From: Euborellia annulipes
Taxonomy: Eukaryota; Arthropoda; Insecta; Dermaptera; Anisolabididae
Length of the DNA stretch: 64,000 nucleotides
Assembly (NCBI GenBank): GCA_023213315.1
Contig: JAKCPI010000488.1
Coordinates: forward strand, 23,941 to 87,940
Reading direction: 5' to 3'
A model generated the notes under the pieces. The model saw only the letters and a program-made list of their open reading frames with translations, was not told the origin of the DNA and did not search any database. The position numbers were made by a program, and so were the translations under genes. Positions 1-64,000 of this stretch are shown here, piece after piece (the stretch's first letter is position 1; each line of letters begins with the position of its first letter).

Positions 1-309
1 TTTCTTTTCTTCTTTTTTATTTTGGCGTTTTGCCATGCATGAAAGAATGAATTGCTAACGTAATAACTCTTATAAACTCCATGGAATGAAGTTGAAAAAA
101 TAAAAAAAATGCCTTATTTTTTTTTTTTTTTTTAGATGAAAAAGCTGACAAGAGGTTAAAAATAAAAAAAAAAAGGTGGTGGTAGAGAATTAAAAAATAA
201 ATAAATGTATGAAATGACACTCCCTCCGTACCTCGGGGGAGGGTGGTAGGGGGGGTTGAATAATAATTGAAGAGAAACAAAAAAAAATTCAAAGGTATTT
301 GTTTAATTT
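1..309. other. AT-rich sequence, no gene seen
   Basis: Homopolymer-rich (A and T runs) sequence. A long reverse-strand reading frame here is lysine and phenylalanine runs from poly(A)/poly(T), so I do not treat it as coding. Confidence 0.6.
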
Positions 310-317
310 TATTCCTG

Positions 318-323
<6 letters not shown>

Positions 324-358
<35 letters not shown>

Positions 359-484
359 GTCTTTTTCGGCATCTAACGCCATTTAGACCCCAACCCTATT
401 TATTTCAAATGATTTGTAGTCAAATCAAATGAAATAAATTTTTCTCGCTTGGGACGGGAAGCGAACCAGGGACTCCGGTGCGAG
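324..484 (-). mobile_element. SINE2 copy, reverse strand, 14 bp target duplication
   Basis: On the reverse strand this is a tRNA-derived SINE lacking box A. It has a box-B-like GGTTCGCTTCCC, a body ending in GGTCTAAATGGCG, and a long poly(A) tail (poly(T) on the plus strand at 324-355). The exact duplication TATTCCTGTATATT lies at 310-323 and 485-498. That proves retroposition and suggests a fairly young insertion. Confidence 0.85.
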
Positions 485-498
485 TATTCCTGTATATT

Positions 499-792
499 AA
501 AAAAAAGAAAATTTTAAGATAGAATCTCAAATAATCATTTTTAAATTGGTTTTAAGGTTACTTCAGAACATCAGTTTCAGTTTATTATTAATTTCAATAT
601 TTTAATCTTAAAGGAGAAAAAGAAAATTTATTTATATACAAATTTTTATATTTTTTCATTTGAGAGATTTAATCATTAAAATTAATTTTCATTTAGGCGA
701 GAGATAGAATCCATTACTTTCCAATGGAAAAATTTTTTGAGCCTCCCCATTTGGGAATATTAGGCCTCAAGTATTTATCAACTTTATCTATA
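499..792. other. AT-rich sequence, nothing recognised
   Basis: No reading frame, repeat family or structured element could be recognised here. Confidence 0.5.
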
Positions 793-1750
793 AAAATCTG
801 GTGTGACTGGCGCACAGCACACAACTTTCTCTTACCTTCGGTAATCGAAAGTTTTGTACTGTGCTTGTCACACCAGATTTTTGTGTCGACATGTATTTAG
901 TTTCCGACAGTAGGGTACAATTGAATTCAAGATGTAAAATTTATAAGTATGGGAAAATGGGCTTGGAGTAGTTGGTAGCGTGCCTACCTTCTATACCGAA
1001 CGTCTCGGTTCGGACCCCAGGATCCGATAATTTTATTTAAGGCATTTGGATACCAAATGACTTAAATAAAAATGCCTGGACCCCACAATTGATATATTAA
1101 ACATACTGATTATCGTAAAAAGTCTTAAATGGCCTCAGTTGCCGAAAAGACTCAGTGTGAATGTGTGTGTGAATGTGGAGTGTGAATGAGAAAAAAGTGT
1201 GAATGTTTAAAAAAAAAAAAAAAAAAAAAAAAGTATGGGAAAATATTTATATTTTGATACCATGGCAACCATTTCTCCTATCTTTTCTATGGAGTACAAG
1301 AGTAAAGTGGTCTTCAGAAGATTTCAATCACAAAATGAGAATATACATTTTATAGAGAATCTAAAAAATAATTGATTTTTGAATTTAAAAAAAAAATCGT
1401 TGGAGCAAATTTTGAGAAAATCGAAAAAAACTGAAAAAGTGAATCAGTAAAGTACTAGTACTCTTTGGTCGATTTTGTTCAAAAGATTCGTGTCACGTCC
1501 CATGGGGGTGCCTAACTTAAATATAAAATTTCAACTTCCTAGCTCTTTTCGTTCTTGAGATATTTTGTTCACAGACACACAGACCAGCACACACACACAG
1601 ACAGACCATGTCGCAAAAACCACTTTTTGGATTCAGGGGACCTCAAAACGTGAAGATCCATCAAAATCTCGACATCGAATTTTTGACATGAATCCAATAC
1701 TTTCTCTCTATATATATATTACATATATACATAGGTAAGAGAAAGTAAAA
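793..1750 (+). mobile_element. family A element, split by SINE1
   Basis: Copy of the ~0.7 kb family A repeat. It opens with a hairpin of ~80 nt (CTGGTGTGACTGGCGCACAG pairing with CTGTGCTTGTCACACCAG). The body has conserved blocks such as CATGGCAACCATTTCTCCTA and GTAAAGTACTAGTACTCTTT, then a variable CA/CAGA microsatellite. It ends at GGTAAGAGAAAGTAAAA. A SINE1 occupies 959-1230. No coding capacity: family A is non-autonomous. Confidence 0.85.
959..1230 (+). mobile_element. SINE1, full length, in family A
   Basis: tRNA-like head with box A (TAGTTGGTAGCGTGCC) and box B (GGTTCGGACCCC). The body contains a TTATTTAAG.. / ..CTTAAATAA hairpin, and the end is GTGTGAATG repeats with poly(A). The 14 bp duplication AAGTATGGGAAAAT at 945-958 and 1231-1244 is exact. 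Confidence 0.92.
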
Positions 1751-2410
1751 GTGCAAAATTTCAACAGTGTCACAGTCAGATGGACAATCCGCAATTGTAT
1801 ATATTGCAAGAACATATTTATAGGTTCAGTCATGTGAAGGATTACCATAATTTATTGAGGTCCGATACGGACAGATGACTTCCGGGGGGTCTGGAAAACT
1901 TTGTGAAAATTAGACACTGAAATCTGCATTTTTAGCTATTCTGAGACGTGAAAAATATTTTTTAAACTTAGTATTTGGCAATTAAAAAATTACAATTACA
2001 AACACTCAAATTATTTTACATCAAAAGCAAGACATTACTTTTAAATAGGTTAAGTTTACATTAAGTAAAATAATTGTCTACACCTGTAACTTAATCTAAG
2101 CTATCTACAGTACTAGGGGTATTGACCGAGCTTATGGATTTTTTTGTGATTTTCATGATATTGTAACTTGGCTTAAAACAAAATCTCAAAGATGAAATTT
2201 ATACACTAGTATAACAACCATAAGAGGGTTTGTTGGTAAAAATTTCAGATTTTTAAACTTTGTCCCAACAAAGATATTGAGACTCAAAATTTGAATTTTT
2301 TGAAAAACTTCAGTTTTTAAAAATTTGTAGCTCTTAAAGGAATTAAGTCTCAGGGCTGATATTTGAAAATAAGCAGTAGGCCTACTAGTGAATAGCTACA
2401 CACTCAAAAA
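1751..2410. other. intergenic, partly repetitive
   Basis: The block around 1845-1960 (TTTATTGAGG then GATACGGACAG then a G-rich run) recurs around 7588-7690, so it is a dispersed repeat. No reading frame of note. Confidence 0.5.
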
Positions 2411-2681
2411 AAATCAAGCCTGAGATTGTATTTTTTCCAAAGGTAATATGCCTTCAAAAATTGAAATTTTTCCGTTTTCTTATCAAATGTTGATTGGGTT
2501 GAAGACGATTTTTGATGATATTTCATTAAATATGTACTAGACATAATATTTAGGCTGTTTCTTCCTAATTAAAATGGTTTTGTTTCATCACTCTAGAGTT
2601 CATGGTTTCCGAGTTATACAAGTTAACACAAACCCTTACATACGCAAAAATTAGTGCGTTTCGCAAAACAAAATGGCCGCC
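2411..2681 (+). repeat. first copy of ~271 bp direct repeat
   Basis: Nearly identical to 3381-3655, running from AAATCAAGCCTGAGATTG to AAAATGGCCGCC. The copies differ only at a few single-base and homopolymer positions. Together they bracket a family A element. Confidence 0.9.
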
Positions 2682-2686
2682 AGTAC

Positions 2687-3380
2687 AAAAAATCTGGTGT
2701 GACTGGCGCACAGCACACAACTTTCTCTTACCTTCGGTAATCGAAAGTTGTGCACTGTGCTTGTCACACCAGATTTTTCGTGTCGACATGTATTTAGTTT
2801 CCGACAGTAGGGTACATATTTGAATTCAAGATGTAAAATTTATAAGTATGGGAAAATATTTATATTTTGTTACCATGGCAACCATTTCTCCTATCCTTCC
2901 CTATGAAGTACAAGAGTAAAGTGTGTCTTCAGACAGATTTCGATCGCAAAATGAGAATATACATTTGAAAGAGCATCTAAAAAATAATTGATTTTTGAAT
3001 TTTAACAAAAATCGTTGGAGCGAATTTTGAGAAAATCGAAAAAAACTGAAAAAGTACATCAGTAAAGTACTAGTACTCTTTGGCCGATTTTGATTAAAAG
3101 CTTATTTTCCGGTCCCGGGGGCTGTTTAACTTAAATATAAAATTTCAGCCTCCTAGCTCAATTCCTTCATGCTTAAAATTGAACACACACACACCCACCC
3201 ACCCACCCACCCCCCCCACCCACCACACAGACAGACCATGTCGCGAAAACCACTTTTTTGGATTCAGGGGACCTCAAAACGTGAAGATCCATCAAAATCT
3301 CGACATCGAATTTTTGACATGAATCCAATACTTTCTCTCTATATATATATTACATATATACATAGGTAAGAGAAAGTAAA
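2687..3380 (+). mobile_element. family A element between direct repeats
   Basis: Near full-length family A: terminal hairpin 2687-2777, conserved body, CACCCACC microsatellite ~3184-3228, end at AGAGAAAGTAAA. It sits exactly between the repeats 2411-2681 and 3381-3655. Confidence 0.88.
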
Positions 3381-3655
3381 AAATCAAGCCTGAGATTGTA
3401 TTTTTTCCAAAGGTAATATGCCTTCAAAAATTGAAATTTTTCCGTTTTCTTATCAAATGTTGATTTGGTTGAAGACGATTTTTGATGCATATTTCATTAA
3501 ATATGTACTAGACATAATATTTAGGCTGTTTCTTCCTAATTAAAATGGTTTTTGTTTCATCACTCTAGAGTTCATGGTTTCCGAGTTATACAAGTTAACA
3601 CAAACCCCTTACATACGCAAAAATTAGTGCGTTTCGCAAAACAAAAATGGCCGCC
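3381..3655 (+). repeat. second copy of ~271 bp direct repeat
   Basis: Direct repeat of 2411-2681. It begins directly after the family A terminus and ends at the same GGCCGCC. Confidence 0.9.
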
Positions 3656-4278
3656 GTAGAAGTAACAACAAATTTTAAAATCACTTCATATATAGACTCA
3701 TTTTTGATGATGCATACATGTTTAGTTGTAAAATAACTTCTAATGATGATGCACCAATAGCTTGGATGATTGAATGGATGGATTAACAAGTGGTGCGATT
3801 CGCTTGTGTTCCAAAATTGTACTTCCCAGGTTTGTCGATGATACCGTCCGACAATTATAAATGAGATTGTACATTAAGTGTTACAATTTTAATAAATCTT
3901 TGAGACTTCATTTAATTGGCTTTAAATTTCCATATATACTAGAGGGAACGGTAAAAAGTTTATATTTAATTTTGATCAGACAGGACGCATACAGGAACAG
4001 GAGTTAGTTCACTAAAGAAGAGAGGAGCTGGAAACGAACGAAGGTAGAGGAGTTAGAGATAGGAAATGATGTAACTTCACGGGGTGCCGGTAGTTGGATG
4101 GCCACGGCCAGAGGTCGGTTGGGTTTGAGGTGTGTGTCTTCGTACACGAAAGCACCTCGGGTAAACAAACGGGGATCCCGATAGGAATTTCTAATAATAA
4201 TAATAATACAGGAACAGACAAGAACCAGACATTTCATCACAGATATTCTGGTCCGAATAATTTAACGGATTATAACGA
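3656..4278. other. apparently unique sequence
   Basis: No recognised element. 4000-4240 is less AT-rich and open in several overlapping frames on both strands, but no conserved domain is recognisable. Confidence 0.45.
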
Positions 4279-4320
4279 TACCAGCCTGCGTCGGACCCTC
4301 ACCTTTTCTTAACTATGAGA

Positions 4321-4580
4321 CTGCCCCCGGGTCTGGCGTAGTAGGTAGCGTGCCTACCTCCTATACCAAACATCGCGGGTTCGGACCCAGGCAGTCCGAT
4401 GATTTTATTTAAGCCATTTGGATACCAGATGGCTTAAATAGAAATCCTCAACCCACAATTTATATATTAATCACAACGGTTATCGTTTAAAGTCTTAAAT
4501 GGCCTGAGTTGCCGAAAAGACTGTGTGAATGTGTGTGTGAATGAGAAAAAAGTGTGAATGTTTAAAAAAAAAAAAAAAAA
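4321..4580 (+). mobile_element. SINE1, TSD CTATGAGA
   Basis: Complete SINE1 inserted in the Helitron body. The target duplication CTATGAGA lies at 4313-4320 and 4581-4588. Box A (TAGTAGGTAGCGTGCC), box B (GGTTCGGACCC) and a poly(A) tail are present. Confidence 0.92.
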
Positions 4581-4753
4581 CTATGAGAAGAAAATTATTA
4601 TTATTATTCCAATTCAGTACCTGCTAGGGTTTGGACACCGGTGGAAACCGAAACCGGTAAACCGGTATTTTGGCTAATTTTCAAAAACCGAAAACGAAAA
4701 CCGAATTCGGTTTTTTTTTTCTTCATTAATATTTGTATTCAAATTATAAATTA

Positions 4754-4915
4754 ACCCGTGACCCATGGCTTATAGAAGACATTAGCTTCTAGTGGCTTGG
4801 GGTTTCGGGTTCGCTTCCCGTCCCAAGCGAGAAAAATTTATTTTATTTGAATTGGCTATCAATCATTTGAAATAAATAGTGATGGGGTTTAAATGGCCTT
4901 AAACAAATTTAAAAA
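4754..4915 (+). mobile_element. SINE2, 13 bp target duplication
   Basis: tRNA-like head (CATGGCTTATAGAAGACATT, then box-B-like GGGTTCGCTTCCC), tail rich in A. Flanked by AAATTATAAATTA at 4741-4753 and 4916-4928. This is the most complete SINE2 in the window. Confidence 0.88.
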
Positions 4916-4965
4916 AAATTATAAATTATTGAAATTTTTCCCCCTTTTTTCCAATACTCCACTAA

Positions 4966-5254
4966 TCTATATATAATAATAGCGGAGTGTCTGTCTGTCT
5001 GTCCGTCGACTATCTCGCTCTGTTTGACCAATTTTTTACATTGGAATGACGAAATTTTGCAGTCCTATAGAGGAGTGTCCAGGAAAAATACTCGGATCCC
5101 GAAATTCCTACAATTTTTTGACTTATTAATTCCTAAAGTTACGATTTCTCCCATAGGAAATGTATAGAGAAATATTTATGTATTTTTTGTATTCTATGAA
5201 CGTAAACAAATCCTCAAGCAGGCACTGGATTGGAATAGTAATAATAATAATTTT
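4966..5254 (+). mobile_element. Helitron H 5' fragment
   Basis: Starts A|TCTATATATAATAATAGCGG with the CTGTCTGTC block, then the shared CCATAGGAAATGTATAGAG stretch, and ends in CCTCAAGCAGGCACTGG and an AAT microsatellite. It lacks the 3' hairpin. Confidence 0.75.
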
Positions 5255-5435
5255 CTTGGGTTCGTACCCACGCAGTCCGATGATTTTATTTGGATACCAA
5301 ATGGCTTAAATAAGAATGCCTCGACCCCCAATAGATATATTCATTAATAACGCTTATCGTTTAAAGTCTTAAATGGCCTAAGTTGCCGAAAATACTGTGT
5401 GAATGGGAAAAAAAGTGTGAGTGTTAAAAAAAAAT
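5255..5435 (+). mobile_element. SINE1, 5'-truncated
   Basis: Starts inside the tRNA-like head at GGGTTCGTACCCACGCAGTC, then the SINE1 body and an A-rich tail near 5426-5433. Confidence 0.8.
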
Positions 5436-5689
5436 GGCGGTGCGTTCAAAATAGATTCCGATGTTGAAAAAACGGTTTAAAACCGGTTTACCGGTTTTCC
5501 GCTTTATAAAAAACCGAAAAACCGGTTTTTAAAATTTTCCGGTTTTTTCCAAACCCTAGTACCTGCTTGAGGATTGGTTTACATTCATAGAATACATAAC
5601 TGCAAAGAATACATAAATATTTTCTAAGGGAGAAATCGTAAATTTATAAATTTACGATTTCTCTAGTTTCCTATAGGAAACTAGAGAAT

Positions 5690-5849
5690 TTGGCTGGGGT
5701 GGTCCATGGTGGGGGGGGGGGAATGGGACCAGCTATTCTCGGGGGGCCTGGAAAGCCCCATATTTTCTCAATTTTTCTTGGGGCAGGGAGCTTTCTGGGG
5801 GGGGGGGACTACGAGCCTTTTGGGGGGCCCCTTCCTAGTTACGCCCATG
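5690..5849 (-). mobile_element. hAT MITE relic with G-runs
   Basis: The right end reads CTAGTTACGCCCATG, matching the termini of the elements at 33835-33964 and 47542-49881. Several G/C homopolymers occupy the interior. The left terminus is poorly preserved. Confidence 0.6.
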
Positions 5850-6219
5850 TTAATAACTCAAAGTGTTATAGGAATTTCGGAACGAAAATACTTTTCCTGT
5901 AATCCTTAAGAAGGTCCTCTTTAAGCATATAAAATTTGGTTTGGAAATTCCAACGGGAAGTTGTTTAAATAGAGTGTGACAGACAGGCAGATCGTCATTA
6001 GCGAATTATCTAAAGAAGAAGAAAAAGAAAATGTAGTTGGATTTTGCAGTCGCTTCCCTTCCCTCAATTTACATTTATGATTTGATAGGAGAAATGTTGT
6101 TGTTGTTGTTGTTGTTGTTGACTAAGAGCTTAGGATCACCTTTCAGTGCCTGTCTTCTGTCACCTCAGATAGTTTCTAGTGCTAGTACTTGTTATTATTA
6201 ACTATACAACCAACAATAA

Positions 6220-6420
6220 CTTAAAACAAGAGTGTGTTCAGAGAGAGAGAGAGATGGACCATGACATCCCCTCTCTCTCTCTTGTCAGAGTAAATTAAAT
6301 TGTTCTGTGAAACTCTTGACGTTCGTTGGTTGGTTGTATGCACTTTGAATGCATTAAACGACAACAGGAAATACAATCCCTTTCTCTCTCTCTCTCTCTC
6401 TCTCACGCGACTTTATTTTT
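6220..6420. repeat. GA and CT dinucleotide tracts
   Basis: (GA)n at ~6240-6253 and (CT)n at ~6268-6281 and ~6378-6403 could pair with each other. This could be a GAGA-factor-type regulatory region, but there is no gene beside it. Confidence 0.5.
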
Positions 6421-6694
6421 CCGCGTTTTTACACACTCCGTGACTTGACTGGCATTTGACATCAGCGACCTAAATAAATTACTTGTTTTTTTTGTTGTTG
6501 TTGTTCATTTAAAAAAATAAATAACGTAAAAGTATGGGGAAAAAAAAAGAGAGAGAAAGAAAAGGGTTTGTTTCTGTCTTTCAACAAATAAATTCTTTTG
6601 TGATTTTTTTTAAATATTTATCAAATACATACAGATTAATCCTGTTGATCATATTGATCAATTTCTAAAGAAATTAAACAGAAGGATTCATGAT

Positions 6695-6825
6695 ACGAGG
6701 ACAGGTCAATAAGTCCGTGACTTTTTGAATTTCCCGCCACTTAACTGAAATGGCAACACTGCTCATGTCAGCAGGCAACTATCAGCTGACTCCTGTCGAA
6801 AATAGGATTTTGTCAAGGGGGTGGC
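6695..6825 (+). mobile_element. mariner 5' end
   Basis: ACGAGGACAGGTCAATAAGTC followed by ATTTCCCGCCACTTAACTG is typical of mariner 5' ends. The rest of the element continues, decayed and interrupted, to the transposase remnant at 8081-8352. Confidence 0.65.
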
Positions 6826-6829
6826 CCAA

Positions 6830-6935
6830 ATATTTTTTTTTTTTTTTTATTCATTTAAGGCAGCGAAGGCCATTTAGGCCTATTGTATATATTTATTTCA
6901 CTTGGATTGGTAGCCAATGGCCCACAATTTAAAAT
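6830..6935 (-). mobile_element. SINE2-like fragment
   Basis: Poly(T) then AAGGCAGCGAAGGCCATTTA and a TTTCACTTGGATTGGTAGCC block resemble the reverse complement of the SINE2 tail. Confidence 0.5.
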
Positions 6936-6954
6936 ATAGGGAAAGTAAAGAATA

Positions 6955-7265
6955 GGCGACTAATTTTTTTTTTTTCGATCTTGTATGACAATATCATGTT
7001 TTAAGAGACCTCTCCAAAGATGAGCTCAAAAAAAAATTTTTTAAGGGTTGAAAATTCGAGAAACGTATTTTTTCTCGTCTATAACATTTTACCATAACAA
7101 GAAAAAAAAAGAAAAAAAATCGATTTTTGACGAATTCGAAATTTTGAAAAATTTTGAGCGGCCATTAAACATTTTTTTTTTTCATCTCACCTTTGGAGAA
7201 GTCTTTTAAAACATGATAAAACATATTTTCCTTTCATATGTACGAGACTCGAAAAAAAAAAATTA
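6955..7265. repeat. imperfect foldback element
   Basis: ACTAATTTTTTTTTTTTCGA near 6959 and its inverse near 7265, with matching blocks (CATGTTTTAAGAGACCTCTCC against AGAAGTCTTTTAAAACATG), form a stem-loop of about 300 bp. The outermost GGGTGGC (6819) and GCCACCC (7279) may be its true termini. Confidence 0.6.
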
Positions 7266-7559
7266 GTCAGTTTTTTTATGCCACCCTAGTGAAGGGGCAC
7301 TGGCGCATACCAGAAGAGTAGTAATAGGGGGAGATATTTATTTAGTTCCGGTTTCAAATTAACATTAATAAAGAACTGAATTAGTTTGCAAAATTTATAA
7401 TATGCTAGTCCAAAAACAAAAGTGTGCAATTTTGAAGATTCGTGTCAGAACCTATTTCGCTGACCATTGTCCGAAGATAATTTAAGAAGGATGTAGACCA
7501 GAAATGGGCAACAATTGTTTTGTTTAATTTGAACAATTCGAAAATGATACGCCACTCTC

Positions 7560-8056
7560 CCTTGGTAGCCATCATACCTAGGGTTAGATTACCATGATTT
7601 ATTGAGGCTAGATACGGACAGGGGATCTAGGGGGTATGGGAAAATTTTTGAAAATTAATGCGTTTTTAGCTATCTTGAGAAGTGAAAAATTTATAATTTT
7701 TTTGTTTAGTTTTAAAATATTTAATAAAACTTTTGAATTTTTGTCTGTCCAAAGGGGGGCCCGGGCCCCTCTGGGCCCCCCTGGGACCGCTAGTGCATCC
7801 ATTAATAGCAATTGTTATTATTTCTAGAATTTATTTATGAATTTGTTATTACTTCTAGAGTTTGAAATTGAATTATGTATTGTGGAGTTGTGTTTGTTCA
7901 TTTGTTATTGTTTTAAATTTATTTGAATTAATTTCTGGAGCTGTACTTTTGCATTGTTATCGTTTCTGAAGCTTGTTTTAATTGTCTATTAACTGTAATT
8001 CATTTTTATAGCAACTTGATTGCTCAATAAATTAAATTATTAAAAAAAAAAAAAAA
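7560..8056 (+). mobile_element. retroposed fragment with poly(A) end
   Basis: It starts with a dispersed block shared with ~1845-1960 and ends with an AATAAA signal (8026-8031) and a 15 nt poly(A) at ~8042. This looks like the 3' end of a retrotransposon inserted in the mariner. No reading frame remains. Confidence 0.45.
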
Positions 8057-8080
8057 ATAGCAGACTACCTCGTGATTTGA

Positions 8081-8352
8081 GAAGAAAATGGAAAAGTGAA
8101 TTTCGCAGTTTCCATGGCAAAAATCCATGAATTGGGATACGAATTGCTTCCTCATCCGCCCTATTCTCCGGATTTAGCCACGAGTGGCTATTTCTTGTTT
8201 CTAAACCTGAAAAAATGGCTCGGTGGAAAGAGATTTGACTCCAACGATGATTTTGATGCTCTCGACAAATCTTTTTTTTTAGAAGGGATAAAAAAATTGG
8301 AGAAACGTTGGACAAAGTGTATAGAGCTCAAAGGAGACTACGTTGGAAAATA
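8081..8352 (+). pseudogene. mariner transposase C-terminal remnant
   Basis: Translation from ~8096 gives a mariner (DD34D) transposase end. HPPYSPDLA precedes the third catalytic region, followed by FLFLNLKKWLGGKRF and a terminal FLEGIKKLEKRWTKCIELKG before a stop at 8351-8353. The normal SPDLAPSDYF is altered to SPDLATSGYF, so the third catalytic aspartate is replaced by glycine. About 14 residues between the GGKRF block and the LDKSFF block are missing. The upstream coding part, with the first two aspartates, is not recognisable. The element cannot encode active transposase. Confidence 0.85.
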
Positions 8353-8384
8353 AAATAATTTTTTATCCAAAAACCTGTGTTTCA

Positions 8385-8605
8385 TTTAGGGTCCGACTGA
8401 AACAAGATTTTCAGCTGAAACCGAAACCGAATATTCGGCCTCAACCTTAGTTTCGGCCGAAACCGTAACCGAAACCGAAACTTGTATTTCCTATAAAAAA
8501 TTTTTTCATTTTACCTTTTTTTTTTTTGAATTTTTTTTTCCCTCAGAAACTGGTCGAAACCGTAACCGAAACGGAATATTCGGTCGGTTCCTATAAAAAA
8601 TATTT
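8385..8605. repeat. CCGAAACCG-rich repeat element
   Basis: Begins AGGGTCCGACTGAAAC and is full of CGAAACCGAAAC units. The same start and interior recur at 47533-47541 plus 49882-50000. It cuts off the mariner 3' end. Confidence 0.6.
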
Positions 8606-8822
8606 AAAAAAAATTTGCTCTATATCTTATAGATAATTAAATTAGTAATCTTTGTGTTAAAAAATAATTAATTTTTTACCCTTAATTAATTAGCTGGAAA
8701 CTTTAAAATGAAATGGAATAAATCCCTTGTATTCCTATGGGAAAAACTAACGCCATCTCTTGCCGCCTAGAGTAACTCGGTACTCAATCGTCTTCTAACG
8801 GCTTTTCGAGACGCGCACCCCC

Positions 8823-9537
8823 AAGAAAAAAAATCTGGTGTGACTGGCGCACAGCACACAACTTTCTCTTACCTTCGGTAATCGAAAGTTGTGTTCTGTG
8901 CTTGTCACACCAGATTTTTTGTGTCGACATGTATTTAGTTCCCGGCAGTAGGGAATATTTGAATTCAGATGTAAAATTTATAAGTATGGGAAAATATTTA
9001 TATTTTGTTACCATGGCAACCATTTCTCCTATCTTTCCTATGAAATACAAGAGTAAAGTGTGCTTCAAACAATTTTGAGGGCAAAACGAGAATATACATT
9101 TGAAAGAGCATCTAAAAAATAATTGATTTTTGAATTTTAATCAAAATCGTTAGAGCGAATTTTGAGAAAATCGAAAAAAACTGAAAAAGTACATCAGTAA
9201 AGTACTAGTACTCTTTGGCCGATTTTGATTAAAAGCTTATTTTTCCGGTCCCGGGAGGTATTTAACTTAAATATAAAATTTCATCCTCCTAGCTCAATTC
9301 CTTCATGCTTAAAATTGAACACACACAGACACACAGACACACACACACACACACACAGACACACAGACACACAGACACACAGACAGACAGACCATGTCGC
9401 GAAAATCACTTTTTTGGATTCAGGGGACCTCAAAACGTGAAGATCCATCAAAATCTCGACATCGAATTTTTGACATGAAACCAATACTTTCTCTCTATAT
9501 ATATATTACATATATACATAGGTAAGAGAAAGTAAAA
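8823..9537 (+). mobile_element. family A, nearly complete
   Basis: Hairpin 8826-8919, all body blocks, CACAGACA microsatellite ~9318-9392, and the terminal AGGTAAGAGAAAGTAAAA. The best uninterrupted plus-strand copy, with 20828-style nested elements absent. Confidence 0.9.
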
Positions 9538-9821
9538 AGCAAAGATGTTTTTATTTTATTTTTTTCTTCTAAAGACATATTAATGCAAAAAATGAAAGAA
9601 AACTTGGAAGTGTTTTCTCAAAGAAATCTTCTCTCTTAAAACAACTTGTTGAGTGGTTAAAAATAAAAAAAAAAATTCCAAAAAAAAAAGGTGAGTTGTT
9701 TTATTTATTTGTAAAATGAATAAATAAATAACCAACCACTTGAATTGTATATGAATTACAAGTATGTTGATTTTATATTATAATATAAATCTTTCCTCTC
9801 TTATTTCATTTATTAATTAAA

Positions 9822-9912
9822 TAAAAATCTGGTGCGACAAACACAGTAAACAACTTTCGATTTCTGAAAGTAAGAGAAAGTTGTGTGCTTTGCGACTAGT
9901 TACACCGGATTT
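9822..9912. repeat. solitary family A hairpin
   Basis: Only the terminal hairpin is present (AATCTGGTGCGACAAACACA pairing with GTGTGCTTTGCGACTAGTTAC.. and CACCGGATT). No family A body follows. Confidence 0.75.
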
Positions 9913-10121
9913 TTTTCTTCTTGACCTCAGTCAAGGAATTCTAAGGATTCAAGCCAAAATCGACTTTTCTAAAAAAAAAAAAAAAAAAAATTGGTGTTGG
10001 CGGTGTCTTCTGCACAGCCGGTGGCTTTTTAACGTGACAACGTCTTTTGAAAATTAAAATTAAATATACAAATTAAACACTAGGTTATTTGTTTCAAAGT
10101 TTTTATTAATTAAAAAATTAA

Positions 10122-10165
10122 CACTTGATACGTATTTCGACAATTTCTTGTCATCATCAGAAGTG
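10122..10165 (-). ncRNA. hammerhead ribozyme motif, type I-like
   Basis: On the reverse strand: stem I CACTT, core CTGATGA, one extra base, stem II GACAA..TTGTC, GAAA, then TACGTATC and AAGTG closing stem I. Predicted cleavage is after GTATC. Inverse twin of 10190-10233, differing by one loop base. Confidence 0.8.
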
Positions 10166-10189
10166 ATTACATTCTAATACTAATCTAAT

Positions 10190-10233
10190 CACTTCTGATG
10201 ATGACAAGGAATTGTCGAAATACGTATCAAGTG
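10190..10233 (+). ncRNA. hammerhead ribozyme motif, type I-like
   Basis: CACTT-CTGATGA-T-GACAA(GGAA)TTGTC-GAAA-TACGTATC-AAGTG. Stem I CACTT/AAGTG and stem II GACAA/TTGTC pair perfectly. Counting the last A of GAAA, stem III is the palindrome AUACGUAU with no loop, so it should form between two RNA copies. Predicted cleavage lies between 10228 and 10229. The extra base after CUGANGA is found in all copies in the window. Confidence 0.82.
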
Positions 10234-10642
10234 TTAATTTTTTAATTAATAAAAACTTTGAAACAAATAACCTAGTGTTTAATTTGTATATTTAATTTTA
10301 ATTTACAAAATGTTTCAACGAGAACCAACGGTCGAAAGTTTAAACCTTATTACAACGTCTTTTGCTTGACTTCAAACTATTTTTACTTTCTCTTACCTAT
10401 ATTGAAATACCTATATATTGTTTTTTTTTTTTTTTTTACTCGTACTTTATTCTCATTAACAAATATGTTCATACATTTTCATAGTAACAATATCGTACAG
10501 GTGTGACATATAGTGGTCGACATATATTTAGTTTCCGACGATATATTAGAATTCAATATGTAAAATTTATAAATATGGGAAAATATTTATATTTTGGCAA
10601 CCATTTTTCTTATGAAGTACAAGAGTAAAGTGTGCTTCAAAG

Positions 10643-10885
10643 GTTTTTTTCCCATTCACACTTCATATTCACACTCACATTCACAGTCTTTTCGGCAACT
10701 CAGGCCTTATAAGACTTTGACGATAATCGTTATTGAATATATCAATCGGAGGTCGAGGCATTCTTATTTAAGCCATTTGGTATCCAAATTGCTTAAATAA
10801 AATCATCGGACTGCCTGGGTGGGATCCGAACCCCCGACCCTTGGTATACAAGGCAGTCGCGCTACCAGCTACACCAAGCCCGGGG
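10643..10885 (-). mobile_element. SINE1, reverse strand
   Basis: Inverse SINE1 from CCCATTCACACTTC (tail side) to GCTACACCAAGCCCGGGG (head). Flanked by GCTTCAAA at 10634-10641 and 10886-10893. Confidence 0.85.
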
Positions 10886-10938
10886 GCTTCAAAAGATTTC
10901 AAAAAGAGGATATACATTTTAAAGAGCATTTAAAAAAT

Positions 10939-10972
<34 letters not shown>

Positions 10973-11202
10973 ATTCACACTTTTTTCTCATTCACACTCA
11001 CACTCACACACACATTCACACTGTCTTTTCGGCAGCTCAGGCCATTTAAGACTTTGACGATAACCGTTATTTATGAATTTATTTATATTAGGGTCCAGGC
11101 ATTTTTATTTAAGCCATCTGGTATCCAGATGGCTTAAATAAAATCATCGGACTGCCTGGGGTCCGAACCCGCGACGTTTGGTATATGAGGTTAGCACGCT
11201 AA

Positions 11203-11862
11203 GGCTGGTTACACACACACCGATTTTGGACGGCCGGTATAAAATCGGCCGATATTTTATCGGTAGCAGGTGCTTGCACACTCACCGGATTTTTACCGGT
11301 CAAACAATCAGTTGCCACGAGGTGACACGAGGTTTTTTTTTTTTTTTAAACATCACACTTTTTTTCCCATTCACACTCACACTCACACTCACACAGTATT
11401 TTCGACAACTCAGGCCATTTAAGACTTTAGACTATAACCGTTGTAATTAATATAAATATTGTGGGGTCAGGCATTTCTATTTAAGCCTTCTGGTATCCAA
11501 ATGGCTTAAATAAAATCATCGGACTGCCTGGGTCCGAACCCGCTAAATCAGCCATTGCAATTAGCACGCACTATCAAAACTAAGTTAAAACGTGGTAACT
11601 ACAATTTCACTGAGCAGTCGAGACTGGAATGGTCGGTGAAAAATCGGTGTGTGTGCAAGCGGGTATTTAGTCATGTACGCCACTAATTCCCGGCACTGCC
11701 GGCGATACAGTGGCAGTGGCCGGCTGCTGACCGGTATTTTTACCGGCGACGATCACCGGTCGGCGTGTGTGCAACGTCCCGTTCCCACATGTGGTTCACT
11801 ATTGGAATTTGGACGACCGGCATAAAATCGGCCGTCCAAAATCGGTGTGTGTGCAACCAGCC
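11203..11862. mobile_element. PIF/Harbinger-like MITE in SINE head
   Basis: Inverted termini GGCTGGTTRCACACACACCG (one mismatch), then ATTTTGGACGGCCG. The 3 bp duplication TAA at 11200-11202 and 11863-11865 fits PIF/Harbinger. No transposase. A SINE1 sits inside. Confidence 0.82.
11331..11541 (-). mobile_element. SINE1 inside the Harbinger-like MITE
   Basis: Poly(T) at 11333-11346, then the inverse SINE1 body to CTGGGTCCGAACCCGC (box B). The outermost head is missing. Confidence 0.8.
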
Positions 11863-12138
11863 TAACCTCTACACCACGCCCCGTGGGCCTAACTTAAATA
11901 TGAAATTTCAACCTCCTAGCTCTTTCCGTTCTTGAGATATTTTGTTCACAGACACACAGACAGACACACACACAGACAGACAGACAGACCATGTCGCGAA
12001 AACCACTTTTTTTGGATTCAGGGGACCTCAAAACGTGAAGATCCATCAAAATCTCGACATCGAATTTTTGACATGAATCCAATACTTTCTCTCTCTATAT
12101 ATATTACATATATACATAGGTAAGAAGAAAGTAAAAAA

Positions 12139-13085
12139 AAAAATCTGGTGTGACTGTCGCACAGCACACAACTTTCTCTTACCTTCGGTAATCGAAAGTT
12201 GTGTACTGTGCTTGTCACACCAGATTTTTTGTGTCGACATGTATTTAAGTTCCCGGCAGTAGGGAATATTTGAATTCAAGATGTAAAATTTATAAGTATG
12301 GGAAAATATTTATATTTTGTTACCATGGCAACCAAGGGCGGATACAAGGGGGGGTAAAGGGGGTAATTACCCCCCCCAGATTCCGAAAAAAAATACCTTT
12401 TTTTCGCAAAAAAATTTATTTTTAATGTAAAATTTTTAAAATTAATACTTAAAAATTTGATGTGTATTTATATTCTAGCAAACGAGTACAGAATGCGCTT
12501 TTAAATTACCGAAATTAAAAAAAAATAGTGTGCTGTGCGACGAGTCACACCAGATTACCCCCCCGAGAAACACCTCTGGATCCGCCCTTGATGGCAACCA
12601 TTTCTCCTATCTTTCCTATGAAGCACAAGAGTAAAGTGGTGCTTCAGACAAATTTTAAGGGCAAAACGAGAATATACAGGTTGAAAGAGCATCTAAAAAA
12701 TAATTGATTTTTGAATTTTAATCAAAATCGTTAGAGCGAATTTTGAGAAAATCGAAAAAAACTGAAAAAGTACATCAGTAAAGTACTAGTACTCTTTGGC
12801 CGATTTTGTTTAAAAGCTTATATTTCCGGTCCCAGGGGGGTGCTTAACTTATATATAAAATTTCAGCCTCCTAGCTCAATTCCGTTCATGAGATATTTTG
12901 TTCACAGACACACTGACACACAGCACACACACAGACAGACCATGTCGCGAAAACCACTTTTTTGGATTCAGGGGACCTCAAAACGTGAAGATCCATCAAA
13001 ATCTCGACATCGAATTTTTGACATGAATCCAATACTTTCTCTCTATATATATATTACATATATACATAGGTAAGAGAAAGTAAAA
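12139..13085 (+). mobile_element. family A, split by hAT MITE
   Basis: Full-length family A directly following the previous copy head-to-tail. The hairpin is at 12141-12236, and the body is split inside CATGGCAACC by the MITE at 12333-12590. Confidence 0.88.
12333..12590. mobile_element. hAT MITE carrying half a family A hairpin
   Basis: Termini CAAGGGCGGATACAAGG and (inverse) CAAGGGCGGATCCAGAGG. Exact 8 bp duplication ATGGCAAC at 12325-12332 and 12591-12598. The interior near 12528-12556 (GTGTGCTGTGCGACGAGTCA then CACCAGATT) matches one arm of the family A hairpin. Related copies lie at 18278-18477 and 58795-58960. Confidence 0.9.
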
Positions 13086-13812
13086 AAAGAGCAAGTAATA
13101 TGTCCTTGTGAGATTGACTAAATTGAAATTTGGAGTTCAAAGAAAAAAATAAAAAAAAAATAAATAAATAGAGCGATGGTATTAGTATAATTAAAATGTC
13201 GTCTTTTATGATTGTTCTTTATATGCAAATCTGATTTGAGGAAGAGAGAGAGAGAGAGAGAGATATTTGCATAAATAAATTAAGTTGCTATGGACAATAA
13301 ACTTTTCTGCTTATTTCTCTCTCTCTCAAAAGCTTCATCTCTCTCTCTCTCGCACACACTCTCTTCAATTACACATTTTCATCAATACTTTTATTCATAT
13401 TAAAATGGATTAAAAAATTATTTCAATTATTCTAGTGATGACATACAAGTCAATTGAGGTTTTTGTATACATGTAATGATTATAAATTCAAAATGAATGA
13501 CTTTTGATTAGAATCTGTTATTAAAAAAAAAAAAAAAAAAATAGTAAAATCACACAACATAATAATTAAATTTTTTAAGGCTGCTCGGACATAAAGAAAG
13601 CTTTAATATGTTATTAATCACTATCACATACGTATAAAATAATTTCTTGAAGCAGATCTGACCAAGGGTTATCGTGAAATTAATTTTTAAAAAATTTTGA
13701 AATTTAAAATTTAGTCTATGGGGAATGTCGACGAAACGAATTATGTAGACTGATAAAGATTAAAAAAAAAACTTCTCTTTTTATCAATTAACTTCAGTAA
13801 AATACGTTAACG
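13086..13812. other. apparently unique, GA/CT tracts
   Basis: (GA)n at ~13241-13262 and CT tracts at ~13317-13352. No reading frame or known element. Confidence 0.5.
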
Positions 13813-14705
13813 TCTTCTATATATATATAATTCGCTTATGTCCGTCTATCTGTCATGCTCTATTTAGGCAACTTCCCGTTGGAATTTTGAAATGAATATT
13901 TTATACGCATGAAGAGGACCTTCTAGGGATTACAGGAAAATTATTTTCATCCTGAAATTCTTATAACTTGTTTAGTTATTAATTTTTAAAGTTACGATTT
14001 CTCCCATAGGAAATGTATAGAGAAATATTTAAGTATTCTTTTCATTTGTGTATTCCATGAATGTAAACAAATCCTCAAGCAGGCACTGGTTTGGAATAGG
14101 TAGTAATTCTTTTCTTTTCATTAGTAAGAAGCAAAGGCGAGGGTCCGCCGCAGGCGGGACCGAGCCAGCTGGCGGGGGTCCAGGGGGCGAAGCCCCCTGT
14201 CTAGATGCAAAGGCGGGCGCCACGGGTTCTCATAATTAAGAAAAGGAAAAGGGGATGTATAGAGAAATATTTATGTATTCTTTTCATTTGTGTATTCCAT
14301 GAATGTAAAGAAATCCTCAAGCAGGCACTGGATTGGAATGGAATAATTATCATTTTCTTTTCATAATTAAGAAGAAAAGGCGCCCTCGGGGCTTGGTGTC
14401 GGGGTTAGCGTGCTAACTAAAGTCGCCCAGGCAATCCGATGATTTTATTTTAAGCCATTTGGATACCAAATAACTTAAATAAGAATGCCTGGACCCCCAA
14501 TATATACATATATTTACACATACGAGTATCGTTAAAAGTCTTAAATGGCCTAAGTTGCCGAAAAGACAGTGTGAATGTGTGTGTAAATGTGAGTGTGAAG
14601 GAGAAAAAAGTGTGTTTTTTTTTTAAAGAAGAAAAGGCGAGGGTCCGCCGCAGACGGGCTCGAGCCAGCTGGAGAGGGGTCCAGGGGGCGAAGTCCCCCG
14701 GCTAG
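13813..14705 (+). mobile_element. Helitron H with two 3' ends
   Basis: Starts TCTATATATATATAATTCGC. A first 3' terminus occurs at 14204: hairpin CAGGGGGCGAAGCCCCCTG then CTAG. A second, tandem copy of the 3' half ends with CAGGGGGCGAAGTCCCCCGG and CTAG at 14702-14705, followed by T. TC...hairpin-CTAG without target duplication is the Helitron signature. There is no Rep/helicase, so it is non-autonomous. Confidence 0.85.
14383..14627 (+). mobile_element. SINE1 inside Helitron, TSD exact
   Basis: 12 bp duplication GAAGAAAAGGCG at 14371-14382 and 14628-14639. Head box A is decayed (GGTGTCGGGGTTAGCGTGC). The tail is T-rich then AAA, which is unusual for this family. Confidence 0.85.
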
Positions 14706-14710
14706 TAATA

Positions 14711-15692
14711 GAGGTAAAGGTGGTAATATGAGCCCTGTAGGTATTATGAGCCCCCAATATATCTCGTCATAGAGTTCACACAATCTAATGGGGATTGATG
14801 GAAACACTGTGTTCCGTTCTTTTTTAGGCCTCTAGAGAGCTTTGGTTCAGTTGTTGATGATAGATGGTGGATAAATCAGGTGTTTGTGTTTTCTTCTACT
14901 AAAAAACTTTGAAAGGTACCTATTTAGCCCTTAATTATGATTATTATTCGATTACATTTACTTTAATAGGCTACGCAATCTAATAGAGTAGGTTTTAAGC
15001 TTTGATTTAATGTAGGTGATAATTAATTTAGACAGTAACAAAGATAAAATATGCTTTGAGGAAATTCAATATGGCTATGTCGGTAATGTGAGCCTCCTTC
15101 TGTGCCTGGTATATGAGCCCCAATTTTTGATGGTCCGTCAATACCGGAGAGTCCGTTTTGGAAATGCCAGTGGGAGTTGATAATCCCGGAGATGAGCATA
15201 CGCCCTGTAAGTTTTGTGAAGGACTTTACTCTGCCAATCATCAAGGAGAACTGTGGATACAGTGCCTGATGTGTGAAATGTGGGCGCACAATGACTGTGC
15301 TGGGACTGAAAAAGATGTTTATATTTGTGACTTTTGCAGATCATAAAATATTTTCTGTTTTCCAACTTATTTACACTAATATAGTTTTGTAATTAACAAA
15401 ATACAATTTTCATAAAGGATATTTGTATTACTAACCTCTTTTTAACACTCTTTTTCATGTATTTACTCTAGGGGCTCATAATACCAGCACAGAAAATTTT
15501 TTCAACAAAACGAACTTTTTTGATTTTTTGTTATTATTTCACTTTCTGTGTATTTAATCGACTGCATACTTTTTAAATATATTCATCAATTGTTATAGTT
15601 GAAGTTCAACACAAATAATTTAGCAAAAATTATTTAAAAAAATTTATTATAACAAAAAAGAAACTAGGGGCTCATAATACCACCTTTACCTC
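14711..15692 (+). mobile_element. pogo-like element, internally deleted
   Basis: Terminal repeats GAGGTAAAGGTGGTA, extending with one mismatch through ATGAGCCC (24 of 25 bp). TA lies on both sides (14709-14710, 15693-15694), as for Tc1/mariner/pogo. The terminal motif ATGAGCCCC recurs internally near 14745, 15085, 15111 and 15472. It retains only the 3' coding end at 15131-15346. It inserted directly beside the Helitron CTAG. Confidence 0.88.
15131..15346 (+). pseudogene. PHD-finger end of pogo-type transposase
   Basis: Open frame from after a stop at ~15128-15130 to TAA at 15344-15346. The first ATG is 15164. It encodes CKFCEGLY, then WIQCLMCEMWAHNDCAG and YICDFC: Cys2 ... Cys2, His-x2-Cys, Cys2, a PHD-type zinc finger. 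This finger ends the transposases of many DDE pogo/Tigger/Jerky-like elements. No DDE core is present in the element, so this is a leftover C-terminus. It may also read as a stand-alone zinc finger if transcribed. Confidence 0.8.
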
Positions 15693-15800
15693 TAATAATA
15701 ATCTTTTAATCATAATGCTCGAAGTCAGAATAAGTTTATTAATAAAACAATAGACAATGACCAATACAAAAATTCACCTCAATTAATTACATTTATTAAT

Positions 15801-15844
15801 TGCAAATATTTCGATGTTAATACAATAACATCATCGTCAGTGCA
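15801..15844 (-). ncRNA. hammerhead-like motif
   Basis: Reverse strand: TGCA-CTGACGA-T-GATGTTA(TTGTA)TTAACATC-GAAA-TATT-TGCA. Stem II is 7 bp. Stem I is TGCA/TGCA and stem III the palindrome AUAU. Inverse twin of 16779-16822. Confidence 0.65.
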
Positions 15845-16060
15845 TTAAATGTTACAGGTGAAAAACAAAAATTCCAAATGTTGACAAAAAATTGTAAAAA
15901 TAAAAAATTTATAAAAAAAGTTGCCATAAAAAAATTATAAAAGAAAAAACGTGTATAATCAAATATGTTTAATTTTGAATTTGAATATTTGATTATACAC
16001 GTTTTTCTTTTTATAATTTTTTTATGGCAACTTTTTATAAATTTTTATTTTTACAATTTT

Positions 16061-16729
16061 ACTTTCTCTTACCTATGTATATATGTAATATATATATAGA
16101 GAGAAAGTATTGGATTCATGTCAAAAATTCGATGTCGAGATTTTGATGGATCTTCACGTTTTGAGGTCCCCTGAATCCAAAAAAGTGGTTTTCGCGACAT
16201 GGTCTGTCTGTGGGGGGGGGGGTGTGTGTGTGTGTGTGTTCAATTTTAAGCATGAAGGAATTGAGCTACGAGGTTGAAATTTTATATTTAAGTTAAACAC
16301 CCCCCGGGACCGGAAAAATAAGCTTTTAATCAAAATCGGCCAAAGAGTACTAGTACTTTACTGATGTACTTTTTCAGTTTTTTTCGATTTTCTCAAAATT
16401 TGCTCCAACGATTTTTTTTTAAATTCAAAAATCAATTATTTTTTAGATGCTCTTTAAAATGTATATTCTCATTTTGCGATTGAAATCTTCTGAAGACCAC
16501 TTTGCTCTTGTATTTCATAGGGAAGATAAGAGAAATGGTTGCCATGGTAACAAAATATAAATATTTTCCCATACTTATAAATTTTACATCTGAATTCATC
16601 ATATGTTCCATACTGTCGGGAACTAAATATATGTTGACACAAAAAATCTGGTGTGACAAGCACAGTACACAACTTTCGATTACCGAAGGTAAGAGAAAGT
16701 TGTGTGCTGTGCGCCAGTCACACCAGATT
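16061..16729 (-). mobile_element. family A inserted in palindrome
   Basis: Complete reverse-strand family A. The intact left arm shows the empty site. Comparing them, the insertion has a possible 6 bp duplication AATTTT (16055-16060 and 16730-16735), though it lies in a T run. Confidence 0.88.
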
Positions 16730-16778
16730 AATTTTTTGTCAACATTTGGAATTTTTGTTTTTCACCTGTAACATTTAA

Positions 16779-16822
16779 TGCACTGACGATGATGTTATTG
16801 TATTAACATCGAAATATTTGCA
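16779..16822 (+). ncRNA. hammerhead-like motif
   Basis: TGCA-CTGACGA-T-GATGTTA..TTAACATC-GAAA-TATT-TGCA. Same pairing as 15801-15844. Predicted cleavage is after TATT. Confidence 0.65.
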
Positions 16823-16888
16823 ATTAATAAATGTAATTAATTGAGGTGAATTTTTGTATTGGCCATTGTCTATTGTTTTATTAATAAT

Positions 16889-17497
16889 CTAATTACGAAG
16901 CCAATTTGGAGAAGTATTTACTTGAATCAGAATAAGTTTTTCAATTGTAAATATTATAATGAAAAATATATATTTATTTATTAAATATAGCCCTCGGTGC
17001 GAAAGTTGCAATTTTTTTTTTTTTTTTTTAATTTTATACCTAATACCGTCCCTTTGACATAACGTCCCCTCCCCCTGTGTCAATGGAATGAGTAGTGTGA
17101 CTGTCACCTCGATCTTGAAAGGTGTTGTTATAGAGGCTTGCCTTCTCCAAATAGTGAGTTAATCTCTGTGGCTTGTCGAAATACGGCGACTTGCAGATCC
17201 CCTTCCAACAAGTCTTAAGACCCTGTCTATCTGTCTGTCTTTACACCCCCCTCCCCCTTTTGGAGGGTGAATTCTCATTCAGAGAGTTCCAACTACTACC
17301 CTAAATCTGCCTTGCTGTGTTCGTTGAAAAAGAGAGAAAGAAAAAAAAGATGAAAAAGCCAAACTTTATTGGTTCCATCTGGGGTCTTAACACCCCAAAA
17401 TCTTTAGATAAGCTGTACTATGTATTTACACACACACACACACCACAAAAAAACGTATTCAATCGAAATATATTTCTATAGAAGTAATCAAAATATA
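16889..17497. other. apparently unique sequence
   Basis: Less AT-rich than the surroundings at 17040-17320 (ACGTCCCCTCCCCCTG, CTGTCTATCTGTCTGTC). No domain-bearing frame. A short CA repeat at ~17430. Confidence 0.4.
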
Positions 17498-17995
17498 GTC
17501 AAAAAATCTAGTGTGAATGGTTGCACAGCACACAACTTTCTCTTACCTTCGGTAATCGAAAGTTGTGTTCTGTGCTTGTCACACCAGATTTTTTGTGTCG
17601 ACATATATTTAGTTTCCGCCGATATATTAGAATTCAAGATGTAAAATGGAAAATTTATATTTTGTTACCATGGCAACCATTTCTCCTATCTTCTCTATGA
17701 AGTACAAGAGTAAAGTGGTCTTCAGAAGATTTCAATGACAAAATGAGAATATACATTTTAAAAAGCATCTAAAAAATAGTTGATTTATGAATTTAAAAAA
17801 AAATCCTTGGAGCGAATTTGGAGAAAATCGAAAAAAAACTGAAAAAGTACATCAGTAAAGTACTAGTACTCATTGGCTGATTTTGTTTAAAAGCTTATTT
17901 TCTCGGTCCCGGGGGGTGTTTAACTTAAATATAAAATTTCAAGCTCCTAGCTCTTTTTATTCGTGAGATATTTTGTTCACAGTCAGAGAGGTGCT
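17498..17995 (+). mobile_element. family A, 3'-truncated
   Basis: Hairpin 17501-17592 and the body to TTTTGTTCACAGTC. The microsatellite and 3' terminus are missing. Confidence 0.82.
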
Positions 17996-18277
17996 TGCTA
18001 CATCAGATTTCTTGTGTACGACATCCGGCAATATTTTCATTATTCAGGCAACGACATGTTTATATAATGTAATAGATAAATAATAATACCAAGATGACTT
18101 AATAATAAAGAGAGAAACATGACCATCACTATAAACATCAAACCGCTATAAACACCTACAACAACAACAACAACAACAAAAGAGTAGTTATTTCAAAATG
18201 GCCGTCATTAAAATTTAGATACTAAATTAACTATTCTCATAGATGAAAGGTCAAAGTATATTAAATTCTTAATAATC

Positions 18278-18477
18278 TAAAAATCTGGTGTGACTGGTCG
18301 CACAGCACACAATTTTTTGTTAATTTAAAGGCGCATTCTGTACTTGTTCGCCAGAATATATATACAAATCAAATATTAATTTTTAAAATTTTACATTAAA
18401 AATAAATTTTTTTTTTTTCAAATCTCGGGGCGAGGTGGGGTATTTTACCCCTTTTACCCCCCTTGTATTCGCCCTTG
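18278..18477. mobile_element. hAT/family A chimeric MITE
   Basis: Starts with half the family A hairpin (CTGGTGTGACTGGTCGCACA) and ends CCTTGTATTCGCCCTTG, matching the inverse of the 12333-12590 element. The left terminus is lost. Confidence 0.65.
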
Positions 18478-18627
18478 TTTATATGTCAGTCAGGATTATA
18501 CTCGTATATCTAGGATATATAGCAAGGTGTTGAATGTTCTCCTAACTTCAACTAAAGCATTGCATATCTGAATTACGTCTTGTTGATAGATAAATAATAT
18601 AATTTCTAAACTCTCCAATAACGCCCC

Positions 18628-19697
18628 GAGAAAATTTCTTCAGATTCTTAAGTAAAATGACCTCCTGAATCCAAATATGACCTCCGTTTTCCCCCACCAC
18701 GTACCGTTTTCGGGGGAAGCCCCCTATTTATTTCCACCCCTTTTCGTTAATTATAGGGCCACGAAAAAAATTTGGAAAGATGAAAAGGAATATTTTAGCC
18801 TTAACATTTCTTCAGAAGGTCTAGAGAAGTGAAAAGTTAAAAAACATTAACATTTGGATCCAAGGGGGGATGTGGGGGAGGATTTTGTCCCTTAAAATGC
18901 AAAAAAATCATTAAAAATGATCGATTTTTTCTGATTTTTCCCAATTTTTTCACTGATTTTCTACATATTCCAGCGGACAGACCCACCACACCCTTCCTTA
19001 AACATCCCTCAACTAAAAAAAAATATATAGGACAAAGCGGGTGGGGTGTGGGCGATTACGAAGCCCTTGCAAGAAGAATTTTTTTCAATTATTGACAAGA
19101 AATAATTTTTACCCCTTTAGATAAAATATGGAAATATTGAAGGACATAGAAGAATCCGTATATATAACTTTATATTTGTAAAGATCAGCCCAAAAAAATG
19201 AAAGTTAGCCGCATATTTGCCAATTTGACCAACTGAGCTGTGAATCTTCCATCTTCTTGCCATCTCACCCGCTTTGTCCTATCTATTTTTTTTTAGTTGA
19301 GGGATGTTTAAGGAAGGGTGTGGTGGGTCTGTCCGCTGGAATATGTAGAAAATCAGTGGAAAAATTGTGAAAAAATCAGAAAAAATCGATCATTTTTAAT
19401 GATTTTTTGCATTTTAAGGGACAAATCCTCCCCCACACCGCCCCTTTGGATCCAGATGTTAATGTTTTTTAACTTTTCACTTTTCTAGACCTTCTGAAGA
19501 AATGTTAAGGGTAAAATATTCCTTTTCATCCCACCAAATTTTTTTCGTGGCCCTATAATTAACGAAAAGGGGTGGAAATAAGTAGGGGGCCCCCCCCCCC
19601 CCCCCCCGAAAATGGTACGTGCTGGGGGAAAACGGAGGTCATATTTGAATTCAGGAGGTCATTTTACTTAAGAATCTGAAGAAATTTTCTCGGGGCC
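18628..19697. mobile_element. foldback element, arms ~410 bp
   Basis: 18628-19040 and 19255-19697 are inverse copies, from GCCCCGAGAAAATTTCTTCA to TGAAGAAATTTTCTCGGGGC. A ~210 bp spacer lies between. No coding capacity. A decayed single arm occurs at ~59440-59700. Arms differ by homopolymer runs, including 16 C at ~19591. Confidence 0.85.
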
Positions 19698-19737
19698 AGA
19701 AAAAAAAAGTTTCATTTTGTAGCACAGTGTAATCCAC

Positions 19738-19837
19738 GCTTATCGTCAAAAGTCTTATATGGCCTGAGTTGCCGAAAAGACTGTGTGAATGGTAAAAAAG
19801 TGTGAGTGTTGAAAAAAAAAAAAAAAAAAAAAAAAAG
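19738..19837 (+). mobile_element. SINE1, 5'-truncated
   Basis: Body only: CTTATCGTCAAAAGTCTTAT, GTTGCCGAAAAGACTG, then a long poly(A). Confidence 0.8.
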
Positions 19838-20467
19838 AATAGCAATTCAATTTAATTTGATTGTTTTTCTAATAAATATAATGGTGGCTGCGCTGGCATG
19901 TGGATTTTAAACGTAAAACGTCCAATATTATTAATCTGCTTTGATAATAATCCTGCTAAAAAAAAGGAGCTTAACTTAAGCATCTCTCTATTTAAAAAAA
20001 AAAAAAAAAGTGTATCCATCTCTCTTCTTGGTTACGAATAAAAATCGACAAAAACAACAACAACAACAACTATAAGGGGGGGTTTCATTAAAAGTAAAAG
20101 CTTTTCAAAAAGTTTTTTTTTTTTTTTAATTAGGCTCCTCCCCCCTCCCCTCCCCTTATTTTTCTTATTTCCTTCCGATGTTGGGTTTATTAATAAGTGA
20201 ATGTGAGTGAGTTTTTTTTTTTTTTTTTTCAGTATGACATTCACACTCGTCTTTTTTGTTGTTGTTGTTTTTTGTTTGTTTGTATCATTCCCTACCACCC
20301 CCGTTTTTTTTTTTTTTAGAAATTAATGACTTTGTTGGAGAGAATAACGAAATAATTACGTTAAGTGATCATCAATGATAGGATTTAAGAAGATTAAAAT
20401 TAAAAAAAAAAAAAAAGAGAAATTATTAGTGATATTGAAGAGGTTATTCCGAAAATAAATTAATTGG
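19838..20467. other. low-complexity AT-rich sequence
   Basis: Poly(A), poly(T) and AAC/TTG triplet runs (20050-20068). No gene seen. Confidence 0.5.
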
Positions 20468-20848
20468 ACTCATTAGTCGCACCGCCCGCCTCGCCACTCC
20501 TCCTGGCTCGGGCCCGCCTGCGCCGCTTTTTCTTAATTATGAAAATACAATTATTATTATTATTCCATTCCATTTCAGTGCCTACTTGAGGATTTGTTTA
20601 CATTCATGGAATACACAAATGAAAAGAATACATAAATATTTCTCTATACATTTCTTATGGGAGAAATTGTAACTTTAAGAATTAATAACTCAAAAAGTTA
20701 TAGGAATTTCGGGATGAAAATAATTTTCCTGTAATCCCTAGAAGGTCCTCTTTATGCATATAAATTTTCATTTCAAAATTCCAAAGGGAAGTTGCCTAAA
20801 TAGATCGTGACAGACAGACGGACATTAGCGAATTATTATATATATAGA
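20468..20848 (-). mobile_element. Helitron H, reverse strand
   Basis: 5' end at 20848 (A|TCTATATATATAATAATTCG on the reverse strand). GC-rich 3' end near 20480-20525 (GCGGGCCCGAGCCAGGAGG), but the final CTAG and hairpin are missing. Confidence 0.78.
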
Positions 20849-20869
20849 TTAAATTGATTTTAATTTCAC

Positions 20870-21090
20870 ATAAGTCAAGACAAAACTCAATGCTTTCCAA
20901 TGGGCCAAATTCTGAATTTTCTTCAATTTTTTTGCGCTTCCCCTTTTCAGAATTCGGGGACCCGAGTATTTTTCCTGAACTCTCCATAGCGTCCTCTATA
21001 AGAGAAAATTTCGTTTCAAAATTTAAAATGGAAGTTGGTCAAACAAAGCGTGACAGCCAGACAGACACTCCTCTATTCTATATATAGAAT
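20870..21090 (-). mobile_element. Helitron-related 5' fragment
   Basis: Reverse strand starts near TCTATATATAGAATAGAGGA with a GTCTGTCTGGC block. The same arrangement recurs at 33585-33806. It abuts the previous Helitron. Confidence 0.55.
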
Positions 21091-21285
21091 ATTTATATAT
21101 CTGCCTCATTATAGGGTAAAATTTTTTGGTTTATTTCAATATCTCGCGACACCCCTTAACCAATCACGCGGCATCCTTGGGTATCGGGGCACACTGGTTT
21201 AAATAATTATTTTTTATTTTTTGTCTAGGTATTTTTACTTTATCTTTTACATTTTCTTTTCGGCCCGAATTATTTAATTTTCCTC

Positions 21286-21327
21286 TGTCGAAGTTTCGGG
21301 GACTAAACGTCACCCATCTTCAGGACC
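21286..21327 (-). ncRNA. hammerhead-like motif, stem III mutated
   Basis: Reverse strand: GGTC-CTGAAGA-T-GGG..CCC-C-GAAA-CTTC-GAC. The core is kept, but stem III reads ACUU instead of palindromic ACGU. Confidence 0.55.
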
Positions 21328-21528
21328 TATATTACAAGCAATACATATAATTAGAATTATTATTATTATTATTTTTTATATAATACACATCAAACACACT
21401 CAACAGACAGAAAGGCATTATAAATCTACTTACAAAGGTGTTAAAAAATTCTTAGATCTGCCTTTTTCACTTGTTCGGTAAGTTAGAATGTTAGTATATT
21501 TTATACTATACAAATTCCTCTGCTTGTA

Positions 21529-21726
21529 CAGTGAGGGTCAATATTAAGTCCCACCCATGAGTTTTCTACTTGTGATTATTTCATTGTTTTTATAAAAGAA
21601 AATGAAAATTTTTATTGGAAATTTGGTTTGAACCATGAAAGTTTCCATTAATAAATTTATAATATTTTTTTTTTTAAACAATAAAATATCACAAGTAGGG
21701 GTGGGACTTGATATTATCCCTCACTG
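21529..21726. mobile_element. Tc1/mariner-type MITE
   Basis: Terminal repeats begin CAGTGAGGG, then AATAT and AAGTCCCACCC (24 of 28 bp matched between ends). Flanked by TA (21527-21528, 21727-21728). 198 bp, no coding. Confidence 0.88.
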
Positions 21727-21916
21727 TACATATCCTGAGCCACCATCAGAGTTAATGCGCGTCATATTTAGTATATGCACGTTCTTCATAGTATAACGTC
21801 ACATGATGTCACTGAGTGGGGGGGGGGGGGATATCTAGCTCATATTCATTTTAGTCATTATTATTTAAAATTTCAAATTAAGTTATTTAATTATTTATTT
21901 ATATTCATTTTGTTTA

Positions 21917-22123
21917 AGGAAGGATATAAATGCAGGCAGCCAAGAAATAAAAAACCCTCTCGATTCCTTTTGAATGTCCAGACGTTTCGGGCAAAATTTA
22001 TTCGCCCATCCTAGAATAGTTCACTGAGGATGGGCGAATAAATTTTGCCCGAAACGTCTGGACATTCAAAAGGAATCGAGAGGGTTTTTTTATTTCTTGG
22101 CTGCCTGCATTTATATCCTTCCT
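21917..22123. mobile_element. palindrome with one good ribozyme
   Basis: Arms of ~95 bp run from AGGAAGGATATAAATGCAGG to the inverse at 22123. Both contain GGCAGCC. The right arm has a complete hammerhead-like motif. The left one lacks the first three core bases. Confidence 0.82.
22020..22062 (+). ncRNA. hammerhead-like motif
   Basis: TTCA-CTGAGGA-T-GGGC(..)GCCC-GAAA-CGTC-TGGA. Stem I TTCA/TGGA includes one G-U pair. Stem III is the palindrome ACGU. Predicted cleavage is after C22058. Confidence 0.72.
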
Positions 22124-22190
22124 AAATATATTTCCAGCCATTAAACATTATTATTATTCATTTTTACTTTCTCTTACCTATGTATATATA

Positions 22191-22717
22191 TCTTTATATA
22201 TATAATTCTTCTGTACGTGTGTATGTGACTGAACTCCTCCTAAACGACTGAACCAATTATGATGAAATTTTCTGTGTATGTTTGTGAGAATCCCGGACAG
22301 GTTTTGTTTCACAAATAACAATAAGTTAATGAGTAATTAACCGTTAAAATAAGAAAAAAATAAAAATTAGGAGAAAGGGTTGCCATGGTAACAAAATATA
22401 AATATTTACCCATGTTTACGATTTTGTTTATTTATTTACATTTTGAATTCTAAAATATCGGCGTAAATTTTTTGTTTGTGTATCGGGAGAGTCCCGGAAA
22501 GGATATGATTCACAAAAAATCTTAAGTTAATGAATAATTAACCGTTAAAATAAACTCTATATATATGTATAAATGAAAAGGGAAAATGTATGTACCGGTA
22601 TGTATATAAGTATATGTTTTATAGAAATCCACAATTTTCAATGAAGGCGAGCAAGGGGGGTCCAGGGGCGCAGCCCCGCTAGCGTAAGCCCCGCCGAAGG
22701 CGGGGCTTTGCGTCTAG
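22191..22717 (+). mobile_element. second Helitron family, clean ends
   Basis: A|TCTTTATATATATAATTCTT at the 5' end. At the 3' end, hairpin AGCCCCGCCGAAGGCGGGGC then TTTGCGTCTAG|T. No target duplication. Inserted between A and T of the family A terminus. It carries a family-A-like fragment (GGTTGCCATGGTAACAAAAT) at ~22378-22425. Non-autonomous. Confidence 0.88.
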
Positions 22718-22768
22718 TATGTAATATATATATAGAGAGAAAGTATTGGATTCATGTCAAAAATTCGA

Positions 22769-22859
22769 TCATTTGATTTGACTACAAATCATTTGAAATA
22801 AATAGGGATGGGGTCTAAATGGCCTTAGATGCCGAGAAGGACCTTAAAAAAAAAAGAAG
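22769..22859 (+). mobile_element. SINE2, 5'-truncated, in family A
   Basis: Tail half of SINE2 plus an A-rich end. Target duplication AAAAATTCGA at 22759-22768 and 22860-22869. Confidence 0.85.
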
Positions 22860-23575
22860 AAAAATTCGATGTCGAGATTTTGATGGATCTTCACGTTTTG
22901 AGGTCCCCTGAATCCAAAAAAGTGGTTTTCGCGACATGGTCTGTCTGTGTGTGTGTGTGTGTGTGTGTGTCTGTGTGTGTGTCTGTGTGTGTGTCTGTGT
23001 TCAATTTTAAGCATGAAGGAATTGAGCTAGAAGGTTGAAATTTTATATTTAAGTTAAACACCCCCCGGGACCGGAAAAATAAGCTTTTAATCAAAATCGG
23101 CCAAAGAGTACTAGTACTTTACTGATGTACTTTTTCAGTTTTTTTCGATTTTCTCAAAATTTGCTCCAACGATTTTTTTTAAAATTCAAAAATCAATTAT
23201 TTTTTAGATGCTCTTTCAAATGTATATTCTCATTTTGCGATTGAAATCTTCTGAAGACCACTTTACTCTTGTATTTCATAGGGAAGATAGGAGAAATGGT
23301 TGCCATGGTAACAAAATATAAATATTTTCCCATACTTATAAATTTTACATCTGAATTCATATGTTCTGTACTGTCGGAAACTAAATACATGTCGACACAA
23401 AAAATCTGGTGTGACAAGCACAGAACACAATTTTCGATTACCGAAGGTAAGAGAAAGTTGTGTGCTGTGCGCCAGTCACACCAGATTTTGTTTGTTTATT
23501 TTTGACTTTGAATATGGTATTTGAATCGACCTGTACTCTATGGAAGGGGAAAAAGATGTATTGCTTGTAATATAG

Positions 23576-23615
23576 GTCCTGAAGATGGGTGACGTTTAGT
23601 CCCCGAAACGTCGGC
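23576..23615 (+). ncRNA. hammerhead-like motif
   Basis: GTC-CTGAAGA-T-GGG..CCC-C-GAAA-CGTC-GGC. Core intact, stem III palindrome ACGU, stem I short (3 bp with one G-U). Inverse partner of 21286-21327. Confidence 0.62.
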
Positions 23616-23754
23616 AGTGGAAAATTAAATAATTCGGGCCGAAAAGAAGTCTTGTTTTATTTCGTCTTCTATATATATATTTATATTATTTTGTAGTGGC
23701 TCAATATTCAGATTCAAGTAACAAAGGGACAAAAATAAAAATAGCAAACCAACT

Positions 23755-24130
23755 ATGGAGTTTTAGAAAAAGGAGTGGGGATGAACTCATTCAAGAATAA
23801 AATAAAGCTCTTTGATAGCATTATAATGCGGAGCTTGCTATATGGAAGAGAAATATTTGGAATGGGTAGAGAGGGTGCAAAATAGATTTATCAAAATGTC
23901 TGGAGGGGCTGGAGAAAGAAACATTCCAAACTATATCTTACGAATAGAGACGGGAAGAAATAAAAATAACAGCAATATAGAGAATATTTTGTGAATAAAA
24001 CAGAATAGAAGATAGTGGGCACCTGTGAGTGATGTGCAGCCTCTGGACCAACTAAATGAGAGTAAATTAAGGCGGAATAGGAGCGAAGTGGTTAAGATGG
24101 CGTAAAAAGTATGCCCAAAAAATCAATTAT
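23755..24130 (+). pseudogene. LINE reverse transcriptase relic
   Basis: Broken frames encode KLFDSIIMRSLLYG followed by FIKMS.. and LRIETGR. These parallel FDSVVATTLLYG, FIKRVFG and RVETGR of the LINE at 26980-27963, so both are post-catalytic regions of related non-LTR retrotransposons. Several stops and frameshifts. Confidence 0.7.
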
Positions 24131-24365
24131 TTCAAAAATTTGCCAAGAGATGTCAGAATGGTAGCTAATAATATTTAATGCATTTGGTTGATTTTCATTG
24201 ATCTTTTAACAATAAATACTTTATAAATGTTATTATATATTATGTATCTTTTATAAAAGCATAAAAATATATAAATATAGACCATTTGGGGATTGGCTGT
24301 TAGACTAGCCTGCCATCTATTGCAAGAATGCTGAACTATTTGACATTTGATTTTTAAATAAATCA
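24131..24365 (-). repeat. dispersed repeat, empty-site copy
   Basis: Reverse strand matches 38337-38447 plus 39484-39600 without the DNA transposon found there. AGACTAGCCTGCCATCT also recurs near 25317 in inverse form. Confidence 0.75.
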
Positions 24366-25290
24366 TCTAAGTTTATTTTAAGTCCGAATTGAGGGGGGTC
24401 ACACACCGAGTGATGTAATCTTCCATCTCTGTAATTTGGTTATTTGTAAACAATATTTTTCACTTAAATGATACTTGATTCGTTCCCAGCAATTTATCTC
24501 AAAATAAACTCAATAAAACTAATTATCGTTATATTAAGAAATATTTTTTGCAAATTATAAGTAACAAATATTTCTTAATTGAATATTTAAAAAATTATAT
24601 TTTATTAATTTAAAATGTAATCTCTTTGTTTTGACTTAACATATATTTCCTGCAATTTTTAATAAAAAATATAAGTTATCTCAATATTATTATATTTTTT
24701 TGTATTATTATTACTTAAATAAAGCCATACATTGCCAAAAATATATTTATTAAGTAACCGAACAAACAGCTGATTGAAAAGTCGGCCATGTTGGCTTCAC
24801 AGACAGCCGGAGTCAGTTCCCAATCCAACAAAATTGGTTAGCAAACGGAGTCAGGAACGTGACGTAGCTCCATTCAACTACGTAATGGCGGCAGTATGTG
24901 CACCTCCATAGGAATACTCGAGGTTGGGTTCGCCACCGGGCTCTAGTCAAGTCCCGTTGTGATCACGCCTGGAATCTTTGGTCAGAAAATATTGTGGCAT
25001 ATTAAAGTATTTTTTAATGGTTTAAATTTCGTGAACATTTTACTTAATAGAAAGCTTTTTTTTTTTTAAATTTGATTAATTAAAGAATAATGAAAACTAT
25101 TTTTTTATATTTATAGAAAAATGCAAAAAAAAAAAAAAAAAAAAAAAACGTTAGCCTATATTATCAAAATTTTAATATTTTTTATTAAATGTAAAAATGT
25201 AAAAATCATTAATATTCAACCTATAATAATTAAATAAAGTGGTGACGAAGTCAAAAATAAATTTAGTTAATATATTTAACAATTAACAGC
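24366..25290. other. apparently unique sequence
   Basis: 24770-24980 is more balanced in base composition (AAGTCGGCCATGTTGGCTTC, GTGACGTAGCTCC, TACGTAATGGCGGCAG). It could contain a promoter or old exon, but no frame is convincing. The rest is AT-rich. Confidence 0.4.
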
Positions 25291-25294
25291 CAAA

Positions 25295-25420
25295 TAGTTC
25301 AGCACTCTTGCAAAAGATGGCAGGCTAGTCTAACAGCCAGCATTATCAGATCACTTATAAGCCTATATTTATATATTTTTACGCTGTTATAAATGATATA
25401 TAATAATATTTATAAACTAT
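25295..25420 (+). repeat. dispersed repeat fragment
   Basis: AGATGGCAGGCTAGTCTAAC and GCCTATATTTATATATTTTT match 38360-38425. Confidence 0.6.
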
Positions 25421-25423
25421 GAC

Positions 25424-25640
25424 AGACGACCGAAACGCCGGCAAGTAAAAATTAAATAAAATATTTTTTTTATTTAATCTTTTATTTAATTTTTACTTGC
25501 CGGCGTTTTGGTCGTCTGTCAAGACCTTCATCAGAGCCTAACGTCGGAAAGTAAAAATTAAATAAAAGATTTTTTTAAATTAATTTTTACTTGCCAACGT
25601 TTCGGTCGTCTGTCACGACCTTCATCAGAGCCTAACGTCG
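25424..25640. mobile_element. cluster of three ribozyme-arm copies
   Basis: Three related blocks. A plus-strand half (GACAGACGACCGAAACGCCG, 25424-25443). A reverse copy 25497-25538 whose GAAA is changed to CAAAA. A reverse copy 25591-25632 with an intact core. All share ACTTGCC and GAGCCTAACGTCGG flanks. Confidence 0.7.
25591..25632 (-). ncRNA. hammerhead-like motif
   Basis: Reverse strand: GGCT-CTGATGA-A-GGTCG(TGACAGA)CGACC-GAAA-CGTT-GGC. Stem II is a perfect 5 bp. Stem I is short with a G-U pair. Confidence 0.6.
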
Positions 25641-26201
25641 GATAGTAAAAATTAAATAAAAATTTTTTTTATTTAATCTCCTGGCTGCAAAGTGTTAAAT
25701 TAAAAGATCAACGTAAATCAAACAAATACCATCAAGAGAAAAGATATTGGACAATATTGTCCAATTACATGAGATTAAATATAGCTCTACCACCCTGCCA
25801 TCTGTTGGCAAATTTTCTTAATAGTTGTTTTTTTTTTTTTTTTTTTTTGGTAACTTTTTAACGCCATCTCTTGGCAAAAACGCGAACAACATTGTCTCCT
25901 GAAATCATAAACCAAAATTTCTCAAAATCTACTAACAGCTTGTCGTATGCTATAATTTATTTGAAAAAGGACAAGAGAGAGAGAGAGAAAATCCTTTTTA
26001 ATCTGAGCATCTTGTGAATATTAATCCTTTCCTTTAATATCTTAATGACAAAATAATAATCTAAGAGAGATTTGGCAAAATTATTATTATTACGCTTAAT
26101 TAAAAGAAACTTTATACCGAGTTTGTCTCTTCTTTTTTTTTCTCTCTCTAATTAAATAATTAAGTTACAAATTATGATGTAAAACGTTAATTGATAATCA
26201 C

Positions 26202-26978
26202 ATATATCATGTATGAATTTAGTTAAGAGAGGATTTAATTAAAATGAAATAGACAGCAGGCCAACTTGTTATACGTATAAAGTTTAAGTTAAAAGGGGAC
26301 AGAGGGGGGTAACTTCTCTTATTGAAAATTATCATAATAATGAAGCATCTATTTTGCAAAAGAAGAAAGAATAAAGAACGAAGAGGGAACAAGTTCATTT
26401 ATAGACAAATGGAGTTTGAAATTCTATTATTGTAATTTAGTGCAAGCGAAATTAAACTCTCTTTGATAGAGACTGAATATACTTAGTTCCTGCTATTTTT
26501 TGGGAGGGGGGAAATTTCGTTACCCCCCCCCCCCCCTCCTCTCTCTAAGAATTAGAGATTAGATATGAATTTTACTTTCTCTTACCTATGTATATATGTT
26601 AATATATAGAGAGAGAAAGTATTGGATTCATGTCAAAAATTCGATTACGAGATTTTGATGGATATACACGTTTTGAGGTCCCCTAAGTCCAAAAAAAGTG
26701 GTTTTCGCGACATGGTCTGTCTGTCTGTGCGTTTGTTCAATTTAAAGCAAGAAGAAATTGAGCTAGATGGTTAAAATTTTATATTTAAGTTAAACACCTC
26801 CCTAGAACGTTACACGAAGCTTTTAAACAAAATCAGCCAAAGAGTACTAGTACTTTACTGATGTTCTCTTTCAGTTTTTTTCAATTTTTTCAAAATTCGC
26901 TCTAACGATTTTGATTAAAATTCAAAAATCAATTATTTTTTAGATGCTCTTTCAAATGTATATTCTCGTTTTGCCCTC
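26202..26978 (+). repeat. left copy of ~780 bp direct repeat
   Basis: From ATATATCATGTATGAATTTA to ATTCTCGTTTTGCCCTC. About 98% identical to 28255-29037. Contains part of a reverse-strand family A (26573-26978). Directly abuts the LINE 5' end. Confidence 0.92.
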
Positions 26979-28223
26979 CCTTGCTATATTGCCCTGTATT
27001 GCTACAAACAGCTCAATATCGAAGGCAAGAGTGGCGCTGGGACGAATCTTTGAGATCCTGTTGAAAAGTAAATGTACCAACTTGCAAGCAAAGTTTCAAT
27101 TATTTGACTCAGTAGTGGCAACAACCCTCTTATATGGAGTTGAAGTATGGGGTACTAGATATCACGATATGATAGAAAAAGTACAGGTTGAGTTTATCAA
27201 GAGAGTCTTTGGATGGCCACGAGATACGCCGAGTCACTTCGTAAGGGTTGAGACTGGAAGACTACATCTCCGAGTTAGTGTATTCAGAGCTATGCTGCGA
27301 TGGTGGACTAAATTGATCTCCATGGACGATGGGAGGCTCCCTAGAGTCTGCTTTGAACGCTTGAGGGACCTAGACGAAACGAGTGACAACAGAGTTGAAT
27401 GGAACTGGGTCAGTCAACTAAGAGGTCTTTTAAGAGATATCAACTCTGAAGACTTGATTTACGAAACAAGGGCGGAGACGGTATCCCGAAAAATGCCCGA
27501 GCTGGTCTGGGCCTTGCAGAGAAAAATGAGGAGGGAGGATGAGCATCGTGTTAAAAATTCTATGTTCAGTCCATTGTACAAAGATCTCGTCCGAATATAT
27601 GATGAAGTAGAAGACTATTTAATTATGGACGTCAAATATGAAAAAATAAAAATTGTGAGTCAATTAAGAGTTGCGGGGAGAGGAAAAATATCGCTATACT
27701 TCCGGGGTAGCAAATATGTGATAAAAACTGAAGAAATTTGCACTTTATGCAACCTAAAAGCTGAAGAAGACATATACCACATATTATTTGATTGTCCACT
27801 CTACACTCCTTTTAGAAAAGAATATCTTTGTAAATATATAGATCCCAATTATGAAAATAGGTTGGAAGGGCTCCTAAATATAAAGAGTGTTTCTCAGCTA
27901 AATGATGTATATTTTTTTATTGTGAATGCAATAAAAATTAGATCCTTCATTATTAATGAATAATTGAATGTGTACCTGCGGCAAAAAAAAAAAAAAAAAG
28001 AAAGCGAATTATTTGTACCAAATGAAAGGGAATTTATACTTTTATGGTTTGTTTTTACTGTTTTTTGTATATTGAGCAATTTGTTCTTGGTGTTCTTACT
28101 ATTCTGTGTTTTTGTATAAAAAAAGAGAAAAGGAAAAAAAAAAAAATTTTTTTTTTTTCGCTATGTATCAGGAAGATTTAAAATCAATCCCATTGTACAA
28201 AACGAATGTTTTAAACAATAAAA

Positions 28224-28254
<31 letters not shown>
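26979..28254 (+). mobile_element. 5'-truncated LINE, ATT-repeat tail
   Basis: Non-LTR retrotransposon 3' part: coding to 27963, a ~250 bp 3' UTR, AATAAA near 28216 and a (TTA)n tail of ~40 bp. It lies exactly between the ~780 bp direct repeats, with the tail on the right repeat, as target-primed reverse transcription would leave it. Confidence 0.88.
26980..27963 (+). CDS. LINE ORF2 C-terminal fragment
   Basis: Open for 339 codons from an ATG at 26944, but the first ~11 codons are family A sequence from the target. LINE-derived sequence starts at ~26980. Residues 50-70 (FQLFDSVVATTLLYGVEVWG) correspond to the region after the reverse transcriptase active site. Around residues 266-284, CTLC, then H, then C make a Cys-x2-Cys-x9-His-x4-Cys knuckle (EEDIYHILFDCP), typical of Jockey/I/R1/CR1-type ORF2 ends. 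The catalytic YxDD segment and endonuclease are absent, so it cannot be functional alone. The uninterrupted frame and clean tail suggest recent insertion. A broken relative lies at 23755-24130. Confidence 0.85.
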   Translation, partial: LAILPCIATNSSISKARVALGRIFEILLKSKCTNLQAKFQLFDSVVATTLLYGVEVWGTRYHDMIEKVQVEFIKRVFGWPRDTPSHFVRVETGRLHLRVSVFRAMLRWWTKLISMDDGRLPRVCFERLRDLDETSDNRVEWNWVSQLRGLLRDINSEDLIYETRAETVSRKMPELVWALQRKMRREDEHRVKNSMFSPLYKDLVRIYDEVEDYLIMDVKYEKIKIVSQLRVAGRGKISLYFRGSKYVIKTEEICTLCNLKAEEDIYHILFDCPLYTPFRKEYLCKYIDPNYENRLEGLLNIKSVSQLNDVYFFIVNAIKIRSFIINE

Positions 28255-28260
<6 letters not shown>

Positions 28261-29037
28261 CATGTATGAATTTAGTTAAGAGAGGATTTAATTAAAATGA
28301 AATAGACAGCAGGCCAACTTGTTATACGTATACGTATATAAAGTTTAAGTTAAAAGGGGACAGAGGGGGTAACTTCTCCTATTGAAAATTATCATAATAA
28401 TGAAGCATCTATTTTGCAAAAGAAGAAAGAATAAAGAAGAAGAGGGAACAAGTTCATTTATAGACAAATGGAGTTTGAAATTCTATTATTGTAATTTAGT
28501 GCAAGCGAAATTAAACTCTCTTTGATAGAGACTGAATATACTTAGTTCCTGCTATTTTTTGGGAGGGGGAAATTTCATTACCCCCCCCCCTCCACTCTCT
28601 CTAAGAATTAGAGATTAGATATGAATTTTACTTTCTCTTACCTATGTATATATGTTAATATATAGAGAGAGAAAGTATTAGGTTCATGTCAAAAATTCGA
28701 TTACGAGATTTTGATGGATATACACGTTTTGAGGTCCCCTAAGTCCAAAAAAGTGGTTTTCGCGACATGGTCTGTCTGTCTGTGCGTTTGTTCAATTTAA
28801 AGCAAGAAGAAATTGAGCTAGATGGTTAAAATTTTATATTTAAGTTAAACACCCCTCCCTAGAACGTTACACGAAGCTTTTAAACAAAATCAGCCAAAGA
28901 GTACTAGTACTTTACTGATGTTCTCTTTCAGTTTTTTTCAATTTTTTCAAAATTCGCTCTAACGATTTAGTGATTAAAATTCAAAAATCAATTATTTTTT
29001 AGATCCTCTTTCAAATGTATATTCTCGTTTTGCCCTC
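28255..29037 (+). repeat. right copy of ~780 bp direct repeat
   Basis: Matches 26202-26978. Differences are a few substitutions, one extra TACGTATA unit and homopolymer lengths. Continues past 29037 into the rest of a family A copy. Confidence 0.92.
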
Positions 29038-29279
29038 AAAATTGTTTGAAGCACACTTTACTCTTGTGCTTCATAGTAAAGATAGGAGAAATGGTTGCCA
29101 TGGTAACAAAATATAAATATTTTCCCATACTTATACCGAATTTTACATCTTGAATTCAAATGTACCCTATTGTCCGGAACTAAATACATGTCGAAACAAA
29201 ACATCTGGTGTGACAAGCACAGAACACAACTTTCAAAAAGAAAGTTGTGTACTCTGCGACCAGTCACACCAGATTTTTT
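28627..29279 (-). mobile_element. family A, reverse strand
   Basis: Complete reverse copy with a shortened hairpin (29207-29277). Its first 410 bp also appear in the left direct repeat, showing it predates the LINE insertion. Confidence 0.88.
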
Positions 29280-29431
29280 AAATATTATTTTCACTATTTT
29301 GTTATTAAAACAAGAAACTTTTTTTGTTTTAAAACCTAAAAAAAAAAAAAGTTCTGAAATTTTTATCCTGTAATTAGAAAATAGCCAAGAGATAGAGAAA
29401 AGACATTTAAGACAGTGGGTGCTGTTGGCAA

Positions 29432-29462
29432 CTTTTCTCTCTCTCTCTCTCTCTATATAAAA
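29432..29462 (+). promoter_or_regulatory. CT tract plus TATA box
   Basis: (CT)n at 29432-29454 runs straight into TATATAAAA (29454-29462). A GAGA-type element beside a TATA box is a common arthropod core-promoter layout. It lies 140 bp upstream of the short ORF at 29602. Confidence 0.5.
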
Positions 29463-29601
29463 CAAACAAAGAAGTTTATATTGCCACATACAAGACAAGC
29501 AAAAGTCAAAGAAATCTTTTAAGAGAGAGAGATTCGGATTCGTTAATTTAGAGACAGAGAGATAGAGAGTTTTTTGTCTTTAATAACAACACACCACCAA
29601 C

Positions 29602-29661
29602 ATGTGTAAATTGGTCGATTTCTTTTCATCCATGATGAAAAATGAAGCATTCCAAAAATGA
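29602..29661 (+). CDS. candidate 19-residue small ORF
   Basis: ATG in the good context CCACCAACATG, then 18 codons to TGA, starting MCKLVDFF and ending KNEAFQK. Upstream are a CT tract and TATA box (29432-29462) and a purine-rich GAGA leader, with no repeat overlap between 29330 and 29700. It may be a true microprotein, the first exon of a larger gene (no clear donor seen), or chance. I do not recognise the peptide. No transmembrane segment. Confidence 0.3.
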   Translation: MCKLVDFFSSMMKNEAFQK

Positions 29662-29701
29662 TTGTCTTTTTATAATTAATTCATTTCATCTTCTAATTTA
29701 C

Positions 29702-30278
29702 AAAAAAAAAATCTGGAGTGACTGATCGCACAGAACACAACATTTTCTTGTGTTGTGTTCTGTGCTTGTCACACCAAATTTTTTATGTCGGTATATATTT
29801 AGTTTCCGCCGATTTATTAGAATTTAAGATGTAAATTTATAAACATGGGAAAATATTTATATTTTGTTACCATGGCAAGTATTTCTGAATGAAGTACAAG
29901 AGTAAAGTGTGCTTCAAAAGATTTCAAAAGATTTTGGCAAAATGAGAATATACATTTTAAAGAGAATCTAAAAAATAATTGATTTTTGAATTTTAATCAA
30001 AATCGTTGAAACGAATTTTGAAAAAATCGAAAAAAACTGAAAAAGTACATCAGTAAAGTACTAGTACTCTTTGGCCGATTTTGTTCAAAAGCTTCGTGTC
30101 ACATTCTAAGATGGTAAATAACTTAAATATAAAATTTCAACATCCTACCCACTCTTCTCGTTCTTGAGATATTTTGTTCACAGTCAGACTTAGGGAATCT
30201 CATAACGTGTATTTCCATCAATATCTGGATATTGAATTCAATACATGAATCCAATATTCGATTACACATATAAAAAAA
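29702..30278 (+). mobile_element. family A, 3' end decayed
   Basis: Hairpin variant 29708-29790 (CACAGAACACAACA pairs with TGTTGTGTTCTGTG), body blocks to ATTTTGTTCACAGTC, then a degraded terminus. Confidence 0.8.
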
Positions 30279-30283
30279 AATTC

Positions 30284-30326
30284 AAGCTGACTTTTCAGCA
30301 TCTTATCTAGGCCATCTTCAGAGCCA
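30284..30326 (-). ncRNA. degenerate hammerhead-like motif
   Basis: Reverse strand: GGCT-CTGAAGA-T-GGC..GCT-GAAA-AGTC-AGCT. Stem I is 4 bp with a G-U pair. Stem II is short and stem III not palindromic. Probably a decayed copy. Confidence 0.4.
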
Positions 30327-30599
30327 TAAATGAGAATACAACACATACATTCGCTCAAGAGAACAACGAAGCAAATGTTTTTATATTAATTAACATCTCC
30401 ATTTAAATATTATTTGTGATCTATATATAGCCTCTGGGAACTACGTTTGCCCTTTCAGGATTATCACATTATCAGATTAAATTAATTAATTACGCGTTGA
30501 CTTAAGGACATATGCGTACCCAGGGGGTGGAGGTTCAAACCTCCCTGTCTTTGAGACCTGAACCAAAACAAGATATTTTAGAATAAATGAGGAATAGAA

Positions 30600-31260
30600 A
30601 ATATTAATAATACGTACAAAGTGTTTCCTTTTTTTTAAATAATTGAACCAGCTTTCAAAAAATCTTTTTCTCATACTGCGCATGCGTATGACAACACAAA
30701 AGTTGGTTCAATAATGAAAACAAGGTACTTTTATGGAATAGAGTTTGATGATAATATATAAGCAGACTAGAAGGAGGGGAATTTTTTTTTTACAATTAGA
30801 CTTTAAAATGATTTTATTTATGATATATGAGAAATTAAAAACACTAGGTCATAAGTTTGAATCATTTATATAAAAATTTTAAATTATGCAAGTGATTTCA
30901 CAAGCAAGTATTAAAAAAAATGAATTTTTATTAAATAATTTTAACTTTAGTTAAATTTATTTTAAAACGTTTCAACTAAAACCTATGTTTGAGATTAATT
31001 TCATTTAGTTAGTTAAAAAAAAAAATAAATTTTACCACCATATTTATCGAGGTATTCAACATGTGATGCCATTTATTTAAAAATTTCAAAAATAATTTGT
31101 ATTTATTTATTTAGTAATTAAATAATATATAATTTTTTTTTTTTTTTTTTTAATAATTGAATCAACTTTCATAAGGAGAAAAGGACACTATTCTCATACT
31201 GTGCATGCGTATGACAACACAAGTGTTGGTTCAATAATCTAAACAAGATTCCTTTTATTA
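30600..31260 (+). promoter_or_regulatory. repeated CGCATGCG block upstream of ORF
   Basis: Two ~110 bp diverged direct copies (~30625-30735 and ~31150-31260). Both hold CTCATACTG(C/T)GCATGCGTATGAC and GTTGGTTCAATAAT. The GCGCATGCG palindrome resembles NRF1-type sites seen in housekeeping promoters. They lie 0.4-1 kb upstream of the ORF at 31685. Confidence 0.4.
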
Positions 31261-31684
31261 AAAAAAGAGTTAATAAAAATAGAATTACTTTAATAAATAA
31301 CTATTTGCAAATAAAATTGAAAATTTTAATAATTTAATTATAAAATTTCAAAACTAATTTAATTTACTTTTAAAATATTCATTACAATGTAAATATCATA
31401 CATTATTTAAATGTCAAAAAATAAAATAAATAAAACAATGAACAATAAATTCCCTCCAGCTATAATAATTTTGTTTAATTTTAAATAAGTTTAATTTTCC
31501 TATGGGGACTTTAATTTTTTCATGTTGGTATCATACATACATGCATTAAATCTGTCAAATTCAACTCTGGTTTTATCAGATATATTTTTAAGGTAATTTT
31601 TTTTTAATATTATATTTGTATTATTAAACTTTTTTGTTTGTTGATTTTTTTTTTTTTAGATTACGTAATCGATTGTTGTTTATA

Positions 31685-31973
31685 ATGGCGGCGGATAAAA
31701 TGCAATGTGGATTGAATAGAACTATTTATGAAATGGATTCATTTGACAATTCAGCATTTGTCAATTGGATTAAATAAAGAATGTAATTGGGGATTGTATT
31801 ATATTTTAGGTTTTTTTGTATTTGTAACATTCATTATTACTTATTATTATTTTATGATAAAAGGAGTTCAATGTGTCTGGATTGATCGTAATCATATAAC
31901 AGCTTGTCTTTTTTTGACTCCTTTTGCATATGTGAGTCAAATTTGGTCATATTTCTATGATCATGAACTATGA
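31685..31973 (+). CDS. candidate small membrane protein, frame broken
   Basis: A poly(T)-TAG acceptor-like site (31659) is followed 25 bp later by ATGGCGGCGGATAAAATG. This frame runs 30 codons (MAADKMQCGLNRTIYEMDSF...) to TAA at 31775. The overlapping +1 frame continues from ~31728 to TGA at 31971-31973, including a hydrophobic helix (YYILGFFVFVTFIITYYYF) and a Cys/Trp-rich tail. Joining them needs a single-base shift between 31728 and 31775, so this is an assembly indel, a pseudogene, or a wrong start choice. An AATAAA lies at 32267, just beyond an inserted SINE1. I do not recognise the family. Confidence 0.4.
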
Positions 31974-31979
31974 GAATAG

Positions 31980-32160
31980 CCCTCGGGGGTTGGGGTAGAG
32001 GGTTGCGGGCTACCTCTTATATCCCACCCCGCGGGGGTGGGCCCCCGGCCGGGCGGTGTGTTTTTTTTAATCCATTTTGTATACAATGGATTAAATAAAA
32101 AAGGGGCCCCCTCCATTATATTTTTTTTTTTTTAAAAATGGGGAAAGAAATATGTGTTGT

Positions 32161-32205
<45 letters not shown>

Positions 32206-32244
32206 AAAGTGGGGGTGTTTAAAAAAAAAAAAAAAAAAAAAAAA
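31980..32244 (+). mobile_element. SINE1 beside stop codon, 44-G run
   Basis: Degenerate SINE1 in G/C-rich form, with its GTGTGAATG part replaced by 44 consecutive G (32161-32204). 14 bp duplication AACTATGAGAATAG at 31966-31979 and 32243-32256. The left copy contains the TGA of the preceding ORF. Confidence 0.85.
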
Positions 32245-32399
32245 CTATGAGAATAGGTATTATTTGAATAAAAAAATTTAATTGTGCCCCCCCCCCCTTT
32301 CTTAATCATATTCCGTAATTTTTCAGACAATACATATATAAGTATACCTATCTGGATCATTAGATCTCCTTAATTTAAAAATATTATCATGGTATTTGT

Positions 32400-32587
32400 C
32401 AGGGCCGGAACTAGGAGATTTTTTAGGGGGGGGGGGCAAAATTTAATTTGCCGCCCGCTCCTTAAAATTTTTGAAATAAAATTCATATCATTTTACCATT
32501 TTATCTTTCTTTAATTGCCGCCCCCTGATAACTGCCGCCTGGGGCACATGCACACACTGCTCCCCCCCCCCCCTAGATCCGGCCCTG
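32400..32587. mobile_element. hAT MITE, TSD GTATTTGT
   Basis: 188 bp. Termini CAGGGCCGGAACTAGG and (inverse) CAGGGCCGGATCTAGG. Exact 8 bp duplication at 32392-32399 and 32588-32595. G and C runs inside. Confidence 0.93.
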
Positions 32588-32646
32588 GTATTTGTTAAAA
32601 ATATATCCCTATGAATATTAAAAAAGTTTAATTAATTATATAACAA

Positions 32647-33163
32647 CTAGCCGCGCCGCCCGCCTTCGGCGGGCTTCGCGTCTAGCCAGGGGCTACGCCC
32701 CCTGGACCCCCCACCAGCTGGCTCGGGCCCGCCTGCGGCGGACCCTCGCCTTTCTTAAATATGAGAAACGGGCCGGCGTCTAGAGGGCGGGGGGCTACGC
32801 CCCCTGGACCCCCCTCCAGCTTTCTTAATTATGAAAAGAAAATTATTATTACTACGTATTCCAATCCAGTGCCTGCTTGAGGATTTGTTTACATTCATGG
32901 AATACACAAATGAAAAGAATACAAAAATATTCCTCTGTACATTTCCTATGGAAGAAATCGTAACTTTAGGAATTAATAACTCGAAAAGTTATAGGAATTT
33001 TGGGACCCGAGTATTTTTCCGGGACTCTCTATAACGCCCTCTATAAGACTGCAAAATTTCGTTTCAAAATTCCAATGGGAAGTTGGTCAAACAGAGCGTG
33101 ACAGACGGACAACAGACGGAGGACGGACAGACAGACGGACACTCCGTAATTATTATATATAGA
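32647..33163 (-). mobile_element. Helitron H, tandem 3' termini
   Basis: Reverse strand: A|TCTATATATAATAATTACGG at 33163; GGACGGACAGAC repeats; body; then successive 3' hairpins. These include GGGGCGTAGCCCC with CTAG (~32692) and GCCCGCCGAAGGCGGGC near the outer CTAG at 32647-32650, followed by T. Its ends combine the 3' hairpins of both Helitron families. Confidence 0.85.
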
Positions 33164-33345
33164 TTTTTATTGTTTTTATTTTGAGAAAGTTAAATATTTA
33201 ATTATTTGAAATTAATTGGCTCTGATTTTTAATAAAACAATCCAATAATTAATAACAATTAATAATTAATAATAATAATAATAATTGGATTCAATTATTT
33301 AATTATTTTAATTAATTTTAATTGGCTTTAATTTTTCAAAGCCTG

Positions 33346-33584
33346 GGGATGGTGTAGAGTTAGGTCTAACCTCATATACCAAACGTCGGGGTTCGGACCC
33401 CAGGCAGTCGATGATTTTATATAAGGATTTGGATACCAAATGCTTATATAAGAATGCGGACCCCAATAGTATAATTATAAATAACGGATATCGTTTAAAG
33501 TCTAAATGGCCTAAGTGCCGAAAAGATGTGTGAATGGTGGAGTGTGAGGGAATGAGAAAAAGTAAATGTTAAAAAAAAAAAAAA
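33346..33584 (+). mobile_element. SINE1
   Basis: Head (GGTGTAGAGTTAGGTCTAAC, GGTTCGGACCCC), hairpin body, tail with GTGTGAATGG and poly(A). Several single-base deletions relative to other copies. Confidence 0.85.
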
Positions 33585-34085
33585 TTTCATAAGGCAAGAC
33601 AAAATTCAATGCTTTCCAATCGGCAAATTTTTGATTTTGCGTTTCCCCTTTTAAGAATTTTAGGATCCTAGTATTTATTCTCTCCATAACGTTCTCTATA
33701 AGACTGAAAAAGTTCATTTCAAAATTTCAACGGGAAGTTGGTCAAACAGAGCGTGACAAACCGGCTGACAAACAGACACTCCGCTATTGTATATATATAT
33801 ATAGAGATAATTGGGAAGTGTCCGTCTGTCTGTCCATGGGCGTAACTAGGGGGTATCCCGAGGCCCCCCCTCCAGAAAGCTCTCCGACCCGAGAAAAATT
33901 GAGTCAATATGGGGTCTTCAGTCCCATGCCCCCCCCCCAGCCAAATTTCCTAGTTACGCCCATGCATCTGTCTGTTTGACCGACTTCCCGTTGGAATTTC
34001 GCAATGAAATTTTACACTTTTACAGTAAAAATACTCGGGTCGCTAAATTCCAAAATGTTAAGACTCAAAAAATGTCTGAGCGAAA
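33585..34085. mobile_element. two Helitron 5' fragments, opposite strands
   Basis: 33585-33806 (reverse) matches 20870-21090. 33807-33834 plus 33965-34085 (forward) resumes CTGTCTGTTTGACCGACTTC after the embedded hAT MITE. Confidence 0.55.
33835..33964. mobile_element. short hAT-like MITE
   Basis: 130 bp. Termini CATGGGCGTAACTAGG / CCTAGTTACGCCCATG are a perfect 16 bp inverse pair. Flanks are CTGTCTGT-like on both sides, but the site is itself repetitive, so the target duplication is uncertain. Same family as 47542-49881. Confidence 0.85.
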
Positions 34086-35230
34086 GGGGGGTTAAAAAAA
34101 AGAAAGAGATTAATAATCCTTGATTTGTTGTTTTCAAATATAAAATATGAAAATTTATATTTAATCTAAAAAATATATTTTTGTATTTTTTTTTTTTTAA
34201 TCTATATAAAATCGGGTAGAATTTTTTTTTTTTTTGTTATTTGGGAGGATTGCCCCCTCGCCCCCCCCCCCCCACCCTTCCCACTCGACACCTTTATTCA
34301 CAGTCACTGATCGAAAGCCATCCAATTGAATTTAAATTGACACCTTTTGTTTTTAGCGGCAATCTACCCGAAATATCGTCAGCTGACGTAAACTAGCAAC
34401 AAATAGATAGAGGCTTTAGTAGTACCAACAACCACCATTTAGAAAAAAAAAAAAACATGACATATAAACGATAAATAAATTATAAATTTATATTTTTTAT
34501 AATATAGGTAAAATATTTAATAATTCATCACTGCCCCCACCCTAATCAGTACCACCCTCCACCCTGTGATCGCTTTAAATTTATTTTGAAATTATTTAAA
34601 TGAGATAATAATATTATTACTATTATATATAAATAAAAGTATTAAAATTAGATAAATTTTGTAGAATTTATTATTATTATTTTTTTTTTAAATATATTTT
34701 CCAAAAAATGATAAAATTTATATTTGGGAAATTTTATAAATAAATTTATAATAATAAAATAAAATTTCCCATATAAATTCGTTCATTATTTTCAAAATTA
34801 TCCATATAAAAATTTAAATAATTTAAATCTCACAATTATTTTTCAATAATTAATCAAATATATTAAAATTTTTTATTCGCACGTAATTAAGATTATATTT
34901 TCAAATTCAATTGTAATTATAAAATGACCTTGTTTCAGGCTTTCTGCCGCTAGGGGTGTTTTTGTGTGATTTTTGAACTCTCCACGTGGAAGAGGGGTGA
35001 ACTGTCATTTGTAAGGAAATGTTTATATAATCATACATCATTTTTTGGTGAGTTTGCTTAATTATTATTTTAATTTTTTTTTTTTTCTTTATTAAGTGTG
35101 TGTATGTATGAATAAAATAACGTGCTTTGTTTTTGTCATATGTTGTTGTTCTATATATATGGAAATTATAAGGTACATTTATGTCACTAATGCATGTCAT
35201 AAGCCTTGGATTTTTTTTTTCTTTTTATAA
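34086..35230. other. very AT-rich, no gene seen
   Basis: Long AT-rich stretch with T and A runs. 34300-34440 and 34920-35010 are less AT-rich, but no frame or known element is convincing. Confidence 0.45.
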
Positions 35231-35234
35231 TTTT

Positions 35235-35500
35235 AAAAACTGGTGTGACTGGTCGCACAGCACACAACTTTCTCTTATCTTCGGTATCGAACGTTGTGCT
35301 CTGTGCTTTCACACCAGATTTTTTGTGTCGTCATATATTTAGTTTCCGCCGATATATTAGAATTCAGTCCTATCTTACCTATGAAGAACAAGAGTAAAGT
35401 GGCTTTCAAAGGATTTCAAAATTCCAACAGGAAGTTGATCAAACAGAGCTTAACAGACAGACGGATAGACCGACATTAGCGAATTATATATATATAGATT
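35235..35500 (+). mobile_element. family A / Helitron chimera
   Basis: Family A hairpin and body 35235-35410, fused to a reverse Helitron H 5' end (AACAGGAAGTTGATC ... GACATTAGCGAATTAT) to ~35500. Family A is cut inside the body. Confidence 0.65.
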
Positions 35501-35768
35501 ATACTTAAATATTTTATTACCAAATAAAGTATCCCAGTATGCAAATTAGATTATTTTATTAAATATATGATATACCTAGTAACTTTAATATTATTTTTTT
35601 CTTTTGAATCAATTCGGTGTAAATAAAACCCGATATGTGAATATTTTTAACAAAAGTAACCCTAATACAAATTATTTTAGGTTATATGACACACTTCTAG
35701 TCCCTGTCAGAATTTTTCTACAATTGTCAAACAAACAAAAATTGTCACGACAATTATCATTCCAAAAA

Positions 35769-36390
35769 TTACCTTCGGTAATCGAAAGTTGTGTACTGTG
35801 CTTGTCACACCAGATTTTTTGTGTCGACATGTATTTAGTTTCCGACAGTAGGGTACAATTGAATTCAAGATGTAAAATTTATAAGTATGTGAAAATATTT
35901 ATATTTTGATACCATGGCAACCATTTCTCCTATCTTTTCTATGGAGTACAAGAGTAAAGTGGTCTTCAGAAGATTTCAATCACAAAATGAGAATATACAT
36001 TTTATAGAGAATCTAAAAAATAATTGATTTTTGAATTTTAAAAAAAATCGTTGGAGCAAATTTAGAGAAAATCGAAAAAAACTGAAAAAGTGAATCAGTA
36101 AAGTACTAGTACTCTTTGGTCGATTTTGTTCAAAAGCTTCGTGTCACGTCCCATGGGGGTGCCTAACTTAAATATAAAATTTCAACCTCCTGGCTCTTTT
36201 CGTTCTTGAGATATTTTGTTCACAGACACACACAGACAGACCATGTCGCGAAAACCACTTTTTTGGATTCAGGGGACCTCAAAACGTGAAGATCCATCAA
36301 AATCTCGACATCGAATTTTTGACATGAATCCAATACTTTCTCTCTCTATATATATTAACATATATATAGAGGTACGAGAAAGTAAAAAGG
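35769..36390 (+). mobile_element. family A, hairpin truncated
   Basis: Starts at the loop (TACCTTCGGTAATCG), with a complete body, CACACAGACAGACC and the terminal palindrome. Confidence 0.85.
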
Positions 36391-36777
36391 GACAAATTGT
36401 CAAAATTCAGCCTAGAAATTTTATGAAACACAAAAGTGATAAAATTGTCATGACAATTTAACAAAAATGTCATTTTTTTTTACTTGACAATTAAGTCAAG
36501 AGCGGATTTTTATGAAACAGGTACTCGACAAATTGTCACCTGTCATTGTCAGCTTTATTAAATAGGGACCAGCACACCAGATTTTTTGTATTTATTTTAA
36601 ATATTATTAACCATAAAATCTTTGCTTTTATTGCCAACCAGAAATCAACCCCCCCCCCTCCCTCTTCAGTTTAATATCGGCGGTCAATGTATCTTAAAAA
36701 AATTTCATTTCTATCTTAATTTTGAAACGGATTAAATAAATGGAAATTAAACAAATTTTTAAATTTAAAAAAAAAAA

Positions 36778-36812
36778 ATTAATTTGACGTTTCGAATATC
36801 TTCTTCAGGACT
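36778..36812 (-). ncRNA. degenerate hammerhead-like motif
   Basis: Reverse strand: GTC-CTGAAGA-AGATATTC-GAAA-CGTC-AAAT. Core sequences and stem III are kept, but stem II is almost gone. Confidence 0.4.
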
Positions 36813-37114
36813 TTATGTGAATAAAAAAAATTAAATCAAACAACTATTTAGTAATAAATTTATATATTTTATACACTGTATATAAATTAAAGTTTGTTTG
36901 TGCTGTATGCGTTCCTAAACTATAATAAATTCAGATTAGGGATATGGAGCCCCTCTACTATAAAAAAATGAATTTTTATGTGTCTCTTCAATTGGTAACA
37001 AAAAAACTTGAGTCCAGGGGGTGAAGCGCCTTGGCAGGCATTGAGGCTAGTTACAAATGCAAGGCTTAATAATGATGGTGTCAGAAGTCATATAAGTTAA
37101 TTAAAGTGGAACTT

Positions 37115-37512
37115 TTATTTGATGGCCTCAAATTTTTTTCACTCTTCTATCAGCATGTCTCGTTACAAGCCATGACGTCACAAGCCGCGACGACAAAAAT
37201 AGTAAAGTTGAAATTTAATATATATGACGAATTATAAAAAAATAATTGTGAGATTTAATTATTCAATTTTTAAATATAATTTTTAAAATTATTTAAAATG
37301 ATTCAAATCTTCAATTACATAAATAAATATTGTTCTCAGTTTTTAACATGCTTCTAATGATTTCCAATTTTCCAATAATTAAGTTAAGATTAAAAACGCG
37401 ATTTTAATACACTTAATTGAATAATTTTCTGAAAATTTTCAGTTAAACGCCTACGATCCGAAAAAAAAGTTTCACTTGCATCGTGGTTTCATAAAAACAC
37501 ACAATGTTGTTT
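37115..37512 (+). repeat. ~400 bp duplicated block, first copy
   Basis: From TTTGATGGCCTCAAATTTTT to TTTCACTTGCATCGTGG and ACACACAATG. Repeated at 40231-40645. Contains TGACGTCA (a perfect CRE palindrome) and GACGTCACAAGCCG units. It ends 130 bp upstream of the 37641 ORF. Confidence 0.85.
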
Positions 37513-37640
37513 TTTAATCGAAAGCATAAACTTTAAAATGAAGCACGTTATTTTAATAAATGCACTAAAATGATTATTTATTTATTTATTTATTTTTTTT
37601 TAATTTCAGATTCATTTTTTTTTTTCATATTCCATAAACA

Positions 37641-37940
37641 ATGTTCGCTAATATAAAAGAATTATTTCTAAATATTTTTGCTTATGAATTGAAATTAATT
37701 GTTAAAAAGAACGCCGCCGATTTCGCCCTCTATTTTTATTTTGGTTTATTAACATTGCTTAGTACTGTGTACATTTTATTTGTACTCTATTATAAATTAA
37801 CTGGAAGAAATTATCAGGAGAGTTTACGTCTATATTTACAAGATTTCAACAATCAAGTTGTTAATAGAGAGCATTTTATGATTTATCTAATTGTACTTGT
37901 CATGTTAAATTTTATTTGGACTTGTTATTTATTTTGTTAA
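37641..37940 (+). CDS. candidate two-pass small membrane protein
   Basis: 99 codons, ATG to TAA, starting MFANIKELFLNIFAYELK. A textbook acceptor (T-rich tract then TTTCAG, 37604-37609) lies 31 bp upstream, so the ATG would be near the start of a second exon. Hydrophobic segments at about residues 28-52 (FALYFYFGLLTLLSTVYILF) and 79-98 (FMIYLIVLVMLNFIWTCYLF) flank a polar loop. It does not overlap any repeat seen here. ATTAAA at 37945 could serve polyadenylation. Codon choice is AT-biased like its surroundings. I do not recognise the family. With the ORF at 31685 it makes a pair of short membrane ORFs that each follow a splice-acceptor-like site. Confidence 0.5.
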   Translation: MFANIKELFLNIFAYELKLIVKKNAADFALYFYFGLLTLLSTVYILFVLYYKLTGRNYQESLRLYLQDFNNQVVNREHFMIYLIVLVMLNFIWTCYLFC

Positions 37941-38336
37941 CAATATTAAATGATGGCGCTGTTTTAAAGAATTTTTTTTTTTTTTCTTTCCTACTTAACT
38001 ATTATTTTTTTTTTCTCTCTCATTAAGGGGGTTCAGGAGCGACGTCTAAAAGTACTTAAAAAAAAAAAAAACCTGGACTATTATAAGGATGCGGTTTTTT
38101 TTTTATGAATTATATTCATAAGAGATTATTGGGACATCGAGCTATAATTTTTTTAATGACTTATTAAAAAATTATCGTAATTAATTTTTTTGTTATCAAG
38201 CAAATACAAAATAACAATCTGCCCCAATAATCTTTAATTTTTTTTTAAATTAAAAAATGAATTTATTGTTATTATTAATCACATATTAATTAAGAAATTT
38301 TTAAAATAAGCTTAGATGATTTATTTAAAAATCAAC

Positions 38337-38447
38337 TGTCAATTTAGTTCAGCATTCTTGCAATAGATGGCAGGCTAGTCTAACAGCCGATCCACTAATA
38401 GCCTATATTTATATATTTTTATGCTTTTCTAAAAGATACATAATATA
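38337..38447 (+). repeat. dispersed repeat, left half
   Basis: Continues at 39484-39650 once the intervening transposon is removed. Matches the reverse of 24131-24365. Confidence 0.75.
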
Positions 38448-39483
38448 TGGACCGTTTATTTTGAAAGTGGTGTAAGTCCAATTTTTAAAAAATCTGAGAT
38501 ATCACATAATTCATGCTTAATTTAATGTAAATTTTCTATGTATAACTAACTAGTGACAAATTCCTTAAAAATTCCCATGTTTTGTACAATTGAAATTTGG
38601 TCGGTAAAGAAGTTGCATAATCGTTGATTATGATAGTGGTGTAAGTCCAATTTGAGCTAGGTAGCTTAGCAGATGATTGCCTGTTATTGTGCATTATTGT
38701 TTATAAACTTGTTAAGAATTACTAGCAGAGGCGTCATTTGTGGAGGGAAGGGTATTTGCCCCCCCCCCCCTCTCCTCCCTAAGTATTATTCTACGTAAAT
38801 AAAATATATCTACGAAACTGTCAAAATTAAAAAATTAATTTAATTAAATACCATTTGGCCAAATTTGAGATACCTATTTGTAAGAAAATTGAAGTGAGAA
38901 ATTGAAAAAAAAGTTTGCCCCCCTAAGAAAAAGTTGAAAAAGTTGAAATGGTTACGAGATTAGGTTACTTATTAATATAAAGAAATCAAGTAGTTATGAT
39001 CTTAAATACCTCCGGTGCATCATGTATGTTTCAAAACACGTCCCTATGCAGAGCATAAGTAAATATTATGCTACTAATATCTTGTAATTTTAACAATGTT
39101 ATTAACGTCTAAAATTAAAAATACTACTTCTATTTTATATCGTGTCATTATTTGTAAAGAATATTGCAATAATATGAAGCATATTTTAAGTGATAGTTGA
39201 TTTTTCAAAATTGAAATTCAACGATCTTTATAAAGATTAGAAATACAGTTGGTTAATTTTGAAAGTGGTGTAAGTCCATTTGCAGTAATGTAATTATATA
39301 ATAGTTTCGTCAAATTCGCCTAAAACAAATTTATATAACTAAATTAGATATTGATAAAGAAGTAGAAACATTCACCGACTTCATATCATTTGTCTAGAAT
39401 TTTAAATTAACAGATATGCAAACCTTTCATTTTCTCGAAACAATAGAAAATGGACTTACACCACTTTCAAAATAAACGGTCCA
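38448..39483. mobile_element. TA-flanked DNA transposon, 33 bp TIRs
   Basis: Perfect inverted termini of 33 bp, starting TGGACCGTTTATTTTGAAAG and ending GTGGTGTAAGTCCA. TA at both sides. The empty site is visible at ~24240 (reverse). The terminal motif GTGGTGTAAGTCCA is repeated internally at ~38635 and ~39263. No transposase frame, so non-autonomous. A hAT-like relic (GCAGAGGCGTCATTTG, ~38726) lies inside. Confidence 0.9.
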
Positions 39484-40185
39484 TATAATAACATTTATAA
39501 AGTATTTATTGTTAAAAGATCAATGAAAATCAACCAAGTGCATTAAATATTATTAGCTACCATTCTGACATCTCTTGGCAAATTTTTGAATTACTTGATT
39601 TTTTGGACATACTTTTTGTGACACACAACGCCATCTTATCGGGAAAAACATGCGTGACATCTTCTCTCCTATTTCGGCTTAATAAAAATATTTCGACATT
39701 TTTGTTGTGAAAAATAGCGACACATAATCATGGAGGGTTGGTCACAGGTGTGCCCGAGCCAGTTGAAGATGGAACCTTCGGTGGGCGGTGCAGCTAGTAA
39801 ATACGTAATTAAATATTAAAATCATAAAAAGAATGAATTTCATTTCATTTCATTAATCAATTTTTTTTTTTTTTTTTTTAGTACACTCTTGGTAAAAAGT
39901 GTAATTTTATTTGAATAAATCAAAATATAAATGAGAAAATAAATATTCATTGGCTGATTCAGTAGAGAGAGAGAGAGAGGCGAGCAATTGGCATTTTTAT
40001 TATTATTTTTTTTTTTTTTTGGCAAAAATTTGATGATTGAATTATCTTTCTTATTATCATTCAACTAATGAATAATAAAACCAATTATCATTATTATACA
40101 TATTGATTTGGAATGTTAAGATTAATAAAAAAAAAAAAATTGATTTGTAAACGATAATGTCATTTGGGAGGCACAGAAAGGAAAA

Positions 40186-40232
40186 AAAAATCTGGTGGGA
40201 CTGGCACACAGCACACAACTTTCTCTTACCTT
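40186..40232 (+). repeat. family A hairpin fragment
   Basis: AATCTGGTGGGACTGGCACA to AACTTTCTCTTACC, one hairpin arm only. Confidence 0.7.
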
Positions 40233-40645
40233 TCATTTGATGGCCTCAAATTTTTTCGCTTTCTATCAGCATGTCGCGTTACAAGCCGTGACGTCAAAGG
40301 CCGTGACACTACAAGCCATGACGTCACAAGCCGTGACGACAAAAAATAGAAAAGTTGAAATTTAATATATATGATCGAATTATAAAAAAAAATAATTGTG
40401 AGATTTAATTATTCAATTTTTAAATTGATAAAATATAATTTTTAAAATAATTTAAAATGATTCAAATCTTCAAATATTGTTCTCAGTTTTGAACATGCGT
40501 CTATTGATTCCCCATTTACCAATTATTAAGTTAAGATTAAAAACGCGATTTTAATACCCTTAATTGAATAATTTTCAGTTAAACGCCTACGATCCGAAAA
40601 AAAAGTTTCACTTGCATCGTGGTTTCATAAAACCACACAATGATT
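40231..40645 (+). repeat. ~400 bp duplicated block, second copy
   Basis: Second copy of 37115-37512, with an extra GACGTCA-containing unit near 40290-40330. Confidence 0.85.
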
Positions 40646-41147
40646 TTTTTTTTAAGTATTATTTTAATATATAAATGTTTTTCGAATGTTTATTTTCAAT
40701 TATATTTTTATTATTATATATACTTTTGTATTCTCTGTTTATAAAAAAACAAAATCGAAGGGCTGAATGGCTTCAAGGTATAATCGAGAAATAAAGAAAA
40801 AAAAAATTTCTATTTTAAATCATTTATTATTTATATTTTTTTTTAAATAACAAATCTATATATATCATCTCAAATCTTTTGTCTCATTGTGTTTGGGAGG
40901 GGGGGCGGTCGACCCCAAGCCCCCGTAGCGCCATCACTGACGCGACCATACATTTCGTCTCGAATAAATTACACTGTGCATCAAAAAAAAAAAAAAAAAA
41001 AAAATCGTAACATTTTGTTTTTTCTTAACAAGGCCTGTTATAATCTATCTTAATGGTACTGCCATTTATTAAACATTTAATATGAAATATCTTAACTATT
41101 TCTATCTAAATAAGTTTAATACAAATTCATATATTTTTAATAAATAA
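40646..41147. other. AT-rich sequence, one repeat block
   Basis: 41010-41130 (AATGGTACTGCCATTTATTA, AACATTTAATATGAAAT) recurs near 45120-45190 and inverted near 43620-43690. No gene. Confidence 0.5.
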
Positions 41148-41373
41148 GGGGTCGTCCACATATAAATATTACTTAACGCCTTTTTTGACGATTTTCTACA
41201 CCCTCCACCATGTAACAGTTAGTCACATACAAAGAAACCACCCTACAAATATTATGTCACAACATAGAACTACCCCCCCCCCCCCCCGAATAAAATTTCT
41301 TATACAAAATTCATATCATTTTACTTTTTTTTTTTTTTTTTTTCAAAAAATTTTATCAATTCAACTTTGAATT

Positions 41374-41590
41374 GCCCCGGGCTTGGCGTAGTTGGTAGCG
41401 CGCCTGCCTTGTATACCAAGGGTCGGGGGTTTGGATCCCAGGCAATCCGATGATTTTATTTAAGCCATTTGGATAACAAATGCCTGAACCCCAATAGATA
41501 TATTAATAATTAACGGTTATCGTAAAGTCTTATATGGACTAAGTTGCCGAAAAAGACTGTGAATGTGTGTGTGAATGAAAAAAAAAAAAA
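41374..41590 (+). mobile_element. SINE1
   Basis: Best preserved tRNA-like head in the window: GGCTTGGCGTAGTTGGTAGC, GCGCCTGCCTTG, box B GGTTTGGATCCC. Hairpin body partly deleted, poly(A) end. Confidence 0.88.
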
Positions 41591-41606
41591 ACTGAATTGT
41601 TATGAC

Positions 41607-42192
41607 TAGAGACCGGACAAAAAAGCATAAAAAAATGGAAAAAAAGTGCTTAAAAAAGCATAAAAAACTTGAATAAAAAGTTGTTAAATAAGCATATAAG
41701 TTGAAAAAAAAGCATCTCATAAGCAATTTTTACTCATACCAATGGCGTATACAAATTTTTTTTAAAGAAACTAAATTTACTCCGTCCCGCCCTGCGAAAA
41801 ATTTTTTTTTGCGGAACCAAATTTTTCACCCTGCGGAAAAAATTTTTTTACAGGGCTATATTTTTTTGCACTGCTGGGCCTTTTGGAAATTTTTTTTTTT
41901 GGGGGGGGGGGGGCGGGCCCCCCCCCCCCTTATACACGTCCCTGGTGTATGCGTGTGTGAATGGGAAAAGTTTTTTAATAAAAAAAAAAAAAAAAAAATT
42001 ATAAATATTCGTAAAATAAGTTCAAATAAGCACGAAAGGGAAAAAAAGCATGGAAACTCCAAAAAAAGCAAAAAAAGCATAAAAAATGCAATCTCAATGC
42101 ACTTTGTTTTTCCTAATTCGTATAGAAATTAAATATCTAATGGTTGCTTATAAAATTGAGCAATAAGCATTTTGCTTAAAATCCGGTCTCTA
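41607..42192. mobile_element. hAT element, TSD GTTATGAC
   Basis: Termini TAGAGACCGGA inverted. Exact 8 bp duplication at 41599-41606 and 42193-42200. Interior rich in AAAAAAGCAT units. A further relic with GGCGTATACA and GTGTATAAG ends lies at ~41741-41946. Confidence 0.9.
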
Positions 42193-42469
42193 GTTATGAC
42201 ACACTTAGAGAAACCCTCAGGTCTCCATGTCACAATTTATAACGTTTTGTCCATACCCCCCCCCCTAACGCGTTACGTAATATATGGACGACCCCTAATT
42301 ACAATTTTAATTAGACAAAGACAAAAATGTCGAAATTTTTTTATTAACGCCAAATTTCTAAAATAATCTTTCCAGTATAAATAGAAGAAATTCCATTGTT
42401 GAGTGGTAATTATTAGGATTAGGTAGATGTAGGCAGCCAGCAAGTGATAAAAAAAAACTTTATTTAAAT

Positions 42470-42517
42470 ATCGTTAACGTTTCGGAATCACATCGATCCC
42501 ATCTTCAGGACAACAGT
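42470..42517 (-). ncRNA. hammerhead-like motif
   Basis: Reverse strand: TTGTC-CTGAAGA-T-GGGATC(GATGT)GATTCC-GAAA-CGTT-AACGA. Stem II is 6 bp with one G-U. Stem I is imperfect at its base. Confidence 0.6.
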
Positions 42518-42682
42518 CTTTCAATCTTGGCCAGTGCTGTCGTTCTGGGCCCATTTGCCACAAAATAAAAATACATCTAAGGCAATTCTCATATAGGCCC
42601 CTACATCTAATGATATATGCAAATTTAATCATTTATTTTTGTATGAACCGAAATTGCATCTATCTAAGCAACATTAACAGTT

Positions 42683-42731
42683 TTATCATCCTGAAGATGG
42701 GATCGATGTGATTCCGAAACGTCGACGATAA
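42683..42731 (+). ncRNA. hammerhead ribozyme motif
   Basis: TTATCATC-CTGAAGA-T-GGGATC(GATGT)GATTCC-GAAA-CGTC-GACGATAA. Stem I pairs 7 of 8 positions, stem II is 6 bp, stem III palindrome ACGU. Predicted cleavage is after C42723. Confidence 0.78.
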
Positions 42732-42835
42732 TCAAATAAAGTTTTTTTTATCACTTGCTGGCTGCCTACATCTACCTAATCGTAATAATAATCTTTCCAT
42801 TTCCGTTTATTTTTTCTGTCTATTTTATTGGAAAT

Positions 42836-43514
42836 TTAAAAAAAAATCTGGTGTGACTGGCGCACAGCACACAACTTTCTCTTACCTTCGGTAATCGAAA
42901 GTTGTGTACTGTGCTTGTCACACCAGATTTTTCGTGTCGAAATATATTTAGTTCCCGACAGTACGGTACATTTGAATTCAGATGCAAAATTTATAAGAAT
43001 GGGAAAATATTTATATTTTGTTATCATGGCAACCATTTCTCCTATCTTCCCTATGAAATACAAGAGTAAAGTGGTCTTCAGAAGATTTCAATCGCAAAAT
43101 GAGAATATACATTTTAAAGAGCATCTAAAAAATAATTGATTTTTGAATTTAAAAAAAAATCGTTGGAGCAAATTTTGAGAAAATCGAAAAAAACTGAAAA
43201 AGTACATCAGTAAAGTACTAGTACTCTTTGGCCGATTTTGATTAAAAGCTTATTTTTCCGGTCCCGGGGGGTGTTTAACTTAAATATAAAATTTCAACCT
43301 CGTAGCACAATTCCTTCATGCTTAAAATTGAACACACACACACACACCCACACACACACAGACAGACCATGTCGCGAAAACCACTTTTTTGGATTCAGGG
43401 GACCTCAAAACGTGAAGATCCATCAAAATCTCGACATCGAATTTTTGACATGAATCCAATACTTTCTCTCTATATATATATTACATATATACATAGGTAA
43501 GAGAAAGTAAAAAA
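42836..43514 (+). mobile_element. family A, complete
   Basis: Complete plus-strand copy: hairpin 42842-42932, CACACACACACCCACACAC at ~43333-43360, terminal AGAGAAAGTAAAA. Confidence 0.9.
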
Positions 43515-44590
43515 CAAAATTTTGAATTAATATCCAACAAAACAAATCAATTATGTTGATTTGACATAGAAATTGACAATCGACATATTTATTTAAATTG
43601 TATTAAAATGAAATGGATTTGTGTTAAATTTACTTAGAAATAAATATTTCATATTAAATTCCAAAATTAGAGTATCATTAAGGTAGATTAGAACAAATCT
43701 TCTTAAGAAGAAACAAAGTGTTACGTTTTTTTTTTTTTTTTTTTGTATTTGGAAGCTTCGATCAAGAATTCGGACCATCCTCAGATTCTAAGGTGTCCAA
43801 AGCTGAGTTTTGTTCTAAACCTACTAAATGTAGCCATATCAATTGTCTTTGTACAAGAAAAAAAAGGAAATCAATAAAATTTAATCCTTCATCTTCTCTG
43901 TCCTCTTCTTTCCTTCTCAATGACTCTACTTTTTTTTTTAAATAAACTACTAAAAGCAAAAAAAAAACAAAAAAACTTCTTAGTATCCCGAGCATTTTGT
44001 TGATTAAATAAACCGAGTTGCCATGCATTCAAATTGCGCATCGGCAAAAAAAAAAAGAAGCGAAGTCCACTTGAAATAAAAAGGGGGAACAAAAAAAAAA
44101 AAAAATAAATCGACTCTTTATGTTGAATTAATTCTGTCAACGACATCATCTTACAGATAATTTTTTTTTCTCTCTCTTTCTCTGCAAATGACATGTTTGG
44201 CAATTTCATTTTTTAGATCATCATAAATGTCTTAAGAGAGGATGAGGAGGGGTTAATTATCTACAAGAGTTGATAAATAAAATTAACCCAATTTTATTAT
44301 TATATTAAATACGTAATAATGAGAAAATTCCTTCCACCCACCCACCGCCTATATCATAAATTATCTCATATGTTCGTTCTCTCCTTCTTATATATGAGGG
44401 GGGGCTTCAAATTATTATTATAAGGCAGCGTGCTCTCTGACAGTTATTGTTAATTAAAGAGAATTTAATAAATTATGTTTATGACAATAAAAAATTTCAT
44501 ATTAAATGGAATGCACAGTGTGGGGATGTATTAGCATGTCTGTTGCGTGAATCTCTTCGAAATTTGTTGATATTTTTTTGAAATATTAAA
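43515..44590. other. AT-rich, no convincing gene
   Basis: 43560-43720 is an inverted copy of the 45090-45240 block. A short plus-strand frame ~43740-43945 with clustered Cys and Lys/Arg is mostly embedded in T runs and lacks other support. Confidence 0.45.
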
Positions 44591-44835
44591 TGGACCCTGT
44601 TACGTATTAGTGTGTCAAGCGCCTGCTACCGAGATTTGAGAAAATTAACATTAAAGTTTTTTGTTTTCATTGGATTATATGCAATTTTTTTTGTCAATTG
44701 TGCAAGTAACATTAAATATAAATTTTTTTTAGGACATATTTCATAAAAAATACTATTAATTTGAAACAATATCCCGTGCTTAACTCAATTTTTAATTTTT
44801 TTGGCGCTTGACACACTATTGCATAACAGGGTCCA
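44591..44835. mobile_element. TIR element TGGACCCTGTTA
   Basis: 245 bp, termini TGGACCCTGTTA.. GTGTGTCAAGCGCC against GGCGCTTGACACAC..TAACAGGGTCCA. Halves of a related element occur at 50511-50640 and 51990-52130. Confidence 0.8.
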
Positions 44836-44853
44836 TATATACTGTATGTAATT

Positions 44854-44898
44854 CCCTTCTGATGATGACACATATGGTGTCGAAATACGTATAAAGTG
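44854..44898 (+). ncRNA. hammerhead-like motif
   Basis: CCCTT-CTGATGA-T-GACAC(ATATG)GTGTC-GAAA-TACGTATA-AAGTG. Same family as 10190-10233, but stem II has changed on both sides while still pairing. Stem I has one mismatch. Confidence 0.68.
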
Positions 44899-45265
44899 TT
44901 AATGTTAAATGAATAAATCATTGAAACGAAAAACCTTGTGTATCATACTTGAATTTGATTCTTCTATTAAAGAATAATGTTTCAACTAGAGCCAACGGTT
45001 ACCAGTTTAAAATTAATTATTTATTATAAACTTCTTATTTTAATTTTTACACTCTATTAATTTTATATGGTGTGCATCAAAAATAGAAAGAATAGAAAAA
45101 CACTTTGTTTCTTAAGAAAATCTATTCTAATCTACCTTAATGATACTCTAATTTATTAAACATTTAATATGAAATCTAATATCTTAGACATTTCTAAGTA
45201 AATTTAACACAAATACAAATCATTTTAATCAATTTAATACAATTTAAATAAAATAAAGACAAATA

Positions 45266-46953
45266 AGGTAAAGGCACCAGTAGTGGACCATTTAAGAAAA
45301 TTATTTATTAATTTTCAGCACAGAATTTTTATTTTAATAAAGAAACTGCTGGTGGAAGGCTTAAATTATTCACTGATATTTCTTTATTAAGAATATATAA
45401 GATACACTTTTATAAAGTTATCCATTTTAAATAAATAAATATAAAACCATCTTAATTCGTTGGAGCTAGTAGTGGACCGTCTAAAACCTAATAATAGACC
45501 ATGTTCAGCGCCAGTAGTGGACCCTCATCAATTAATTTTAATTTAGCCATTTAACTTGTTTGATTAAATGACTATGAGGATAAATGGAATAAAACGAGAT
45601 AATAAAGTCAGGGACGTCATTTGACAGAGGGTGGGGGTAGGAGGCATGTGCCCCCCCCCCCCCCAAAGCTTTGGAAAAAAATAGTAAATTCTGAGCTTAG
45701 CCCCTACATACAAACAAACTCATCTCTCTCTCTTTATAAATAAGTATAGAAGATGTTCTAAATAAAAATATAGAGGTATATAAAATATATTATCTGTTTA
45801 AATGTACTTTTTTCAAGAGCTCTTTTTCGCTTGAATTTTCTTCATTCTTTAGTTTCCTTTCAGTAGCTTTTTCTATCTTCAACTGTTCAAGATCTTGCTT
45901 TTTCTTCAAATTCTTTTTTTAAATATTCCTGGATATTCCTGGGGAAGCTTTCCTGAACTACCGAAAGTATTCTTTCTGATGCTTCAATAGTTTGCATCAG
46001 TGACTCAGAAACAGTGAACTCATTACATGAAGGCCTTTCCTCGAAAATCGGCTCTTCCAAGAGTACATCAGTTTCTCTCTCTTCAGTGCTGACTTGGTGG
46101 ATGAATCTAGCTCTATTTTAGTTTTCTTCCAAAATAAGTATAAAGATAAGTCATGAGGATCTCCGGACCATGGACTGCATGTTGGCACAAATGAGTTTAT
46201 TTTATCTGTGCCTATTTTGTCCTCTATAAATTTTAAGCCATCTTTCAGATATTTAACCCGTAGATTTTTGGACATGTTATATTGATCATCTTGCCTTTTA
46301 TTTTTAGTTAATTTTTTTTTTTGGCCATTTCATTTTTGCATTTTATTAGTGGACCATATCTTAAACTAATAGTGGACCATGGGGTCTACTACTGAAATAC
46401 GGTTAGTTAGCACTATAACTATTAGGTCTACATAATTTACTGGCTGCCAGAACATCATAATTAGCATTATAAAACAAAAATAAAAATTCTAATTAATTCA
46501 GAAATGGACCGCCCCGGTCCATTTCTAGATAATCTGTAAGATTAACATACCAGTAATGGACCACCCCCTCCCTACTGTTCAAGATAAGGTTACATAGTAA
46601 AATATCGACTATTATCCTAGTTTATTATTCTAAGAATAAATATATATATAAACTTTCCTTTAAATATTTTGTGGTTGGTTAATATTTTAATATAGGCAGC
46701 CAGCGATCCTTAACCAAAATAACTAGGAAAGAGCAATGTATAGTATGTCTTGCAAAACGCTGGACATGAAATGCGATAAAATGATAAAGTGATGAAGCGA
46801 GCATGCGCAAACTGCAAGAACAAGAAGCCAGATAACGTAACTTGAATATACATATAAAATCAACGCTGCAAAAAATACCTAATCCTTATTTTATCAAAAT
46901 CTCTGCCAAAAGGTCCATTACTGGTGCATGGTCCATTACTGGTGCCTTTACCT
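45266..46953. mobile_element. pogo/Tc1-like element with decayed ORF
   Basis: Terminal repeats AGGTAAAGGCACCAGTA, continuing GTGGACCAT with 25 of 26 matching. TA on both sides. The AGTGGACCA motif is repeated at least seven times in the outer 350-650 bp of each side (near 45472, 45497, 45524, 46350, 46370, 46504, 46556). A reverse-strand coding remnant lies inside. Confidence 0.85.
45820..46320 (-). pseudogene. decayed transposon protein, reverse strand
   Basis: From ATG at 46273-46275: MSKNLRVKYLKDGLKFIED, then VPTCSPWSGDPHDLSLYLFW. The frame stops at 45997-45999. A second frame continues with acidic sequence (EETDVLLEEPIFEERPS) and a third with a Lys/Glu-rich coiled-coil-like end. This pattern means one protein broken by at least two frameshifts. 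Probably the C-terminal part of the element's transposase. I cannot identify a DDE motif. Confidence 0.55.
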
Positions 46954-47038
46954 TATGTCGATTTTCAATTTGTGTGTCAAATCAACATAATTTCGATATG
47001 TTTAGTTGGATATTAATTCAAAATTTTGTTTTAAAAGA

Positions 47039-47320
47039 ATTTTACTTTCTCTTACCTATGTATATATGTATAGAGAGAGAAAGTATTGGATTCATGTCAA
47101 AAATTCGATGTCGAGATTTTGATGGATATACACGTTTTGAGGTCTTCTGAATCCAAAAATTGGTTTTCGTGACATGGTCTGTCTGTGGGTGGGTGGATGG
47201 GTGTGTGTTCAATTTTAAGCATGAAGGAATTGAGCTATGAGATCTGAAATTTTATATATAAGTTTGATTACCGAAGGTAAGAGAAAATTGTGTGCTGTGC
47301 TCCAGTCACACCAGATTTTT
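47039..47320 (-). mobile_element. family A, internally deleted
   Basis: Terminal palindrome and microsatellite end (47041-47265) joined directly to the second hairpin arm (GATTACCGAAGGTAAGAG ... CACACCAGATT). Confidence 0.8.
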
Positions 47321-48184
47321 TAATAAAATAGTCAGAGAAAAACTGAAATGGAAGGATTATTTAAAAATTTTAGAAATTATTTAAAAATAAAAATAATAAT
47401 AAAGTTAAACGAAACTTTTTGGTTTAGTCCAGTAAATTAACAATTAAATAAATACACATAAACGAGTAGATCTATTCTGGTCTAAGAATAGTATTTAGTA
47501 ACCTTAAATAGTTCTTCATTGTTTTTAAATTAGGGTCTGACCATGGGCGTAACTAGGGGGTCCCGGGGGGGGGGCCTGGCCCCCCCCAGAAGCCTCGTGG
47601 CCCCCCCCCAGAAAGATCTTTGCCCCAAGAAAAATTGAGAAAATATGGGGCTTTCCAGGCCCGAGCCATTCTTTCCACGTCAAATCGATACACTTTTTAA
47701 CATCACCATCTCAGATTTCTATGAAATTTGGGTCATAGGTAGAGTCAATAGAGACTAAGAAAAAGCCCCAATTTTAACTTGATATCTCAACTCGTTTAAG
47801 AAATATGGCGGGTTAAATTTGTCAAAAATGGCAAAAAATCGACCTAACCACATCTATTTAAATTGCTCTAAAATCTCTTAGAGATGAGATAGAGAGATGA
47901 ATGAGGTGTCGTTTTATAGCTTTTCAGACACCCTTTCCAATGATATACAACACACCTGGGGTGGTAATAAAAAAAAATTTTAATTTCAAAATCAAAAATT
48001 TAAATTAATTTTTTCTCAAAAAGTACCACTTCGAAAATTTTGAAAAAATTCTAAAATGGTCCTTGCTTAAAGGTTAAAAGATAATATAAGCCTCATCGAG
48101 GGATCATGATGGGATCATAGAAAAATTAATTAAAACAACCATTGCGTTAGTTTTTTGTCATAATTGGGAAAAATTACACAGGCT

Positions 48185-48759
48185 CAGTGGCGTACCGAGG
48201 GGAGGGGGGGGCGAGGGGGGCGGTCCGCCCCAGGCCCCGAACCGGCATAGGCCCTCATATATATATATAAAAAAATTAAATATTTCCCTTTGAGAGGCCC
48301 CGGGGCCCTCAGAACCAAGTAAAAATGGGAAAATTTTGATTAAAAAAACAGAAAATTTAATGAAAATTTCTCTTTAAATAGGCCCCGGGGCCCTCAGGGC
48401 TCAAGTAAAAACGGAAAAATTTAGAAAAACAAAACAAAATTTCTCTTTAAATAGGCCCCGGGGCCCTCAGGGCTCAAGTAAAAACGGAAAAATTTAGAAA
48501 AACAAAACAAAAATTTCTCTTTAAATAGGCCCCGGGGTCTCAGGGCTCAAGTAAAAACGGAAAAATTTAAAAAAAAAAAATTTCTCTTTGAGAGGCCCCG
48601 GGGCCTTGGGGTTCAGGGATATACGGTATTTTAAAAATATTTTTGTGTATGGAGGAGAGGGATTTTTAAAGAGGAGCACCCCCCCAAAAAAAAATTCAAT
48701 GTAAGGCCCCCTTTCTTCTAGTGCCGCCCCAGGCCCCCAACTGCCTCTGTACGCCTCTG
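48185..48759. mobile_element. hAT MITE with tandem repeats
   Basis: Termini CAGTGGCGTACCGAGG and (inverse) CAGAGGCGTACAGAGG. Exact 8 bp duplication CACAGGCT at 48177-48184 and 48760-48767. Inserted in the left arm of the foldback. Confidence 0.94.
48285..48610 (+). repeat. ~75 bp tandem repeats
   Basis: About five units, each GAGGCCCCGGGGCC or AGGCCCCGGGGCC, then CTCAGGGCTCAAGTAAAAAC, an A-rich stretch and ATTTCTCTTTAAATA. Confidence 0.88.
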
Positions 48760-49889
48760 CACAGGCTAACAGTGATTTTGGCACCGGGGGTATTTTGAGC
48801 TGATCTCCGAGTATATGCGACGTCCTTTTTCCAAAAATGTCGTCAGTTTTGCTCGAATATCTCTAGTTTTAGAGATATAGAGAATATAACGTTTTAATTC
48901 TGCTCTAAAGCGGCTCTTATTTTGAGTTTTCTAGATTTTTTTGTTTTCTCTTAAAGATATACAGGTAGCTAAGATACATAGAAAATCTAGAGATTCTGCC
49001 CAATCAGAAGTGATTTAGTGGTGCAAAACCCAGGCTAGAAGTTGAAAAAAATTCAATTTTTCCAGTTTTTCTTAACTTTAGACAACCCTAAAATTTTTTT
49101 TAACATCTCTGAATGCAAAAAACATATATGTACGATATTCTGTAACTCTTTAGCTTTCCAGAAAACATTCCTTTGTGCAAATCGGTTAATTGTTAAAGAA
49201 ATTATAAACTTGTTATTTCAGCGCTATCACTACACCCAAGAATTCTTCTAAGCAAAACACCATCTTTATCATAAAATTTTCTTATCTTTGATTTGTAGAT
49301 TAACTATTTTGTTTATAATTTCGTTAATAATTAACCGATTTGCACGAATGAATGATGGCTGAAAAAATTGAATTTTTTTCAATTTTTAGCCGTGTTTTGC
49401 ACCACTAAATCACTTCTGATTGGGCAGAAACTCTAGATTTTCTATGTATCTTAGCTACCTGTATATTATTAAGAGAAAACACCATAAAAAAAATCTAGAA
49501 AACTCAAAATAAGAGCCACTTTAGAGCAGAATTTCAATTAAAACGTTATATTCTCTATATCTCTAAAACTAGAGCTATTCGAGCAAAACGGACGACATTT
49601 TTGGAAAAAGGACGTCGCATATACTCGGGGATCAGCTCAAAATACCCCCGGTACCAAAATCACTGTTAGCCTGTGTAATTTTTCCCAATTATGACAAAAA
49701 ACTAACGCAAGGGTTGTTTTAATTAATTTTTCTCTATAATCTGAGATGGTGAGGTTAAAAAGTGTATCGATTTGACGTGGAATGACTCGCCCACCGAGGT
49801 TATCTGGTCTCATGCCCCCCCCCCACCGAGGATGGCTGGTCCCATGGCCCCCCCCAGCCAGATTCTCTAGTTACGCCCATGGGTCTGAC

Positions 49890-50510
49890 TGAAACGAGAT
49901 AATCAGCCGAAACCGAATTTCGGCCTCAATCTTAGTTTCGACCTTCTTCGAAAATTCCCATTGGGTTCTTCCGTCGTACGGAAGGCGGGAAGCTCAAAAC
50001 TGAGATTAGACTCAACATATTTATACCTCGAATACATAATAAATTAAATAGTTACGTATTTATTGAATTTTATCACTTATCTCGTGTTCTAAAAGTTATA
50101 TGAATTCACTTTATTATCTCTCATCACCTGTCTTCATATATATTTTTTTTTTATATACTAAATAAAAACGTTATGTGTCACATTAACCATTTAGGTTGTC
50201 AGAATTCTCAAAAAAAAAAAAAAAAAAAAATGGAAATTAATTATTAAAAAAAATATATATATATTTTTTTTAAATATTATTTAATTCGTTAATAAAGATA
50301 AATGAGTTTATATATCTCTCTGTGTGTGTGTGTCTTTAATGTCGTCATTAACGAAATGAAAATGAATTTTTTTTTTTTTTACCTTAGAGAGAAAATAAAA
50401 ATTAATTAATTACAATTGCATTATATATCTCTTATACTTTAAAAGATATACAGGGAGGGTGTTTAAGAGCTGCAAATGCCGGTACCTTATCACTTTCCGC
50501 ATCACAAATG
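49890..50510. other. repeat remnant and AT-rich sequence
   Basis: 49882-50000 continues the CCGAAACCG-type element that the hAT element entered. The rest is AT-rich with poly(A) and a (TG)n at ~50323. Confidence 0.5.
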
Positions 50511-50700
50511 GACCCTGTTATGCAAATGTGAGTCAAGTGCTAGGTACAGAGTTTTGAGAAAATCAACATTAAAGTTTTTCTAATTTAAATTGTTTTGATT
50601 AGATTATATATCATTTTTTTGTCAATTGTACAAGTAAATACTCTAATTCTGACAGATATTCATAAATTATCTCTAAAAATACGACTAATTTAGAGAATAA
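50511..50700 (+). repeat. half of TGGACCCTGTTA element
   Basis: TGGACCCTGTTATGCAAATG and the following ~150 bp match the left half of 44591-44835. The right half appears at 51990-52130. Confidence 0.65.
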
Positions 50701-50822
50701 ACAAAAAAATTATTATTGCAAAATTCTATAAGTCCCATTATATTTGTAAAAATGCTTCAAAGTCTCTTGACAGATGATTGCAAATTAATCCATGCACTAT
50801 TTATATTTTAGGTTTATAATTC

Positions 50823-51527
50823 AAAAAATCTGGTGTGACTGGCGCATAGCACACAACTTTCTCTTACCTTCGGTAATCGAAAGTTGTGTACTGTGCTTGT
50901 CACACCAGATTTTTTGTGTCGACATGTATTTAGTTCCCGGCAGTAGGGAATATTTAAATTCAGATGTAAAATTTAAAAGTATGGGAAAATATTTATATTT
51001 TGTTACCATGGCAACCATTTCTCCTATCTTTTCCTATGAAGCACAAGAGTAAAGTGTGCTTCAATCAATTTTGAGGGCAAAACGAGAATATACATTTGAA
51101 AGAGCATCTAAAAAATAATTGATTTTTGAATTTTAATCAAAATCGTTAGAGCGAATTTTGAGAAAATCGAAAAAAACTGAAAAAATACATCAGTAAAGTA
51201 CTAGTACTCTTTGGCCGATTTTGATTAAAAGCTTATTTTTCCGGTCCCGGGGGGTGTTTAACTTAAATATAAAATTTCAGCCTCATAGCTCAATTCCTTC
51301 ATGCTTAAAATTGAACACAGACACACACACACACACACCCACCCACCCACCCACACACCCACACACCCACCCACAGACAGACCATGTCGCGAAAACCACT
51401 TTTTTGGATTCAGGGGACCTCAAAACGTGAAGATCCATCAAAATCTCGACATCGAATTTTTGACATGAATCCAATACTTTCTCTCTATATATATATTACA
51501 TATATACATAGGTAAGAGAAAGTAAAA
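50823..51527 (+). mobile_element. family A, complete
   Basis: Hairpin 50826-50917. Microsatellite mixes CACACA and CACCCACC (51316-51376). Intact terminal palindrome. Confidence 0.9.
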
Positions 51528-52533
51528 TTAAAACGAAGATATTATTAAAGTTATTTTATGGTTATATTTAATACTAGTAGCGTAGAAATCAAAATTACAT
51601 TAATAAATTTTAAATAGTATTAATGTTTTAAAATTAAATTCAAAGTGATAACAAAATTTTCTCATCAATTCCTGAATGGAAGTGAACATGGCAACAGTAA
51701 ATCAAAGTTATAATGAAATTGACTTAATATTATTTATTTTGTTGTCTTTTCTAAATCGCACTCATCCTCATCTTCATTATCAGGAATAATATCAAAAAAT
51801 TAAATTTTGACATCTACGAATTCATTTCTCATTTTTCAAAAAAAAAAGTATTTTGGTTTTATTTAAGGTAAACAATATATAATACTATAGGTTAAATAAG
51901 TTTTTATTGGTTGTTAACATCATAAAAAACAACGTGTTATGTACATAAATCATTTTTGCAAAATGTAAATCCTGCATTGAAATATTGTAAAAATAATTTT
52001 ATGCTTTTACATTAAATATAAATTATTTTTAGGACATATTTCATAAAAAATACTATTAATTATAAGCATTTGAAACAGTATTCCGTGCTTAACTCAATTT
52101 TGAATTTTTTGGCCTTTGACACACATTTACAAGTAGTTAAGTACTACTACTCTAGGATTTTTTTCTTTCTCTAAATCCCTCTTATAATTTCCCCGTCCTT
52201 TGTTAATAATTACAAATTGGTGGGTTGTATGGGGGGTGGCAATGAAAAAGACGTGCTGGTGACAGGCGAAGCCTTACTATTACTACTAAAAAGAGACAGC
52301 GATATATGAGCTCTCCTCCTCTCTTCTTTGAGGAAGAAAGATGATGAAAAGAGATCAACTGACGTGACCCTCAACCACATATATACGTATAAGAGAATAG
52401 CGAGGAGGTAGACAGCCCATTCACACTCTAAGGTGTGACAACTAAGAGTAATTAGAAATTACTCAAAGCCTGGCTAACTCTTTAAGAACTAGCTGCACAA
52501 CCCTTTGGTATATATCTCTCCTTTAAATATCCA
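51528..52533. other. mostly unique, one repeat half
   Basis: 51990-52130 is the other half of the TGGACCCTGTTA element. 52140-52520 is less AT-rich (CAACTGACGTGACCCTC, TAGACAGCCCATTCAC), without a convincing frame. Confidence 0.45.
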
Positions 52534-53078
52534 TTTTTACTTTCTCTTACCTATGTATATATGTAATATATATATAGAGAGAAAGTATTAGATTCATGTC
52601 AAAAATATCGATATCGAGATTTTGATGGATATACACGTTTTGAGGTCCCCTGAATCCAAAAAAGTGGTTTTCGCGACATGGTCTGTCTGTCTGTGTGTGT
52701 GCAATTTTAAGCATGAAGGAATTGAGCTATGAGGCTGAAATTTTATATAAAAGTTAAACACCCCCTGGGACCGGAAAAATAAGCTTTTAATCAAAATCGG
52801 CCAAAGAGTACTAGTACTTTACTGATGTACTTTTTTAGTTATTTTCGATTTTCTCAAAATTCGCTTTAAAGATTTTGATTAAAATTCAAATATCAATTAT
52901 TTTTTAGATTCTCTTTAAAATGTATATTCTCATTTTGCCATTGAAATCTTCTGAAGACCACTTTACTCTTGTACTTCATAGGGAGGATAGGAGAAATGGT
53001 TGCCATGGAAACAAAATATAAATATTTTCCCATGTTTATAAATTTTACATCTTGAATTCTAATATATCGGCGAAAGTC
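52534..53078 (-). mobile_element. family A, hairpin lost
   Basis: Reverse copy from the terminal palindrome (52535-52590) to TTGAATTCTAATATATCGGC. Confidence 0.85.
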
Positions 53079-53129
53079 CCCTGAGTCCGAATTGGAGAGG
53101 ATTTAAAGGTGCAAAACAAGGCTGAAGAA

Positions 53130-53587
53130 TCTATATATATATAATTCGCTAATGTCGGTCTATCTGTCTGTCTGTCCGTCTGTCACGCTCTATTTAGGCA
53201 ATTTCCAGTTGAAATTTCGAAACTAAATTTTATATGCTTAAAATGGACCTTCTAGGCATTACAAGGAAATTATTTTTGTTCCGAAATTCCTATAACTTTC
53301 TAAGTAATTAATTCCTAAATTTACTATTTCTTCCATTGGAAATGTATAGAGAAATACTTATGTATTCTTTGCATTTATGAATGTAAACAAATTCTCAAGC
53401 AGGCGCTGGATTGGAATAGTAGTAATAATAATAATAATTTTCTTTTTGTTCTCGGGCTTGGTATAGGAGCTAGCACACTAACCCATACACCAAGTCCAAG
53501 GGCTAATCTTTTCATAATTAAGAAAAGGCGAGGGTCCGGCGCCGGCGGGTCCGAGCCAGCTGGCGGAAGTCGAAGCTCCTTGGCTAT
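53130..53587 (+). mobile_element. Helitron H, 3' end changed to CTAT
   Basis: A|TCTATATATATATAATTCGC start, full body, GAGGGTCCGGCGCCGGCGGG region. Ends GAAGCTCCTTGG then CTAT where other copies have CTAG. A SINE1-like tRNA fragment occurs at ~53455-53512. Confidence 0.78.
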
Positions 53588-54120
53588 ACCGTTTTTTACT
53601 TGTTTAACATAAGAATGTGATTTTTTTTTTCGTAAGTTGGTAACCAGCAGTAGTCCAAGAGCGAGCGGATGGAGAAAAAAAGAGAGAGGACATCTTTTTG
53701 AATTAGAATTCTCTCAAACAGTTTGGTCAAAAAAAAAAAAAAAAAAAAAAAAAAAACGACAGAGAAAAAAAAACGAAAGAGAAAAAAACTAAATGTTTCC
53801 AAAAGACCGGAAAAAAGCTATATAGAAGAAAAAGAAAGAAAGAGAGAGAGAGAGAGATGCTTTCTTCATCTCACTCACTCACACACACACACGCACACAG
53901 AATCAATTTTTATTAAATATATATCGAGGCGATTGTATTGACGGAGAGAGAGAGAGAAGAGAGATGCCGACCTCGGGCAAAAAAAAAAACCTATTTTTTG
54001 TTGGACTCGTGACAGACAGACGATGTGAAGGATGTTAAAAAAAAAAATGCACAAAGAGAATGAATGCCACACCGCTCGTAGTGTGCGTCCATTTCTCCTG
54101 GCGTTTTTTTATGCTCAAAG
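53588..54120. repeat. low-complexity A, GA and CA tracts
   Basis: Poly(A) 53729-53756, (GA)n ~53839-53857 and ~53944-53961, (CA)n ~53877-53900. Regulatory or simply slippage. No gene seen. Confidence 0.55.
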
Positions 54121-54240
54121 AAGATAAAAAAAATATGATGTGACTTAGCGCACAGCAGATTTTTTTGTGTCGAGATATATTTAATTTCCACCGATATATT
54201 AAAATTAAAGATGTAAAATTTATAATTTATTAACATGGAA
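54121..54240 (+). repeat. family A fragment
   Basis: Deleted hairpin (GATGTGACTTAGCGCACAGC then AGATTTTTTTGTGTCGA) and the first body block. Confidence 0.6.
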
Positions 54241-54593
54241 TCCCCGTTTATTAGTGCTTTTCGTCTACAAAGACATTCACCTCAAACCCACCGGCACAGT
54301 GGTCCGAATTGAGAAGAAAGCGGCTAAAATGAAAAAAAAAAATGAACTTTAGAATAACTAGAAAACCCCAAGCCCATTGGATACAGAAATGTTAAGGGCA
54401 TTTGCCCCTAAAAGAATACCTGCTAACGGAGGAGATACAGGCCCCTGAAGTTAGCCTCCAACTTCTGAGCTGAGAGCGTCGTTTATTTTAGTGAATTTCA
54501 ATTCGTGTTTTAAAAGGTTCAACTTCAACCAACTTCCACCAAATTTGCTGGGGCTTTACCTTGATCTAAGTAGTTGAAATTTCATACTTCATC
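54241..54593. other. flank of foldback, unidentified
   Basis: Includes AAACCCACCGGCACAGTGGT and TTGCCCCTAAAAGAATACCT. Possibly the outer part of the foldback, whose right arm lacks a matching region. Confidence 0.4.
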
Positions 54594-55402
54594 TCTTTTG
54601 ATTCATTATTTCTTGAATGCTTAAAATGGCGTTAAATTTCTTTTTCAAAACGTACATAAATTTTTCCTTTTAAGATGCATAAGTAAAAAGTCCCACATTA
54701 TCCCACTCTATCGAAAGCATTTTTAGTTTGGCTATAGTGCATTTCAAAGAGAACTGTAAATATTTTCACCTTGAACTACCTTCTTTAAAAAATTTTCAAT
54801 AAAAACCAACAAAATTCATGGATTGATAAAATTGTTTTTTTAATAAACTTACTTTTTTGTTAAAAAAAATATCTAAATCATTCTTTCATAATAATTTAAT
54901 AAATTTCGCTATAGGTTTTGTCTATCAAGATGTTATTTAGAAGTAAATTGGTCCAGGAATATTATAAAAAGTTATCAAATATTCGATTAGACGATCAGTT
55001 TGCTTTGAACGACTTTCTTGAGCATTCTGATTCATATTGTGGAACTAATCTCTTCTGAATAACATCTTGATAAACAAAACCTATAGCAAAAAATTATAGT
55101 TACTATGAAACCATGATTTAGATATTTTTTTTAACAAAAAAAGTAAGTTTATTAAAAAAACCAATTTTATCAATCCATGAATTTTGTTGGTTTTTATTGA
55201 AAATTTTTTAAAGAAGGTAGTTCAAGGTGAAAATATTTACAGTTCTCTTTGAAATGCACTATAGCCAAACTAAAAAAGCTTTCGATAGAGTGGGATAATG
55301 TGGGACTTTTTACTTATGCATCTTAAAAGGGAAAATTTATGTACGTTTTGAAAAAGAAATTTAACGCCATTTTAAGCATTCAAGAAATAATGAATCAAAA
55401 GA
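54594..55402. mobile_element. foldback element, arms ~350 bp
   Basis: TCTTTTGATTCATTATTTCT at the left and its inverse at the right. Arms match across AAGTCCCACATTATCCCACT and AGTTTATT..AACAAAAAAGTAAG to AGGTTTTGTCTATCAAGATG. Spacer ~54950-55060. Confidence 0.85.
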
Positions 55403-55900
55403 CAGGACGGGATATCACAGCAACGTCCTCTCCTCGTAGAGTGTTTCCCTGGGGGCTATTGTGTTCAGATATCAATGATTCAATATATTCTATTTATTTC
55501 ACTTCAACCTTTTTCAATATATGGATTAATTGATCAAACGGTATCAAAGAGGTATAAATATAATTTTTTTTTTATTTCAATTTAGGCTATTGGATAAAAT
55601 CTCGGATTATCTATATTTTAACGTTATAGTATATTCATATAAAACCGTTTAATGTCAACAGGTAATTTTTACCTATAAAATATAAAATTCATTTGAACTA
55701 ATAGCCCGGAGAAAGATACCAAATAGAGTTTACAAATACCTTGTTAAAATCTCTTATAGTTAATGATACTTAGATCCTGAAGGGAAAAAGATGGTGGTGT
55801 TGTGGTTTTCCATAACCTCTCTGACTGTTGAATGATCATCGATTTTTTTCACTCCAGGATTTTATTCTTTGAAATTACTACCGAGATCACCGTTTCTATT
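55403..55900. other. no gene seen
   Basis: AT-rich with a moderately balanced stretch at 55410-55500. Nothing recognised. Confidence 0.4.
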
Positions 55901-56338
55901 TGCCCAAAGTGTTTTCGTACACGAAGAAACCTCATCGGAATCTGAGCGTAGCCATCTACCGGCACCTGTCTCTTCTGTAGGTACTACCATGGTCAATGTT
56001 ATGCCGAATTAAAATCAATTATCCCACCCAATGCAACATATACACGAAACACAAGAGTGGCATCGTCCCAGCATCCCTATGCTGTTCAGATCACGACCAA
56101 CAGAACTATCCAATCTTCCTTTGTCCCGTAATTGGAACAAGCTCCCTGCGTCTATCTTCCCCAAAACCTACAATCTTCAGAACTTTCAAGTCTAACCTCA
56201 ACAGGCATCTTCTCAGTTCCCGCAGTTGAGTTTCCCCTTTATGCTTCTCCTTTTGTTTTTATTTTCTTCCTGGCTGCATGTGACTATTGGTCATTATAGG
56301 TCTTCGGACCTTATGCACCCATTCCCAAAAAAAAAAAA
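55900..56338 (+). pseudogene. LINE 3' end relic with poly(A)
   Basis: Three alternating frames encode conserved LINE (CR1/L2-like) end motifs: YYHGQCYAEL, IIPPNATYTRNTR, SSQHPYAVQI, then LWNKLP-like and FPKTYNLQ and FKSNLNRHLLS. At least two frameshifts and an internal stop. Ends in a 14 nt poly(A) at 56328. Different lineage from the 27 kb LINE. Confidence 0.72.
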
Positions 56339-56339
56339 A

Positions 56340-56871
56340 ACCCATGGAGCTATATTATTTCCTATCTCTAGCCCATTTCCAACTAAAGAACTAATCCTTA
56401 TTTCTAGTTCCTTTTATGAAGTATCTCCTAGTTTGAGGAGGGACTCTCGCGTAGCATACTTCTTTCGAAGAAGGTATCACTGAGAAGGAAGCTGCTTTAC
56501 GCCCCTTCCACAACTCCCTTTTCTCGTAGAGTCGCTTGGTGACTATTGTGGTAGGATCTAATATTCCTATCCAGGGCGGCAAATGTCCACGATATGACTT
56601 CGAATTACAAATTACAGGCACATTTTTTGCCTATAGGAAACATTTCAGACCCCTCATATTATTTTTATGGTCGTGGTCACTTAAAACGTCTGCTAATTCG
56701 TATTTGCAGCCTAAATAAAAGCTCGTTAATTCGTCAAGAGGGGGAAAGAGAGGGACTAGTTGTTCTCGTTCATTCGTAATATTTTCTCTGAGTCCTTTCT
56801 ACAATTCACTCTTTTTTAATTTTGTACTCCCAATAATACGTACCAAATCGTCGGCCATACGAATTATCTAT
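56340..56871. other. moderately balanced, no gene recognised
   Basis: Frames on both strands stay open for 60-85 codons, without recognisable motifs or splice context. Confidence 0.35.
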
Positions 56872-57098
56872 ATATATATATATATATATATATTAATGAT
56901 AGCGGAGTGTCCATCTGTCTGTCCGCTCAAATAAAATTAATTTGACCTACTTCCCGTTGGAATTTTAAATCGAAATTTTGCAGTTTTATAAAGAACGTTA
57001 TGGAGAGACTGGAAAAATACTCAAGTCCCGAAATTCCTATAACTTTTGGAGTTATTAATTCTTAAAGTTACGATTTCTCCCATAGGAAATGTATAGAA
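56872..57098 (+). mobile_element. Helitron 5' fragment
   Basis: A|TCTATATATATATATATATA then GATAGCGGAGTGTCCATCTG and the body to ATAGGAAATGTATAGA. Confidence 0.7.
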
Positions 57099-57129
57099 TT
57101 GGGTATAGGAGACTTTGCAGCTAAGGAAT

Positions 57130-57425
57130 TAAATAAAAAGCATTGGTGCTGGGTAGGCAGCCAGAATTAGAAATAAAACACAAAATTTTATCTCATTCTG
57201 CTCGTCGACGTTTCGGGTGCTAATCGCCCCCTTCCTAGTAAGTAGCAAATGAAAAGAAGTTTTTAAGAACTTCTAATATTTATGTATATTTTATTTTTCT
57301 AAAATTAAAAATTGTAGACCAGGTCCTGAGGAAGGGGGCGATTGGCACCCGAAACTTCGACGAGCAGAATGAGATAAAAATTTGTGTTTTATTTCTAATC
57401 CTGGCTGCCTACTCAGCACCAATAC
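57130..57425. mobile_element. palindrome with one good ribozyme
   Basis: Arms GCTGGGTAGGCAGCCAG.. and its inverse at 57420. The right arm has a hammerhead-like motif. The left one (57198-57239) ends inside the core (CTAGGA). Confidence 0.8.
57323..57361 (+). ncRNA. hammerhead-like motif, stem III changed
   Basis: GTC-CTGAGGA-AGGGGGC..GCACCC-GAAA-CTTC-GAC. Core complete, stem II supported, stem III ACUU not palindromic. The left-arm relic retains ACGU. Confidence 0.58.
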
Positions 57426-57477
57426 TATACACAGTCTCCAACCAAAGAAAATATTATATAAAAAGGTTTTATTTAAT

Positions 57478-57520
57478 CATTAACGTTTCGGTCGCAAATC
57501 ACGACCTTCCTCAGGACGAT
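57478..57520 (-). ncRNA. hammerhead-like motif, stem I weak
   Basis: Reverse strand: CGTC-CTGAGGA-A-GGTCG(TGATTTG)CGACC-GAAA-CGTT-AATG. Core and stem II intact. Stem I poorly matched. Confidence 0.58.
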
Positions 57521-57673
57521 TAATTGTTAGAATACAAGGTTATCAGTAGAGCCCGTTGAATATAAGAAGCCCTAAGCGAGCAAGTCCCTCACTCTTAATA
57601 CATATAGCCCAAATATATATTATATAATTTACAATGATAATTGAATATAATACTGTTAACCATGTATTCTAAC

Positions 57674-57728
57674 AATTAATCGTCCTGAGGAAGGTCGTGG
57701 TTTGCGACCGAAACGTCGACGGCTAATT
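57674..57728 (+). ncRNA. hammerhead ribozyme motif
   Basis: AATTAATCGTC-CTGAGGA-A-GGTCG(TGGTTTG)CGACC-GAAA-CGTC-GACGGCTAATT. Stem I pairs 10 of 11 positions, stem II 5 of 5, stem III palindrome ACGU. Predicted cleavage is after C57717. Confidence 0.82.
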
Positions 57729-57760
57729 AATTAAAAGTTTTTTTATTACTACTACGCGGA

Positions 57761-58339
57761 GTCCGCCGAAGCCGGGCGTCACGGCTAGTCGTATATTATT
57801 AATTCTGTAGTTACCATAAATATCAATTTGTAATAATGAATGATTTTCTTTTTTTTTTTTTCATTAATAAAAAGCCATTAATGAAATTAATATAAACACA
57901 TAAATAGTATGTGTATAAAGGGGGGGATGTGTGTGTGTGTGTGTTCTATATATGTTATATTATTAAAGTCCAGAGGTCATAAAATTCGCAAAGAGAGTAT
58001 GGTTGTGGGGGTGGGGGGTGGGGGGAGGGTTGGTAATCAAGCAGGCGGTGGTTATTTGGTCGTCTTGGACCAAGAGTCCTTTCATTTGTCGAATTGAAAC
58101 GCTCATAAACGTTGGAGAGAGAGAGAGAGAGCCTCCATTTGCTCGTTATTAAAATGCCTTGATGCATTAACCCCCCCCCCCACCCCCCCTCCACTTCACT
58201 CTCATATTTCCCTCATAAATGAGATCTAATTTCCTTCCGCTAATAAATGGATGTGGACCCTGTGCCTGCCTGCTTGCCTATTACATACGTCATCATATTT
58301 TTTATTTACTTTATTTTAAATTCAATGTGGAAATACACG
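57761..58339. other. G-rich and GA-rich sequence
   Basis: 57764-57790 (GCGGAGTCCGCCGAAG.. CTAG) is a Helitron 3' scrap. 58001-58031 is G-rich, with several GGGG runs. (GA)n at ~58115 and C runs at ~58171. No gene. Confidence 0.5.
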
Positions 58340-58640
58340 TGTGTTCAAAATTAAGTATGAAAAAAATGAGCTACGAATTTGAAATTTTATATTTAAGTTA
58401 GATATTCTTCTTCCATCTAACATGAAGCTTTTGAACAAAATCGCCCAAAGAATACTAGTACTTTACTGATGTACTTTTTTCAGTTTTTTTTCAATTTTCT
58501 CAAAATTCGCTCCAACGATTTGGATTAAAATTCATAAATCAACAATTTTTTAAATTCTCTTTAAAAAGTATATCAATAAAATTTTTCGTGGAAATTGATT
58601 AAAGTATACTTTACTGATGTATTTATTTTCAAATTCATTT
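58340..58640 (-). mobile_element. old family A relic
   Basis: Reverse body blocks (AAGAATACTAGTACTTTAC, CAATTTTCTCAAAATTCGCT), diverged, no ends. Confidence 0.7.
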
Positions 58641-58794
58641 TTTTGGCTCTTTCTTCCATAGAGCCAATGTTAAATCCCCATATGGGGATATCCATGTTAA
58701 TTTCGATTCAAAAAGGCCCGACCCTTTGGGAACTTTTTATGCATTTAAAATTTTTTTTCGAATTCTTATGAAATTTTGTATTGTATTTGTACTA

Positions 58795-58960
58795 AGGGTG
58801 GATCCACAGCTGTACTTCTCGGGGGTATGGGATCAATCTAGTGTGACTAGTCGTATAGTTCACTAATTTTTTCTTAATTTCGATAATTTGAAGCTCGCTA
58901 TCTGTACTCGTTTGAGAATCTAAATGCAAAACAATTTTTTAAGTATTCACCTTAATTTTT
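58795..58960. mobile_element. old hAT/family A chimera
   Basis: AAGGGTGGATCCACAG, CTCGGGGG, then CTAGTGTGACTAGTCG: a decayed relative of 12333-12590 in inverse orientation. Confidence 0.6.
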
Positions 58961-58964
58961 CTAA

Positions 58965-59215
58965 TTCACTTACACTCACCACACATCACACACTTTCTTT
59001 TCGCAACTCAGGCCATATAAGTACTTTTTTCGAATCTCAGTGATTGGTAATTATCCCCTTTATGGGGTCCAGGCATTCTTATTTAAGCCATTTGATATCT
59101 ATTTGGCTTACACATATCCATCATCTAATTTAATAGCCTAGGGGTCAGAACCCGCGACTTTTGGTTTTTAAGTTTGAACCTCGCTATCAAACCTTACCAA
59201 TGCCCACCAAAAACT
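58965..59215 (-). mobile_element. old SINE1, reverse strand
   Basis: Diverged SINE1: CACTTACACTCACCACAC, TCGCAACTCAGGCCATATAA, AAGCCATTTGATATC, GTCAGAACCCGCGAC. Confidence 0.7.
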
Positions 59216-59439
59216 TTCAACGAAACAAAACATTCTAAATTAATTTTACCAGCCATACTTGGAACGTGTAATGCAATAAGTCTGGTGGAGCAATATTAAT
59301 CAATTTTTAACTAATTGGTCGTTAATTTTGGTAAAGAAAGTTCAACACTGTTCTGTAAAATGAAATTTTCTGATAACTGACATGATTCCCGCTGATTCTT
59401 ATGCAAAAATGTTCTTCGATTTACCCCATCAGCCAGTTT

Positions 59440-59705
59440 TCTAGGAAAAACCGCCCGTTCATCCCACTTTTCGTTAATTTTATGGACTTGGAATTAGATT
59501 TAGATGGATGATAGGTATATTTGAGTATTAAAATTTCTTTTGATGGTCTTGAGAGGTGATAATTTTAAAAACATGAACATTTGTAATCAAGAGGAAGATT
59601 TAGGGGAGAATTTATAATACTTCTTAAATTGTATTACAAAAATCATCAAAAATTATTGATATTTTTCTGTTTTTCTACATTTTCCAGCTGACAGCACCCT
59701 TCATT
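59440..59705. mobile_element. decayed single arm of 18.6 kb foldback
   Basis: TCGTTAATTTTATGG, TCTTGAGAGGTGATAATTTT, TTTTCTACATTTTCCAGCTG match the 18760-18980 arm at reduced identity. Confidence 0.6.
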
Positions 59706-59802
59706 GACGAACAATATATTACCTTGAATTGGATTAGTTTAAATTTTCTTAACCAAAAGGGTAAGGGTACAGGTTGCGGAGATCGTTTTCCTTATTACTT
59801 CC

Positions 59803-60608
59803 TTTTACTTTCTCTTACCTCTATATATATGTTAATATATATAGAGAGAGAAAGTATTGGATTCATGTCAAAAATTCGATGTCCAGATTTTGATGGATAT
59901 ACACGTTTTGAGGTTCTCTGAATTCAAAAAAGTGGTTTTCGCGACATGGTCTGTCTCTCTGGGTTCAATTTTAAGCATGAAGGAATTGAGCTAGGAGGTT
60001 GAAATTTTATATTTAAGTTAGACACCCACCTATAGCGGGAAAATAAGTTTTTGATCAAAATCGGCCAAAAAGTACATTCTTCCCAACTTAATCCTAACCC
60101 TGTGTTGTACCGCTCCGCACATATGTCGTCTCCAAACTCGAATAATGCGCCATTATCGCATTCAGCAAGTCCATATTGATAAATTGAAAGAATCAATAAG
60201 AAATTTTCGAAATATCTCTTTTACAAAAAGCATGGCCTTCAAATGATTCTTTCAAATACCGAGCTCTCCTGGAGGAGCATGGTCTTGGATGTCTTCATGA
60301 CATTCTCCATCTTACCAGGCTTGTCTAGGGAATTGTTGATGATCCCTACTATTCATTGTCCCTTCTAAACTTCCTCACCCCTTCAATGACCACTCGAAGC
60401 CGTGACCTATTCTATACATTTTGCCATTGAAATCTTCTGAAGACTACTTTACTCTTGTACTTCATAGGAAGGTTGCCATCGTAACAAAATATAAATATTT
60501 TCCCATATTAATAAATTTTACATCTTGAATTCTAAGATAACAGCGGAAACTAAATATATGTCGACACAAAAAATCTGGTGAGATAGTCACACCAGATTTT
60601 TTATCAAG
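59803..60608 (-). mobile_element. family A, split by foreign block
   Basis: Terminal half 59803-60075 and hairpin half 60418-60608, with a shortened hairpin. The 60076-60417 block is unrelated. Confidence 0.8.
60076..60417 (+). pseudogene. possible LINE 3' coding scrap
   Basis: Frames include YRALLEEHGLGCLHDI, HLTRLV, then LLNFLTPSMTTRSRDLFYT. The last resembles the RSRDLFY-type end seen in several LINE ORF2 proteins. Interrupted by a stop and not extended. Could instead be an old host exon. Confidence 0.35.
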
Positions 60609-61275
60609 TTTTTATTTTTCTGGATTCAATTTCCAGGATTCTGGGAATTCCACGAAAAGACATTCAGCAAAGTTAATTTTATTTAGATTTAATCGTTAAC
60701 ATTTTTCAACTCAATTTTAAATTCATGAAAATTCAAAAAACTTTTGATTTGGTTGGATTGATAAAAAAAAAAAAAGAGAAAAGAAAGAAAAATTCGCATA
60801 TAATCATTCAAAGTCGAGATAAAAAAAAAAAAAAGTGGGGGGGGTTGGTGTCTGATATTTGATAATCATGAATAATAGTAGTAAATCGAAAAATGATGAG
60901 AGAGAGAGAGAGAGGTTGGGGGGAGGGAAGGGGGGGGGGGGTTAAAAAAAAGAAAGAAAGAAAGAGAGATCAGATCAAAAAGAAAAAAGAAAAGAAAAGA
61001 TATCATAAAAATAAAAGAATGTGAAGAAAAATAGATAATATATAGAAAATGAAAAGAATGATAAATGAGAAATAAGATGTTAAAAAAATAAAGGGTAGAT
61101 ATATATATATATATTTAGGCAGAAAGCAGCAAGCTTATCGGCAATGAAAATTTATCGTCTCTCATTGAAGAATTGCGTGAATAGTAAAAAAAAATAAAGA
61201 ATCGAATTGTCAAATCACTGATTCATTTTTATAAATAAATAATCCTCTTGTTTCGTCTCGTAGTATGGTAATGGT
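60609..61275. other. purine-rich low-complexity sequence
   Basis: Long A, GA and G runs (60768-61080), including GGTTGGGGGGAGGGAAGGGG. No gene seen. Confidence 0.55.
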
Positions 61276-61862
61276 AAAAAAATCTGGTGTGACCGGTCGC
61301 ACAGCACACAACTTTCTCTTACTCTTTGGTAAGGGAAAGTTGTATACTGTGCATGTCACACCAGATTTTTTGTGTCGAGATATATTTAGTTGCTCTTAGC
61401 ACTTTAGTTCTGAACTTGACCACGCGATGGCGCTGAGCTACGAATGCTTCTACATCAGTAAAGTGTACATCAAACGATTTCCACGAAAAATTTCACTGAT
61501 ATACTTTTTAAAGAGCATCTAAAAAATAGTTAATTTATTAATTTTAAACAAAATCGTTGCAGCGATTTTTGAGGAAATCGCAAAAAAATGAAAAAGTACA
61601 TCAGTAAAGTACTATTAGTTTTTGTCCGATTTTGTTCAAAAGCTTATTTTCGCTCCTTGGGGGGGTGACTAACTTATATATAAAATTTAAACCTCGTAGC
61701 TTTTTTAGTTCCTGAGATATATTGTTCACAGACACACACAGATAGACCATGTATTGGATTCAGGGGACCTGAAAACGTGTATATCCATCAAAATCTCGAA
61801 TTTTTGAATTGAATCCAATACTTTCTATATATTTCATATATAGGGTAAGAGAAAGTAAAAAG
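61276..61862 (+). mobile_element. diverged family A
   Basis: Hairpin 61279-61371 with altered loop (ACTCTTTGGTAAGG), shortened and diverged body, terminus TAGGGTAAGAGAAAGTAAAA. An older or distinct subfamily. Confidence 0.8.
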
Positions 61863-61961
61863 TCGAAGCAGATAAATAACTCAATTTCTTATTTAATAAA
61901 CCCTTCTTATATTAAGAAGTTTGACCCCTAAGTATTCTTATTTTAAATTTCTCTCTTTCAG

Positions 61962-62115
61962 GGGGAACTATTTATGCCTCGTTGATTCGAGAAGAACGTT
62001 AACCGCACCTGCGGGAAGGAAACACCCCCCTAGGTACATGAAACGTTTTAACATTATGAAGAAATTTCTAGATACTGATGATGGAGTATGCAGAAAACAA
62101 ATGTGGGATGGCTAA
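61962..62115 (+). CDS. possible terminal exon
   Basis: A strong acceptor (TTTCTCTCTTTCAG, ending 61961) precedes a frame encoding GNYLCLVDSRRTLTAPAGRK, HPPRYMKRFNIMKKFLDT and VCRKQMWDG to TAA (62113-62115). AATAAA-like ATAAAATAAA follows at ~62127. The +1 frame goes on after the stop (MANPEKYKINLLK...), so a frameshift is possible. Not in a repeat and more GC-rich than the flanks. Family unknown. It may be only an open frame by chance. Confidence 0.3.
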
Positions 62116-62329
62116 TCCTGAAAAATATAAAATAAATTTATTAAAACCAACCTATTGGATCCCAAAGCGCCAACTAAGACAATAACTTGAAGTGGATTTT
62201 AAAGTATTTTATATATATCTGCAACACCCAAGGGAAATTTATGAATATACAAAATTTTCTAGATGATTCCATTGTGTGCTATTTATAAATACCAACAAAA
62301 AAAAAATAGAGAGAGAGTATCTCTACTTT

Positions 62330-62620
62330 AGTGGTGGGTTGTTAGGATAAAGAAAGGAATGCGAAATGCCATTTATCTCCGTACTTAAAGTAATGAGCCA
62401 CCCGCCCCCCCGATCCCCCGTTGGCGAGGTGAGATTTATGCGCGGCGAATTAACACGGGATTTCCTCCCTCGTCGTATTGACTCTCTTGGAATAAATCCC
62501 CTCCCCCTCCCCCGCAATCGACGCACACCTCCCTCTTTTTATTGTATATGTGTGTGTGTGATTCTCCCGTTAATCTGATCGCATTCCACTCTCTCTCTCT
62601 CTCTCTTTGTTACACACTCA
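62330..62620. other. GC-richer block, possible regulatory DNA
   Basis: CCCCCGTTGGCGAGGTGAG, ATGCGCGGCGAATTAACACG and a (CT)n at ~62591-62608 stand out from AT-rich surroundings and match no repeat in the window. Confidence 0.35.
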
Positions 62621-62932
62621 CTCATTCATCACCACACTAATCGAATGCCAAACGCAAAGCCACTTTTTGATATAAAAAAAAAATACCTTTCAAGAACTAA
62701 CAAATTCATTTTCAAAAACCATTTACATTCAATTGATTTTGTGATTGCTTTCTATTCTAGAATATTATTATTATAATATATAGAGAGAAGAGATACTTCA
62801 TTTTATCTCCAATCAAGATCATTTAATTTTTTTTTTTTTTTTTTTATACTAGCAACAAGCACTCGTTCTGCTTCGCTACCCTCGCCCTTGATGCTAGTCT
62901 CAAGATATTAAAAAAAAAAACTGGCAGTTACA

Positions 62933-63340
62933 TTTATTTATATATATAATTCGCTAATGTCCATCTGTCTGTCACGCTCTATTTAGGCAACTTCCCGTTG
63001 GAATTTTGAAATGAAATTTTATATGCATAAATAGGGCCTTCTCGGGATTACAGGAAAATTATTTTCATCCCGAAATTCCTATAACTTTTTGAGTTATTAA
63101 TTCTTAAAGTTACGATTTCTCCTATAGGAAATGTTTAGAGAAATATTTATATATTCTTTTCAATTGTGTATTCCATGAATGTAAACAAATGCTCAAGCAG
63201 GCACTGAATTGGAATAGTAGTAATAATAATTTTTCTTGCCTCAGGCTTGGAAGTAGTTGGTAGCGTGCCTGCTTTTTCTATTCCGAACGTCGGGAGTCCG
63301 ATGATTTTATTTAAAAATAAAAACAATTTATTTAAAAAAT
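62933..63340 (+). mobile_element. Helitron H fragment plus SINE1 scrap
   Basis: Helitron 5' part from TATATATATAATTCGCTAAT to GCAGGCACTGAATTGG. Then a truncated SINE1 (AGTAGTTGGTAGCGTGCCTG ... GATGATTTTATTTAA) from ~63243 to 63315. Confidence 0.72.
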
Positions 63341-63590
63341 AAATCAATCTTTTGCTGAATGATTGAGTGGTCTCCTCCAGCCTCAGGATAATCTCAAAGA
63401 CTTTGTAATGCTCCACCTTCGACAGGTGGATTAAAATTAGGCCAAAAAGTACATCCCCTCTATAAGATTCAAAACGTCAAATAGAGCTTGAAAGAGAGGC
63501 GGACATTCCGCAATTATAAGTACTGTATATATTAAACAATATTTAGTTTTTGTATAATAATAACGATGTTGTTTTGATTGTATTTTTTAG

Positions 63591-63690
63591 GGAATTGAAG
63601 GAATATCCGAGGACTGACAAAGAAGAAAAGGGATTGGATCCCACCACTGGGCGTTTGTGTGTACTAAGTCCATTAGAAAGGGATTTGTAA
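63591..63690 (+). CDS. possible terminal exon of a host gene
   Basis: Acceptor TGATTGTATTTTTTAG (ends 63590), then after one base a 32-codon frame: ELKEYPRTDKEEKGLDPTTG, RLCVLSPLERDL, TAA at 63688-63690. Balanced codon use and charged composition contrast with the flanks. No repeat overlaps. No upstream exon in matching phase could be assigned with confidence, and the family is unknown. Confidence 0.35.
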
Positions 63691-64000
63691 TTGCTACTAG
63701 CAAAGTGACCAACAACAAGGCGGGCAAATTGTCAATTAATTAAAGGAACGTAAAAGGGTTGTTTGCTTATATATATATATAAAAACACATGAATTCACTC
63801 TCAATATTGGCAAATTCTAGATGTGTGTGTTCTAGAATTAATTAGTCTCTAGTCTATGAGAGAACTTAGATTTAATTTAAATTTGATTCTTAATTGAGAA
63901 TTTGTTCTAAATATGGGCATATTGGTGGAAGGGTGGGGGTGGGTTGAAATCAAATGTCTAAAATGCGGACAAGTTGTGATTTTTCTGTGGTTCTTATAGT
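63691..64000. other. possible 3' flank, no feature
   Basis: AT-rich end of the window. No clear polyadenylation signal or repeat. Confidence 0.4.

Follow-up and report, generated by a model that had tools for sequence, protein, structure and literature searches.

Minimal type I hammerhead ribozymes have been reported in Penelope-like elements (PLEs; PMC7761336) and in Terminons (PMC7761336, PMC7229834); these and the other papers cited below are represented by excerpts. In the PLEs of PMC3846280 the inverted terminal repeat (pLTR) is shorter than the direct one, an optional 31-bp tail reaches into the open reading frame (ORF), the duplications are 8–10 bp long, and palindromes are found at the inverted junction. 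The inverted ends were proposed there to arise by self-priming on an antisense template. For Poseidon of Anolis carolinensis (PMC11167929), the tail has been explained by two internal start sites of reverse transcription, and both target strands were cut and extended in vitro. In one PLE studied in vitro, insertion was unaffected by hammerhead mutants, and cleavage required the PLE protein (PMC11167929). As the accounts of PMC3846280 and PMC11167929 differ, the way in which PLEs produce inverted ends looks unsettled. The plus-strand hammerhead of chrysanthemum chlorotic mottle viroid has an unpaired A after A9 (PMC3705267).

The window analysed here, 64,000 nucleotides of Euborellia annulipes DNA, contains at least six hammerhead families in insertions of the PLE type. 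In our reading, to which we assign a probability of roughly 0.87, these are minimal type I hammerheads in the pLTRs of non-autonomous or truncated PLEs of several families.

Hammerhead copies

In each copy, CUGANGA and a single additional base are followed by a helix, GAAA and a short stem III, and then by a strand that pairs back to form stem I. The initial annotation listed 13 copies, and the string it described is in its place in 13 of 13, on one strand or the other. Together with a copy at 21323 minus, the partner of the one at 23576, the total is 14; these copies and one tandem array are as follows.

10122..10165, minus: family A, inverted arm; extra U; stem II GACAA/TTGTC; 8-nt palindromic stem III ATACGTAT
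10190..10233, plus: family A, direct arm; extra U; predicted cleavage after C10228
15801..15844, minus: family B, inverted arm; extra U; stem II GATGTTA/TAACATC
16779..16822, plus: family B, direct arm; extra U
21287..21327, minus: family C', inverted partner; stem III ACTT, non-palindromic; absent from the initial list
22019..22063, plus: family C; extra U; stem II GGGCGAA/TTTGCCC
23575..23615, plus: family C'; extra U (or mismatched stem II pair)
25434..25679, minus: family F tandem array of ~94-bp units, with a second, decayed hammerhead at 25534
25593..25631, minus: family F; extra A; stem II GGTCGT/ACGACC
42470..42513, minus: family D, direct arm (tail-bearing); extra U; U17; C.A mismatch at the base of stem I
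42683..42731, plus: family D, inverted arm; extra U; stem II GGGATC/GATTCC
44856..44896, plus: family A'; extra U; stem II GACAC/GTGTC; downstream, an ORF start similar to that of family A, MFQLEPTVTSLK (translated by eye)
57322..57361, plus: family E; extra A; stem III ACTT, non-palindromic
57478..57519, minus: family E', inverted arm; extra A; U17; C.A mismatch at the base of stem I
57674..57728, plus: family E', direct arm; extra A; stem II GGTCG/CGACC

The strict descriptor allowed G-U pairs and an insert of 0–2 nt, and required a stem II of at least 4 bp, a stem I of at least 3 bp, an H17 other than G and, from A15.1 to U16.1, a stem III in the form of a palindrome (minimum 2 bp) or a closed hairpin (minimum 3 bp). 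It gave eight matches in the window and none in 100 first-order Markov random windows, which bears out the claim of at least eight hammerhead-like ribozymes. The conserved type I core CUGANGA ... GAAA with A15.1–U16.1 and H17 is present in these eight copies, and A15.1–U16.1 in 12/12 rows of the alignment. A relaxed scan yielded 16 matches, twelve of them counted copies and four due to overlap or chance; on 20 random windows it produced 29 matches in total (mean 1.45). The string CTGANGA occurs 42 times on both strands, with 17.2 expected, and nine of these occurrences belong to an unrelated repeat. Besides the copy at 21323, the sequences outside the initial list are the decayed copy at 25534 minus and the left arms at ~22012 and 57236 minus, with CTAGGA replacing CTGAGGA.

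One extra base after CUGANGA had been claimed for all copies, and the insert is indeed exactly 1 nt in 8/8 strict matches. Ten of the 14 copies have U in this position and four have A; the relaxed scan instead reads a mismatched pair of stem II in the 23579/21323 family. Though real, the extra base has precedents: known hammerhead alignments allow 1–2 nt after CUGANGA, and the viroid hammerhead has its unpaired A after A9.

Stems I and II covary between families, as initially proposed: 89.8% of 108 pair cells are paired, 27 cells are changed on both sides, and 0/500 shuffles scored as high. Stem III enters this count as one invariant pair only and gives no information either way. It is 2 bp long in most families and mostly palindromic; in two copies (57326 plus, 21323 minus) it is the non-palindromic ACTT. 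Several copies have a stem I of just 3 bp or with a mismatch. Both the random-window controls and the covariation of the stems support the reading of these copies as hammerheads.

Rfam reports no hammerhead in the window at the gathering score and none among 40 matches at E up to 10; the copies lie below this curated threshold, which is a practical limit and not a chemical one. The silence of these models speaks for a chance or low-complexity resemblance, which we nevertheless regard as extremely unlikely: it is refuted for the eight strict copies by the 100 empty random windows, and a prokaryote genome collection yielded 19 matches to the pattern with an added A or T, none of which had a stem I or II of at least 4 bp. 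Since none of the families is reported by Rfam, annotation relying on those models misses them. The 40 matches are all below their own gathering scores and were taken as hairpins mistaken for miRNA or other RNA models; 14 of them, including the strongest, are located on insertion B, C or E or on the F array.

Several candidates were rejected. The CTGAAGA of the nine-copy CATTTTGCGATTGAAATCT repeat is not a hammerhead, the candidates 36808, 33921 and 16602 minus were attributed to chance or decay, and the look-alikes 30311–30321 and 43784 minus were left out of the count as decayed on visual inspection.

Insertions

Most hammerhead copies are situated in head-to-head inverted arms of short insertions. 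Five of these were delimited.

10050..10351, plus: insertion A, a near-palindrome; arms 10045–10173 and 10182–10310, 126/129 identical; 47-nt tail 10305–10351; ORF start at ATG 10310 (MFQREPTVESLN, translated by eye); 13-bp target-site duplication ACAACGTCTTTTG, left 10037..10049, right 10352–10364
15738..16926, plus: insertion B; arms 230/239 identical without the nested repeat 16056–16729; 41-nt tail 16886–16926; 13-bp target-site duplication TCAGAATAAGTTT, left 15725..15737, right 16927–16939
21912..22154, plus: insertion C; arms 21914–22012 and 22027–22126, 98/100 identical, CTAGGA replacing CTGAGGA in the inverted arm; 31-nt tail 22124–22154, with a border that could shift by a few nt; 10-bp direct flank repeat TATTCATTTT at 21902 and 22155, weak taken alone
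42375..42786, minus: insertion D; 37-nt tail on the left, 42375–42411 (minus), with an ATG; 13-bp target-site duplication AATAATCTTTCCA, left 42362..42374, right 42787–42799
57141..57457, plus: insertion E, possibly nested within the E' left arm; arms 57139–57236 and 57329–57426, 92/98 identical; 32-nt tail; 8-bp flank repeat ATAAAAAG, weak

The seven inverted pairs aligned are 77–98% identical, the lowest being D, whose alignment includes flank beyond the arms. The delimited insertions are 243–412 bp long, with B, which has the nested repeat, reaching 1189 bp. Inner ends and sizes vary among the insertions; in A and C the inner ends are within ~20 nt of the ribozyme core. The 13-bp duplications at A, B and D are perfect, those at C (10 bp) and E (8 bp) are weak, and the flanks of C', E' and F show no convincing duplication. 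As controls, a common word of at least 13 was present in 26 out of 2702 random pairs of 95-nt stretches and in 0/11 of the window's other inverted repeats. In 5/5 delimited insertions, one arm exceeds the other by 31–47 nt (A 47, B 41, C 31, D 37, E 32); tail and arm borders were placed by us from the alignments, and C and E are weakly delimited. The ORF start at the tail is common to two copies, of families A and A'.

Terminal repeats with a hammerhead, a tail beyond one arm and a target-site duplication are thus all found. The inverted arms, the tail and the duplications at three insertions support the link to Penelope, which the initial annotation had named as a known carrier of such ribozymes. 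Insertions that are near-palindromic, have duplications and lack coding capacity could also be DNA transposons (MITE or foldback) driven by a transposase, with terminal inverted repeats that happen to carry passenger hammerheads. We consider this quite improbable, since the ends are unlike in all five delimited insertions (two of them weakly delimited), the inner ends and sizes are variable, the long end in family A has an ORF start, and unequal ends match the PLE anatomy in the excerpts of PMC3846280 and PMC11167929.

Metazoan retrozymes, small tandem hammerhead repeats moving as circular RNA, had been named as well. They share with this locus type I hammerheads and, loosely, the tandem array at 25434–25679, the one place where the link is loosely supported. 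However, the published metazoan retrozymes are direct tandem repeats of 150–450 bp with RNAs of ~170–400 nt (PMC7229834, excerpt), whereas the single array here has a period of 94 bp, the seven pairs are inverted instead of tandem, and duplications and tails accompany single insertions. Hence a retrozyme origin is highly improbable.

Systematic inactivation of the inverted copies was considered and dropped. GTTAA stands in place of GTCGA in the minus copies of both D and E', and CTAGGA recurs in the minus copies of C and E; since the minus copy of D is the tail-bearing arm, there is no consistent rule.

Coding content and related sequences

No PLE reverse transcriptase or GIY-YIG endonuclease was found in the 11 scanned of 126 ORFs of at least 70 aa. 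Ten ORFs scanned had no retroelement domain, and one weak RIX1 match was below the cut-off. Four of the five insertions are shorter than 420 bp, hence too short for an ORF with a telomerase-like reverse transcriptase and a GIY-YIG endonuclease, and no ORF beyond its start was seen in the delimited insertions.

No relative turned up in the other genomes searched; the family A motif had 0 matches in viral contigs. The one-base-insert pattern is present in 11 viral contigs, four of which also match the no-insert pattern, and the latter is present in 21, so that the textbook core is commoner there. Among the seven insert-only contigs, inspected by eye, a complete hammerhead is seen in one alone (L003), with C as the extra base.

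Predicted folding

Out of seven monomers, those of A, A', D and F are not predicted to fold as hammerheads, while stems I and II persist in those of B, C and E', with extra core pairs in C and E'. The monomer energies are ordinary for A, A' and D (z of -0.63, -0.44 and -0.04, respectively). Out of seven dimers, only A is predicted to form a double hammerhead, with an 8-bp stem III and -20.3 kcal/mol vs -8.1 for the monomer; in A' stem I is missing, and the remaining five (B, C, D, E', F) adopt other folds. The RNA of insertion A is a predicted hairpin of -171.6 kcal/mol.

Proposed origin of the insertions

A PLE transcript would fold the hammerhead and be cut after H17, presumably mainly as a dimer, given that stem III has just 2 bp in most families. 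A reverse transcriptase and an endonuclease encoded by a PLE and acting in trans would then have inserted the RNAs by target-primed reverse transcription, which, beginning within the ORF, would leave the tail. Most copies here are probably silent relics, since read-through RNA of head-to-head arms should form a long hairpin. We count against the PLE reading that the scanned ORFs have no PLE protein domain, that most folds are not hammerheads, that C', E' and F have no convincing duplication, and that stem III is broken in two copies. The in vitro results on hammerhead mutants and on the need for the PLE protein, and the lack of a relative in the other genomes searched, also count against it.

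Tentatively, the matching arms and the unequal tail suggest that priming may have taken place on both target strands, with the insertions as its footprints. On a PLE RNA, each of the cut strands would start a cDNA of its own from one of two internal sites; the two cDNAs would copy to the same RNA 5' end and then meet head to head. The result would be near-perfect palindromes with the tail as the main asymmetry, and the inner ends of A and C would mark RNA 5' ends at or near the hammerhead. For work on how inverted PLE ends arise, the clean insertions with their duplications and tails make good test material.

Comparison with known systems

The insertions resemble PLEs with inverted pLTRs (Adineta vaga Pen2a and others, as described in the excerpt of PMC3846280) in the head-to-head inverted terminal repeats, one of them shorter, but differ in their length, in that no ORF was seen beyond its start and, in three cases, in their duplications of 13 bp. 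The minimal hammerheads of PLEs and Terminons (PMC7761336, PMC7229834, excerpts) likewise have a type I core and a 2-bp or palindromic stem III, and are thought to act as dimers. The viroid hammerhead (PMC3705267, excerpt) has, as here, one unpaired base straight after A9; however, it comes from a viroid and its base is A, whereas U dominates here. Poseidon (PMC11167929, excerpt) also has a hammerhead near the ORF start, which it overlaps, whereas the family A hammerhead ends ~77 nt upstream of the ATG. The insertions are best read as small remnants of an old, known type of jumping gene with a known self-cutting RNA motif, and form no new class.

Hammerhead copies and covariation of their stems

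All CTGANGA sites of the window were pulled out with their surroundings and inspected for hammerhead parts. At each of the 13 places listed in the initial annotation as hammerhead-like, CUGANGA is followed by a single base, a helix and GAAA, and then by a short stem III, a non-G base and a strand with at least partial back-pairing. The inspection yielded a fourteenth copy, at 21323 on the minus strand, the inverted partner of that at 23579. A strict descriptor permitting 0, 1 or 2 extra bases finds eight copies, all with exactly one extra base (the nucleotide directly after CUGANGA), and no matches in 100 first-order Markov random windows. A looser descriptor yields 16 matches, 12 of them copies counted here, the mean of 20 random windows being 1.45; the copies 57326 and 21323 escape it, having ACTT as stem III, and it reads 23579 as insert-free.

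The stems had also been described as covarying, and this holds for 12 distinct copies compared at their pairing positions (30-column rows, loops and inner stem III excluded). Of 108 pair cells, 89.8% are paired vs 66.7% in shuffles, 27 cells vs 10.7 are altered on both sides, and the covariation score is 0.677 vs 0.240, none of 500 shuffles matching any of these values. The numbers of doubly changed pairs (7; 114/500 shuffles) and of further pair types (17; 62/500) are unexceptional. With the partner strand shifted by 1–3 columns, at most 52.4% of the cells are paired. The G10.1-C11.1 pair is present in 12/12 copies with the extra base left unpaired, which supports reading this base as an insert. 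Since the structure was derived from these rows, which are themselves related, the covariation supports it without proving it.

Inverted arms, duplications and tails

Alignments reveal seven head-to-head pairs of copies or arms in the window.

Hammerhead families in the window (arm identity; direct repeat at the outer ends; tail, by which one arm outruns the other)
10050-10351, family A: 126/129; 13 bp; 47 nt
15738-16926, family B: 162/165; 13 bp; 41 nt
21912-22154, family C: 98/100; 10 bp; 31 nt
23579 (+) and 21323 (-), pair C': 90/93
42375-42786, family D: 140/182, the alignment taking in flank outside the arms; 13 bp; 37 nt
57141-57457, family E: 92/98; 8 bp; 32 nt
57478-57519 (-) and 57674-57728 (+), pair E': 80/93
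25434-25679, array F: tandem array of hammerhead units of about 94 bp, last part inverted

With a nested repeat set aside, 230/239 positions of the B arms are identical. No convincing flanking direct repeats were seen for C', E' and F. Three 13-bp repeats among the eight elements examined are unlikely to arise by chance, since only 26 of 2702 random pairs of 95-nt stretches from the window share at least 13 bases. Repeats of at least 10 (164/2702) and at least 8 bases (834/2702) are common, and those of C and E are counted only for their position at the expected borders. Eleven others among the 69 inverted repeats of the window were checked for flanking repeats of at least 13 bp and had none, the best being a 12-bp palindrome.

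The tails were measured in the five delimited insertions, with borders set by us from the alignments. The family A tail, translated by eye, contains ATGTTTCAACGAGAACCAACGG, and the 44859 copy (A') runs into the same kind of ORF start. The D tail contains an ATG; those of B, C and E do not. The inner arm ends do not always coincide, as gaps of about 180 nt (D) and 90 nt (E) separate them.

Both arms of C, D and E carry TGGCTGCCTRC downstream of the hammerhead, in six exact matches (21932-, 22098+; 42429-, 42759+; 57153-, 57402+). With at most one mismatch there are eight sites in the window vs 0.24 expected. This is possibly a conserved signal of the pLTR, the terminal repeat of Penelope-like elements (PLEs).

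Other repeats and ORFs

Further features of the window
1317-, 2932-, 16490+, 17725-, 23251+, 35969-, 43081-, 52951+, 60437+: nine copies of a dispersed repeat, CATTTTGCGATTGAAATCT...CTGAAGA
16056-16729: unit of this repeat nested in insertion B, its end with the hairpin AATCTGGTGTGAC...CACACCAGATT
26944-27960, +: 339-aa ORF; weak zf-RVT match (E 1.5e-4, under the Pfam cut-off)
48363-48605: tandem repeat of 3.4 copies with a 73-bp unit; its core (GGCCCCGGGGCCC) is GC-rich, the window being AT-rich elsewhere

The CTGAAGA of the dispersed repeat is not a hammerhead. In array F, each unit has an AT-rich inverted repeat with the ribozyme at its tip. The 339-aa ORF has one protein relative (36%) and probably represents the end part of a non-LTR retrotransposon.

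Folding and possible origin of the palindromes

Thermodynamic folding of monomers gives structures other than the hammerhead for A, A', D and F; in B, C and E' stems I and II are kept, with extra core pairs in C and E'. The energies are ordinary in A (z -0.63), A' (-0.44) and D (-0.04) and lower in B (-1.45), F (-1.62), E' (-1.82) and C (-3.62). For the A dimer the model predicts a double hammerhead whose stem III has 8 bp, and for the A' dimer one lacking stem I; it gives none for the B, C, D, E' and F dimers. The available text of two reviews describes PLE hammerheads as minimal, without helix III or tertiary contacts, and as possibly active in dimeric form (PMC7761336; PMC6466107).

Cleavage of a ribozyme-bearing PLE RNA would take place after H17, and most likely in the dimer. 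A transcript across a whole insertion would form a long hairpin through its inverted arms, burying the ribozyme; the predicted fold for A has -171.6 kcal/mol. On this model, most copies in the window are probably relics. According to the accessible part of PMC11167929, ribozyme mutations had no effect on PLE insertion in vitro and cleavage required the PLE protein. The same text reports that in vitro the PLE enzyme begins reverse transcription inside its own RNA, two start sites defining the tail, and that it cuts and extends both target strands. Simple self-priming could also make inverted arms, but it is expected to copy the tail into both, whereas in all five insertions the tail extends beyond one arm only. 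Hence two-strand priming at two start sites fits the near-palindromes with unequal tails better, a lead that draws on five insertions, of which two are weakly delimited.

Comparison with known systems

Ten of the 14 copies have U as the extra base and four have A. The initial annotation set it apart from the textbook core; it is real, yet within the known range of hammerheads, since known alignments admit 1–2 nt at this place and a viroid gives a precedent. In chrysanthemum chlorotic mottle viroid, a 2001 paper reportedly found that U or A is tolerated there, U working best, and that C or G is detrimental. If so, the restriction to U and A in 14/14 copies fits selection for activity. The viral contig L003 holds at 2078-2111 (-) a complete hammerhead, its stems judged by eye, with one extra C after CUGAGGA; hence the insert also occurs outside the Euborellia annulipes genome. 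Among viral contigs the pattern without insert is commoner (21 contigs vs 7 with the insert only). In the plus hammerhead of the viroid, A9 is followed by an unpaired A (PMC3705267), where the window copies have U or A.

Among 11 scanned ORFs of 126, no PLE domain was found, the only matches being the weak zf-RVT one (26944-27960) and a weak one to RIX1. As the PLE anatomy matches, the coding region is missing and the insertions are short, we call them non-autonomous or truncated PLE insertions. They are of a known kind: the observation of hammerheads is confirmed and its interpretation correct, and the link to Penelope is supported, the inverted arms, flanking duplications and unequal tails agreeing with published PLE anatomy. 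As far as the available text of PMC3846280 describes it, the inverted pLTR of a typical Penelope insertion is shorter than its direct counterpart, an optional 31-bp tail reaches into the ORF and the duplication measures 8–10 bp; the insertions in the window match this anatomy well.
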